NCBI GenBank assembly: GCA_902577905.1
Contig: CACHAQ010000012.1
Location: forward strand, 1-41,917
Direction: 5' to 3'
Length of the DNA stretch: 41,917 bases
Origin: an uncultured Alphaproteobacteria bacterium
Lineage (GTDB): Bacteria > Pseudomonadota > Alphaproteobacteria > HIMB59 > GCA-002718135
Shown: piece by piece, positions 1 to 41,917 of the stretch
How positions within the stretch are numbered: the first letter of the stretch is position 1
Layout of the letters: each line of letters starts with the position of its first letter
Program-made: the position numbers and the translations under genes
The notes under the pieces: model-generated
What the model was told of the DNA's origin: nothing
Seen by the model: the letters and a program-made list of their open reading frames with translations, nothing else
Database searches by the model: none

Positions 1-1
1 A

Positions 2-859
2 GAAGGAGAAATATTTGCTCTACTTGGACCAAATGGTGCAGGAAAATCAACTTTGATAAACTCAATTTGTGGAATTGTAAATTTTAATACAGGAACAATA
101 AAAATAAATAATATGGATATTGTTAAAAATTATCGAACTACTAGAAAAATGACAGGTATTGTTCCTCAAGAATTAAATCTTGAATCTTTTGAAACTGTCT
201 GGAACAATGTTAATTATTCTAGAGGTCTTTTTGGAAAGAAGCCTGATCATAATTATATAGAAAAGCTTTTAAAACAACTATCCTTATGGGACAAAAAAGA
301 TAATAAAATTAAAGAACTTTCAGGTGGAATGAAAAGAAGGGTTCTGATAGCTAAAGCTTTATCTCACCAGCCTAAATTATTATTTTTAGATGAGCCAACA
401 GCTAGTGTGGATGTTGAATTACGCAAAGACATGTGGGATGTTGTTAAAAAATTAAATGAAAATGGAGTAACAATTATTTTAACAACACATTATATTGAAG
501 AAGCTGAAGAGTTAAGTGATAGAGTGGCAGTTATAAACGATGGTAAAATAATTTTAGTCGATGAAAAAGATAAATTAATTAAAAAACTTGGAGAAAAAAC
601 AATTAAAATTGAATTATTTGAACCTATAGAAAAAATAAATGGTAATTTATCAAAATATAATTTTACTTTAGATCAAACAAATAAAATTATCTCACATACC
701 TATAATTTAAACTCAAACACAACTGATATTACTGAACTATTAAATGATGTAAAAAAAGATGGTTATGAAATAAAAGATATTAATACTGAACAAAGTTCAC
801 TAGAAGAGATTTTCATTAAATTAATAAAGGAAAATAATAATGAATTGGTACGGAATTAA
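2..859 (+). CDS. ABC-2 exporter ATP-binding subunit (5' truncated by window edge)
   Basis: The reading frame is open to the left edge, so the N-terminus lies outside the window. The Walker A motif GPNGAGKST is encoded at about 26-52, upstream of the first possible internal start (TTG at 53), which shows the gene begins earlier. The signature LSGGMKRRVLIAKAL, the Walker B motif LLFLDEPTASVD and the H-loop LTTHYIEEAEEL follow in the expected order. A C-terminal extension of about 80 residues is typical of the NodI/DrrA-like (CcmA) class that energises two-component ABC-2 exporters. The stop overlaps the downstream permease start by 20 bases, so the two are almost certainly co-translated. The exported substrate cannot be told from the sequence. 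Confidence 0.9.
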   Translation, partial: EGEIFALLGPNGAGKSTLINSICGIVNFNTGTIKINNMDIVKNYRTTRKMTGIVPQELNLESFETVWNNVNYSRGLFGKKPDHNYIEKLLKQLSLWDKKDNKIKELSGGMKRRVLIAKALSHQPKLLFLDEPTASVDVELRKDMWDVVKKLNENGVTIILTTHYIEEAEELSDRVAVINDGKIILVDEKDKLIKKLGEKTIKIELFEPIEKINGNLSKYNFTLDQTNKIISHTYNLNSNTTDITELLNDVKKDGYEIKDINTEQSSLEEIFIKLIKENNNELVRN

Positions 860-1601
860 AGCAATATATATTCATGAAATGGAAAGGTTTAGAAGAACCT
901 TATTTCAAAGTCTTGCCTCGCCAATAATTACAACTTCTCTTTACTTTGTAGTTTTTGGGTCTGCAATTGGTTCAAGAATTACAGAGATAGATGGAATAAA
1001 TTATGGCTCTTATATCGTACCAGGAATGATTATGTTAACTATCTTAACCCAATCAATTTCAAATGCTTCTTTTGCTTTTTATTTTCCAAGATTTACAAAT
1101 ACTATCTATGAAATACTTGCTGCACCATTATCATCATTTGAGATAGTACTTGGTTTTGTAGGAGCAGCAGCATCCAAATCATTAATAATTGGATGTGTAA
1201 TTATTCTAACAGCTAATTTTTTTGTAGATGTAAGAATAGATCACCCTCTTCTCATGATGTTTTTTTTAATTCTAACATCCATTACATTTGCTTTATTTGG
1301 TTTTATAATTGGAATGTACGCTGAAGGTTTTGAAGGATTGCAAATTATTCCAATTCTAATAATTACACCATTAGTTTTCTTAGGAGGGAGTTTTTATTCT
1401 ATTAATATGCTTCCAGAATTTTGGCAGAAAATATCCTTACTTAATCCTGTTTTATATTTAATAAGTGGTTTCAGATATAGTTTTTACGAAGTTTCTGATG
1501 TATCACTATTCACAAGTACATTAACTATTTTGACAATTCTAATTGGATGCATAATATTTATTACATATACATTTTCAAAAGGATATAGAATTAAAGATTA
1601 A
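840..1601 (+). CDS. ABC-2 type transporter permease
   Basis: A 253-residue integral membrane protein with about six hydrophobic segments. It has the ABC-2 (NodJ/DrrB-like) C-terminal pattern LGGSFYSINMLPEFWQKISL followed by NPVLYLISGFR. It is the membrane partner of the ATPase just upstream, whose 3' end it overlaps by 20 bases. An AAGGAAA ribosome-binding sequence precedes the ATG at 840. It acts in the inner membrane as a homodimer with two ATPase subunits. ABC-2 proteins of this size move polysaccharides, lipids or drugs; nothing here separates these options. The stop codon abuts the start of the dioxygenase-like gene, so the three genes appear to form one transcript. Confidence 0.88.
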   Translation: MNWYGIKAIYIHEMERFRRTLFQSLASPIITTSLYFVVFGSAIGSRITEIDGINYGSYIVPGMIMLTILTQSISNASFAFYFPRFTNTIYEILAAPLSSFEIVLGFVGAAASKSLIIGCVIILTANFFVDVRIDHPLLMMFFLILTSITFALFGFIIGMYAEGFEGLQIIPILIITPLVFLGGSFYSINMLPEFWQKISLLNPVLYLISGFRYSFYEVSDVSLFTSTLTILTILIGCIIFITYTFSKGYRIKD

Positions 1602-2396
1602 ATGATTAACAAAAAAATAAGTAATGAATTTCAAAATAATGGAGTTGTGTTACTGAAAAAAATTATTGATCAAAAATGGATTGAAGAATTAAGAAAAGGT
1701 ATTGAGTATAATTTTCAAAACCCAAGTAAATATAAATGTGTTTATGAAGAAACAGATAATCAAGAGATATTTTATGATGATTATTGTAATTGGCAAAGAA
1801 TAAAAGAGTATAAAAATTTTATTTTTAATTCTGATATTGCGAAAATTGCTGGTTCATTAATGCAATCTAATAAAGTAAATTTATTCCATGAGCATGTTTT
1901 AATAAAAGAAAAAGGATCAAAAAAAAGAACACCTTGGCATCAAGACCAGGGGTATTACTGTGTACAAGGAAGAGATAATGTAAGTATTTGGATACCACTT
2001 GATAAAATTGATATTAATTCGTCAATGGAATTCATACTAGGGTCACATAAATGGGATAAAATATTTTTACCTACAAAATTTAAAGGTAATGATTATGAGC
2101 ATAAAGATAAAGAATTTGAAAAAATTCCAGATATTGAAAATAATAGAAAAGATTATGAAATTATATCCTATGAATGTGAATTAGGTGACGCCATAGCATT
2201 TAATTATGCAACAATTCATGCTGCATATGGCAATAATTCAAATAATAGAAGAAGAGCTTTTTCAGTTAGATTTACTGGTGATGATGCAAGATATATAAAG
2301 AGGAAAGGTGAAATGTCTCCTCCATTTCCAAATATTAATCTAAAAAATAATGAGGTTTTAGATAGTGAAACTTTTCCAGTCTTAATTTCTTCTTAA
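1602..2396 (+). CDS. Phytanoyl-CoA dioxygenase (PhyH) family protein
   Basis: A 264-residue Fe(II)/2-oxoglutarate oxygenase of the PhyH family. The facial triad is visible as H113 and D115 in the HQDQ motif and distal H206 in ATIHAAYG. An arginine cluster ten residues later (NRRRAFSVRF) can hold the 2-oxoglutarate carboxylate. The double-stranded beta-helix element VSIWIPLDKIDINSSMEFI with LGSHKW is also typical. The ATG follows the permease stop with no spacer, suggesting translational coupling. The family hydroxylates very varied substrates (phytanoyl-CoA, ectoine, secondary metabolites, phosphonates), so the substrate is open. Association with an exporter is suggestive but not conclusive. 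The 3' end overlaps the convergent transporter gene by 15 bases. Confidence 0.85.
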   Translation: MINKKISNEFQNNGVVLLKKIIDQKWIEELRKGIEYNFQNPSKYKCVYEETDNQEIFYDDYCNWQRIKEYKNFIFNSDIAKIAGSLMQSNKVNLFHEHVLIKEKGSKKRTPWHQDQGYYCVQGRDNVSIWIPLDKIDINSSMEFILGSHKWDKIFLPTKFKGNDYEHKDKEFEKIPDIENNRKDYEIISYECELGDAIAFNYATIHAAYGNNSNNRRRAFSVRFTGDDARYIKRKGEMSPPFPNINLKNNEVLDSETFPVLISS

Positions 2397-3218
2397 GAAA
2401 TATATTAATGGTAGAGCTGTTGCATACATTATTAAGCTATAAATAGCAGCAGGTATCAAATAAACCGTACTTGCAAAGAAAGTATTAGCTACTACAATTG
2501 CTAAAGTTCCATTTTGTAGCCCCACTTCCATTAACCAACATCTAAAAGTTTCTTTAGATGCATTAAAAGATCTTGAGAGAAAATAAACAATTATCATCAT
2601 TATCACATTGAGAAATAACATAACCAAACCGGCTTGAGCAAAATAACTAACAACATTTTCTCTTTGAGAAACAATCGCACCGAGAAGTACTAAAGCAAAT
2701 AAGACAATAGAGATGTTTTTAGCAATTTTCTCAAAACTTGATAAGAAGCCACTTAATAAAACACCCAAAATTACGGGAATAGTTACAATTAAAAACATTT
2801 GAAAAGCGACGTTTAATAATGATTGACCTTCATTTAAGCCACCATAACCCAGAAGTGATAATGAAATAATTAAAATTACTGGAACAGTAATAACACAAAG
2901 AATGCTATTTATAGCTGTTAATGAAATAGATAAAGCGATGTTTCCTTTTGCATAAGATGTTAGAACATTACTTGTAACTCCTCCAGGGGCAGCTGCTAGG
3001 ATCATCACTCCAATTGCAAGCTCAGGTGTTAATGGCCAAAAGAATACAATAATAAGTGCAACTATAGGTAAAATAATTATCTGAAAAAATAAACCTATTA
3101 AGAAATCTCGCGGTTTAAAAAAAACTCTAGTAAAATCTGAAAGTGATAATCCCAAACCAAGAGAAAACATAATAAATGCTAAAGATAAAGGTAAAATTAC
3201 ATCAGTTACAATTCCCAT
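2382..3218 (-). CDS. Bile acid:sodium symporter (BASS) family transporter
   Basis: An integral membrane protein of 278 residues with about nine hydrophobic helices. It has the conserved BASS segments LAAAPGGVTSNVLTSYAKGN and SLTAINSILCVITVPV. Members are secondary Na+-coupled carriers for organic anions such as pyruvate, pantothenate and sulfonated or steroid acids. I place the start at the ATG at 3218 rather than the TTG one codon upstream. It stands at the end of the leftward catabolic operon, 52 bases beyond the thioesterase, and could be its last gene. If so, it could move an acid substrate or product of the cluster. Function beyond the family is inferred. Confidence 0.85.
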   Translation of the reverse strand: MGIVTDVILPLSLAFIMFSLGLGLSLSDFTRVFFKPRDFLIGLFFQIIILPIVALIIVFFWPLTPELAIGVMILAAAPGGVTSNVLTSYAKGNIALSISLTAINSILCVITVPVILIISLSLLGYGGLNEGQSLLNVAFQMFLIVTIPVILGVLLSGFLSSFEKIAKNISIVLFALVLLGAIVSQRENVVSYFAQAGLVMLFLNVIMMIIVYFLSRSFNASKETFRCWLMEVGLQNGTLAIVVANTFFASTVYLIPAAIYSLIMYATALPLIYFLRRN

Positions 3219-3270
3219 CAAGAAATAACTATCATTTGTTTACTGAAAAAAAAATATATTATTTTGAAAA

Positions 3271-3657
3271 TTAAGTCGAAAATTTTTCTAGCATTTCATT
3301 GGGAATTTTTGCAATTTTACCATTAAAAAAAACTGGAGTAATTAATATTTCCGAATCAACCAATAATTCTTCGTTCTTTTTAATTTGCTGATGAAACAAT
3401 ATTTTTACTTTAGAAATGTTTGTAATTTTTGTCGTAATTTTTAAAATATCCTCAAAATATGCTGGCTTTTTATAGTCTATTTTGCAATTCTTTACTACAA
3501 AATAGAATTTATATTTTTCTAGTATATTTTTGTGAGTGAAACCTAAATTATATAAGTAATCTGTTCTTCCTCTTTCAAGAAATTTTAGATAATTTGCATA
3601 ATAAACTCTTTCAGAAGCATCGGTATCTTCGTAATAAACTTTAATTTCTGTATTCAT
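3271..3657 (-). CDS. YbgC/4-hydroxybenzoyl-CoA-type hotdog thioesterase
   Basis: A 128-residue single hotdog-fold acyl-CoA thioesterase. The family signature YYEDTDASERVYYANYLKFL followed by ERGRTDYL is near the N-terminus; the first aspartate of this motif is the usual catalytic residue. I use the ATG at 3657 (MNTEIK), since the longer frame from 3669 needs a TTG start. The start lies 17 bases inside the upstream enolase-family gene, so expression is probably coupled. YbgC-type enzymes are often in the tol-pal operon, but no tol-pal genes are here. A role in the catabolic operon, hydrolysing an acyl-CoA formed downstream of the E1 enzyme, is only inference. Confidence 0.8.
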   Translation of the reverse strand: MNTEIKVYYEDTDASERVYYANYLKFLERGRTDYLYNLGFTHKNILEKYKFYFVVKNCKIDYKKPAYFEDILKITTKITNISKVKILFHQQIKKNEELLVDSEILITPVFFNGKIAKIPNEMLEKFST

Positions 3658-4768
3658 AAAATTGATCAATAAATTGATTTAAATTGTCTGATATCTGAAA
3701 ACCAATTCCATAATTTTCATTTAATTCTAGATAACCGTTAATAATTTGAAATGATGGATTTACTATTTTTGTTCTGAGTTCATTTTCATTAATATCATAT
3801 TCTAAATATCCATCAGGGTTTAAAGCTGACATAATATGAGCTGAAGAAATTAAACCAATAGCTCCTCCCAAATAATGTAACCATATTTTATTTTTTTTAA
3901 TATTTTTACCTAAATCTAAGATGTCAGTGATACCTCCATAACGTGCTAAATCTGGTTGTAAAAACTGTATTTGTGTATCATTATCTAAATCATAAAATTT
4001 TTTTAAATAAATTAGGTTTTCACCAAATGCTAAATTTTTGTGTAATTTGTTTAATTGAACTATTTCAGATATTGAATGGTTTGCAGATATAGGCTCTTCT
4101 AACCACAAATAATTGAAATTTTTTAATTTACTAATATTTTCATGAACATTATCTAAGCTCCATGCCTGGTTAACATCTAGCATATATTTTTCATTTGATT
4201 CTATAGTTTCTTCAATAGAAGTTATCGCTTTAATGTCTTCTAAAATATTAAAACCAATTTTAACTTTAAATCTATCTATGCCCAAAAGACGGGCTTCTTG
4301 AATTCTTTCTAAGTGTTCATCTCTGTTTATCCCACTTGCATAAACTTTAATTTTATTTTCGGATTGATCATTAATTAATTTGTTTAATGGTTTTTTTTTA
4401 ATTTTAGAAAAAAGATCCCATGCAGCACAATCGATGCCAGAAAAAATGTTTTCAAAAGCACCAAAGTCACCTGTTTGATTTTTAATTGAATTAAATTTTT
4501 CTGTTAAAAATTTTTTAACACTTGAGGGGTCTTCAAATTGAAAATTAATTAAAAAATCAATAAAATAGTCTTTTAAAATTTCAAATCTATATCTACCGCC
4601 GTGATTTGGAAAATTACACCATATTTCCCCTATTCCATTATTATTATTTTCATCATGAATTTCTATAACTAAAGAGGACCTAAATTTGATATTACCAAAA
4701 GAGGAAAGTACAGGATTTTTGTTTTTATATTTTAATAAATAAATTTTGATATTTGTTATTTTGATCAT
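3641..4768 (-). CDS. Enolase-superfamily (mandelate racemase/sugar acid dehydratase-like) enzyme
   Basis: A 375-residue enolase-superfamily protein with an N-terminal capping domain and a TIM barrel. The MR-type KxK motif lies at K168/K170 (RFKVKIG). The Mg2+ ligands appear as D198 (MLDVNQAW), E224 (WLEEPI) and E250 (GEN), and H298 is a candidate second base. Such enzymes abstract the alpha proton of a carboxylate; sugar acid dehydratases are the commonest marine alphaproteobacterial members. Substrate is not readable from the sequence. Its ATG overlaps the reductase stop by four bases (ATGA). In this cluster it would act on an aldonate, giving a 2-keto-3-deoxy acid, perhaps as an oxidative branch beside the aldolase route. 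Confidence 0.82.
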   Translation of the reverse strand: MIKITNIKIYLLKYKNKNPVLSSFGNIKFRSSLVIEIHDENNNNGIGEIWCNFPNHGGRYRFEILKDYFIDFLINFQFEDPSSVKKFLTEKFNSIKNQTGDFGAFENIFSGIDCAAWDLFSKIKKKPLNKLINDQSENKIKVYASGINRDEHLERIQEARLLGIDRFKVKIGFNILEDIKAITSIEETIESNEKYMLDVNQAWSLDNVHENISKLKNFNYLWLEEPISANHSISEIVQLNKLHKNLAFGENLIYLKKFYDLDNDTQIQFLQPDLARYGGITDILDLGKNIKKNKIWLHYLGGAIGLISSAHIMSALNPDGYLEYDINENELRTKIVNPSFQIINGYLELNENYGIGFQISDNLNQFIDQFYEYRN

Positions 4769-5640
4769 TTATTTTTAATAAAATTAAACATTGATGTCCA
4801 ATCTAGATCTCCAAATTCTTTTTTTGAAGCAGCATCATAAATTTTCTCCGCTGCCTTACCCATATTTAGATCTAAATTTTGCTCAGATGCAAATTGAATA
4901 GCAAGGCGTAAATCTTTTAATGCTAAATTATTTTTAAAACCTGGGGATACATCGTCTTTAAAAACTTTAGCAGGATATGTCAAATTCATGTGTCCCTTCC
5001 CGGCTGCAGTTGTGAGCATTAATTCAATAGCCATTTTTTTGTCTATACCTGATTTATCAGCTAAATTTAAAGTTTCTGCTGTCAATATATTTAAGGCAAT
5101 CGACATGTAGTTATTTATAATTTTCATTTTACTACCTGAGCCATTTTCACCACAATAAACTATATCACTTCCCATAGTTTCTAATAAATTTTTTATATTC
5201 TTAAATTCATCTTTATTACCACCTACCATTATTAAAAGAGTACCATCAATTGCATTCTGTACTAATCTTGCAACAGGTGCATCAAACATTTTTATGTTAT
5301 TTTTATTTAACTCCTCATTAATAAAAATAGAATCATTAGGATTGATTGTACTCATATCAATTAATACAAAATTTTTATTATCTTGATAAATCAAACCATT
5401 TTTACCAAAACATACTTCTTTCACATTGTCTCCATTTGGCAACATAGTAATGATTATTTCAACATCTTGAGATAATTCTGATAAACTTGATTTTTGGATA
5501 CCTCCTAGTTTTTCTAAAGTATTAACTGACTCAGAATTAACAAAAGGATCATAAAAGGATAAACTATAACCTTTGTTAATAATATTAGATGCCATCGGTA
5601 AACCCATTGTACCTATTCCAATAAATCCAATTTTTTTCAT
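4765..5640 (-). CDS. Beta-hydroxyacid dehydrogenase family; sulfolactaldehyde reductase (YihU)-like
   Basis: A 291-residue reductase of the 3-hydroxyisobutyrate dehydrogenase family, with a Rossmann motif GFIGIGTMGLPMASN and catalytic lysine K173. The usual substrate-loop SGG is replaced by DAPVARLVQNAIDGTL. From memory this matches E. coli YihU (DAPV/DVPV-GRTSANAITGTL) without gaps. The stretch KIINNYMSIALN and the later TAAGKGH also match YihU closely. R125, K173, N176 and S180 align with YihU R123, K171, N174 and S178, which bind or turn over sulfolactaldehyde. A good AAGGAGA ribosome-binding site precedes the ATG, 14 bases after the aldolase stop. It probably reduces the aldehyde released by that aldolase using NAD(P)H. 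Sulfolactaldehyde is the leading candidate; tartronate semialdehyde, succinate semialdehyde or lactaldehyde are alternatives. Confidence 0.8.
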   Translation of the reverse strand: MKKIGFIGIGTMGLPMASNIINKGYSLSFYDPFVNSESVNTLEKLGGIQKSSLSELSQDVEIIITMLPNGDNVKEVCFGKNGLIYQDNKNFVLIDMSTINPNDSIFINEELNKNNIKMFDAPVARLVQNAIDGTLLIMVGGNKDEFKNIKNLLETMGSDIVYCGENGSGSKMKIINNYMSIALNILTAETLNLADKSGIDKKMAIELMLTTAAGKGHMNLTYPAKVFKDDVSPGFKNNLALKDLRLAIQFASEQNLDLNMGKAAEKIYDAASKKEFGDLDWTSMFNFIKNK

Positions 5641-5654
5641 AACTATCTCCTTAT

Positions 5655-6578
5655 TTATAAATCTAAAGTCGATTTAAGTTTTTCAACTCTCTCCAAACCT
5701 TGATTTTCTAACCATTTAATAAATTCAGTATTTGATTGATTGCAAAATATATCAATTGAATCTTGCCATAAAGATCTTCCACATAAAAAACCAAGGCAAT
5801 TAATGTTTAATTTCATTGAAATAGACATTGATTTATAAAAATTACTAAATTTCATTCCAGCACTCAAAAATACAAATGGCTTCATTGTTTTACCAAATGT
5901 ATTCAATAATATTTCCTCACAATAACTAATTGTATTAACATTATTATAATCATCTAGAATACTTTCATTAAAAGGAAATTCAATTTTAATAATGCTAACA
6001 TTATAATCTGGTTTAGAAAATTCAGAGTAAAAATATGTTATATATTCATGCTTTTTCTTATTATATTCTTCATTAGAGTTTTTGGTTAAAGGATCATTGT
6101 ACAATAAGGGCTCAAATAAAAATGGTTTATTTAAATTTAAACACATTTTTCCTATTTTTTTTATTAAAATATTTTTTTTATTGTTTATTTCTTGAGGAGA
6201 GTCTGGATTATAATACATAAAAAACTTAATTGCCTTAAAATCATCTATTGTTTTATCTATTGATTTATTAGTTGGTAGTTTAGTAATTCTTTCAACATTA
6301 TCAATGTTATAAGCATCATCTTCATATGCAATAATTTTTGGTATATTTAAATTTTTAAACTTTTCATGTTTTTCATATGTATCAAAATCAAATAAAACAG
6401 CTGAAAGATTTGATCCTAATATTTCTATTATATTTTTTTTAAAAAAAAAATAATCCTCATCTTTAAAATTATTTTTTTTTTGATTTATAATTTCTTTTAG
6501 ACTCGTTCCCTGGTCTATTGCTAATGCAAAAAACTTTTTATTAATTAAGACATCATTAATTAATTCTTTTTGATGCAT
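5655..6578 (-). CDS. Class I aldolase, LacD (tagatose-bisphosphate)/YihT (sulfofructose-phosphate) type
   Basis: A TIM-barrel Schiff-base aldolase of 307 residues. Family blocks are visible in order: FALAIDQGTSLKEII, VLFDFDTY, MYYNPDSP, FLFEPLLY, the Schiff-base lysine K198 in IIKIEFP, VFLSAGM and the phosphate-binding GFLCGRSLW. I choose the ATG at 6578 because it forms a TGATG overlap with the dhaK stop; a 13-codon longer frame from ATG 6617 is possible. The family cleaves ketose (bis)phosphates to DHAP plus an aldehyde. The usual arginine of the DQR motif is glycine here (DQG), a change near the active site that may alter specificity. It sits between DhaK and a YihU-like reductase, so it likely cleaves a ketose 1-phosphate made by DhaKL. 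Confidence 0.8.
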   Translation of the reverse strand: MHQKELINDVLINKKFFALAIDQGTSLKEIINQKKNNFKDEDYFFFKKNIIEILGSNLSAVLFDFDTYEKHEKFKNLNIPKIIAYEDDAYNIDNVERITKLPTNKSIDKTIDDFKAIKFFMYYNPDSPQEINNKKNILIKKIGKMCLNLNKPFLFEPLLYNDPLTKNSNEEYNKKKHEYITYFYSEFSKPDYNVSIIKIEFPFNESILDDYNNVNTISYCEEILLNTFGKTMKPFVFLSAGMKFSNFYKSMSISMKLNINCLGFLCGRSLWQDSIDIFCNQSNTEFIKWLENQGLERVEKLKSTLDL

Positions 6579-7576
6579 CACAAGTGAAAATAAGGAACTG
6601 ATGAAGGCTCCAGCCATAATCTTCTCATTTCTTCACTAGAATTTAGTAAAGATATAGAAAATCCTCCACTATCTTGAGTTGTGATGTATTCATTAATTAA
6701 AGGTTTAAATATTTGAATATTATATTTTGATAAATATTCTTCTAAATCATTAAAAATTATTAATAATTCCATTAAAGTTGTAGACCCTGATCCATTAACA
6801 AATGGTATAACTATATCGCCCGATTTGTAATTAAAATCATCAAATATTTTATCTAACATAAATGAAATAATTTTTTTAGATGGTTGAATTTTTTGCCTAC
6901 CATATCCAGACTCTCCATGAACACCCATTCCTATAAAAATTTCATCTTCTTTAATTGTAAAAATTTTTTCTCCAGTAATTGGAGATGTGCCAGGGCTTAT
7001 TGCAACTGATAATGTTCTTGTATTATCAACAATTTGTTTTCCTAAACTTAGTAATTGTTTAATATCAGCACCTTTTTCAGATAAGGCTCCAAGTATTTTA
7101 TAAACAAATGTTGTACCTGCTCCTCCTCTTCTTTGCGCTTCATTTCCTTTTGGTGCAGAAGCTATGTCATCATACATAATTAAACATTTAGCATTTATAT
7201 TTTCATCTTCAGCCATTTCTATTGCCATTTCTCCATTCATTACATCACCAGAATGATTAGAAATTAATAATAAAATAGAAGAATGATCCTTAAAAATTTT
7301 AATTCCTTCAAATATTAAATCTCCTGAAGGAGCAGAAAAAATATCTCCGACAATATTAGCATCAAGCATACCCTCACCAACCCAACCTACGGCAATAGGC
7401 TCATGACCAGATCCGTTTCCTATCAAGATGGGAACTTTATTAAATTGTTTTTTATTTTTTCGACAAATAATTCTTTTATTTATTTCAGAAAATTTAACTC
7501 TGTCTGAATGTGATTTAACATAACCACTCAACATATCATCCACGATATTTATGTTTTTATTAATTATTTTTTTCAT
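6578..7576 (-). CDS. dhaK: Dihydroxyacetone kinase-like subunit DhaK
   Basis: A 332-residue DhaK subunit. The motif GNGSGHEPIAVGWVGEGML appears near residue 53 (most members have GGGSGHEP). NHSGDVMNG follows with the expected catalytic aspartate D111, and MGVHGESG contains H220, the histidine that binds the carbonyl substrate covalently as a hemiaminal. An AAGGAA site lies upstream of the ATG at 7576, which is 17 bases inside dhaL. DhaK homologues also phosphorylate erythrulose and other ketoses, so the name does not fix the substrate. With an aldolase immediately downstream, a longer-chain ketose 1-phosphate is a likelier product here than DHAP itself. Confidence 0.87.
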   Translation of the reverse strand: MKKIINKNINIVDDMLSGYVKSHSDRVKFSEINKRIICRKNKKQFNKVPILIGNGSGHEPIAVGWVGEGMLDANIVGDIFSAPSGDLIFEGIKIFKDHSSILLLISNHSGDVMNGEMAIEMAEDENINAKCLIMYDDIASAPKGNEAQRRGGAGTTFVYKILGALSEKGADIKQLLSLGKQIVDNTRTLSVAISPGTSPITGEKIFTIKEDEIFIGMGVHGESGYGRQKIQPSKKIISFMLDKIFDDFNYKSGDIVIPFVNGSGSTTLMELLIIFNDLEEYLSKYNIQIFKPLINEYITTQDSGGFSISLLNSSEEMRRLWLEPSSVPYFHL

Positions 7577-8171
7577 TATTAATTTCCTTAAAGAATTCTT
7601 TTAATATTATAGACGTTGAATATGCGCCTGGATCTATCACACCAACACCTTTTGAATCTAAAAACTTTGCTCTGCCAACACGAGCTTCCAAAGATTTTGT
7701 GTATTCAAGAGATTCATCAATTTTTGTAATTATTTTATCAAAATCAATAAGATTATTTTGAATTAATTCTTTATGAATAGGTACATAAATATCTAAAAAA
7801 CTTTTATCACCAAAATTTACTTTACCTCTTTTTTCTATTTTATTTATAGTATTTGAAAAAGTAGTTAAGATTGTATTATAAAGATCATTAAAATTTAAAT
7901 TACCTAATTCTTTAAAGAAGATTGTCATCAAAATACCAGAAGCGCCACCCATAGAAATCCTCATCAATTTCGAAATTTCATTCATAAATGATATTGAATT
8001 ATCAAATTCATTATTTGCTCTGAAATGAGATACAGCTTCCTCTAGGCCTCTTAATATTGTTGTACCGTGATCTCCATCACCAATCTCTTGATCAAGCATA
8101 TTAATTTTTTGACAGTTTTCTTTTATTATTAAACAAGAATTAGTTATCCATTTTTTATGAAATTCTATCAT
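7560..8171 (-). CDS. dhaL: Dihydroxyacetone kinase-like ADP/ATP-binding subunit DhaL
   Basis: A 203-residue DhaL subunit. The Mg-nucleotide motif is seen as EIGDGDHGTTI near residue 29. The phosphate-binding MGGASGILMTIFF and the C-terminal GVGVIDPGAYST follow. It pairs with DhaK, which overlaps it by 17 bases. No DhaM phosphotransferase subunit or other PTS component is in the window, so the pair probably uses ATP directly rather than phosphoenolpyruvate. The start forms an ATGA overlap with the upstream epimerase stop. ATP use is inference from the missing partner and needs the rest of the genome. Confidence 0.87.
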   Translation of the reverse strand: MIEFHKKWITNSCLIIKENCQKINMLDQEIGDGDHGTTILRGLEEAVSHFRANNEFDNSISFMNEISKLMRISMGGASGILMTIFFKELGNLNFNDLYNTILTTFSNTINKIEKRGKVNFGDKSFLDIYVPIHKELIQNNLIDFDKIITKIDESLEYTKSLEARVGRAKFLDSKGVGVIDPGAYSTSIILKEFFKEINNEKNN

Positions 8172-9010
8172 TTAATAAAATTCTTTAAATATTTATAAGA
8201 TTTTTGAATTGCATCAAAAGGATTATCTTCAATATTTCTCCATGTAAATAAATCTTTACTTGTCTCTTGGTTTGATTGAATAAACATTTCTAAAGTAACA
8301 TTACCAGAATAATTTATCGTATTTAAAGTTTCAAAAATTCTATTAAAATTTAACCCTCCTGAACCAGGTATACCTCTATCATTTTCTGCTACATGAAAAT
8401 GAAAAATATTATGATTTGCTTTGATAATTGACGCGCACATATCTTTCTCTTCTATATTCATATGATAAACATCTAACAATAAACCAATGTGAGGATGGTT
8501 GATCATCGAGCATAATTCTAAACCTTCATCAACAGTGTTAATAAAATCAGTTTCATATCTATTTAGAGGCTCTATTCCTAATTTAATATCTTTATCTTCT
8601 AAAATGTCTGTTAATCCGATTAGAGTATTTGATGAATTTTTATATTTTAGAGATTTATCTTTTCCATAATTATCACTTATTCCCCATGCAGTGTGTATAA
8701 CCCCAGATAAAATTTTTGACCCCATAAGAGAAGTCAAATTAATAGCCTCTATGAGTTTATCCTTACCTCTTTTTCTAATATTTTGATTATTACTTGTTAT
8801 ATCTTCATCCTTAGACAAACCTGTTGTACATGTAATATTAATATCTAGATCTTTACTTAATTTACCTATTTCTATGGCTGACTTTTCGTTTTGACCTAGT
8901 AATGATACTTCAACTGAAGAGTAACCAGCATCTCTACAAAGTTTAATATAAGGAGTAATATCCTCTGACCAATTTTTAACAAATGTTGCTGAATGAACTC
9001 CTAATTTCAT
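8168..9010 (-). CDS. Ketose 3-epimerase-like TIM barrel (D-tagatose/D-psicose 3-epimerase family)
   Basis: A 280-residue xylose-isomerase-like TIM barrel that resembles D-tagatose/D-psicose 3-epimerases. Metal and catalytic residues can be placed at E147 (GIEPLNRYE), D180 (LLLDVYHMNIEE), H206 (FHFHVAEN), R212 and E241 (TLEMF). Their spacing equals the E150/D183/H209/R215/E244 set of Agrobacterium psicose epimerase with a constant offset of three. This makes C3 epimerisation of a free ketose the best guess. Other members of this fold isomerise erythrulose phosphates, hydroxypyruvate or inosose. Both ends use ATGA overlaps, so it is translated together with the hydrolase-like gene and dhaL. Confidence 0.78.
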   Translation of the reverse strand: MKLGVHSATFVKNWSEDITPYIKLCRDAGYSSVEVSLLGQNEKSAIEIGKLSKDLDINITCTTGLSKDEDITSNNQNIRKRGKDKLIEAINLTSLMGSKILSGVIHTAWGISDNYGKDKSLKYKNSSNTLIGLTDILEDKDIKLGIEPLNRYETDFINTVDEGLELCSMINHPHIGLLLDVYHMNIEEKDMCASIIKANHNIFHFHVAENDRGIPGSGGLNFNRIFETLNTINYSGNVTLEMFIQSNQETSKDLFTWRNIEDNPFDAIQKSYKYLKNFIK

Positions 9011-10116
9011 TTAAGATTATTTAATTTTTTAAAAAAATCATTAAAAATTTCATCTCTATTAACACCAAAGGCTTCTCTAATAAGATGATTGCTATCATTT
9101 TTAATCCAGTACAATTCATTATCAAGTGATGAGGAATTGATAATTTTTGTTGGTACCCAATTTGGATTTATTAGCCAAGCAATATTAATAACATCCCATA
9201 TGACCCATGTTCTCCAACTTTGATCTAAAACACCTCTTTGTTTATGCAAAGGGTTATTTGTGTATAGAAAATATAAGTAATCACCTATTTCCCCTCTTCC
9301 TTTTACAAATTCTTTCATATCGGGTAATGAAAGAGTTAACTGCGCCCCCACATTGAAACCTGGTAAATAAACATGTGCAACACCACATTCAAAAAGTAAT
9401 TGAGATGCTAAAACATCTTGAACTAAATTCAATGAGTTTTTATTATTATTAAAACTGTATGTAGGAAAACCAGATGTCCAAACAACTACTAAATTTTTAA
9501 TAATTTCTGGGTTTGTTAAAAGAGCCGAAGCGATATTTGTAAGACACCCTATTGCACAAACATAAATCTTTTCATTTGAATATTTTTTACACATATCTAC
9601 AATGAATTTACTAGATTCAGTTACTATTGGTTCGTTATAATTTTCTAAATATTTAGGTGAACCTCTAAAAACCATTCCTTCATGTTTAATATTAAGTTTA
9701 TTAAATATAGTAATTATTTCTTGATAGCTTTTTTCAACTCCTTCTTCTGGTGTATCAAAATAAATATCATTTGGATGAATATTTGCATCTATGAGTCCAT
9801 TAACCCAAGATCTATAATCAGAAACTAAATTTTCTTTAGTATTATCAATAGTTTTATTGTTAGATATTATATCGAATGCTTCTATTAATTCGTCTTTATG
9901 ATGTTGGAAAGAATAAGGCTCAGCAGTAACTCCTAAAAGATCAATTTTATCTTTTGATAATAATGTCCATGCTAATGCAAATTGATCATCTATTTCATTA
10001 GCTGTATCTGTATCAAGTATCATTTTATTTTTTCCACTAGGTAAGGATAAATTGTTAAGCAAAATTTCTTTTGATAATTTTGGGAATTTATCTAAAATTT
10101 TTTTAGGAACTTGCAT
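9007..10116 (-). CDS. Nucleoside hydrolase-like protein (divergent)
   Basis: A 369-residue protein with an N-terminal calcium-site motif LDTDTANEIDDQFALAW. It resembles the nucleoside hydrolase DxDxxxDD motif but is two residues longer between the aspartates, as in a divergent branch of the family. The block IYVCAIGCLTNIASALLTNPEII is the typical family segment, and the conserved late aspartate could be the one in WVIWDVINIAW. Family members hydrolyse N-ribosides. In this cluster the substrate may be another furanoside, so I give no symbol. It starts 31 bases after the E1 beta stop and overlaps the epimerase by four bases. No signal peptide is seen, so it should act in the cytoplasm. Confidence 0.78.
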   Translation of the reverse strand: MQVPKKILDKFPKLSKEILLNNLSLPSGKNKMILDTDTANEIDDQFALAWTLLSKDKIDLLGVTAEPYSFQHHKDELIEAFDIISNNKTIDNTKENLVSDYRSWVNGLIDANIHPNDIYFDTPEEGVEKSYQEIITIFNKLNIKHEGMVFRGSPKYLENYNEPIVTESSKFIVDMCKKYSNEKIYVCAIGCLTNIASALLTNPEIIKNLVVVWTSGFPTYSFNNNKNSLNLVQDVLASQLLFECGVAHVYLPGFNVGAQLTLSLPDMKEFVKGRGEIGDYLYFLYTNNPLHKQRGVLDQSWRTWVIWDVINIAWLINPNWVPTKIINSSSLDNELYWIKNDSNHLIREAFGVNRDEIFNDFFKKLNNLK

Positions 10117-10147
10117 GAAATAAAATATTTACTTTAATTTTTTAAAT

Positions 10148-11164
10148 TTATACATCTTTTAATTTTTTAACCGCATCAATTATTTTTTTTGTTGAAGGAA
10201 TATAAAAATCTTCCATTGGTGGACTAAATGGTACAGGGGTATGAGGAGCAGTTATTTTAATTACTGCAGCTTTTAAATCTGAAAAACATTTTTCTGAAAT
10301 TAAAGAAGATATTTCTGAAGCCAAAGAACATTTAGGGTTTGATTCATCAACAACTATAACTTTACCAGTTTTTTTGACTGATTGAAAAATTAATTCCTCA
10401 TCAAGTGGAGAATAAGTTCTTGGATCAACTATTTCACAGCTAATATTAATTTTTTCTAATTCATCAGCTGCTTCTTCAGCAAATAAGTTCATTCTTTGAA
10501 TGGCAATAATAGTAACATCACTTCCTTCTCTTCTTATTCTACCTTTACCAAGCGGAATAGGTTTTAAATCATCAGGCACTTCACAGCTTGTCATGTATAA
10601 TCTTTTATGCTCCATAAAAATTACTGGATCATCATCTTTAATTGAGGATAGTAAAAGACCTTTGGCATCGTATGCATCATATGGCGCAACAACCTTTAGC
10701 CCTGGTATATGAGTATAAAGACTATAAAGAGTTTGTGAATGTTCACTACCTGCACGAAATCCTGCACCGACTACAGTTCTTACAACCATCGGTACTTTTT
10801 GTTTGCCACCAAACATATATCTCACTTTAGCTGCTTGATTCATCATTTGATCAAAACATACACCGGCAAAGTCAACATACATTAATTCCACAATAGGTCT
10901 TAATCCTGTCATTGCAGCTCCAATGGCGGCACCAAAAAAACCTGCTTCTGCAATAGTAGTATCTCGAACTCTTTCTCCACCAAATTTAGTATAAAGTCCC
11001 TGAGTAACACCAAAAGGTCCTCCCCATGCATCTTGTGTACCTTGATATTGTTCTCGACCTTTACCTCCTGCAATATCTTCACCCATCAAAATAACATTTT
11101 TATCTTCTTCAAATGATTGAACTAAGGCATCATTAATTGCATCTTTAACTGTTTTTATTGTCAT
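10148..11164 (-). CDS. ThDP-dependent 2-oxoacid/acetoin dehydrogenase E1 component, beta subunit
   Basis: A 338-residue E1 beta subunit (transketolase pyrimidine-binding plus C-terminal domains). Seen are VILMGEDIAGGKGR near residue 23, RVRDTTIAEAGFFGAAIGAA, the GAGFRAGSEHSQTLYSLYTH segment, and VDPRTYSPLDEELI in the C-terminal domain. It pairs with the alpha subunit, with which it shares an ATGA overlap. The E1 would decarboxylate a 2-oxoacid, or cleave acetoin, and pass the acyl or hydroxyalkyl group to a lipoyl E2. No E2 or E3 gene lies in the window. The partner set is thus elsewhere, or this E1 borrows the central pyruvate dehydrogenase core. Confidence 0.87.
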   Translation of the reverse strand: MTIKTVKDAINDALVQSFEEDKNVILMGEDIAGGKGREQYQGTQDAWGGPFGVTQGLYTKFGGERVRDTTIAEAGFFGAAIGAAMTGLRPIVELMYVDFAGVCFDQMMNQAAKVRYMFGGKQKVPMVVRTVVGAGFRAGSEHSQTLYSLYTHIPGLKVVAPYDAYDAKGLLLSSIKDDDPVIFMEHKRLYMTSCEVPDDLKPIPLGKGRIRREGSDVTIIAIQRMNLFAEEAADELEKINISCEIVDPRTYSPLDEELIFQSVKKTGKVIVVDESNPKCSLASEISSLISEKCFSDLKAAVIKITAPHTPVPFSPPMEDFYIPSTKKIIDAVKKLKDV

Positions 11165-12138
11165 CTATTAATTTCCACTGGATAGTTTACATATACTTCT
11201 TCAAGTGCATCCTCTGGTTGAGGCCAAGGTTGAGTATCAGCAAAATCAAATGCTTTATCAACCTCTTCTTTAGCTTCATTAATAATTTTTTCTAAATCAT
11301 TTTTGTTCAAACCATATTTTGAAGAATTTTCTTTTGCTAACTTTATTGGATCATTTTGTTTTGCTTTATCAATTTCTTCTTGTGGTTGATAAAGTTGAGT
11401 ATCGCCTTCGTACTGTCCAGAAAATCTGTAGTTTTTAAATTCTAAAAATATGGGAGTATTTTTTTGTTTAGCTTCATTAATAGCTTTTTTGGAAATGTCG
11501 TAAACTTCAAATACATTATTGCCATCACCAATGTACGAGAGCATGTCATAAGCTTTAGTTATATCTGATAACTCTTTTGTATTTAAATGCCAATCAGTTG
11601 CAGTAGCTTCCGCATAACCATTATTTTCACAAACAAAAATCATTGGTATATCCCATAGCTTTGCTAAACCTGCAGCCTCATGAAAAGCTCCGTTATGAAT
11701 TGCGCCATCACCAAAAAAAGATACACATGTTTTATTACTCTTATTTATTTTTTCTTGTAAAGCTGCTCCTAAAACTACTGCTGGACCAGCTGCAACAATT
11801 CCAAATGAACCTAACATACCTTTGCTAAAATCACTTATATGCATACTTCCACCACGTCCCTTACAAATTCCAGTTTTTCTTCCATAAATTTCAGAAGTAA
11901 TTTCGTTTAATTCACAACCTTTAGCTATAGCATGACCATGGTTTCTATACGTACTTGATATCCAATCATCTTGATTTAATGCTGCCATTACTCCTACACA
12001 AATAGCCTCAGAACCTATACAAGTGTGAAGATAGCCTGGTACTGTTTTCTCTTTAGCAATTTTTTTTATTCTTTCTTCAAAAAATCTAATCGTAAAGATT
12101 TTTTTATAGATCCAATTAATTTTTTCTTTCTCAATCAT
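11161..12138 (-). CDS. ThDP-dependent 2-oxoacid/acetoin dehydrogenase E1 component, alpha subunit
   Basis: A 325-residue E1 alpha subunit. The thiamine diphosphate motif begins GDGAIHNGAFHEAAGLAK and ends in ENN at about residues 142-172. GYLHTCIGSEAICVGVMAAL and KGRGGSMHISDFSKGMLGSF are the other family hallmarks. It resembles acetoin dehydrogenase AcoA and short PdhA forms. It is the first gene of the leftward operon, starting at the edge of the 106-bp divergent promoter region. Its linkage to sugar genes suggests it processes a 2-oxoacid or acyloin that arises from the pathway, but the substrate is not visible. Confidence 0.87.
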   Translation of the reverse strand: MIEKEKINWIYKKIFTIRFFEERIKKIAKEKTVPGYLHTCIGSEAICVGVMAALNQDDWISSTYRNHGHAIAKGCELNEITSEIYGRKTGICKGRGGSMHISDFSKGMLGSFGIVAAGPAVVLGAALQEKINKSNKTCVSFFGDGAIHNGAFHEAAGLAKLWDIPMIFVCENNGYAEATATDWHLNTKELSDITKAYDMLSYIGDGNNVFEVYDISKKAINEAKQKNTPIFLEFKNYRFSGQYEGDTQLYQPQEEIDKAKQNDPIKLAKENSSKYGLNKNDLEKIINEAKEEVDKAFDFADTQPWPQPEDALEEVYVNYPVEINR

Positions 12139-12244
12139 TTTTTATGAAAATACTAACGTTTAATATTAAAATATAGAAATAAGATTTAACTTAAGATTAA
12201 ATAATTGACAATAGATACATTATATCATTTAGTATAATTCGGAT
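12139..12244. promoter_or_regulatory. Divergent promoter region between the two catabolic operons
   Basis: The only space between the leftward and rightward operons. For the leftward operon, TATAAT is read on the minus strand at 12224-12219, with TTCATA 17 bases upstream at 12247-12242. For the rightward operon, TATAAT lies at 12233-12238, only six bases before the isomerase ATG, and no Shine-Dalgarno sequence is seen there. That would give a leaderless or almost leaderless mRNA. An imperfect palindrome centred on CTTAAG with ATTTAA and TTAAAT arms at 12184-12202 could be an operator. These are read by eye in AT-rich DNA, so they are tentative. Confidence 0.45.
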
Positions 12245-13684
12245 ATGAAGGAAGTATTGACAATTGGTTTTGTAGCTACAGCAATTAGTCCTTACTTTTC
12301 AGAGGAACAACAGGTAAGAATAAAATCCGAAAATCATCTAAAAAAAATCATTGCAGAATATGACGCTAAATTAATTTGTTTCCATAAAACTATATTTTCT
12401 AAAGAGGACTCAGTGGAGGCAGAAAAATTTTTTAAAAACAAAATTGATTTTTTAATATTACAAACAAGTTCATGCAGTTCAGGAGAACAATTATACCCTC
12501 TTTGTAATATTACAAATAAAATGGGTTTATGGGCAGTTCCAGATATTGAAAATGAAGGTGATGTAAAATTACACTCTTTGGTTTCTGTAAGTCATTATTT
12601 AGGAATAATTAAAAAAATACTTCATGAAAAAAAAATAAAAACTAAATGGTTTTATAATTATGGTGATACTGATGAATTTAAAAACAAGTTTTTGATTACT
12701 TTAAGATCATTGATAGCAGATAAAAAAATTAAACAATCAAAAATAGGATTAGTTGGTGGTATATCTCCAGGTTTTGACAATATGATTGTCGATAATAAAA
12801 AAATAAAACAAAATATTGGATCAACAATTGAAGAAACAACAATTAAAGAATTAATTTCTTTAGCAAAAAGTTTTGATCAATCATTAATTGATCAAGAAAT
12901 AAAAAAAATAAAAAATGCTGCATCTTCAATCTCAGTATCAGATGAAGAATCATTTAATAAAGTAACAAGAGTATATTTTGCATTAAAAAAAATGAGGCAT
13001 GAAAATGACTGGGACTCTATGGCAGTCCAATGTTGGTCTCAATTTCAAGAATTATATGGAATTGCTCCTTGCATGGCATATGGTTGGATCGGTAGCGAAG
13101 ATGGTATTGCGGTATCTTGTGAAGGAGATGTTCAAGGTTCATTAAGCATGCTATTATTAAATTACATATCAAGTAGTGATAAATCATCTACACTTTTAGA
13201 TCTTGCAACATTTGATACTAAAGCTGATGCCGTATTAATGTGGCACTGCGGAGTGTCGCCAAGACATTTTGCGAATGAAGATGGAATAAAATGGGTTGAT
13301 CATAGTACGTTAGGAAGAAAAACAGATAAAAAATATGGCGTTGCTGGAGATCAAGTATTTAAAGCTCAAAAATCTACAACAACATACTTAGGAAATAATG
13401 CTGAAAGAATATTAATTATAAATTCGGAAATTTTTGAACATAATAATAAAGGTTTTGATGGAACAAGAGGATGGTTTAAAGAAACAAAATTAAACAGATC
13501 TCATATTTCGGCAGAAAACCTTATAAATACTCTAAATATTATTGGACATGAACATCATTATGCTGTCGGTCAAGGAGATTATAGTAAAGAATTATTAGAA
13601 TTTGCAGCTTGGAATGACTTAAAGCTTGTAGACGAGATTCCTTTAGTAGATTATATTTCACCAAAGGATAATGAATCAAATTAA
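12245..13684 (+). CDS. L-fucose/L-arabinose isomerase family protein
   Basis: A 479-residue member of the L-fucose isomerase-like family (COG2407 type). Probable metal ligands are E293 (SCEGDVQGS), D324 or D319 (LLDLATFD) and H438 (GHEHHYAVGQGDY), with the conserved MWHCGVSPRHF between them. The family interconverts aldoses and ketoses using Mn2+. It includes fucose and arabinose isomerases and, as I recall, the sulfoquinovose isomerase of the Bacillus transaldolase sulfoglycolysis pathway. No clear ribosome-binding site precedes the ATG, while a TATAAT sits six bases before it. It heads the operon for the ABC transporter and GH51 enzyme and faces the kinase/aldolase operon, so it likely makes the ketose those enzymes use. 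Confidence 0.83.
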   Translation: MKEVLTIGFVATAISPYFSEEQQVRIKSENHLKKIIAEYDAKLICFHKTIFSKEDSVEAEKFFKNKIDFLILQTSSCSSGEQLYPLCNITNKMGLWAVPDIENEGDVKLHSLVSVSHYLGIIKKILHEKKIKTKWFYNYGDTDEFKNKFLITLRSLIADKKIKQSKIGLVGGISPGFDNMIVDNKKIKQNIGSTIEETTIKELISLAKSFDQSLIDQEIKKIKNAASSISVSDEESFNKVTRVYFALKKMRHENDWDSMAVQCWSQFQELYGIAPCMAYGWIGSEDGIAVSCEGDVQGSLSMLLLNYISSSDKSSTLLDLATFDTKADAVLMWHCGVSPRHFANEDGIKWVDHSTLGRKTDKKYGVAGDQVFKAQKSTTTYLGNNAERILIINSEIFEHNNKGFDGTRGWFKETKLNRSHISAENLINTLNIIGHEHHYAVGQGDYSKELLEFAAWNDLKLVDEIPLVDYISPKDNESN

Positions 13685-13699
13685 ATTATTATTTGATTC
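13673..13699 (+). other. Hairpin across the isomerase stop codon
   Basis: A perfect inverted repeat: GAATCAAAT at 13673-13681 and ATTTGATTC at 13691-13699, with a nine-base loop containing the isomerase TAA. The binding protein's AGGAGG ribosome site starts nine bases later. No T-tract follows, so this is probably not a terminator. It may set the mRNA processing boundary ahead of the highly expressed binding protein gene. AT-rich sequence makes chance repeats common. Confidence 0.4.
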
Positions 13700-13717
13700 T
13701 ATATATTAGGAGGAAAG

Positions 13718-14968
13718 ATGAAAATTAAACTTAAATTTCTTACCTTAACATTTATAAGTTTATTTTTTTCAAAATTAGTATTTGCTGAAACTGCACCTGG
13801 ATTTAATTCATGGGATGATGTTGTTAAAGCAGCTGATGGCGGACAGGTAAATGTGTACATGTGGGGTGGATCAGACGCTATCAATGGTTTTGTTGATGAC
13901 TTTTATGGAGTTCCATTAAAAGAAAAATATAACATAACTTTGAACAGAGTTCCTTTAAAAGGAACAGTTGACGCTGTGAACCAAGTACTAAGTGAGAAAG
14001 AAGCTGGAGTAACTGGCGATAATGGAAATATTGATTTGATTTGGATTAATGGAGAAAATTTCTGGACATTAAAACAAGCTAATCTTCTTTATGGACCATT
14101 TGCTGCTGGTTTACCTAACAGTGAATTTGTTGCTTGGGACAATCCAGCAGTTAACTTAGACTTTGGAAGACCTGTTGAAGGTATGGAAAGTCCATGGTCT
14201 AGTGCTCAGTTCCACTTTATGTATGACTCAGCTAGAAATAATTATGATGATATGCCTCGAAGTTATGCTGAATTAAGTAATTGGATAGCAGAAAACCCTG
14301 GAAGATTTACTTACATAAGACCTGGTAAAGGTGGATTTGTTGGTACTAGATTTGTAAAACAAATTTTCTTTGAGCTAAGTGGTGGACATGCGCAGTGGGT
14401 AGGTCCATTCAATCAAGAATTATATGATAAGTGGGCTCCAGAAGTTTGGAAATTATTAAATTCTTGGGAAAAAGATCTTTGGAGAGGTGGAGAAACTTAT
14501 CCAAAAGATAATGCAGAAATGCATAGTCTATTTGCTAATGGTGAAGTTGATTTAGACTTTACACAATCTCCAAGAGGTGCTGGACCTACAAATACTGCCG
14601 GAACAACACCTCCAACATCAAGAGCATTTGCTTTTTATGAAAATATGATCGGAGATTTCAATTATTGGGCTATTCCTTATAACGCTCCTAACAAAGCTGC
14701 TGCACTAGTATATGCAAACCTAGTATTAGAACCTGAACTACAAGCTGCTCAAGTACAACCAGCAAATGGTTTCTGCTGTGGTTGGGGTATTAGCACGGCT
14801 AAAGTTACAGATGCTGCTGGAAAAGCTGCAATAGCTGAAGCTCAAAATAATCTTGGAGATGCCGCTGAGGATCAAGACATCCTTGCGAAGGCTCTTGTTT
14901 CTGACATTGCTGCAGAATATCAAGATTTAATTGAAGCTGATTGGGAAGCAAACGTACTTTTAAAATAA
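13718..14968 (+). CDS. ABC transporter substrate-binding protein, YnjB-like
   Basis: A 416-residue periplasmic binding protein with a clear Sec signal peptide (KIKLKFLTLTFISLFFSKLV, cleaved near FA-ET). The mature N-terminus with VNVYMWGGSDAINGFVDDF and the later LIWINGENFWTLK resembles the little-studied YnjB family (COG4134), which accompanies the YnjC/YnjD transporter. It has the strongest ribosome-binding site I see in the cluster, AGGAGG at 13708-13713. Codon use looks less AT-biased than in neighbouring genes, consistent with high expression. A GC-rich hairpin just after its end may limit transcription into the permeases. The ligand is unknown; the downstream GH51 enzyme suggests a glycoside or oligosaccharide. 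Confidence 0.87.
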   Translation: MKIKLKFLTLTFISLFFSKLVFAETAPGFNSWDDVVKAADGGQVNVYMWGGSDAINGFVDDFYGVPLKEKYNITLNRVPLKGTVDAVNQVLSEKEAGVTGDNGNIDLIWINGENFWTLKQANLLYGPFAAGLPNSEFVAWDNPAVNLDFGRPVEGMESPWSSAQFHFMYDSARNNYDDMPRSYAELSNWIAENPGRFTYIRPGKGGFVGTRFVKQIFFELSGGHAQWVGPFNQELYDKWAPEVWKLLNSWEKDLWRGGETYPKDNAEMHSLFANGEVDLDFTQSPRGAGPTNTAGTTPPTSRAFAFYENMIGDFNYWAIPYNAPNKAAALVYANLVLEPELQAAQVQPANGFCCGWGISTAKVTDAAGKAAIAEAQNNLGDAAEDQDILAKALVSDIAAEYQDLIEADWEANVLLK

Positions 14969-14988
14969 AATAATATTTTATTAAGAAA

Positions 14989-15864
14989 ATGGGCGGAGAA
15001 AGATTAAAAATTATCTTATCTTTAACTCCGCCCCTTTTAATTATTTTTACTCTTTTTTTTGGAGGAATTTTTTATGGATTTTTACAAAGTTTAGGGTACC
15101 AACCAGCAATTGGAAAATATGAAATAAATTTTTCAGCGTATTACAATGTTATGTTTTCCGAAAGATATGCAAAATTATTTTGGACTGGCTTAGGATTAAA
15201 TTTATGGGTAAGTTTTGCTAGTACTTTTTTAGCAGCAGTTTTTGCTTTGTTTGGTGCTCTAGCAATAAGAAAAACATTTTTTGCAAAAACAATTTGTAAT
15301 TTTATATATTCATTAAACTTGCCAATGCCTCATTTAGTTGTAGCAGTTGGCATTATATTCGTATTTTCTCAAAGTGGTTTATTAGCTCGTTTCGCATCTC
15401 AAATTGGATTAATTGGGAGTCCAGGAGATTTTCCCGTATTAGTTAAAGATAAATATGGTTTAGGTATTATTCTTGCTTATATTTGGAAAGAAGCAGCATT
15501 CTTTTTTATAATTTTAATGTCAGTATTACAATCTTTAGGAGAAAATTTTGAAGAACTTGCTCAAAGCTTAGGTGCAAATAGATGGCAAAGATTTCGATAT
15601 GTTATTTTACCCTTAGTTATGCCAAATCTATTTTCTGCATCAATAATAGTATTTGCTTTTAGTTTTGGTGCATATGAAGTTCCAGCCTTGCTAGGTGTAA
15701 TTTATCCTCAAATGTTACCTGTTATGGCATTTGAATTTTTCTTGAACCCTGATCTTAATGCAAGAAGTGAAGGGATGGCATTAAGCATTATTATTGCAAT
15801 AATAGTAATGATTTTAGTTGTATTTTATTTTTGGTTAACTCAGGCAAAAATTAGGAAGGATTAA
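14989..15864 (+). CDS. ABC transporter permease 1 (YnjC-like N-half)
   Basis: A 291-residue inner membrane protein with about six transmembrane helices. The EAA loop reads EELAQSLGANRWQRFRYVILPLVMP near residues 190-215 and contacts the ATPase. E. coli YnjC is a single fused protein of both halves; here the two halves are separate genes. The ATG at 14989 is immediately followed by GGGCGGAG, the left arm of a GC-rich hairpin, and no strong ribosome-binding site is seen. Initiation may therefore be inhibited. The stop overlaps the next permease start (TAATG). Confidence 0.87.
   Translation: MGGERLKIILSLTPPLLIIFTLFFGGIFYGFLQSLGYQPAIGKYEINFSAYYNVMFSERYAKLFWTGLGLNLWVSFASTFLAAVFALFGALAIRKTFFAKTICNFIYSLNLPMPHLVVAVGIIFVFSQSGLLARFASQIGLIGSPGDFPVLVKDKYGLGIILAYIWKEAAFFFIILMSVLQSLGENFEELAQSLGANRWQRFRYVILPLVMPNLFSASIIVFAFSFGAYEVPALLGVIYPQMLPVMAFEFFLNPDLNARSEGMALSIIIAIIVMILVVFYFWLTQAKIRKD
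14991..15060 (+). terminator. GC-rich hairpin with downstream T-runs at the start of the permease gene
   Basis: GGGCGGAG at 14991-14998 pairs with CTCCGCCC at 15026-15033. An inner AAAGAT/ATCTTT pairing extends the stem. Downstream, T-rich stretches run to about 15060. This is far more GC-rich than its surroundings. It is placed just behind the binding protein gene, where partial terminators or mRNA-stabilising hairpins often raise binding protein over permease levels. Here it lies inside the permease coding sequence and starts in the start codon. It may act as an attenuator, an mRNA-stability element, or both. Confidence 0.5.
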
Positions 15865-16727
15865 TGAATAATAATTTAAAAAAAATAAATATATATGCAA
15901 TTTATTTAGGTGCAATTATTTTAATATTACCTCTTATAGCCTTCTTTATTAATGCATTTTCTTTTAGATGGTTTTATCCTCAAGTTATTCCAAAAGAGTT
16001 AAGTCTACAAGCATGGGTAAGATTAAAATTAATACCTAAACCTGGTCAAAGAACTTTCGAAGGCTTTATAGATCTTTGGGCTTCTAATCCTGCAGTTATC
16101 AAAGCATTATTAAATAGTTTAAGTATTGGTTTCTTAGTGACAATTGTTTCAATAATAATTGCATTACCGGCTGCAAGAGTTCTGGGTTTATTAAATTTTA
16201 GATTTAAAAAATTAATTATTTTTATAATGGTCTCGCCCACTATACTTCCTCCAATAGCTTTTGTTTTAGGGCTGAATATCAATTTTATATCATGGGGTTT
16301 TTCAGGTAATTATTTTGGAGTATGTTTAGTGCATTTAGTACCTATTATGCCATACGTAGTTCTTACTATGACTGGAATATTTGCAAACTATAACCCTGAC
16401 TTTGAACATCAAGCAAGAACTTTAGGGGCAAATAAAACTAGAACATTTTTATTAATTACTTTACCTGCTATAGCTCCAGGTATGGTTGTTGCGGCATTAT
16501 TTGCATTTTTAGTTTCATGGAGTCAGTATCTTTTAACATTTTTAATTGGTGCGGGAAAAGTTATGACACTACCACTCCTGGTTTTTTCTACTGCTTCATC
16601 AGGGAATCCAGCTTTAACAGCTGCAATATCAATTATATTTATTTTTCCTGCTATATTGATATTATTTTTTACGTCCAAATTTGTTTCTGGTGAATCTGGA
16701 GCTACTAGTGGATTTGGGAAAATATAA
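15864..16727 (+). CDS. ABC transporter permease 2 (YnjC-like C-half)
   Basis: A 287-residue permease with about six hydrophobic helices and an EAA loop FEHQARTLGANKTRTFLLI followed by LPAIAPG. It forms the heterodimeric channel with permease 1, whose stop it overlaps by one base (TAATG). The ATPase gene starts three bases after its stop. The two permeases resemble Fe3+/thiamine/polyamine-type importers in layout, but the paired binding protein is YnjB-like. Confidence 0.87.
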   Translation: MNNNLKKINIYAIYLGAIILILPLIAFFINAFSFRWFYPQVIPKELSLQAWVRLKLIPKPGQRTFEGFIDLWASNPAVIKALLNSLSIGFLVTIVSIIIALPAARVLGLLNFRFKKLIIFIMVSPTILPPIAFVLGLNINFISWGFSGNYFGVCLVHLVPIMPYVVLTMTGIFANYNPDFEHQARTLGANKTRTFLLITLPAIAPGMVVAALFAFLVSWSQYLLTFLIGAGKVMTLPLLVFSTASSGNPALTAAISIIFIFPAILILFFTSKFVSGESGATSGFGKI

Positions 16728-16729
16728 CA

Positions 16730-17785
16730 ATGAGTAAACTAAATATTAAAAATTTAATCAAAAGTTTTCCTAGCATGGATAGACCAGCAGTAAATAATGT
16801 AAATTTAGATATTGAAAGTGGAGAACTTGTTGCATTTCTCGGACCTTCAGGTTGTGGTAAAACAACTATTTTGAAAATGATCACAGGATTGTTTCAACCT
16901 GATAGTGGGGATATTATTCTTGATGAACAATCACTATTAAAAATTCCAACTGAAAAAAGAGGGGTAGTTATGGTTTTCCAAAATTATCTTTTGTTCCCTT
17001 ATATGAATGTAAATGAAAATGTTGGATTTGCATTAAAAATGAAAGGTGTAGATAAAAATATAATAGATCAAAAAGTTAAAGAAATGTTAGAACTGGTAAA
17101 ATTACCAGATATTGGATTAAGAAAGCCAAAACAGCTTTCTGGAGGTCAACAACAAAGAGTTGCGCTAGCCAGAGCATTGATTTCTAATCCTAGAATATTG
17201 CTTCTAGACGAACCATTAAGTAATCTTGACGCACATTTAAGAGATGAAATGCGAGATTTAATTGTGACTATTCAACAAAAATTAAAAGTAACAACAATAT
17301 TTGTAACACATGATCAAGAAGAAGCGGTTCTTCTAGCAGATAAGATAGCTTTAATTTTTGATGGCGAATTACAAAATTTTACTTCTCCAAAAAATTATTA
17401 TGAAAAACCAAAAAATATAAAAGCTGCAAAATTTTTTGGTGGAGTTAATTTTATTAATGCAAAGAAACATAATGATAATCTATCTACTAATATTGGAACA
17501 ATTCATTACAAAGGTGAAAATTATACAGATTTAAACGAAGATAATATAATAACTATTAGACCCGAAAATATAAAGTTAAGTAAAAATAATGATTTCAATA
17601 ATAATTCATTCAAAGGCTTAATTAAATCAGTTATATTTTCAGGAACTCATACTAGATACAAAATTATAGTAAACGATTTAGAATTAGAATGCTCATTACA
17701 ATCTGTAGGATTACAAGACATAAAAACAGATGATACAATTTATGTTCATTTACCCAGTGATAAAATATGGGCAATGAATGAATAA
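16730..17785 (+). CDS. ABC transporter ATP-binding protein (YnjD/PotA-like)
   Basis: A 351-residue importer ATPase. Walker A is GPSGCGKTT near residue 38, the Q-loop VFQNYLLFPYMNV, the signature LSGGQQQRVALARAL, Walker B LLLDEPLSNLD and H-loop FVTHDQEEAVLLADK. A C-terminal TOBE-like domain follows from about residue 240, as in PotA/UgpC-type ATPases. It completes a one-binding-protein, two-permease, one-ATPase importer. The GH51 gene overlaps its 3' end by eight bases, tying hydrolase production to the transporter. Confidence 0.9.
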   Translation: MSKLNIKNLIKSFPSMDRPAVNNVNLDIESGELVAFLGPSGCGKTTILKMITGLFQPDSGDIILDEQSLLKIPTEKRGVVMVFQNYLLFPYMNVNENVGFALKMKGVDKNIIDQKVKEMLELVKLPDIGLRKPKQLSGGQQQRVALARALISNPRILLLDEPLSNLDAHLRDEMRDLIVTIQQKLKVTTIFVTHDQEEAVLLADKIALIFDGELQNFTSPKNYYEKPKNIKAAKFFGGVNFINAKKHNDNLSTNIGTIHYKGENYTDLNEDNIITIRPENIKLSKNNDFNNNSFKGLIKSVIFSGTHTRYKIIVNDLELECSLQSVGLQDIKTDDTIYVHLPSDKIWAMNE

Positions 17786-19721
17786 AAATATTGCAACAAT
17801 TTCTTTTTCAAAAAATAATATACTATCAAGACTTTCAAAACATATGTTTGGAACTAATCTAGAACATATTGGAGATGCAATTTATAGAAATGGAATTTGG
17901 GCAGAAGTAGTAGAAAATAGAAAATTTTGTGGTCCTGATAAATTAGTTTGGAACAATGGTTTAGAAAATGATCATTTAGATTTTGGCATTGTACAGCCTT
18001 GGAAAGGTTATAACGCTTCTGCAAAACATGTTATGTACGCACATTCTAACTCAGAATATATTGTAAAAGGTGAAGAGATTATTAGTAGATACGGGAGTGG
18101 CAAACAATCCCAACAAATTACTATTCGAGAAAAATCAAAAATACAAAGAGGTATTAAGCAAAAGATTAATATTATCGACTCAAAAGATGAATACGAATTC
18201 AGTATTTATTTCAAAGGTGAAAATCAGAAAGTATTTATAAATATTGGAGAAATAAATTTTACATTTAATGCAAATAAAAATTGGAAAAAAATTAAAAAAA
18301 CATTTACTTTTAAAAAAAGTAATAGCCTCAAAACCCTATCTATCTCTATTAAGTCTGGAACAATTTTTATTGCAAACTGTTCATTAATGCCAAAAAATAC
18401 AATTTTTGGATTTAGAAAAGATATCACAGAAATGATTAAAGAATGGAAGCCAAGTTATATTCGTTGGCCTGGAGGGAATTTTCTTTCAGGTTATAATTGG
18501 CAGAATGGAGTTGGAAAAAAAGATTATCGCCTTCCCTACTACGATCATGCTTGGTATCAATGGGAGTATAACGATGTAGGTACAGATGAATTTATGAAAT
18601 GGTGTGAATATATTGGAAGCGAACCAATGATTACAATCAATACTGGTGATGGTACTATCGAACAGGCAAAAAATTGGATCGAGTATATGATTGGTTCAAT
18701 TAATACAAAATATGGAAAATTAAGATATAAAAACGGTAGAAAAAATCCTTATGAATTGCAAACGATATTCATAGGGAATGAAATGTTTGGAGGATGGCAA
18801 ATTGGTCATACAGATCCAATTACTTATGCAAATAAATATAATTCTTTTGTAAAAGAGTTAAAAAAATTAAATAAAAAATTACGATTTATTGCAGTTGGTG
18901 CCTGTTCAGATCATTTTGGTCATTGGAATGAGTATGTATTAAAAAATATTAAAGAAAAAATTGATGAATTGAGTGTCCATTATTATTCTATAAGAACCGA
19001 GAAAGATAAAAAACATCCAGATTATAAAACACGTTATATTCCAACGGTTGCTGCCGCAACAGAAGTAAGATTAATGTTAGATAGAACGATAAGAGAAATA
19101 AAAAAATATTCCAATAAGAATATTAAAATAGCTTTTGATGAATGGAACACTTATGTAGAAGCAACTCCACCTTATTTTATTGAGAATTATAATATTGCTG
19201 ATGCAATTTATGCTGCTTCACTTCTTAACGCATGTATAAATAGAGGGGATATAATAACCAACACTGGCATTTATCATTTGATAAATGTAATGGGTAATTA
19301 CCGAATAGAAAAAAAGAAAATTTGGAAAACTCCAACAACACTTGTTTTAGAACTTTATACAAAATTTCATAAAGGTAAAATTTTAAAATCAGTTGTTAAT
19401 TCTTCAAATTTTGTTTCTTTTAAATTAGGTAAACAGCCTGAATATAAAAATAATAAACTCATTGACTCTGCAGTAACAATGAATGGAAAACATATGTGTA
19501 TGTCTGTAGTTAATAAATCAAGTTCAGAGAAAATACTTTTAAAAGTTCCATATCTAGATAGGATTGCTGAAAATTATTGTATTGAAGGATCTAATAAAGT
19601 TGACCTTAATACTTATGAAAACACTTCAAGGGTTAAGATCAAAAAAAATTCCTTAAAAACAAGTAAAGGATTTTTAATACTACCACCGCACTCGATAAGT
19701 GTTGTACTTTTTAATATATAA
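17778..19721 (+). CDS. GH51-type alpha-L-arabinofuranosidase-like glycoside hydrolase, cytoplasmic
   Basis: A 647-residue glycosidase. An N-terminal beta-sandwich (to about 205, CBM-like) precedes a TIM barrel with the GH51 landmarks RWPGGNFLSGYNWQNGVG and DVGTDEFMKWCEYIGSEPM. The acid/base glutamate is E335 in IGNEMFGGWQIGH and the nucleophile E455 in FDEWNTY. A C-terminal beta domain ends the protein. Both catalytic glutamates are present. No signal peptide is seen, so it should act on imported glycosides in the cytoplasm. GH51 mostly releases L-arabinofuranose, but some members have other activities. The eight-base overlap with the ATPase gene indicates coupling. The true aglycone or sugar may differ from arabinose, since the cluster has no canonical AraB/AraD. 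Confidence 0.83.
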   Translation: MNKNIATISFSKNNILSRLSKHMFGTNLEHIGDAIYRNGIWAEVVENRKFCGPDKLVWNNGLENDHLDFGIVQPWKGYNASAKHVMYAHSNSEYIVKGEEIISRYGSGKQSQQITIREKSKIQRGIKQKINIIDSKDEYEFSIYFKGENQKVFINIGEINFTFNANKNWKKIKKTFTFKKSNSLKTLSISIKSGTIFIANCSLMPKNTIFGFRKDITEMIKEWKPSYIRWPGGNFLSGYNWQNGVGKKDYRLPYYDHAWYQWEYNDVGTDEFMKWCEYIGSEPMITINTGDGTIEQAKNWIEYMIGSINTKYGKLRYKNGRKNPYELQTIFIGNEMFGGWQIGHTDPITYANKYNSFVKELKKLNKKLRFIAVGACSDHFGHWNEYVLKNIKEKIDELSVHYYSIRTEKDKKHPDYKTRYIPTVAAATEVRLMLDRTIREIKKYSNKNIKIAFDEWNTYVEATPPYFIENYNIADAIYAASLLNACINRGDIITNTGIYHLINVMGNYRIEKKKIWKTPTTLVLELYTKFHKGKILKSVVNSSNFVSFKLGKQPEYKNNKLIDSAVTMNGKHMCMSVVNKSSSEKILLKVPYLDRIAENYCIEGSNKVDLNTYENTSRVKIKKNSLKTSKGFLILPPHSISVVLFNI

Positions 19722-19801
19722 CCTACGTTTTTTATTAAATTTAAGAGCTTAAAAGAGAATTAAGGTGATTGAAATAAAGATTTTAATGACTACTTATTCA
19801 C

Positions 19802-20380
19802 ATGATGGATAGTTATTTAGAATCAATAATTAAAAGAGATCCTGCAGCTAGAAGTAAACTAAGCATAATATTAACTTATCCTGGTGTAAAATCTGTTTTT
19901 TTTCATAAAATAGCAAATCAATTATGGAATTTAAATTTGTACACTCTTGCAAGAATAATATCTCAATTTAGTCGTTTCTTAACTGGAATTGAAATTCACC
20001 CAGCTGCAAAGATAGGTAAAAATCTTTTTATAGATCATGGGATGGGAACTGTAATTGGTGAAACAAGTGAAATCGGTGATAATGTTACACTTTATCATGG
20101 CGTAACATTAGGAGGTATCAGTCCTGCTGAAAATTCGAAAGATCAAAGAGATACAAAAAGACATCCAACAATTGAGGATAATGTAATTATTGGTTGTGGT
20201 GCAAGTATTCTTGGTCCAATTAATATTGGAAGTTGCGCAAGAGTTGGAGCTAATACTGTGGTATTAAAAGATGTTCCTCCTTATGCAACAATGGTAGGTA
20301 ATCCTGTTAAAAACATTAATATTAATAAAGATACATCATTCAACCCATATGGTGTAAGAGATATTGATGATAACAAATAA
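19802..20380 (+). CDS. cysE: Serine O-acetyltransferase
   Basis: A 192-residue short-form CysE. The left-handed parallel beta-helix is seen from residue 60 on, with [40 protein letters not shown] and the [20 protein letters not shown] repeats. It acetylates serine with acetyl-CoA, the first step of cysteine biosynthesis. An in-frame stop lies four codons before ATG 19802, so the start must be here (or at ATG 19805). It overlaps cysK by 14 bases. The 80-base gap from the GH51 gene probably separates it from the catabolic operon, although no clear terminator is seen. Confidence 0.93.
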
Positions 20381-21365
20381 TGTTACTGAATTAATTGGTA
20401 ACACTCCTTTAATAAAATTAAAATACCCCTCAGAAATTTCAGGTTGTGAAATATATGGTAAGGCTGAATTTATGAATCCAGCTGGTTCAGTAAAAGATAG
20501 AACAGCACTTGGTATTATCGAGGATGCAGAAGAAAAAAAATTATTGGAACCAGGTGGAACTGTCGTTGAAGGCACTTTTGGGAACACAGGTATAGGCTTA
20601 GCATTAGTTTGTAATGCAAAAAATTATAATCTAGAAATTGTAATGCCTAACATAACCGTTCAATCTAAAAGAGATATACTTAAAAATATGGGAGCAAAGC
20701 TTCATTTAGTTGATGCAAAACCATATTCCGATCCTGGAAATTATCAAAAAGTCTCAAAGCAATTAGCTAAAGATATTGAAAAACAAACAGGTAAAAAAAC
20801 TTTTTGGGCTGGTCAGTTTGAAAATTTAGCAAACTACAAGTTTCATGAGAAAACAACATCTGCAGAAATATTTAAACAAACAGATGGTAAAATAGATGGT
20901 TTCACATGTGCAATTGGAACTGGAGGAACTTTAACTGGTGTTAGTGTTGGGTTAAAATCAAAAAATAAAGATATTATTATCGCTTGTACAGACTCACAAG
21001 GATCATCAATGTTTAATTATTTTACTAATGGTAAACCAGAAAAAAAAGGTGAAGAATCCATAACAGAGGGGATCGGACAGGCTAGAGTAACAAAAAATTT
21101 AGAAAATTGTAATGTAGATCAATCTTTTTATGTTTCTGATCAAGAATGTATGGAAATGCTATTTAAAATTATGAAAACAGATGGATTATTTCTAGGATTA
21201 AGTTCTGGGGTAAATATATGTGGTGCAGTAAAATTGGCAAAATCAATGGGTACAGGTAAAAAAATAGTAACAATACTTTGTGATGATGCAAATAAATATT
21301 ATGATAAAATGTTTAATAAAGAATACTTATTATCCAGAAATTTACCTTATGCTGATTGGATGTAA
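20367..21365 (+). CDS. cysK: Cysteine synthase A / cystathionine beta-synthase family
   Basis: A 332-residue PLP enzyme of fold type II. Seen are [10 protein letters not shown], the PLP lysine in [27 protein letters not shown], the pyridoxal phosphate-binding [11 protein letters not shown] and the late [11 protein letters not shown]. It makes cysteine from O-acetylserine and sulfide; proximity to cysE supports this. The C-terminal form with NRxLPYADW-like ending is one I associate with alphaproteobacterial CysK. The ATG at 20367 is preferred over the adjacent TTG. A cystathionine beta-synthase role in transsulfuration with the next gene is a reasonable alternative. Confidence 0.87.
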
Positions 21366-21367
21366 TT

Positions 21368-22528
21368 ATGAATACTAAAGATAAAAAATTTAATTCTAAA
21401 GTAATTCATTCAGGTCATGGCGCTGATGAAACTACAGGTGCAGTAATGCCCCCTATTCATCTTTCATCGACTTTTAAGCAAAATTCTCCTGGTGACTTTA
21501 CTTATGAATATGCAAGAACAGGAAACCCAACAAGAGATATATTAGAAAAGTTATTAGTTGAATTAGAAGATGGTAAATTTGCTTATGCTTTTAGCTCAGG
21601 AATGGCTGCAATTTCTGCATTATCAGATGCTTTAGGTAAAAATTATTCAATTATTTGTAGCGATGATGTTTATGGTGGAACAAGAAGAATTTTTGACAAA
21701 ATCAAAACAGTAAATCAAGATGTGGAAGTAACATATGCCGATCTTAGTAAAGAAAATAATTGGCAAGGTCATCTAAAAGAAAATACCAAAATGATTTGGG
21801 TTGAGACACCCTCTAACCCATTATTAAAAATTATAGATATAAAAAAAATTAGAGAAAGCCTAAAGGATGATAATATTATTGTTGTTTGTGATAATACTTT
21901 TGCATCACCCTACAATCAGCAACCATTAAACAATGGAGCTGATGTTATTATACATTCGTCAACTAAATACCTTGGTGGGCATTCTGACATAATTGGTGGC
22001 GCATTAATTATAAATGATAATAAAATTTTAGCTGATAAAATTAAATATATTCAAAATGCAGTTGGCGCTGTTCCCAGTCCCTTCGATTGCTATTTACTTA
22101 TTCGATCAATTAAGACACTTGCAGTAAGAATGGAGAGGCACAATAATAACGCCTTAGAAATTGCTAATTATTTATTAAAACATCCTAAAATTAAAAACGT
22201 TTTTTATCCTGGATTGGAAAATAACCCTAGTTATGAAATTGCAAAAAAGCAAATGACTGGATTTGGAGGAATATTATCAATTGAATTAATGGGTGATATT
22301 AATTCAGCAAAAAAATTTCTTGAAACAATTCAAATATTTACTCTGGCAGAAAGTTTGGGTGGTGTTGAAAGTTTAATTGAGCATCCAGCTATAATGACAC
22401 ATGCATCAATAGATAAAAAAATTAGAGATGAATTAGGAATTTCTGATACACTAATAAGACTTTCAATTGGGATTGAAGATATTTCAGACTTAAAGAAATC
22501 TTTAGATGATGCTCTAAAAAATATTTAA
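21368..22528 (+). CDS. Cystathionine gamma-synthase/gamma-lyase family PLP enzyme
   Basis: A 386-residue Cys/Met metabolism PLP enzyme. The PLP lysine is in SSTKYLGGHSD, with YEYARTGNPTR, AFSSGMAAISAL, VETPSNPLLKIIDI and VVCDNTFASPYNQ in order. The late ESLGGVESLIEHPAIMTHAS segment is typical of MetB/MetC/CTH. Sequence reading cannot separate cystathionine gamma-synthase from gamma-lyase or O-acetylhomoserine sulfhydrylase. The ATG at 21368 is two bases after the cysK stop and is preferred over the TTG at 21356. The three-gene set suggests cysteine formation plus transsulfuration. Confidence 0.88.
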   Translation: MNTKDKKFNSKVIHSGHGADETTGAVMPPIHLSSTFKQNSPGDFTYEYARTGNPTRDILEKLLVELEDGKFAYAFSSGMAAISALSDALGKNYSIICSDDVYGGTRRIFDKIKTVNQDVEVTYADLSKENNWQGHLKENTKMIWVETPSNPLLKIIDIKKIRESLKDDNIIVVCDNTFASPYNQQPLNNGADVIIHSSTKYLGGHSDIIGGALIINDNKILADKIKYIQNAVGAVPSPFDCYLLIRSIKTLAVRMERHNNNALEIANYLLKHPKIKNVFYPGLENNPSYEIAKKQMTGFGGILSIELMGDINSAKKFLETIQIFTLAESLGGVESLIEHPAIMTHASIDKKIRDELGISDTLIRLSIGIEDISDLKKSLDDALKNI

Positions 22529-22893
22529 ATTATTTTTTTCAAATCTGGAGGTGAATAATTAGGACCCTTCATAACCTTACCAAATTCATTATAAATTGGC
22601 TTGCCTTCCTCTGAAAGTTTGCTCATATTACTACGATGAACTTCGTTAAAACATTTATCTAGATCTATACCAAAAGCAGCACCGGCACCGTATGTTACAA
22701 CTAAAATATCAGTTAATGCATCAGCAACTTCAACGATATCATTATCATTAATTGCATCTTTTAATTCATTAAATTCTTCATCAATCAATTTTTTTCTTAA
22801 TTCAACAATTCTATTTTCTGGAAATTCGGCACTAGTTTTTACTTCTTGACCAAAAGTTGTCATAAATTCTTTTACTTTTTCAAAATTTGTCAT
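22525..22893 (-). CDS. MazG-like nucleoside triphosphate pyrophosphohydrolase
   Basis: A 122-residue all-alpha NTP pyrophosphohydrolase. The metal-binding EEFNEL near residue 38 and EVADALTDILVVTYGAG near residue 55 are the MazG/HisE-type helices, followed by NEVHRSNMSKL. Such enzymes hydrolyse non-canonical or excess (d)NTPs. A GGGAGA ribosome-binding site decides the ATG at 22893 over a TTG at 22905. It is 18 bases after the protease gene. Its last four bases overlap the end of the convergent transsulfuration gene. Confidence 0.85.
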   Translation of the reverse strand: MTNFEKVKEFMTTFGQEVKTSAEFPENRIVELRKKLIDEEFNELKDAINDNDIVEVADALTDILVVTYGAGAAFGIDLDKCFNEVHRSNMSKLSEEGKPIYNEFGKVMKGPNYSPPDLKKII

Positions 22894-22911
22894 TTTATCT
22901 CCCAATAATAT

Positions 22912-23940
22912 TTATTTATAAAAAATATCGTTGTAAGTCACAACTATAAAGAGAAAAGATATTATTGTTATCCCCACAGCCAAATAAACTCTTGTAATAA
23001 ACTCAGGAAGAGAGTTTGAAAAAATTCTTCTAATAATAAAATACATTATATGACCACCATCTAAAAGAGGAATAGGAAGCAAATTAAATAACCCCACAAA
23101 CAAAGAAATAATAATAAATAAAAATAGAACTCCTCTAACCTGATCTAGCATCATTTGATCAGCATTTTTAACGATCCCTATTGGTCCAGCTAACTGATCT
23201 CCTAATGTATTTTCTTTATAAGATTGTTGAAGAAATGCAAAAGAAGCAGCATAATATGTAGGTATAAATAAAGATGAGTTTTTAATTGAATCAATTAAAT
23301 TATACTTATCAATAATAGGATTTTCAGGTGAAGATATTCCGATGATGTACCTATTTAATTCTTCATTAAATTTTAGATCAAATTTTTTTTCGATTATCTG
23401 ATTATTTCTTTCTACCAAGATATTTATACTTTGGTTATTTGCAATTGCTTTTGGGATATCAGAAAACTCTTCAATACTAATATTATTTATTTCAAGTATT
23501 CTATCTCCTTCTCTAAGATCATTTTCAAATGCTGATGAATTTTCACTAACTGATCCAATAATTGGCATTAAGCTAACAATTCCAAAAAAGAAAAATATGC
23601 AGAAAAGAGCAAACCAGGCACTAAGAATATTAAAAATACTTCCTGCCAAAAGTACTAATATCTTTTGAAAAAGTGTAAGGGATTGAAAGGATCCTAGTTC
23701 ATCATTAGGGTTTGGAGAAAATATATTATCAAGACCTTTGATTTTAACATATCCACCCAATGGAATTGGAGATAATTTCCACGTAGTGCCATTTCTATCT
23801 GTATATTTTAAAAGGGGCTTACCAAATCCAATTGAGAAATCAGTAACTTCAGCTTTAAACAATCTCGCAACTATATAATGACCATACTCATGTATTGCGA
23901 CAAGCACTAAAAAAACTAAAATAAGATTAATATAAATCAT
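22912..23940 (-). CDS. rseP: Site-2 protease RseP, M50 family
   Basis: A 342-residue membrane zinc protease. The active site HEYGH lies in the first transmembrane helix near residue 17. A PDZ domain sits around residues 125-205 (REGDRILEINNISIEEF). The second motif NLLPIPLLDGGHIMYF provides the metal-binding aspartate. It cleaves anti-sigma factors or leftover signal peptides within the membrane. It is usually found between dxr and bamA; here it follows the glycine cleavage genes instead, so its ancestral neighbourhood has been broken. Confidence 0.92.
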   Translation of the reverse strand: MIYINLILVFLVLVAIHEYGHYIVARLFKAEVTDFSIGFGKPLLKYTDRNGTTWKLSPIPLGGYVKIKGLDNIFSPNPNDELGSFQSLTLFQKILVLLAGSIFNILSAWFALFCIFFFFGIVSLMPIIGSVSENSSAFENDLREGDRILEINNISIEEFSDIPKAIANNQSINILVERNNQIIEKKFDLKFNEELNRYIIGISSPENPIIDKYNLIDSIKNSSLFIPTYYAASFAFLQQSYKENTLGDQLAGPIGIVKNADQMMLDQVRGVLFLFIIISLFVGLFNLLPIPLLDGGHIMYFIIRRIFSNSLPEFITRVYLAVGITIISFLFIVVTYNDIFYK

Positions 23941-23983
23941 ACTTATTATTAAATTAATATTTTAAATAATTGATAAATAGCAA

Positions 23984-26599
23984 TTATCCTGTTTTAACCT
24001 CTTCATATTCATCAATTGGAGGACAAACACAAAATAAATTTCTATCACCGTATACATTATCAATTCTACTAACTGGACTCCAGTATTTATTATTTATCAA
24101 ATAAGCATGCGGGTAGGCAGCATCTTTTCGGGAATATTTGTGATCCCAATTGTCAGAAGATACTTCTTCAATGGTATGAGGGGCATTTTTTATAGGATTG
24201 TCTACTTTATCAAATTTACCATCTCTAATCATAGTAATTTCATTGTGAATAGAAATCATTGCCTCACAAAATCTATCTAGTTCCTCCTTTGATTCACTTT
24301 CAGTAGGCTCAATCATCAGAGTGCCGGGAACAGGAAAAGACATTGTGGGCGCATGAAATCCATAATCGATTAGTCTTTTAGCAATATCTTCGTCTGAAAT
24401 ATTTAATTCTTGTTTAAATGGTCTAATATCAATAATAAATTCGTGTGCCACCATATTATTCTTACCAGTATATAAAATAGGATAATAATTTTTTAATCTT
24501 TCTTTAATATAATTAGCATTTAAAATTGCAACTTGAGTTGCTAATTTTAAACCATCATCACCCATCATAGAAATATAGGAATATGAAATAGGCAAAATAG
24601 ATGCGCTACCCCAAGGAGCTGCAGAAACTGCCTCTTGAGTTGTTAAACCAATTTCATTTTTAAACATGGGGTGTCCAGGAGCAAAATCTGATAAATGTTT
24701 TTTTAATCCTATAGCTCCAACTCCAGGCCCACCTCCTCCATGAGGTATACAAAATGTCTTATGCAGATTCATATGACATACATCAGGTCCAAATTTACCT
24801 GGTTTAGCTACACCAACCATTGCATTATAATTAGCGCCATCAAGATACACTTGTCCTCCAGCATCATGAATTTTTTTACAAATCTCAACAATACTTTCTT
24901 CAAATACACCATGTGTTGATGGGTATGTAATCATTAAAGCAGATAATTTATCTCCTGCTTCTTCAATTTTTTTATCTAAGTGAGTTAAGTCAACGTTACC
25001 TTTATCATCACAGTTTACTATTAAAATATCCATACCACACATCTGTGCACTGGCTGGATTGGTTCCATGAGCACTTTTTGGAATTATACAAATGTTTCTT
25101 TTAGTATCTGAATTTTTTTCATGGTATTTTTGAATAGCTAATAAACCAGCAAACTCACCTTGTGCTCCTGCATTAGGTTGAAGTGAAACTGCATCAAAAC
25201 CAGTAATATCTTTTAACATAGATATTAATTCACTCATCATTTCATTATATCCCTCACGTTGATGGGGCTCTAAGAATGGATGTGCATTTGAAAAACCTGG
25301 TAAAGTAATTGGAAGCATTTCAGATGCCGCATTTAATTTCATGGTACAAGATCCAAGAGGTATCATTGATCTATTTAAAGCCACGTCTTTGTTTTCTAGT
25401 TTTTTTAAATATCTCATCATTTCTGTTTCAGAATGATAGATATTAAATACTGGATGAGTTAAGATATTGTCTTTTCTTTCTAAATCACTTTTGAAAATTG
25501 AATTTTCAATTTTACCCTCGATCTCTTCAGCATATATTTCAATATTATTTTCATTAAAAAATTTAATTAAATTATCTACATCTTGAAGTGATGTAGTTTC
25601 ATCTAAGGAAATTGTAAAATAATCATCATTTACAAATCTAAAATTGATACCATTATCTATAGATTTATTTACCCAGTATTTTGATTTTGAATCTTTTACT
25701 AATAAGGTATCAAAATAATTTTTAGATTTTACATCAAAATTTAATATCTCTAATGATTTTTTTAGATATCTAGACTTATAGTGAATATCATTAGCAATAT
25801 TTTTTAATCTAGTTGGGCCATGATATATTGCATATGAAGCAGATATAATTGCTAATAAGGCCTGTGCAGTACATATATTACTTGTAGCTTTTTCCCTTCT
25901 AATATGTTGCTCACGCGTTTGAAGAGCCATTCTATAAGATCTTTTATTAGTACGATCAACTGAAACACCAATTAGTCTTCCAGGTATCATTCTTTTGTAT
26001 TCATCTAATGTTGCAAAATATGCTGCGTGAGGGCCTCCCAGACCCATCGGAACTCCAAACCTTTGCGTACTCCCAACAACTATATCAGCACCAAAATCTT
26101 TTGGTGATTTCATAACGACCAAACTCATTATATCAGCTGCTATGATTGATAACGCATCGTGTGATTTATTTATATTTATTAAATCTTTGAGATTTGCAAT
26201 TTCTCCGTATGTATCTGGATTTTGAATTAAACAACCAAATGTATCATTATCTGGATTATCAAATATAATTTTTATACCTAAAGGCTTAGCTCTTGTTTTT
26301 AAAACAGATAGTGTTTGTGGATGACATGTATTTTGAACACAAAAAGTAAATTTTGCACTTTTTTTAATTTTAAAAGCCATCATCATAGCCTCAGCTGCCG
26401 CAGTACTTTCATCAAGTAATGATGCATTTGCAATATCCATTCCAGTCAAATCAATTATCATTTGTTGAAAGTTCATTAACATTTCCAACCTACCCTGACT
26501 TACTTCTGGTTGATAAGGTGTATAAGCAGTATACCATCCCGGATTTTCAAGAATATTTCTTAAAATAACACTAGGTGTAATGGTATTATAATAACCCAT
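23984..26599 (-). CDS. gcvP: Glycine dehydrogenase (P protein), main part after a frameshift
   Basis: The 871-codon frame holds all but the N-terminus of a GcvP of about 950 residues. It begins MGYYNTITPSVILRNILENP, an internal GcvP block rather than a natural start. The PLP lysine is in NLHKTF next to IPHGGGGPGVG. DESTAAAEAMMMA and SLQPNAGAQGEFAGL are also visible. The P protein decarboxylates glycine and passes aminomethyl to the lipoyl group of GcvH. The N-terminal 80 residues are in another frame just upstream (26586-26837), overlapping by 14 bases. Removing one A from the A8 run (26611-26618, minus strand) joins them as FKKTYIGMGYYNT. The gene is otherwise intact, so it is probably functional or a sequencing artefact. 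Confidence 0.9.
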   Translation of the reverse strand: MGYYNTITPSVILRNILENPGWYTAYTPYQPEVSQGRLEMLMNFQQMIIDLTGMDIANASLLDESTAAAEAMMMAFKIKKSAKFTFCVQNTCHPQTLSVLKTRAKPLGIKIIFDNPDNDTFGCLIQNPDTYGEIANLKDLININKSHDALSIIAADIMSLVVMKSPKDFGADIVVGSTQRFGVPMGLGGPHAAYFATLDEYKRMIPGRLIGVSVDRTNKRSYRMALQTREQHIRREKATSNICTAQALLAIISASYAIYHGPTRLKNIANDIHYKSRYLKKSLEILNFDVKSKNYFDTLLVKDSKSKYWVNKSIDNGINFRFVNDDYFTISLDETTSLQDVDNLIKFFNENNIEIYAEEIEGKIENSIFKSDLERKDNILTHPVFNIYHSETEMMRYLKKLENKDVALNRSMIPLGSCTMKLNAASEMLPITLPGFSNAHPFLEPHQREGYNEMMSELISMLKDITGFDAVSLQPNAGAQGEFAGLLAIQKYHEKNSDTKRNICIIPKSAHGTNPASAQMCGMDILIVNCDDKGNVDLTHLDKKIEEAGDKLSALMITYPSTHGVFEESIVEICKKIHDAGGQVYLDGANYNAMVGVAKPGKFGPDVCHMNLHKTFCIPHGGGGPGVGAIGLKKHLSDFAPGHPMFKNEIGLTTQEAVSAAPWGSASILPISYSYISMMGDDGLKLATQVAILNANYIKERLKNYYPILYTGKNNMVAHEFIIDIRPFKQELNISDEDIAKRLIDYGFHAPTMSFPVPGTLMIEPTESESKEELDRFCEAMISIHNEITMIRDGKFDKVDNPIKNAPHTIEEVSSDNWDHKYSRKDAAYPHAYLINNKYWSPVSRIDNVYGDRNLFCVCPPIDEYEEVKTG

Positions 26600-26837
26600 A
26601 CCAATATAAGTTTTTTTTGAAATTATTTTTTAAAGATAAAAGTTGAGTATTAATTTTATTAAACTCCTCAGACATACCAGGTCTAAATTTAAGTTTATCT
26701 TTAAAAATGATATGATTAGGTACAGTTTTTTCAATTAATTCATCTAATGAAGAGCAATTTATTAATTTGAGCATTTCTTCAATATCTTCATTTCTTGGCC
26801 CTATATGTCTGCTAACAAATTTATCTATTTCAATCAT
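26586..26837 (-). CDS. gcvP: Glycine dehydrogenase (P protein), N-terminal piece before the frameshift
   Basis: The 83-codon frame carries the normal start of GcvP: FVSRHIGPRNEDIEEMLKLI near residue 7 and LDELIEKTVP near residue 32. Its last residues after SLKNNFKK are out of frame. It starts one base after the gcvH stop, as expected for the operon gene order gcvT-gcvH-gcvP. It should be read with the 871-codon part as one gene. Some bacteria have truly split P proteins (GcvPA/GcvPB), but those break near the middle, not after 80 residues. Confidence 0.85.
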   Translation of the reverse strand: MIEIDKFVSRHIGPRNEDIEEMLKLINCSSLDELIEKTVPNHIIFKDKLKFRPGMSEEFNKINTQLLSLKNNFKKNLYWYGLL

Positions 26838-27209
26838 CTATTGTTCCAAAAATTGTTTATACTCATCTTCTGACATAAGTTCAGAATATTGACTTGAATC
26901 AGAAATTTTCATTTTAAAAATCCATCCCTCATTTTCTGCATCTTTATTAATAATAGCAGCATCATTTTCTAGATTATTATTAACTTCAATTATTTCACCA
27001 TCTATTGGAGCATAAATATCAGAAGCTGCTTTTACAGATTCAACGACGCATATTTCATCTTTTGCTTTTACCGAATTTCCAACTGATGGTAATTCAATAA
27101 ATACAATATCTCCAAGAGATTCTTGGGCATGATTGCTAATACCAATTGTAGCAATTTCATTTTCAATTGAAACCCATTCATGATCTTTTGTGTATTTTTT
27201 TTCACTCAT
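26838..27209 (-). CDS. gcvH: Glycine cleavage system H protein
   Basis: A 123-residue lipoyl carrier. The lipoylated lysine is K60 in VVESVKAASDIYAP. The N-terminal YTKDHEWVSIENEIATIGIS and the C-terminal NEGWIFKM are hallmark segments. It shuttles the aminomethyl group between P and T proteins. GGGAG six bases upstream supports the ATG at 27209; a start at 27221 is less likely. The first eight bases overlap the gcvT end. Confidence 0.95.
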   Translation of the reverse strand: MSEKKYTKDHEWVSIENEIATIGISNHAQESLGDIVFIELPSVGNSVKAKDEICVVESVKAASDIYAPIDGEIIEVNNNLENDAAIINKDAENEGWIFKMKISDSSQYSELMSEDEYKQFLEQ

Positions 27210-28326
27210 ATATGCTCCCATTTTTTTTATAATTTTTTTTTACAAAAGGTAGATTATTAATCTTTACTAATTCGAATTTTTTTCTAATTTCACAAAAAAT
27301 TGGATTATCAGTATTGAATTCAGATATTATATAACCAATAGCAATAGATTTGTTTAGATTTGGAGAAAAACATCCACTTGTGATTTTGCCAATTTCATTA
27401 TTATTGTTATCGAATAATGTCATTCCATCTCTTAACATTGATTTACTGGTAGAAATTAAACCTATTTTTTTATTAGATAGTTTATTTTTTAATTGATCGG
27501 ATAAAACTTTATTTCCATTTAAATTTTCATCTTCTAATCTTTCTTTGTCTAAAGCCCATGATAAACCAGCTTCAATTGGTGTAATTTTTTCACTTAATTC
27601 ATGACCATATAAACTTAATCCAGCTTCGAGTCTTAATGAATCTCTAGAACCTAACCCACAAAGCATTGTATTTTCATTTTTAAGTAAAAGATTAATTAAA
27701 TTTTCTGCACTTTCATTTGGAATAGAAAGTTCAAAACCATCTTCACCGGTATAACCTGATCTACTTACTATTATTTCATTGTTATCGTATTTACTTATTA
27801 AAATATCAAAAAAATTCATATTATTTGGAATATCAATAATATTTTTTAAAACATTAATAGAATCAGGTCCTTGGATTGCGAATAAACAATTTTTTTCATA
27901 AATTTTTTCTGCATTAGGAGCACAAGAAATAAATATTTCTTCGTCTTCTTTTTTTCGAGATGCATTATAAACAATATACAAATATGACTTATCTTTAATA
28001 TCAATATTTGAAATAATTAGATCATCAATAACACCTCCATCTTTATTGAGCAAAAATGAATAATGCGATCTATTTTTAGTTAATTTTTTTAATTGTAATG
28101 GAATATATTTTTCTAATTTATGTAAATAAGATTCATTATTTTCTATTAAAATTTGCCCCATATGACTAACATCAAAAATACCAGAATGATTTCTAACGTT
28201 TTTGTGTTCATTAATTATTCCAGTTTTATAATTAATAGGCATATTAAAACCTGCAAATGGCAATATCTTTGCACCATTATTTTGATGAAAATTTTTCAGC
28301 GGAATGTCTATCGGCAACTGGTTCAA
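27202..28326 (-). CDS. gcvT: Glycine cleavage system T protein (aminomethyltransferase)
   Basis: A 374-residue tetrahydrofolate-dependent aminomethyltransferase. AKILPFAGFNMPINY, GIFDVSHMGQI and SGYTGEDGFELSIP are family landmarks, and the LRLEAGLSLYGHEL block lies near residue 230. The start is TTG at 28326, supported by GGAG seven bases upstream; a later start would lose the conserved N-terminus. It is the first gene of the operon and lies directly behind the tandem glycine riboswitch, so glycine should induce the operon. Confidence 0.93.
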   Translation of the reverse strand: MNQLPIDIPLKNFHQNNGAKILPFAGFNMPINYKTGIINEHKNVRNHSGIFDVSHMGQILIENNESYLHKLEKYIPLQLKKLTKNRSHYSFLLNKDGGVIDDLIISNIDIKDKSYLYIVYNASRKKEDEEIFISCAPNAEKIYEKNCLFAIQGPDSINVLKNIIDIPNNMNFFDILISKYDNNEIIVSRSGYTGEDGFELSIPNESAENLINLLLKNENTMLCGLGSRDSLRLEAGLSLYGHELSEKITPIEAGLSWALDKERLEDENLNGNKVLSDQLKNKLSNKKIGLISTSKSMLRDGMTLFDNNNNEIGKITSGCFSPNLNKSIAIGYIISEFNTDNPIFCEIRKKFELVKINNLPFVKKNYKKNGSIYE

Positions 28327-28343
28327 ATAAATTCTCCAAGCTA

Positions 28344-28485
28344 CCCCTCTGTCTTTTTACCTGAGAGCTTTTCACCTTCGGTAGAGCTAAATGCTCTTTT
28401 CCAGAGTTTTTTTTTAACGGTCCATTGTGCCTGAGAGTTTCCGGGTCGTTGCTCCTTCGGCTCTGAAATTTCAGTATCTCCCGTT
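28344..28485 (-). promoter_or_regulatory. Tandem glycine riboswitch
   Basis: Two consecutive glycine aptamers are read on the minus strand upstream of gcvT. Aptamer 1 (about 28485-28416) has GGGAGA, GCCGAAGGAGCAA, ACTCTCAGGCA and a closing P1 of AACGG/CCGTT. Aptamer 2 (about 28408-28344) has CTCTGG, ACCGAAGGTG, GCTCTCAGGT and a P1 of CTCTG/CAGAG. An A-rich linker of about eight bases separates them. The gcvT GGAG site starts about eight bases after aptamer 2, and no terminator lies between. Control is therefore probably at translation, or by P1/SD competition. Glycine binding would be expected to switch on the cleavage system. Confidence 0.93.
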
Positions 28486-28519
28486 AATTATTTGTATACT
28501 TTTTTTTATATTTTAACAA

Positions 28520-29092
28520 TTAATTTAGAGGTATTTTATTATCGATTTTTGATTTTTGATAAATTTCTGACATTTTTTGGTACTCTTCTTTGATCTGATA
28601 AATTTTATCTAATAATGAGTCCTCTATGCCTAATCTTTTAATTTCTGATAAAATTGAGTAACTCTCCCAATAATCATTATTAATATTGTATTTACCATCT
28701 TTGATCTTAAACACCTCTGTCAAAATTTTAAGATCGTGCGGAATATGAAAACCTTCTTTTGTGTCAGTATAAGAAAAAAAATAATAAAAATTATCAAATC
28801 CGGCCCAGGTTATAGCTGATAAACACATAGAACAAGGCTGATGTGTACTTATGAAATAATAATCTTTTGTATTAAACAGTTTTTTTTCAAATAAATTAAA
28901 AAGAGTTGAAATTTCCCCATGAAATAAAGGATTTTTGATTTCCTGGTTTGTACCTAGACAAACAAGACTTAGGTCAGATTTTTTAACAATAAATCCGCCA
29001 AATATTTTATTTCCTTCATTAATAGAAATTTTTGTTAATGGTATAAGATCATCTAAAATAATATTTAAGATTCTTTCATAATTTGTTATCAT
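28520..29092 (-). CDS. Zinc-dependent cytidine/deoxycytidylate deaminase family protein
   Basis: A 190-residue deaminase with the zinc motif HGE at residues 58-60 (ISTL follows) and PCSMC at 86-90. The glutamate of HGE is the proton shuttle. The common HAE is HGE here. Guanine deaminase, tRNA adenosine deaminase and cytosine deaminase share this fold; the substrate is not clear. The C-terminal 100 residues lack obvious motifs. Its ATG lies about 45 bases past a strong minus-strand terminator, so it either has its own promoter in that gap or is controlled by read-through. Confidence 0.8.
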   Translation of the reverse strand: MITNYERILNIILDDLIPLTKISINEGNKIFGGFIVKKSDLSLVCLGTNQEIKNPLFHGEISTLFNLFEKKLFNTKDYYFISTHQPCSMCLSAITWAGFDNFYYFFSYTDTKEGFHIPHDLKILTEVFKIKDGKYNINNDYWESYSILSEIKRLGIEDSLLDKIYQIKEEYQKMSEIYQKSKIDNKIPLN

Positions 29093-29136
29093 TATGAAAT
29101 GCCTGATACTTTATTTATTAGATTTGTCCATAAAAC

Positions 29137-29165
29137 AAAAAAAAAGGACCCAGCAAGCTAGGTCC
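29137..29165 (-). terminator. Rho-independent terminator of the candidate small RNA
   Basis: The minus strand reads GGACCTAGC, loop TT, GCTGGGTCC, then nine T (29145-29137). The stem is complete in RNA with one G-U wobble. On the plus strand the same position would be a C-A mismatch and the tail only four T, so the element works on the minus strand. It ends 44 bases before the deaminase start. Confidence 0.85.
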
Positions 29166-29255
29166 CTTTTGTGTATCGTGCATTTCCTCCCGATACAATT
29201 TAATAATCGTTTCCTCTTATTAAATTGATTATTACCTTTGCGTGTAATAATTAAA
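29137..29255 (-). ncRNA. Candidate structured small RNA (or attenuator leader) with GGA-loop hairpins
   Basis: On the minus strand three hairpins follow one another. Hairpin A (29251-29228) has stem ATTATTAC/GTAATAAT. Hairpin B (29226-29197) has a perfect 10-bp stem and loop GAGGAAACGA. Hairpin C (29196-29173) has stem GTATCG/CGATAC and loop GGAGGAAATGCA. They end at a strong intrinsic terminator (29165-29137). Hairpins B and C both display GAGGAAA. The region has no open frame of note and occupies the largest non-coding gap of the window. It is either an independent RNA, perhaps one that sequesters a GGA-binding protein of the CsrA type, or a leader that regulates the deaminase. I do not recognise a named family. 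Confidence 0.6.
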
Positions 29256-29372
29256 AATAATTTATCTATTTATTATTTATCAATCAATAAAAAAATGTAT
29301 TTTTAAAAATTAATAATCTTTTTTTGTTGATATGTTTGTTAATAAAATGTGCAAAATTAAATTTGATTAAAA

Positions 29373-30479
29373 ATGAGTAAAAAATCAAAACTTAATGTCT
29401 TAGGAGTTATGACAGGTACTTCAATGGATGGCGTTGATATAAGTTTGATTAATACAAATGGGACTGATTTTGTAAAAATTAAATGTGAAAAATCATATAA
29501 ATTTGATCAAAATTATCAAAAAATAATAAACAATCTGATATTAAATAAACCAAAAACTAATAATAAAATTAAAGAATATTTTTTAAAAAAAGATGATTAC
29601 GTTACAGATATTTTAGAAAAAAAAATAATTTTATTTCTAAAACAAAATAAAATTAATAAAAAAAATATTGATTTAATATCAATTAGTGGACAGACTGTTT
29701 ACCACGACCCATCAAATAAAATATCTATACAATTAGGGAATGGAAACAAAATTGCAAAAAATCTAAAAGTTAAAACTATAAGTAATTTAAGAGATAATGA
29801 TATTAAAAATGGTGGTCAGGGAGCTCCAATTGGGTCATATTATCATAAGTTTTTAATACAAAAATTTAAGGAAAAAGTAATTATAGTGAACCTTGGAGGT
29901 ATAGCAAATTTTTCAACTGTAATTTCAAGAACATTATTATCATCGGACATAGGGCCTGCAAATTGCTTAAGTGATGATCTTTGCAATTATTTTTTTAAAA
30001 AAAAATTTGATAATGATGGAAATTATGCAAGAAAAGGTAAGATTGATAATAAATTAATTGAAAAATTCAAAAAAGATAAATTCTTTAAGAAAAAGTTCCC
30101 AAAATCATTAGATAGAAATTATTTTAGAAATTATTTTAATAAGCTAATTAAATTGAACAAATATGATGCGCTAATGACTGCTAACTACATGACTTATATT
30201 GGATTTAAAGAATTATTAAAAAATAAAAAATTTAAGATTGAAAGAATTTTACTTACTGGAGGAGGCAGAAAAAATAAATTACTCAAAGAAATATTAAAAA
30301 ATAAACTGAATAAAAAAATTGAACTTATTGATAAATATAAAATAAATGGTGATTTAGTAGAAGCTCAAATGTTTGCGTATATTGGCATGAGATCATTTAA
30401 AAATTTAGAAATAAGTAATATAAATACTACAGGTGTGAAAAAAAATTTAAGTGGTGGTATTTTATATTTTCCAGATTAA
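29373..30479 (+). CDS. anmK: Anhydro-N-acetylmuramic acid kinase
   Basis: A 368-residue sugar kinase of the ASKHA fold. VMTGTSMDGVDISLI near residue 13 is the ATP/phosphate-binding signature; NLGGIANFST and SSDIGPANCLSDDL follow, with ILLTGGGRKNKLL near the C-terminus. It phosphorylates and opens 1,6-anhydroMurNAc from peptidoglycan turnover to give MurNAc-6-phosphate. The sequence is unusually rich in lysine and asparagine, as expected for low GC. The partner hexosaminidase nagZ, often located beside scpA in alphaproteobacteria, is missing from that place here. Confidence 0.92.
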   Translation: MSKKSKLNVLGVMTGTSMDGVDISLINTNGTDFVKIKCEKSYKFDQNYQKIINNLILNKPKTNNKIKEYFLKKDDYVTDILEKKIILFLKQNKINKKNIDLISISGQTVYHDPSNKISIQLGNGNKIAKNLKVKTISNLRDNDIKNGGQGAPIGSYYHKFLIQKFKEKVIIVNLGGIANFSTVISRTLLSSDIGPANCLSDDLCNYFFKKKFDNDGNYARKGKIDNKLIEKFKKDKFFKKKFPKSLDRNYFRNYFNKLIKLNKYDALMTANYMTYIGFKELLKNKKFKIERILLTGGGRKNKLLKEILKNKLNKKIELIDKYKINGDLVEAQMFAYIGMRSFKNLEISNINTTGVKKNLSGGILYFPD

Positions 30480-31447
30480 TTAGTTAAATCTGACCATGTT
30501 TTTTTATCAATATTTGAGCCACACAATATCACCATTGTATTTTTGCCAATAAGCTTATTATTGATTTTATATTTTAAAGCAGCAAGACCAGCAACACATG
30601 CGGGTTCAAGAAATAACTTAAATTTTTTATAACAAAAAACCATAAATTTTTTCATTTGATCATCAGAAACGGTTACCATTTCATCAATTACTTCTTTTGC
30701 TACATTAAAAGAATATTCCATATGTAAAGGTGCTGAAAGGCTGTCAGCAATACTATTTACATTAATATTATTTAGTGGTTTTTTAGCTCTAAAACTTTGA
30801 TTTAAACCATTAGCATTTTCAGGTTCAACACCAATAATTTTAATCTTTGGATAAAATTGTTTTACATACGATGAAACACCACTTATCAATCCCCCTCCTC
30901 CAACTGAAATTAATAAATTGTCAATTTTAGTATTAATTGATTTTAAATATTCTACAATTTCTAACCCCAAGGTAGCACTACCTTGTAATGTCAATGGCCC
31001 GTCAAAAGGGTGAATAAAATAGTAACCTTCATTTTTAGCATTTTCAGCATCAAGAAAAGCTTGTTTTGGGTTTGTAAAAATAATGTTAGCACCATAATTT
31101 TTACAAGTTTGAACTCTATATTTATTTGCACTTTCGTATAGGAAAATTTTATTTTTCAATTTAAATTGATTGGCCACAAATGAAGCAGCGATTGCATGAT
31201 TTCCAGCACTAACTGCTGTAATTCCTTTGTTAAATTTATTCTGATCTTGAGAAATTATATTATTAATAGCACCTCTTGCCTTAAATGAACCAGATTTTTG
31301 TAAAAATTCGCATTTAAAAAATAAATTAGTAGAAAAATAATTATCAATATCATCAGAACACTTTAAAAAAGGTGTTTGATTAATAAATGGTCTAATTTTT
31401 TTATAAATTTTACTAATATTATCGACAGATAAATCTTTAGGTATCAA
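30476..31447 (-). CDS. Serine/threonine dehydratase family PLP enzyme
   Basis: A 323-residue PLP fold type II enzyme. The PLP lysine is K56 in KSGSFKARGAINN, SAGNHAIAAS follows, and the glycine-rich SVGGGGLISGVSSY binds phosphate. No ACT regulatory domain is present, so it is the short catabolic/serine racemase-like type rather than biosynthetic IlvA. It would deaminate threonine or serine, or act on 3-hydroxyaspartate. It forms a leftward operon with djlA, sharing ATGA-type overlap, and its last four bases overlap anmK. Confidence 0.87.
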   Translation of the reverse strand: MIPKDLSVDNISKIYKKIRPFINQTPFLKCSDDIDNYFSTNLFFKCEFLQKSGSFKARGAINNIISQDQNKFNKGITAVSAGNHAIAASFVANQFKLKNKIFLYESANKYRVQTCKNYGANIIFTNPKQAFLDAENAKNEGYYFIHPFDGPLTLQGSATLGLEIVEYLKSINTKIDNLLISVGGGGLISGVSSYVKQFYPKIKIIGVEPENANGLNQSFRAKKPLNNINVNSIADSLSAPLHMEYSFNVAKEVIDEMVTVSDDQMKKFMVFCYKKFKLFLEPACVAGLAALKYKINNKLIGKNTMVILCGSNIDKKTWSDLTN

Positions 31448-32187
31448 GAAATTCCTCTAATTTCTTTAATTTTATCATAAGCAATATTAATAGCCGCTAA
31501 CTCTTTATTAGATTGTTTAATAAATTCTTTCGGCATACCTTTTGCAATTAAATTATCTGGGTGATGTTCTTTATTTAATTTTATCCATTTTTTTCTTATC
31601 TCATTATCAGTGCTCGATCTATTCACACCCAATATTTTGTAAGGGTCAGATTCACTGTTTTTTAAATTTGATTGGAAAATTCTTTGGAAATCTTTTTCAC
31701 TAAATTTAAACGATTTAGAAATTGATCTTAAAAAATCTATTTCGCTAATAGATACCTTTCCATCAGATGCAGCAATATAAAATAAATTATTTAATAATTC
31801 TTCCAATAAAATTTTATTAGCGGAAAATAAATCCCCTACTTGATTTGCTATTTGTTTATAACCATACGTATCTTTTTTTGCCTCATTGAATATTTTTGCA
31901 ACTTTAGAAATTTCAGATTTTGGGACTTTAAATTTTTCTTTAAATGCCCTAATTTCATCATCTGATACAATTCCATCTGACTTAGCTAATTTTGCAGCTA
32001 AAATAATAAAACTTAATGTAAAAATTTGTTGTTTTTGATTATTATTTATTCGATTAAAGTTAAATGATGATTTTGATTTAGATCTTCTGTCAAAAGCGCC
32101 ACCAGCCATTACACCTAATATAGCTCCTATAGGTCCGCCTAAAGCAAATCCTGCTGCTCCGCCTATAACTCTTCCCCAAATACTCAT
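31444..32187 (-). CDS. djlA: DjlA-like co-chaperone with TerB and J domains
   Basis: A 247-residue protein. A glycine-rich N-terminal segment (GRVIGGAAGFALGGPIGAIL) is followed by a TerB-like helical domain (residues about 50-165, with DGIVSDDEIRAFKEKF and DGKVSISEIDFLRSI). The C-terminal J domain has the HPD motif in EHHPDNLIAKG, which stimulates DnaK. The N-terminal glycine zipper may anchor it to the membrane, as in E. coli DjlA. It overlaps the dehydratase and EF-hand genes by four bases on each side, hinting at one transcript. Confidence 0.87.
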   Translation of the reverse strand: MSIWGRVIGGAAGFALGGPIGAILGVMAGGAFDRRSKSKSSFNFNRINNNQKQQIFTLSFIILAAKLAKSDGIVSDDEIRAFKEKFKVPKSEISKVAKIFNEAKKDTYGYKQIANQVGDLFSANKILLEELLNNLFYIAASDGKVSISEIDFLRSISKSFKFSEKDFQRIFQSNLKNSESDPYKILGVNRSSTDNEIRKKWIKLNKEHHPDNLIAKGMPKEFIKQSNKELAAINIAYDKIKEIRGIS

Positions 32188-32432
32188 TTTAAAGAATCAA
32201 TTATACCTTTTAATTCATTTATCTCATTTTGAGAAATTTTATTATCCTGATTCAGATCTATAATTTGAAAGAGTAGATTTATTGATTGTTCAATTTCTTC
32301 ATAAGAAATAACTCCATCATTATTTAAATCAACAAAATTAAAGTACATTTCTTCTTCTTCATTTAATTCAGTAGAATATGCAATTGAAGAATGTAAAAGT
32401 ATAAATAAAAAAAATATTTTTATCCAAACCAT
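32184..32432 (-). CDS. Small secreted EF-hand protein
   Basis: An 82-residue protein with an N-terminal signal peptide (MVWIKIFFLFILLHSSIAYS) and two EF-hand loops: DLNNDGVISYEE near residue 34 and DLNQDNKISQNE near residue 58. Acidic ligands at positions 1, 3, 5 and 12 of each loop are present, so calcium binding is likely. It should lie in the periplasm or outside the membrane. No partner is known. The start overlaps the upstream small membrane gene by 13 bases. Confidence 0.8.
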   Translation of the reverse strand: MVWIKIFFLFILLHSSIAYSTELNEEEEMYFNFVDLNNDGVISYEEIEQSINLLFQIIDLNQDNKISQNEINELKGIIDSLK

Positions 32433-32647
32433 CTATACATTCCTATTATACCTGCACCAGCGTAGAAGAATTGTAAAAACAATATTCCATTGTGTTTTAA
32501 TTTATAAGCCCAGACTCCGATTAATAATGCTGATAGCAATAATAATGAAAAGCCAATAAATTCTAATCCAATGTTAAATGCAACTAGAAGGGAATAAAGG
32601 ATGGCTGTTGTTACGCCAATCCATTCTAAAAGTTTGTTTGAATTCAA
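32420..32647 (-). CDS. Small integral membrane protein of unknown function
   Basis: A 75-residue protein with two or three hydrophobic helices, broken by the short polar turn AYKLKHNGI. The glycine-containing last helix (FFYAGAGIIGMYRWFG) ends with aromatic residues. Similar small proteins are often found near nicotinamide or cold-shock genes, but I do not recognise a family. It starts seven bases after the cold-shock gene stop and overlaps the EF-hand gene, so it is probably part of one operon. Confidence 0.7.
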   Translation of the reverse strand: MNSNKLLEWIGVTTAILYSLLVAFNIGLEFIGFSLLLLSALLIGVWAYKLKHNGILFLQFFYAGAGIIGMYRWFG

Positions 32648-32654
32648 TTAAATA

Positions 32655-32858
32655 TTATTTTTTCTTGATATTAACAGCGTTTTCTTTTCCACGGTTTTCA
32701 CCGATTTCAAATTCAACTGGCATACCTTCTTCTAAAGTATCAATACCAGCAGCTTCTAAAGCTGAGACATGAAGAAAAACATCTTTTCCTCCATCATCAT
32801 TTTCTATAAATCCATAACCTTTGGTCGGATTAAACCATTTAATTTTACCACTTGGCAT
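32655..32858 (-). CDS. Cold-shock domain protein
   Basis: A 67-residue single cold-shock domain. RNP1 is KGYGFIEN and RNP2 is VFLHVSALE, with the usual [13 protein letters not shown] beginning. It binds single-stranded RNA or DNA and melts RNA structures. An AAGGAGA ribosome-binding site lies eight bases upstream of the ATG. The 126-base spacer to divergent rlmJ is long for this window and may hold a structured 5' leader, as is common for csp genes; I could not define it. Confidence 0.93.
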
Positions 32859-32984
32859 ATTGTATTCTCCTTGTTTATTGTTGGGGGATTAAATTTATTT
32901 AACTTATATTAATATTGTATATTGATTAATTTAATACTTTAAATAACTAATAAGAAATTAATTTCAACAATTTTTTTTATTTTT

Positions 32985-33815
32985 ATGCTTAGCTATAAAC
33001 ACGGATATCATGCCGGAAATCATGCAGATGTTATGAAACACATTATAATACTTTACTTATATAATCTTGAAAAAAAGGTAAATAATTCAATAAGTTATAT
33101 TGATACCCATTCGGGTAATGGAATTTACAAATACATATCAAAGTATATGGATAAAAATAAAGAATATAAACAAGGAATTAAAAAGATACAGAATTACAAA
33201 GGTAATAATATTTTAATTAAAAATTATCTTTCAACTATTTCAAAAATTACTGGAAAAAATAATTTTTATCCTGGATCACCCGTATTTATTTCGTCCATAG
33301 CTAATGAAAAAGATAAATTATTTTTTTGTGAACTACATAATAATGAATATGAATTATTAAAAAAAAACTTAAACAAATATACAAATTGTAAAATTTTAAA
33401 TGCTGATGGATTTCATTTTATTTTTAAAAAAGTTAATAATGAGAAGAATTATTTTGTATTTATAGATCCATCATATGAAATAAAGGATGATTTTGAAAAG
33501 GTAGAAGAGATACTAAATAATATAGATAATTTATTTTCAAAATCTAAAATCATCATATGGTATCCAGTTTTAAATATTTTGGAAAATGATTCCTTTATTC
33601 AGAATATTAGAAAAAAAGGTATAAGTAATATTATCAATGTTGAAGTTCCTATTATGAAATATGGAGACAATGTTGGAATGCAAGGAAGTGGCTTATTATT
33701 AATAAATTTTTCAAATAGATCCATAATAAAAAATCTCAAAGAGGTAATGCACGAAATTCAAAATATTTTAAAGCAAGATGAAAATAGTACTAGGTTTAAA
33801 TTAAGGTATTTATAA
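32985..33815 (+). CDS. rlmJ: 23S rRNA (adenine-N6)-methyltransferase RlmJ
   Basis: A 276-residue RlmJ/ComA-like methyltransferase that would methylate A2030 of 23S rRNA using S-adenosylmethionine. The N-terminal YKHGYHAGNHADVMKHI is the family signature and DTHSGNGIYKY the SAM motif. The catalytic motif IV, normally DPPYE, reads DPSYE at residues 161-165, an unusual change. GDNVGMQGSGLLLINF is the expected C-terminal segment. The next gene follows after two bases. Confidence 0.88.
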   Translation: MLSYKHGYHAGNHADVMKHIIILYLYNLEKKVNNSISYIDTHSGNGIYKYISKYMDKNKEYKQGIKKIQNYKGNNILIKNYLSTISKITGKNNFYPGSPVFISSIANEKDKLFFCELHNNEYELLKKNLNKYTNCKILNADGFHFIFKKVNNEKNYFVFIDPSYEIKDDFEKVEEILNNIDNLFSKSKIIIWYPVLNILENDSFIQNIRKKGISNIINVEVPIMKYGDNVGMQGSGLLLINFSNRSIIKNLKEVMHEIQNILKQDENSTRFKLRYL

Positions 33816-33817
33816 AT

Positions 33818-35191
33818 ATGAAAAAAATTAATTTACTTGATGAAGATATCTACAAGCTATTTATAAAAATTGCTTTGCCAGCCTCAATTGGAACTATATT
33901 TAACAATCTTTATTCTTTAGTTGATACTATTTTTGCAGGTAGAATGATTTCTGAAACAGCTTTAGCAGCTATTGGTCAAACATTTCCTGTATATTTTATA
34001 ATTATTGCACTTGGAATAGGGCTAAGCATAGCTACAACAAGTAATGTTGCAAATTCTTTAGGAGAAAAAAATATTAAAAAAGCAAGTCATGTATTTACAC
34101 AATCTTTTGTCGTAACAATTTTAGTGGGCTTAGGTATAACTATATTTGGACTTTATTTTGGAAACATAATTTTAGAATCTATAAATGATGATCCAAAAAC
34201 CCTTAAACTTTCATCATTATATATGAACGTAATTTATTTTGGATCAGTCATAATTCTTTTACTCATGATATGTAATTCTTGTTTATCTGCTCAAGGAGAT
34301 ACTAAAAGTTATAGAAATGTTTTAATTTTTAGTTTTTTTCTTAATATAATTTTAAATCCAATATTAATCACAGGAAAAATAATTAATTTTGAATTATTTG
34401 CCCCAATGGGTATAACTGGAATAGCAATAGCTACCATACTATCTCAAATAATTGGTCTGTTATATTTACTATATAAAATTTATAAAACAGAGATTTTTGA
34501 AAATTTTAAAAATAATTATTTAATGCCCAAATTAAGTTTAATTAAGGAAATTTCATTTCAGGCTATTCCAGCAGCATTAGGATTGATGATGATTGCTCTT
34601 GGATCATATATATTATTATTTTTTGTCAGTCGTTTTGGTAATGATGCAATTGCAGGTTTTTCCTCAGCTGGAAGATACGAACAACTGCTTTTCTTACCCT
34701 TGTTAGGATTAAGTACAGCAGTAACCGCAATTGTGGGTCAAAATTTTGGCGCTAAAAACTATGAAAGAATTTTAGAAACTTACAATAAAGCTATGATTAC
34801 TGGTGTATTAATATTAACTATAGCAGGATTAATTTTATTTATAACTGCAGAAGATTCCATGAGATTATTTACTGATGATAAAGAAGTAATTTACTATGGA
34901 TCAATATATCTTAAAATATACGCACTAGGTTTTCCCGCTTTTCCATTCTTCTTTATTTCTAATGCTTCATTCCAAGGGCTTAAAAAAGCAATAATAGTAA
35001 TGTATATGGCCATACTTAGGTTTGTATTAGTACCTATAATTGTAATATTATTTGTAAATAATTTTATAGAAGAAAACTATATCTATATGTTTATTGCATT
35101 AACTCTTGTTCATTGGATAATTGGTATCTTATATTATTTTTATTCTTCAAATAAAATTCGAAATATTCAAAGTAGCTATACTACACCTTGA
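33818..35191 (+). CDS. MATE family efflux transporter
   Basis: A 457-residue carrier with about twelve transmembrane helices in two related halves. The first half begins KIALPASIGTIFNNLYSLVD and the second SFQAIPAALGLMMIALGSYI. It exchanges Na+ or H+ for organic cations or drugs. It starts two bases after the rlmJ stop and its 3' end overlaps convergent pcm by 16 bases. The substrate is unknown. Confidence 0.9.
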   Translation: MKKINLLDEDIYKLFIKIALPASIGTIFNNLYSLVDTIFAGRMISETALAAIGQTFPVYFIIIALGIGLSIATTSNVANSLGEKNIKKASHVFTQSFVVTILVGLGITIFGLYFGNIILESINDDPKTLKLSSLYMNVIYFGSVIILLLMICNSCLSAQGDTKSYRNVLIFSFFLNIILNPILITGKIINFELFAPMGITGIAIATILSQIIGLLYLLYKIYKTEIFENFKNNYLMPKLSLIKEISFQAIPAALGLMMIALGSYILLFFVSRFGNDAIAGFSSAGRYEQLLFLPLLGLSTAVTAIVGQNFGAKNYERILETYNKAMITGVLILTIAGLILFITAEDSMRLFTDDKEVIYYGSIYLKIYALGFPAFPFFFISNASFQGLKKAIIVMYMAILRFVLVPIIVILFVNNFIEENYIYMFIALTLVHWIIGILYYFYSSNKIRNIQSSYTTP

Positions 35192-35802
35192 AGATTTGGA
35201 ACAAATAAAACATCATCATATTCTTCAGAAATAATTTTATTATTTTGTTTTATATATTTTACAAGTATTTGCTTATTATTTTTAACAATAGGACAAACAA
35301 TAATTCCTTCATTTTCAATATGAGAAAAAATTTCATTATTTATTTTTTTTGATGCTGCTGTAAATATTATTCTATCAAAAGGTATTTGTTCAATCCAACC
35401 ATTATTACCATCTTCATATTTTGAAACAATATTAGTTAATTTTAATTTTTCAAAAATATTATTGGAGCCTTCATGTAAATTTTTAATTCTTTCAATCGTA
35501 TATACACGTCGTGCCAAGATTGATAACACTGCACACTGATATCCACTACCAGTGCCTATTTCTAACACTTTGTGGTTACTTTTAACATCAAGTAATTCAG
35601 TCATCCTTGCTACAACGTAGGGTTGACTAATTGTTTGATTATTTTCAATTGGTAAAGCTATATTTTCATAAGCTTGATTTCTGTAAGCTTCACTAATAAA
35701 CTTTTCTCTTGGAATTTTTTCTATTGCAGAGAGAACTTCAGCATTACTAATTCCAGACTCTCGTAACTCAAGTATCAATCTTATTTTTCTTACATCAAGC
35801 AC
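35176..35802 (-). CDS. pcm: Protein-L-isoaspartate O-methyltransferase
   Basis: A 208-residue PCMT. The SAM motif is VLEIGTGSGYQCAVL near residue 79, preceded by the typical ALPIENNQTISQPYVVARM. The post-motif TIERI and PFDRIIFTAA are also seen. It starts repair of isoaspartyl residues in aged proteins. It overlaps the serS stop by one base. Elsewhere in alphaproteobacteria surE usually lies between serS and pcm, but there is no room for it here. Confidence 0.93.
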   Translation of the reverse strand: MLDVRKIRLILELRESGISNAEVLSAIEKIPREKFISEAYRNQAYENIALPIENNQTISQPYVVARMTELLDVKSNHKVLEIGTGSGYQCAVLSILARRVYTIERIKNLHEGSNNIFEKLKLTNIVSKYEDGNNGWIEQIPFDRIIFTAASKKINNEIFSHIENEGIIVCPIVKNNKQILVKYIKQNNKIISEEYDDVLFVPNLQGVV

Positions 35803-37064
35803 TAGATAAGAGTATCAGAATTATTGAAATATTTTTTCAAAACTTCTGGAATTTTAATATTTCCATCTTTCATTTGATAATTTTCAAGAATAGCAATAAG
35901 TGTTCTTCCTACTGCTAACCCAGATCCATTAAGTGTATGAACAAAAACATTTTTATTTTCTAATTTATATCTAGTATTCATTCTTCTAGCTTGAAAATCA
36001 CCGCAATTTGAACAACTTGATATTTCTCTATATTTATCTTCACCGGGAAGCCATACCTCTATGTCATAAGTTTTATTAGCATTAAAACCCATATCACCTG
36101 TACATAAAGTCATTACTCTATAGTGAAGATTTAAGTCTTGAAGAATTCCTTCAGCACAACTTAACATTCTCTCAAGCTCATCATTTGAGTGCTCTGGCTC
36201 CACTAGTGATACTAATTCAACTTTGGTAAATTGATGTTGTCTAAGCATACCTCTAGTATCTTTTCCAGCTGCACCTGCTTCAGATCTAAAACATGGTGTA
36301 TAAGAAGTAACACGCAATGGGAGCTGATTAATATTTAGTATTTCATTACTATGCAGGGCGGTCAACGGAATTTCAGCTGTGGGTATTAGCCAGTGGTCAT
36401 CACCTGCGGTAAACAAGTCTTCTGCAAACTTAGGTAATTGACCGGTCCCGTATAACGTATCTGCTTTTACTAAATAAGGAACATGCATCTCAATGTAACC
36501 ATTATCATTCGTATGCTTATCTAACATAAAATTTGCTATTGCTCTTTCCAGTTTAGAAAGTTGATTTTTTAATAATACAAATCTGGATCCTGATAATTTA
36601 GATGCAGTTTCAAAATTCATTAAACCTAAATTTTCCCCTAATTCAAAATGTGTTTTAGGATTAAAATCAAATCCTGGTTTTGCACCCCATTCTCTATATT
36701 TTGTATTGTCTGCTTCATTGCTTCCTATAGGTACAGTCTTATCAGCTATATTTGGAAGTCTTGAGAGGATAGTTTTTAGCTCCTCGTCTTTAATTGTCTC
36801 AAGTTCCTTTAAATTATTAATTTTATTTTTAATTTCATCAACTTTACCCATTTCTGATGAAGCATCTTTATTTTCACTTTTAAGTTTACCGATACTTTTT
36901 GAAATAGAGTTTCTTTCAGCTAAAAGGTTCTGAAGTACAGTCTGAGTCTCTCTTTTAACTTTATCTAGTTCTAAAATTTTATTTGATATTGGTTTTTCCC
37001 CCCTTTGTTTCATATAGTTGTCAAACTCAGTAGGATTTTCTCTAATGAAATTAATATTATGCAT
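35802..37064 (-). CDS. serS: Seryl-tRNA synthetase
   Basis: A 420-residue class II synthetase. The N-terminal coiled-coil arm spans about residues 30-100. Motif 2 lies in CFRSEAGAAGKDTRGMLRQH and motif 3 in GSGLAVGRTLIAILENYQ; IPTAEIPLTALH is the serine-binding TxE loop. Length equals the usual bacterial size. It abuts tatC with a one-base overlap (37064). Confidence 0.96.
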   Translation of the reverse strand: MHNINFIRENPTEFDNYMKQRGEKPISNKILELDKVKRETQTVLQNLLAERNSISKSIGKLKSENKDASSEMGKVDEIKNKINNLKELETIKDEELKTILSRLPNIADKTVPIGSNEADNTKYREWGAKPGFDFNPKTHFELGENLGLMNFETASKLSGSRFVLLKNQLSKLERAIANFMLDKHTNDNGYIEMHVPYLVKADTLYGTGQLPKFAEDLFTAGDDHWLIPTAEIPLTALHSNEILNINQLPLRVTSYTPCFRSEAGAAGKDTRGMLRQHQFTKVELVSLVEPEHSNDELERMLSCAEGILQDLNLHYRVMTLCTGDMGFNANKTYDIEVWLPGEDKYREISSCSNCGDFQARRMNTRYKLENKNVFVHTLNGSGLAVGRTLIAILENYQMKDGNIKIPEVLKKYFNNSDTLI

Positions 37065-37819
37065 TACTTATCTTTATTTTTTTGAATTAGTTTTGCAATA
37101 TAAATTGAAACTTCGTATAAAAATATAATTGGTAATGCTAAACTAATTTGACTAAATGGATCAGGCGGTGTTAGAAAAGCAGCCGACAAAAATGCTAACA
37201 CAATTGCATATTTTCTAAATTTTTTTAGAGACTCATAAGTAACCATACCTACTCTTGCCATTAAAGATAAAACAACTGGTAGTTGAAATGCTAAACCAAA
37301 AGCAAAAATAAATCTCATCATTAGAGATAAATATTCTCCCATTTTAGCTTCTAATCGAATAGGAACTCCACTAGATCCGAGATTTTGATATGATAAGAAA
37401 AAAGACCATGCCAAAGGTGCGATAATATAATAAACCATTGAGCCACCTGCAAAAAATAAAATTGGAGTCGCAACTAAGTATGGTAAAAAAGCTCTCTTCT
37501 CCTTTTTGTATAATCCGGGTGCAATAAATCTCCATATTTGTATTGCAATTAATGGGAATGAAAAAAATAAAGCAAAGAAAAATGCTATTTTTAATTCTGT
37601 AAAAAAAGCTTCTTGTAAAGCAGTATATATAAATCCTTGACCTTTATCTTTATCAAATAACTCCACAAGAGGACTAGCTAAAAAAGCAAATAATTCATCT
37701 GCAAAATAAAAACAAACAATAAAAATTAGTAAAATATATAAAAAACTCCACAAAAGTCTTTTTCGTAACTCAGTAAGATGTCCTATAAGAGACATTTCTT
37801 CAAATTTTTCTTCTGCCAT
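37064..37819 (-). CDS. tatC: Sec-independent translocase subunit TatC
   Basis: A 251-residue inner membrane protein with six transmembrane helices. The N-terminal SLIGHLTELRKRLLWSF contains the signal peptide-binding segment with its conserved glutamate. FLTPPDPFSQI is the conserved last periplasmic loop. It recognises twin-arginine signal peptides with TatB. It is 15 bases after tatB. Confidence 0.96.
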   Translation of the reverse strand: MAEEKFEEMSLIGHLTELRKRLLWSFLYILLIFIVCFYFADELFAFLASPLVELFDKDKGQGFIYTALQEAFFTELKIAFFFALFFSFPLIAIQIWRFIAPGLYKKEKRAFLPYLVATPILFFAGGSMVYYIIAPLAWSFFLSYQNLGSSGVPIRLEAKMGEYLSLMMRFIFAFGLAFQLPVVLSLMARVGMVTYESLKKFRKYAIVLAFLSAAFLTPPDPFSQISLALPIIFLYEVSIYIAKLIQKNKDK

Positions 37820-37834
37820 TATAAAATCTATAAA

Positions 37835-38149
37835 TTATTTTTTATTTGAAAATTCATCCTCAGTCATTTTAACTGTTTCCTGAACTTCTTTAATTTCGTT
37901 TTCAAAATTTTTTTTGATATTAATACCATCTTTAATTTTTTTAACTTCTTTAACAGATTTTGCTAATTCTTTAATTTCTTCTTCGTCTGCAATTTCATTT
38001 AAAGAAGATTTAAATTCTGTTGAAATTTTTTTGATATATTTAGAAAGGGATCCGACCTGTTTAATGAATTTTGGTAGATCTTTAGGGCCAATTACTACTA
38101 CAACGATTATTCCAATTAAGAAAATTTCACTCCAACCAAAAGTAAACAT
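37835..38149 (-). CDS. tatB: Sec-independent translocase subunit TatB
   Basis: A 104-residue Tat subunit. A single N-terminal membrane helix (FGWSEIFLIGIIVVVVIGP) is followed by the DLPKFIKQVG amphipathic helix and a charged, probably disordered tail. The GP turn and the N-terminal glutamate are typical of TatB rather than TatA. It is five bases after tatA. Confidence 0.93.
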   Translation of the reverse strand: MFTFGWSEIFLIGIIVVVVIGPKDLPKFIKQVGSLSKYIKKISTEFKSSLNEIADEEEIKELAKSVKEVKKIKDGINIKKNFENEIKEVQETVKMTEDEFSNKK

Positions 38150-38154
38150 TATAT

Positions 38155-38340
38155 TTACTTTTCTTCGTCGTTTTTATTCTCTAAATTTTTATCTTCTTTT
38201 TTTTCTTCGTCAGACATTCCTCTCTTGAATGATTTGATCCCTTTTGCCATATCACCCATTAGTTGAGGTATCTTACCTCTACCGAAAAGAAGTAGAACTA
38301 TAACGAGTACAATTAATAATTGCCAAATACTAGGTGTCAT
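38155..38340 (-). CDS. tatA: Sec-independent translocase subunit TatA
   Basis: A 61-residue Tat pore subunit. [20 protein letters not shown] is the membrane helix and FGRGKIP hinge, with an amphipathic [16 protein letters not shown] and a charged tail. It is short, but within the TatA range. It heads tatABC, 50 bases after scpB, which is enough space for a promoter though none was identified. Confidence 0.93.
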
Positions 38341-38390
38341 AAATGGCTTATACGGAAACTATGGGAAAAAAACAAGAAGTAATAAGTTAA

Positions 38391-39026
38391 CTAAGTATTT
38401 TGAATAAAATCATCGATATTATTTTCATCATCTTGTTCTAAATTATCATTACTTTGTAAATTTTCATCATTTTTAGCAATATCGCTTATAGTTGCAATCG
38501 CAGCACGTTTATCTAGAAAACCACTTGCCTTTAGCTCCTCTTTATTAGGCAAATCAGATAAACTATTCAATCCAAAATGTTCAACAAACAAATCTGTGGT
38601 AGACCATAAAGTAGGTTTACCAGGTATACTTTTCCTACCTGAAGGACGTACCCATCCTATTTCCATCAAATGATCTAGAGAGCCTCTACCCATTTGAACA
38701 CCTCTAATATTTTCAATTTCTGATCTTGTTATTGGTTGTTGGTATGCAATTATAGATAATGTTTCTAGTGCTGCTCTTGATAATTTTCTTTTCTGTGTTT
38801 TAAAAATAGTTAATTCATCAGCGAGATCTTCTGCAGTTCTAAAAGACCATTTGTTGCCGGTTTTGATTAAATTTATACCTCTATTTTTATAAAAATCTTT
38901 AATTTCTAGTAGTAGCTTACTTATATTATTTGTATCTTTAACTTTTTCTTTTAAATCGTTTTCATCAAGTGGCTCTCCTGATGCAAATAATATTGCTTCT
39001 AAAATTTTAATATCTTTATTATCCAT
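38391..39026 (-). CDS. scpB: Segregation and condensation protein B
   Basis: A 211-residue ScpB with two winged-helix domains. EAILFASGEPLDENDL at the N-terminus and ALETLSIIAYQQPITRSEIE with the following IRGVQ are family signatures. It joins ScpA and SMC in chromosome condensation. The gene overlaps scpA by eight bases. Confidence 0.94.
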   Translation of the reverse strand: MDNKDIKILEAILFASGEPLDENDLKEKVKDTNNISKLLLEIKDFYKNRGINLIKTGNKWSFRTAEDLADELTIFKTQKRKLSRAALETLSIIAYQQPITRSEIENIRGVQMGRGSLDHLMEIGWVRPSGRKSIPGKPTLWSTTDLFVEHFGLNSLSDLPNKEELKASGFLDKRAAIATISDIAKNDENLQSNDNLEQDDENNIDDFIQNT

Positions 39027-39786
39027 TTTGATTAAATTTTATATAAATATTACCAAAACTTTCATCTTGTTTTAAATCAATAAAGCCATTTTTTGATAAT
39101 TCTAAAGAAGCAACAAAGTTAGATGAGATAATTGATTTATTAATTGTTTTATTAGCTTTAATTAAATTTGGAATTACATTTAGAAAATTAGTCCATTCTG
39201 TAATATTTCCAAAAATACCTTTTAATCTTTTAACTGCTTGATCAACTGAATAAAGTTCTGAATACTCAATAGTTAATTGTTTAACCTGTTCATTCGATTT
39301 AAGTATTTGACTATATGATTTTAGTAAGTCATATAAATTAGAAGTATAATTAATATTATATTTAACTTTGAGACCTTCAGATGACCCACCATAAAATACA
39401 TCTCTATTAACAAGAGGTCTTGAATATATGTTTTTAGAAATATTTTGAAAAGCCTCTAGTCTCTGTAATTGATATTTTAAAGCCTCTTCTAACTCATCGG
39501 CTGTATATTCATCTGTTTTTTCTTCTTTTGGTAGTAGTAATCTTGATTTCAAATACGTAAGCCATGCTGCCATCACTAAATAATCAGCAGCTATTTCAAT
39601 ATGAATATTTCTATATTGATTTATAAAATTAATATATTGATCAGCTAATTCGGATATAGATATATCAGATAAATCAACCTTCTGTGATCTAGCCAAAACC
39701 AACAAAAGGTCTATCGGGCCCTCAAAGTTGCCTAATAATAGGTTAAATTGACCTTCTTTTATTTCTGTATCTGAAACATTTAACAC
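39019..39786 (-). CDS. scpA: Segregation and condensation protein A (kleisin)
   Basis: A 255-residue kleisin. NLLLGNFEGPIDLLLVLARS and KVDLSDISISELADQYI mark the N-terminal SMC-binding part, with ADYLVMAAWLTYLKSRLLLP next. The C-terminal winged helix includes SNFVASLELSKNGFIDLKQD. It bridges SMC heads with ScpB. The upstream neighbour is the SPOR-like gene, 39 bases away; nagZ, common in between, is missing. Confidence 0.94.
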   Translation of the reverse strand: MLNVSDTEIKEGQFNLLLGNFEGPIDLLLVLARSQKVDLSDISISELADQYINFINQYRNIHIEIAADYLVMAAWLTYLKSRLLLPKEEKTDEYTADELEEALKYQLQRLEAFQNISKNIYSRPLVNRDVFYGGSSEGLKVKYNINYTSNLYDLLKSYSQILKSNEQVKQLTIEYSELYSVDQAVKRLKGIFGNITEWTNFLNVIPNLIKANKTINKSIISSNFVASLELSKNGFIDLKQDESFGNIYIKFNQNG

Positions 39787-39825
39787 AATTTTTTATATAA
39801 AATTATTGAGATTCTCTCAATATTA

Positions 39826-40338
39826 TTAATTTTGTAAATTAAGTATTATGCAACTCTTAACAATAGTTAATAAATCACAAGCTTCAAAAGCATTATTCTT
39901 AGAAATATAATTTTTATAGGTAATAAAATATTGAGTACCCATTTCAGTTTTTTTATAAAAAACAAAAATATCTTCATGATCTATAATTTCTTTTTTATTT
40001 TCTAATAAATTGTTAAAGTATTTATTAATATTTTCAAAATTATCATTGCTATATAATTGAATTGTAAAATCAAGTTCGTCTATGTTTTTAAAATCAAAAT
40101 CTTGAATTTCATTATCTATGTTATTTAAACTTTTCTTGTCTAAATAATCAACAACCTCACCTTCTTTATTAGTAGGAATAACAAAATATTTATCAGTAAA
40201 TTTAGGAATGACAAAATACTCCCTATTACTAAAATAATAAAAAGAGATAAGATAAAGAATAATAATAAATAGTAATAATAATAAAGAATATTTTAGGATA
40301 TAATTATTTTTTCTTTTAAAAATAATTCTTTTAATCAT
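39826..40338 (-). CDS. Single-pass membrane protein, probably SPOR-domain-like
   Basis: A 170-residue protein with a basic cytoplasmic start and one transmembrane helix (YSLLLLLFIIILYLISFYYF). The C-terminal part from about residue 88 (FTIQLYSNDNFENINKYFNN, then VFYKKTEMGTQYFITYKNY and NNAFEACDLL) has the size and beta-alpha-beta rhythm of a SPOR peptidoglycan-binding domain. In alphaproteobacteria a SPOR protein lies between argS and nagZ/scpA, which supports this. Its start overlaps argS by one base (TAATG). Sequence motifs are weak, so the call relies on synteny. Confidence 0.65.
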   Translation of the reverse strand: MIKRIIFKRKNNYILKYSLLLLLFIIILYLISFYYFSNREYFVIPKFTDKYFVIPTNKEGEVVDYLDKKSLNNIDNEIQDFDFKNIDELDFTIQLYSNDNFENINKYFNNLLENKKEIIDHEDIFVFYKKTEMGTQYFITYKNYISKNNAFEACDLLTIVKSCIILNLQN

Positions 40339-41917
40339 TACATTGTTTCAGGTGCGCTTATATCAATAATTGAAAATATATCTTTTAAAACAACTCTAAA
40401 TGACTCCAACCAAAATATTTTTGAAATTGTCTTTTCTGCATTTTTTTCATCTATAAAACGAAGTGATTCATTATCTTTACCTTTATTCCAAATTGAATGG
40501 AAATCAGAGGATATTTCTTCTAAGTAATTGATTAGTCTATGTGGTTCATTATAATATGATGATTGATACAACAAATAAGGATAACAAATTAACTTTTTGA
40601 TTAATTTTACCTCCTCATCAGATAGATTTTGTATTGCAGTAAAATTATAATCATTTTTAATTTTTATACCTAATTCGTTTGTTTTATTAATTACTGATGA
40701 AGCTCTAGCGTGTGCATATTGACAGTAAAAAACTTTATTATCTTTATTTTTTTCAACAACAGCATCTAAATCAAAATCAATTGCTGTCTCATTTTTAGTA
40801 GAAATCATGTAGTACCTTATAGGATCTTTTCCAACCTTAGAATGAACATTAGCCAATGTCACAAAATTTCCAGATCTTTTGGACATTTTAATTTTTTGTT
40901 TATTTTGAATTAGACTTACAATCTGACAAGTTAAAATATTTAAATAAGTTTCATCATCTTTAATAGCCTTAATTAACGAGTTCATTCTTGGAATATAACC
41001 AATATGATCAGAACCCCAGATATTGACTAACCTATCAAAATTTCTTTTACATTTATCTAAATGATATGCTGCATCATTTGCAAAATAGGTCCATTCACCA
41101 TTTGATTTTTTTAATGCTCGATCTTCATTGTCTAGTAATTTAGAGGATCTAAATAATAATTGCTCTCTTGGCTCCCAATCAGAATCATCACCCTTTGGTT
41201 TCTCTAAAATACCTTCATATAGTAATTTTTTTTCATCCAAGATTGAAAAAAGTTCGTCAATAATTTTACTTTTTTCTATTTCAGTTTCATGAGTAAATTT
41301 ATCAAATCTTATGTTTATTAATTCTAAATCTGATTTTATGCTTAAAAGTATATTTTTTAATGCGAAATTTTTAAAATATTGAATAGTTTCTTCTTTCTGA
41401 AAGTTTAGCCACTTATCACCATCTTCATTTTTAATTTTTTTGGCAATATCTATTAAGTATTCACCAGGATACTCATCTTCTTCTAACTCAATTTTTTTAT
41501 CAAATAATTGTAAATATCGTTTCAAAAGAGAGTTTGATAATTTATCAATTTGAGAACCTGCATCGTTAACGTAATACTCTCTAGTAACATCAAAACCTGT
41601 TTTAGTATAAAGAGAGCTTAATACATCTCCAAATACAGCACCTCTTATATGAGCTATATGCAATGGTCCAGTTGGATTAGCTGAAACAAATTCGACATTT
41701 ATTTTTCTATCTGCACCATAATTAACATGATTTAAAAAATTTTTACTATAAATTTCTTTTAAACTTCTTAATACAAATTCATCTTTTAGAAAAAAATTTA
41801 TAAAACCATTTTTTGAAACCTCAAAATGATCAATAAATTCGATTGATTTAATTCTATCATTTAGTTCTTTTTCAATATTAAAATTTTCATTAATAATTTT
41901 TCTTCTAACAATTAAAT
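40338..41917 (-). CDS. argS: Arginyl-tRNA synthetase (5' end outside window)
   Basis: The frame remains open to the right edge; the visible part is about 526 codons. The class I motif appears as EFVSANPTGPLHIAHIRGAV just before the internal ATG at 41663, so that ATG is not the start. The HIGH-type motif reads HIAH. KIKMSKRSGNFVTL is the KMSKS-type loop, and the C-terminal anticodon-binding domain ends in KDIFSIIDISAPETM. It charges tRNA-Arg. It begins the SPOR/scpA gene string. Confidence 0.95.
   Translation of the reverse strand, partial: LIVRRKIINENFNIEKELNDRIKSIEFIDHFEVSKNGFINFFLKDEFVLRSLKEIYSKNFLNHVNYGADRKINVEFVSANPTGPLHIAHIRGAVFGDVLSSLYTKTGFDVTREYYVNDAGSQIDKLSNSLLKRYLQLFDKKIELEEDEYPGEYLIDIAKKIKNEDGDKWLNFQKEETIQYFKNFALKNILLSIKSDLELINIRFDKFTHETEIEKSKIIDELFSILDEKKLLYEGILEKPKGDDSDWEPREQLLFRSSKLLDNEDRALKKSNGEWTYFANDAAYHLDKCKRNFDRLVNIWGSDHIGYIPRMNSLIKAIKDDETYLNILTCQIVSLIQNKQKIKMSKRSGNFVTLANVHSKVGKDPIRYYMISTKNETAIDFDLDAVVEKNKDNKVFYCQYAHARASSVINKTNELGIKIKNDYNFTAIQNLSDEEVKLIKKLICYPYLLYQSSYYNEPHRLINYLEEISSDFHSIWNKGKDNESLRFIDEKNAEKTISKIFWLESFRVVLKDIFSIIDISAPETM

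Follow-up and report, generated by a model that had tools for sequence, protein, structure and literature searches.

The pathway for fucose and D-arabinose runs through FucI, FucK, FucA and FucO, uses an FGGY kinase and a class II aldolase, and includes no epimerase or hydrolases. DhaK-family ketose kinases reportedly serve apulose and erythrulose catabolism (Carter et al. 2018). These pathways draw on isomerase and aldolase families that probably differ from those of the island described here. In the DHAP shunt, a 5-modified ribose is freed, converted to a ketose 1-phosphate and cleaved to DHAP and a small aldehyde, as outlined in PMC12632272, PMC10986504 and PMC6079011. The sulfo-EMP and sulfo-EMP2 pathways employ YihS or SqvD, YihV or SqiK, YihT or SqiA, and YihU, according to PMC9594981. 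The original prediction for this locus held that known sulfoglycolytic kinases are PfkB-type, which is incomplete because the same paper gives SqiK as PfkA-type.

The window is a 41,917-nucleotide stretch of DNA from an uncultured alphaproteobacterium of the HIMB59 lineage. It carries ten open reading frames on the minus strand (3271-12138) and six on the plus strand (12245-19721), which diverge from a 106-bp gap.

3271-3669, minus strand: YbgC, host flank outside the conserved unit
3641-4768, minus strand: enolase-superfamily (mandelate-racemase-like) protein (Pfam MR_MLE_C/N)
4765-5640, minus strand: YihU-like beta-hydroxyacid dehydrogenase / aldehyde reductase (NCBIfam and PDB matches)
5655-6617, minus strand: LacD/DeoC-type class I aldolase, proposed ketose-1-phosphate aldolase (Pfam DeoC; PRK12858)
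6578-7576, minus strand: DhaK subunit, proposed ketose C1 kinase (Pfam Dak1)
7560-8171, minus strand: DhaL subunit (Pfam Dak2; NCBIfam DhaL 130 bits, cut-off 138)
8168-9010, minus strand: ketose 3-epimerase-like TIM barrel (Pfam AP_endonuc_2; NCBIfam psicose 3-epimerase 207 bits, cut-off 300)
9007-10116, minus strand: IUNH-family nucleoside hydrolase, NEIDDQ type (Pfam IU_nuc_hydro)
10148-11164, minus strand: 2-oxoacid-dehydrogenase-type E1 beta (NCBIfam PRK09212 349 bits, cut-off 321)
11161-12138, minus strand: 2-oxoacid-dehydrogenase-type E1 alpha (Pfam E1_dh; NCBIfam PDH_E1_alph_y 304 bits, cut-off 394)
12139-12244, no strand: divergent intergenic region separating the two operons
12245-13684, plus strand: FucI/AraA-fold aldose-ketose isomerase (AlphaFold pLDDT 90.8; Foldseek)
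13718-14968, plus strand: YnjB-type periplasmic solute-binding protein (SBP_bac_8; NCBIfam PRK11622 379 bits, cut-off 203)
14989-15864, plus strand: ABC permease 1 (Pfam BPD_transp_1)
15864-16727, plus strand: ABC permease 2 (Pfam BPD_transp_1)
16730-17785, plus strand: ABC ATPase (Pfam ABC_tran, TOBE_2)
17778-19721, plus strand: GH51 furanosidase, probably cytoplasmic (Pfam Alpha-L-AF_C; NCBIfam ArfA 238 bits, cut-off 625)

All 16 genes had been taken as one divergent island. The divergence stands, but conservation covers only 15 of them (3641-19721). YbgC is assigned to the host flank because island copies in other lineages have neighbours that differ from the window's, and because YbgC and CysE are spaced 1.24 kb apart in all five island-free genomes with both flanks on one contig (13 searched). 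A 62% homologue of the enolase-superfamily gene sits alone between YbgC and CysE in both island-free genomes read, so island membership of this gene is uncertain; in island copies of other lineages it comes after YihU. The families first named for the importer, GH51, isomerase, 3-epimerase-like barrel, DhaK, DhaL, aldolase and YihU-like reductase hold by Pfam and NCBIfam, and by AlphaFold and Foldseek for the isomerase. That list omitted the nucleoside hydrolase, the E1 pair and the enolase-superfamily protein.

The core of the island comprises the nucleoside hydrolase, 3-epimerase, DhaL, DhaK, LacD-type aldolase, FucI/AraA-fold isomerase and YnjB-type importer. From 80 nucleoside-hydrolase loci in public genomes, ten near-identical ones were dropped to leave 70, and a locus was counted as core when two or more of five additional core families lay nearby (best BLAST hit, E 1e-5). 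On this basis 39 of the 70 are core loci, five being further HIMB59-type copies and 34 coming from other lineages. Three Rhodobacterales plasmids also carry the core in syntenic form. The occurrence of the core in several phyla supports a real catabolic module. Non-conservation across relatives had been named beforehand as grounds for refutation; the gene set proved to be conserved instead, although some island copies have lost the aldolase. Literature searches found no publication that appears to describe this module.

Within the streamlined marine lineage of the window, the isomerase that marks the island (at least 75% identity) occurs in 21 of 110 genomes, and many other bacteria with the core are marine, going by record titles. 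DhaK is found in three of three island-bearing genomes and none of eight island-free genomes tested. The island form of E1 beta (85-99%) has the same distribution; seven of the eight island-free genomes have a 44-45% paralogue and one has no match. The YnjB-type binding protein keeps 86-94% identity in distant HIMB59-type island copies. In place of the YihU-like reductase, many relatives from other lineages carry an ALDH, a thiolase-like/DUF35-like pair and either an acyl-CoA ligase or a CaiB transferase. Thiolase-like homologues are present in 18 of 42 core loci (hand count), many accompanied by AMP-ligase or CaiB genes. The thiolase-like protein precedes the DUF35-like gene and, in all 12 sequences aligned, is without the nucleophilic Cys, catalytic His and second Cys expected from the motifs.

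A ketose 1-phosphate route is the best reading of the island. Gene content and its conservation support the steps first put forward: a glycoside is imported and hydrolysed, the sugar is isomerised and epimerised at C3, DhaKL phosphorylates C1, and aldol cleavage is followed by reduction of the aldehyde. From the families, their conservation and the residues lost or retained, we infer the individual reactions, their order and the substrate. We tentatively favor reading the island as a counterpart to the DHAP shunt that isomerises first and is directed at furanosides of C5-blocked (5-deoxy-5-substituted) D-ribose. A high-affinity ABC importer would take up the furanoside, and GH51 (acting on O-glycosides) and the nucleoside hydrolase (acting on N- or O-ribosides) would release 5-X-5-deoxyribose. 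The FucI/AraA-fold isomerase would convert this sugar to its ribulose form (3R), which the 3-epimerase would invert at C3 to give the xylulose form (3S); FBP, tagatose bisphosphate and sulfofructose phosphate share that C3 configuration. With C5 closed to phosphorylation, DhaKL would add phosphate at C1. Cleavage by the LacD-type aldolase would then yield DHAP and X-CH2-CHO, and the YihU-like enzyme would reduce this aldehyde. Xylulose is usually phosphorylated at O5, so C1 phosphorylation and aldol cleavage are sensible if C5 is blocked.

The enzymes observed in the module for releasing sugars belong to furanosidase families: nucleoside hydrolase, GH51 (with homologues in six further core loci, none HIMB59-type), a PNP-family protein in ten of 42 loci (family checked on one representative) and an ADP-ribosylglycohydrolase in one locus. 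GH51 enzymes are best known for acting on L-arabinofuranosides, and the window's GH51 has no evident signal peptide, judging its N-terminus by eye rather than with a predictor. In the nucleoside hydrolase, S228 aligns with E166 of IUNH, presumably the classical 5'-OH ligand; N230 keeps N168, and F222 falls at the N160 position (counted by hand along the alignment). Ser replaces Glu166 in the window hydrolase and in all 22 relatives aligned, which suggests an enzyme without the classical 5'-OH ligands. However, Glu166 is also lost in four of six related hydrolases outside the core set.

The isomerase model superimposes on L-arabinose isomerase (4f2d, TM 0.78) and FucI (1fui, TM 0.75), and its 41 PDB matches at E <=0.001 (query TM 0.71-0.79) are all AraA, FucI or D-arabinose isomerase. 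E293 and D319 are invariant and H438 is at least 90% conserved among 20 sequences; these residues are presumably metal ligands. The DhaK subunit keeps all four positions checked, with G55, H58, D111 and H220 matching G53, H56, D109 and H218 of E. coli; we take these to include the catalytic His/Asp and the His that binds substrate covalently. No DhaM was found among the ORFs scanned.

The aldolase exceeds the PRK12858 cut-off (211 bits versus 184). Its K211, E169, K131 and R281 are invariant among 13 aligned sequences; by homology to LacD, K211 is presumably the Schiff-base Lys and R281 the C1-phosphate-binding Arg. The Arg of the DQR motif is replaced by Gly37 in all 13 window-type aldolases chosen, which may indicate that the far end of the substrate carries neither phosphate nor sulfonate. 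YihT has DQR, and so do five of five aldolases taken from sulfosugar-like loci of the C22 type described below. In other phyla, aldolase-like proteins next to the module read DQR (L106), DHQ (L109) or DHL (L081), so Gly is not universal. Nor is the aldolase indispensable, because LacD is missing from island-bearing genomes G002 (92% complete) and G033 (67% complete), is broken in G059, and gives its place to an ALDH-family gene in L071. LacD enzymes are stereochemically lax, which weakens the argument from the epimerase.

The recurrence of the core, the furanosidase families, the Ser at Glu166, the Gly at the DQR Arg and the intact DhaK active site count for C5-blocked ribose, as do the ribokinase and the canonical shunt described below. 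Against it stand the sulfonate-type residues of the YihU-like protein, the aldolase losses, the possible service of the aldolase to the C22 locus, the Gly that is not universal, the arabinofuranoside habit of GH51, the loss of Glu166 outside the core set and the Asp at that position in the C27 paralogue. The favored route also gives no role to E1 or to the enolase-superfamily protein, which is probably a sugar-acid dehydratase (NCBIfam arabinonate dehydratase 103 bits, cut-off 650).

Other loci in the same 1.4-Mb genome bear on the substrate. A canonical MtnK/MtnA/class II aldolase cluster (C27) is accompanied by its own nucleoside hydrolase paralogue, which has Asp at the Glu166 position. The presence of this canonical shunt suggests a different substrate for the second, shunt-like set. 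A ribokinase scores over its cut-off, so plain ribose already has a route. A separate sulfosugar-like locus (C22) encodes a PfkB-family kinase, ComDE sulfopyruvate decarboxylase subunits that score over their cut-offs, and a second isomerase.

The C22 locus weighs on the sulfosugar-type label originally given to the island. Here DhaKL would replace the Pfk kinase of a sulfo-EMP-like route: a sulfosugar glycoside would undergo hydrolysis, isomerisation, C1 phosphorylation and cleavage. Besides DHAP, cleavage would give sulfolactaldehyde (or, if the sugar were a 5-sulfopentose, sulfoacetaldehyde), which the YihU-like enzyme would reduce. That reductase is a real pro-sulfonate feature. It scores 302 bits against the 348-bit cut-off for sulfolactaldehyde reductase, its top PDB match is 6sm7 (213 bits, next 154), and equivalents of YihU R123, N174 and S178, which we take to bind sulfonate, are conserved, suggesting an anionic aldehyde. 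SftI is the one NCBIfam family that the isomerase matches, and sulfosugar-like loci contain paralogues of both the isomerase and the aldolase. Moreover, the window aldolase is the only LacD-type match in its own genome (G000, 87% complete) and none lies beside C22, so it might also serve that locus. However, the C22 isomerase is much more SftI-like (288.8 versus 138.4 bits, both under the cut-off of 700), and window-type aldolases are without the Arg common to YihT and the C22-type enzymes. The island families include no GH31-type (YihQ) sulfoquinovosidase, Pfk-type kinase (PfkB or PfkA) or exporter, and known sulfoglycolysis offers no role to an epimerase or a nucleoside hydrolase. A sulfosugar substrate is thus disfavored and rather unlikely.

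An unmodified pentofuranoside is unlikely. L-arabinose, D-arabinose or D-ribose would pass through a pentulose 1-phosphate to DHAP and glycolaldehyde, which suits an arabinofuranosidase family and an isomerase fold nearest to L-arabinose isomerase. Yet the genome has its ribokinase, D-xylulose could go straight into the pentose phosphate pathway, the hydrolase is without the 5'-OH ligand Glu, and the CoA-ligase/thiolase-like tails of relatives make little sense for glycolaldehyde. L-arabinose, the alternative first offered, accounts poorly for the epimerase and nucleoside hydrolase; L-ribulose (3S,4S) has no need of C3 epimerisation for a LacD-type aldolase.

A longer furanose with a chain past C5 is improbable: its C4-onward aldehyde would be a beta-hydroxy acid precursor that relatives turn into a CoA ester for cutting by the Cys-less thiolase-like/DUF35-like pair as a retro-aldolase, in keeping with the frequent AMP-ligase or CaiB genes, but a furanoside of this kind is not known to be abundant in nature, the tail may act on the aglycone instead, and the HIMB59-type island is without it.

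One specific substrate, arsenosugar, is quite improbable. GH51 and the nucleoside hydrolase would release 5-deoxy-5-dimethylarsinoyl-ribose, and the isomerase, epimerase, DhaKL and aldolase would yield DHAP and dimethylarsinoylacetaldehyde. The module would form dimethylarsinoylethanol in its reductase version and dimethylarsinoylacetate in its ALDH version; the version with ligase and Cys-less thiolase-like/DUF35-like proteins would split off dimethylarsinic acid. For human urine, PMC6656958 names arsenosugar metabolites that belong to the DMA, DMAE and DMAA types, and these types would fit. So would a neutral C5 group, beta-D-ribofuranosides, many marine hosts and MFS genes at three Rhodobacterales loci whose best NCBIfam match is ArsK (75-102 bits, far below the cut-off of 400). 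However, MFS proteins tested from other lineages resemble lactate or phosphoglycerate carriers, and the E1 pair, enolase and YihU arginine are left unexplained.

The module points to a dissolved furanoside consumed in the sea that has not yet been accounted for, and offers a short list of testable substrates. It also suggests that DHAP-shunt logic has been built from different enzyme families in a genome where the canonical shunt also exists, as does a sulfosugar-like locus.

Returning to C5-blocked ribose, the proposed kinase would resemble the DhaK-type kinases of apulose and erythrulose catabolism in taking a ketose other than dihydroxyacetone. The fucose/D-arabinose pathway shares with the proposed route an isomerase, a ketose 1-phosphate, cleavage to DHAP and an aldehyde, and aldehyde reduction; the island differs in having DhaKL and a class I aldolase. 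Sulfo-EMP, as described in PMC9594981, likewise has an isomerase, a C1 kinase, an aldolase giving DHAP and a YihU-type reductase, and the island isomerase and aldolase fall in the SqvD and YihT superfamilies. In contrast, the island has DhaKL, an epimerase, a nucleoside hydrolase, GH51 and an aldolase without the conserved Arg. The DHAP shunt for 5'-deoxynucleosides (MtnN nucleosidase, MtnK, MtnA and Ald2) has the logic that the island would follow. The proposed island route would differ by isomerising first and phosphorylating after. The island families include no MtnK-type kinase or MtnA-type isomerase; a FucI/AraA-fold isomerase, DhaKL and a LacD-type class I aldolase stand in for MtnA, MtnK and the class II aldolase, and a 3-epimerase, GH51 and an importer are added.

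The enzymes of the island in the window belong by family to furanosidases, isomerases, ketose 3-epimerases, C1 kinases and class I aldolases. D-ribulose has the 3R configuration, whereas 3S is that of FBP, tagatose bisphosphate and sulfofructose phosphate, so a 3-epimerase acting ahead of the aldolase makes sense if the substrate is D-ribo and the aldolase of LacD type. For L-arabinose, which the original prediction offered as an alternative substrate, this epimerase would be superfluous. LacD enzymes are stereochemically lax, which weakens the epimerase argument. Phosphate would be added at C1 and not at O5, as suits a C5-blocked sugar. We therefore propose that the island may encode a DHAP shunt that isomerises first and acts on 5-substituted ribofuranosides. 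This proposal is tentative, plausible rather than probable, and we infer every one of its reactions; it assigns no step to E1 alpha/beta or to the enolase.

The isomerase model (pLDDT 90.8) adopts the fold of L-arabinose and L-fucose isomerases. Among 20 chosen sequences, Glu293 and Asp319 are invariant and His438 nearly so. Phmmer finds no match to this protein in the PDB, and its profile matches to AraA and FucI are weak. All four DhaK positions compared with the E. coli K-12 protein are conserved, and Lys211, Glu169, Lys131 and Arg281 of the aldolase are invariant in 13 chosen window-type sequences. The residue roles assigned to LacD, YihU and DhaK are taken here as background. Among the nucleoside hydrolases, Ser stands in place of IUNH Glu166 in all 23 core sequences chosen for alignment; the window protein does not keep Asn160 but does keep Asn168. 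We take Glu166 and Asn160 of IUNH to be 5'-OH ligands, although open-licence literature yielded no published confirmation of these roles. Glu166 is also lost in four of six hydrolases outside the core set, and a paralogue on contig C27 of the same genome has Asp, which counts against this line of evidence. Searched by sequence for a clue to its ligand, the binding protein has no match in the PDB.

The original prediction labelled the island a possible sulfosugar-type route. What sustains that label is the YihU-like reductase. Its closest PDB protein is a sulfolactaldehyde reductase (213 bits; the next scores 154), and equivalents of R123, N174 and S178 are present in the window reductase and in all five relatives aligned; in 3-hydroxyisobutyrate dehydrogenase (2gf2), Gly takes the place of R123. 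This match and these residues are the chief grounds for supposing an anionic aldehyde, contrary to the reading of a C5-blocked ribose. Other residues and other loci of the genome lower the sulfosugar label. The Arg of the aldolase DQR motif, presumably the contact to the distal phosphate in LacD, is replaced by Gly in 13 of 13 window-type aldolases but is kept in YihT and in all five aldolases compared from loci of the type on contig C22. This 13-sequence alignment omits three aldolase-like proteins found beside the module in other phyla, which carry DQR (L106), DHQ (L109) and DHL (L081) and are counter-examples to Gly. Moreover, the genome has a separate locus on contig C22:

L035 7098-13565, contig C22: sulfosugar-like locus, by profile scores.

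The C22 isomerase scores 288.8 bits to SftI versus 138.4 for the window isomerase, both under the cut-off of 700. Sulfopyruvate decarboxylase alpha and beta from this locus pass curated cut-offs (161.9 over 147.95 and 221.9 over 221.5). It also encodes a PfkB-family kinase, a galactose-mutarotase-like protein and, by eye, a D-2-hydroxyacid dehydrogenase and a Gfo/Idh-type protein. A LacD-type aldolase adjoins C22-related isomerases in genomes G050 and G059 and in three other alphaproteobacteria, with an ALDH too in two; in the genome of the window, the only LacD-type match is the window's own. C22 is a better sulfosugar candidate than the window island, for which a sulfosugar route is fairly unlikely. 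A survey from 2026 of sulfoquinovose degraders in aquatic habitats (PMC13372026) mentions none of HIMB59, SAR11 and Pelagibacter in its main text.

A route for an unmodified pentose is, in our estimate, quite unlikely; plain ribose in particular is made less probable by a ribokinase on contig C10 that scores over its cut-off. A longer furanose as substrate is improbable, and arsenosugar catabolism, the boldest of the readings considered, very improbable.

The preferred shunt for 5-substituted ribofuranosides draws on a gene set that recurs elsewhere. On three Rhodobacterales plasmids, genes for the epimerase, DhaL, DhaK, LacD-type aldolase, a GntR regulator, isomerase, ABC importer and nucleoside hydrolase form a single run, with an ALDH between aldolase and GntR on two of the three. 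Public genomes were scanned with the nucleoside hydrolase, and the best 80 loci among the matches listed were taken. Ten near-identical HIMB59-type loci (L058-L066, L070) were left out before counting, leaving 70. A core locus was defined as one with at least two of DhaK, isomerase, LacD, epimerase and binding protein nearby, by best BLAST hit. From these best 80, 39 of the 70 counted are core loci, five of them HIMB59-type islands (L068, L069, L071-L073) and 34 not. By public-record labels the 34 include Rhodobacterales, Rhizobiaceae, Devosia, SAR116, Granulosicoccaceae, Anaerolineae and Trueperaceae; L079 and plasmid L034 come from two strains of one species. Conservation of the gene set across relatives, one of the points on which the original prediction was staked, is thus borne out by these 34 loci among the best 80 listed. 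Class-wide co-occurrence is too rare to inform, with isomerase-profile matches in 11 and hydrolase-profile matches in three of 385 genomes, several of them paralogues.

Adding the three plasmid loci to the 39 from the best 80 listed gives 42 core loci. GH51 homologues occur in 11 of these 42 (six not HIMB59-type) and a PNP-family protein in 10, the family having been identified on one representative. An ADP-ribosylglycohydrolase is present in one locus. E1 homologues reappear in two loci, L081 and L100, with weak matches (29-35%) where L121 ends. In L100 a fused E1 alpha/beta was suspected but not confirmed, E1 beta being the sole match there. Island copies are also found in records labelled Euryarchaeota (L064) and Gammaproteobacteria (L066), with proteins 91-100% identical to those of the window; these two records are probably mis-binned or mislabelled. 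In L071, labelled Gammaproteobacteria, island proteins are 43-90% identical to the window's.

Upstream of the core on the three plasmids lie MFS, thiolase-like, DUF35-like and AMP-ligase genes:

L034 5172-6715: thiolase-like protein, with homologues in L032, L075, L083, L085, L101, L103, L106, L108, L110, L113 and L118.

Beside the core, many thiolase-like genes precede DUF35-like genes and acyl-CoA ligases, or have CaiB transferases near them. Counts of such tail genes are lower bounds because contig ends or the 10-kb flank truncate many loci. All 12 aligned thiolase-like sequences lack the motif Cys, His and second Cys. With the Cys and His positions altered, the protein is not a normal thiolase, and a true thiolase in this tail is ruled out. 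These proteins are possibly retro-aldolases or another C-X lyase. Sulfatase-family genes (L085 4372-5907; homologues in L088 and L120) flank the module in three loci, two of them SAR116 and one Anaerolineae, and the Marinovum arylsulfatase MALG_04863 lies upstream of the MFS gene of L034.

The window is contig C12 in full, from a genome of 1.45 Mb, and its GC content is low (25-33%). The window holds two RNA features outside the island:

28408-28493, minus strand: glycine riboswitch aptamer.
29172-29251, minus strand: IMES-4 RNA motif.

The gene families first called in the island hold, but the IUNH-type nucleoside hydrolase, the E1 alpha/beta pair of 2-oxoacid-dehydrogenase type and an enolase-superfamily protein were missing from that list. 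The start of the island had been placed at 3271, which takes in YbgC (3271-3669). YbgC and CysE (19802 on) are instead flanks, since island copies elsewhere sit between different neighbours. The order from enolase to GH51 is kept in these copies, whose isomerases are 76-85% identical. L044 and L045 are whole copies, and L042 ends at a contig edge. In L043 (genome G059) there is an extra GntR gene, and the aldolase and enolase frames are broken. LacD is missing from L047 (G002, 92% complete) and L046 (G033, 67%), and an ALDH-family gene takes its place in L071; most of the operon is retained in L043, L046, L047 and L071 alike.

Thirteen genomes were searched for the empty site. YbgC and CysE are 1.24 kb apart in all five island-free genomes with both flanks on one contig, and in the two gaps read the sole gene is 62% identical to the window's enolase:

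L161 574-1689, island-free genome: enolase-superfamily gene between YbgC and CysE.
L162 557-1672, island-free genome: the same.

The enolase is therefore tied to the island yet able to stand alone, and the single gene may be a remnant or else a resident. Both DhaK and E1 beta of the island form are present in three of three island genomes and in none of eight island-free genomes tested; seven of the eight carry an E1 beta paralogue at 44-45%, and the remaining one lacks any match. Among 110 genomes of the family, 21 have an isomerase at least 75% identical, counting the window's own.

HIMB59/AEGEAN-169 bacteria, the probable lineage of the window, have a wider range of sugar transport than SAR11, according to PMC10308909, which mentions no fucose, arabino-, sulfoquinovose, nucleoside or aldolase. 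PMC10734472, also on HIMB59, mentions no dihydroxyacetone, isomerase, arabinofuranosidase, tagatose, sulfo- or YnjB. Titles and abstract openings in the open-licence literature contain no apparent description of the gene set, which is weak evidence because it covers open-licence papers only. An apiose route with a DhaK-type kinase was considered and not adopted; the open-licence literature yielded no account of it. The genome of the window also carries a canonical counterpart of the proposed shunt:

L139 6089-14579, contig C27: canonical DHAP shunt cluster, by profile scores.

This cluster encodes MtnK (482.6; cut-off 275), MtnA (442.7; cut-off 271), a class II aldolase/dehydrogenase fusion, importer-like genes and the second nucleoside hydrolase. 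Canonical DHAP shunts of this kind are described in PMC12632272 and PMC10986504. Since the C22, C27 and ribokinase routes are already in the genome, the substrate of the window island is probably one that none of them handles.
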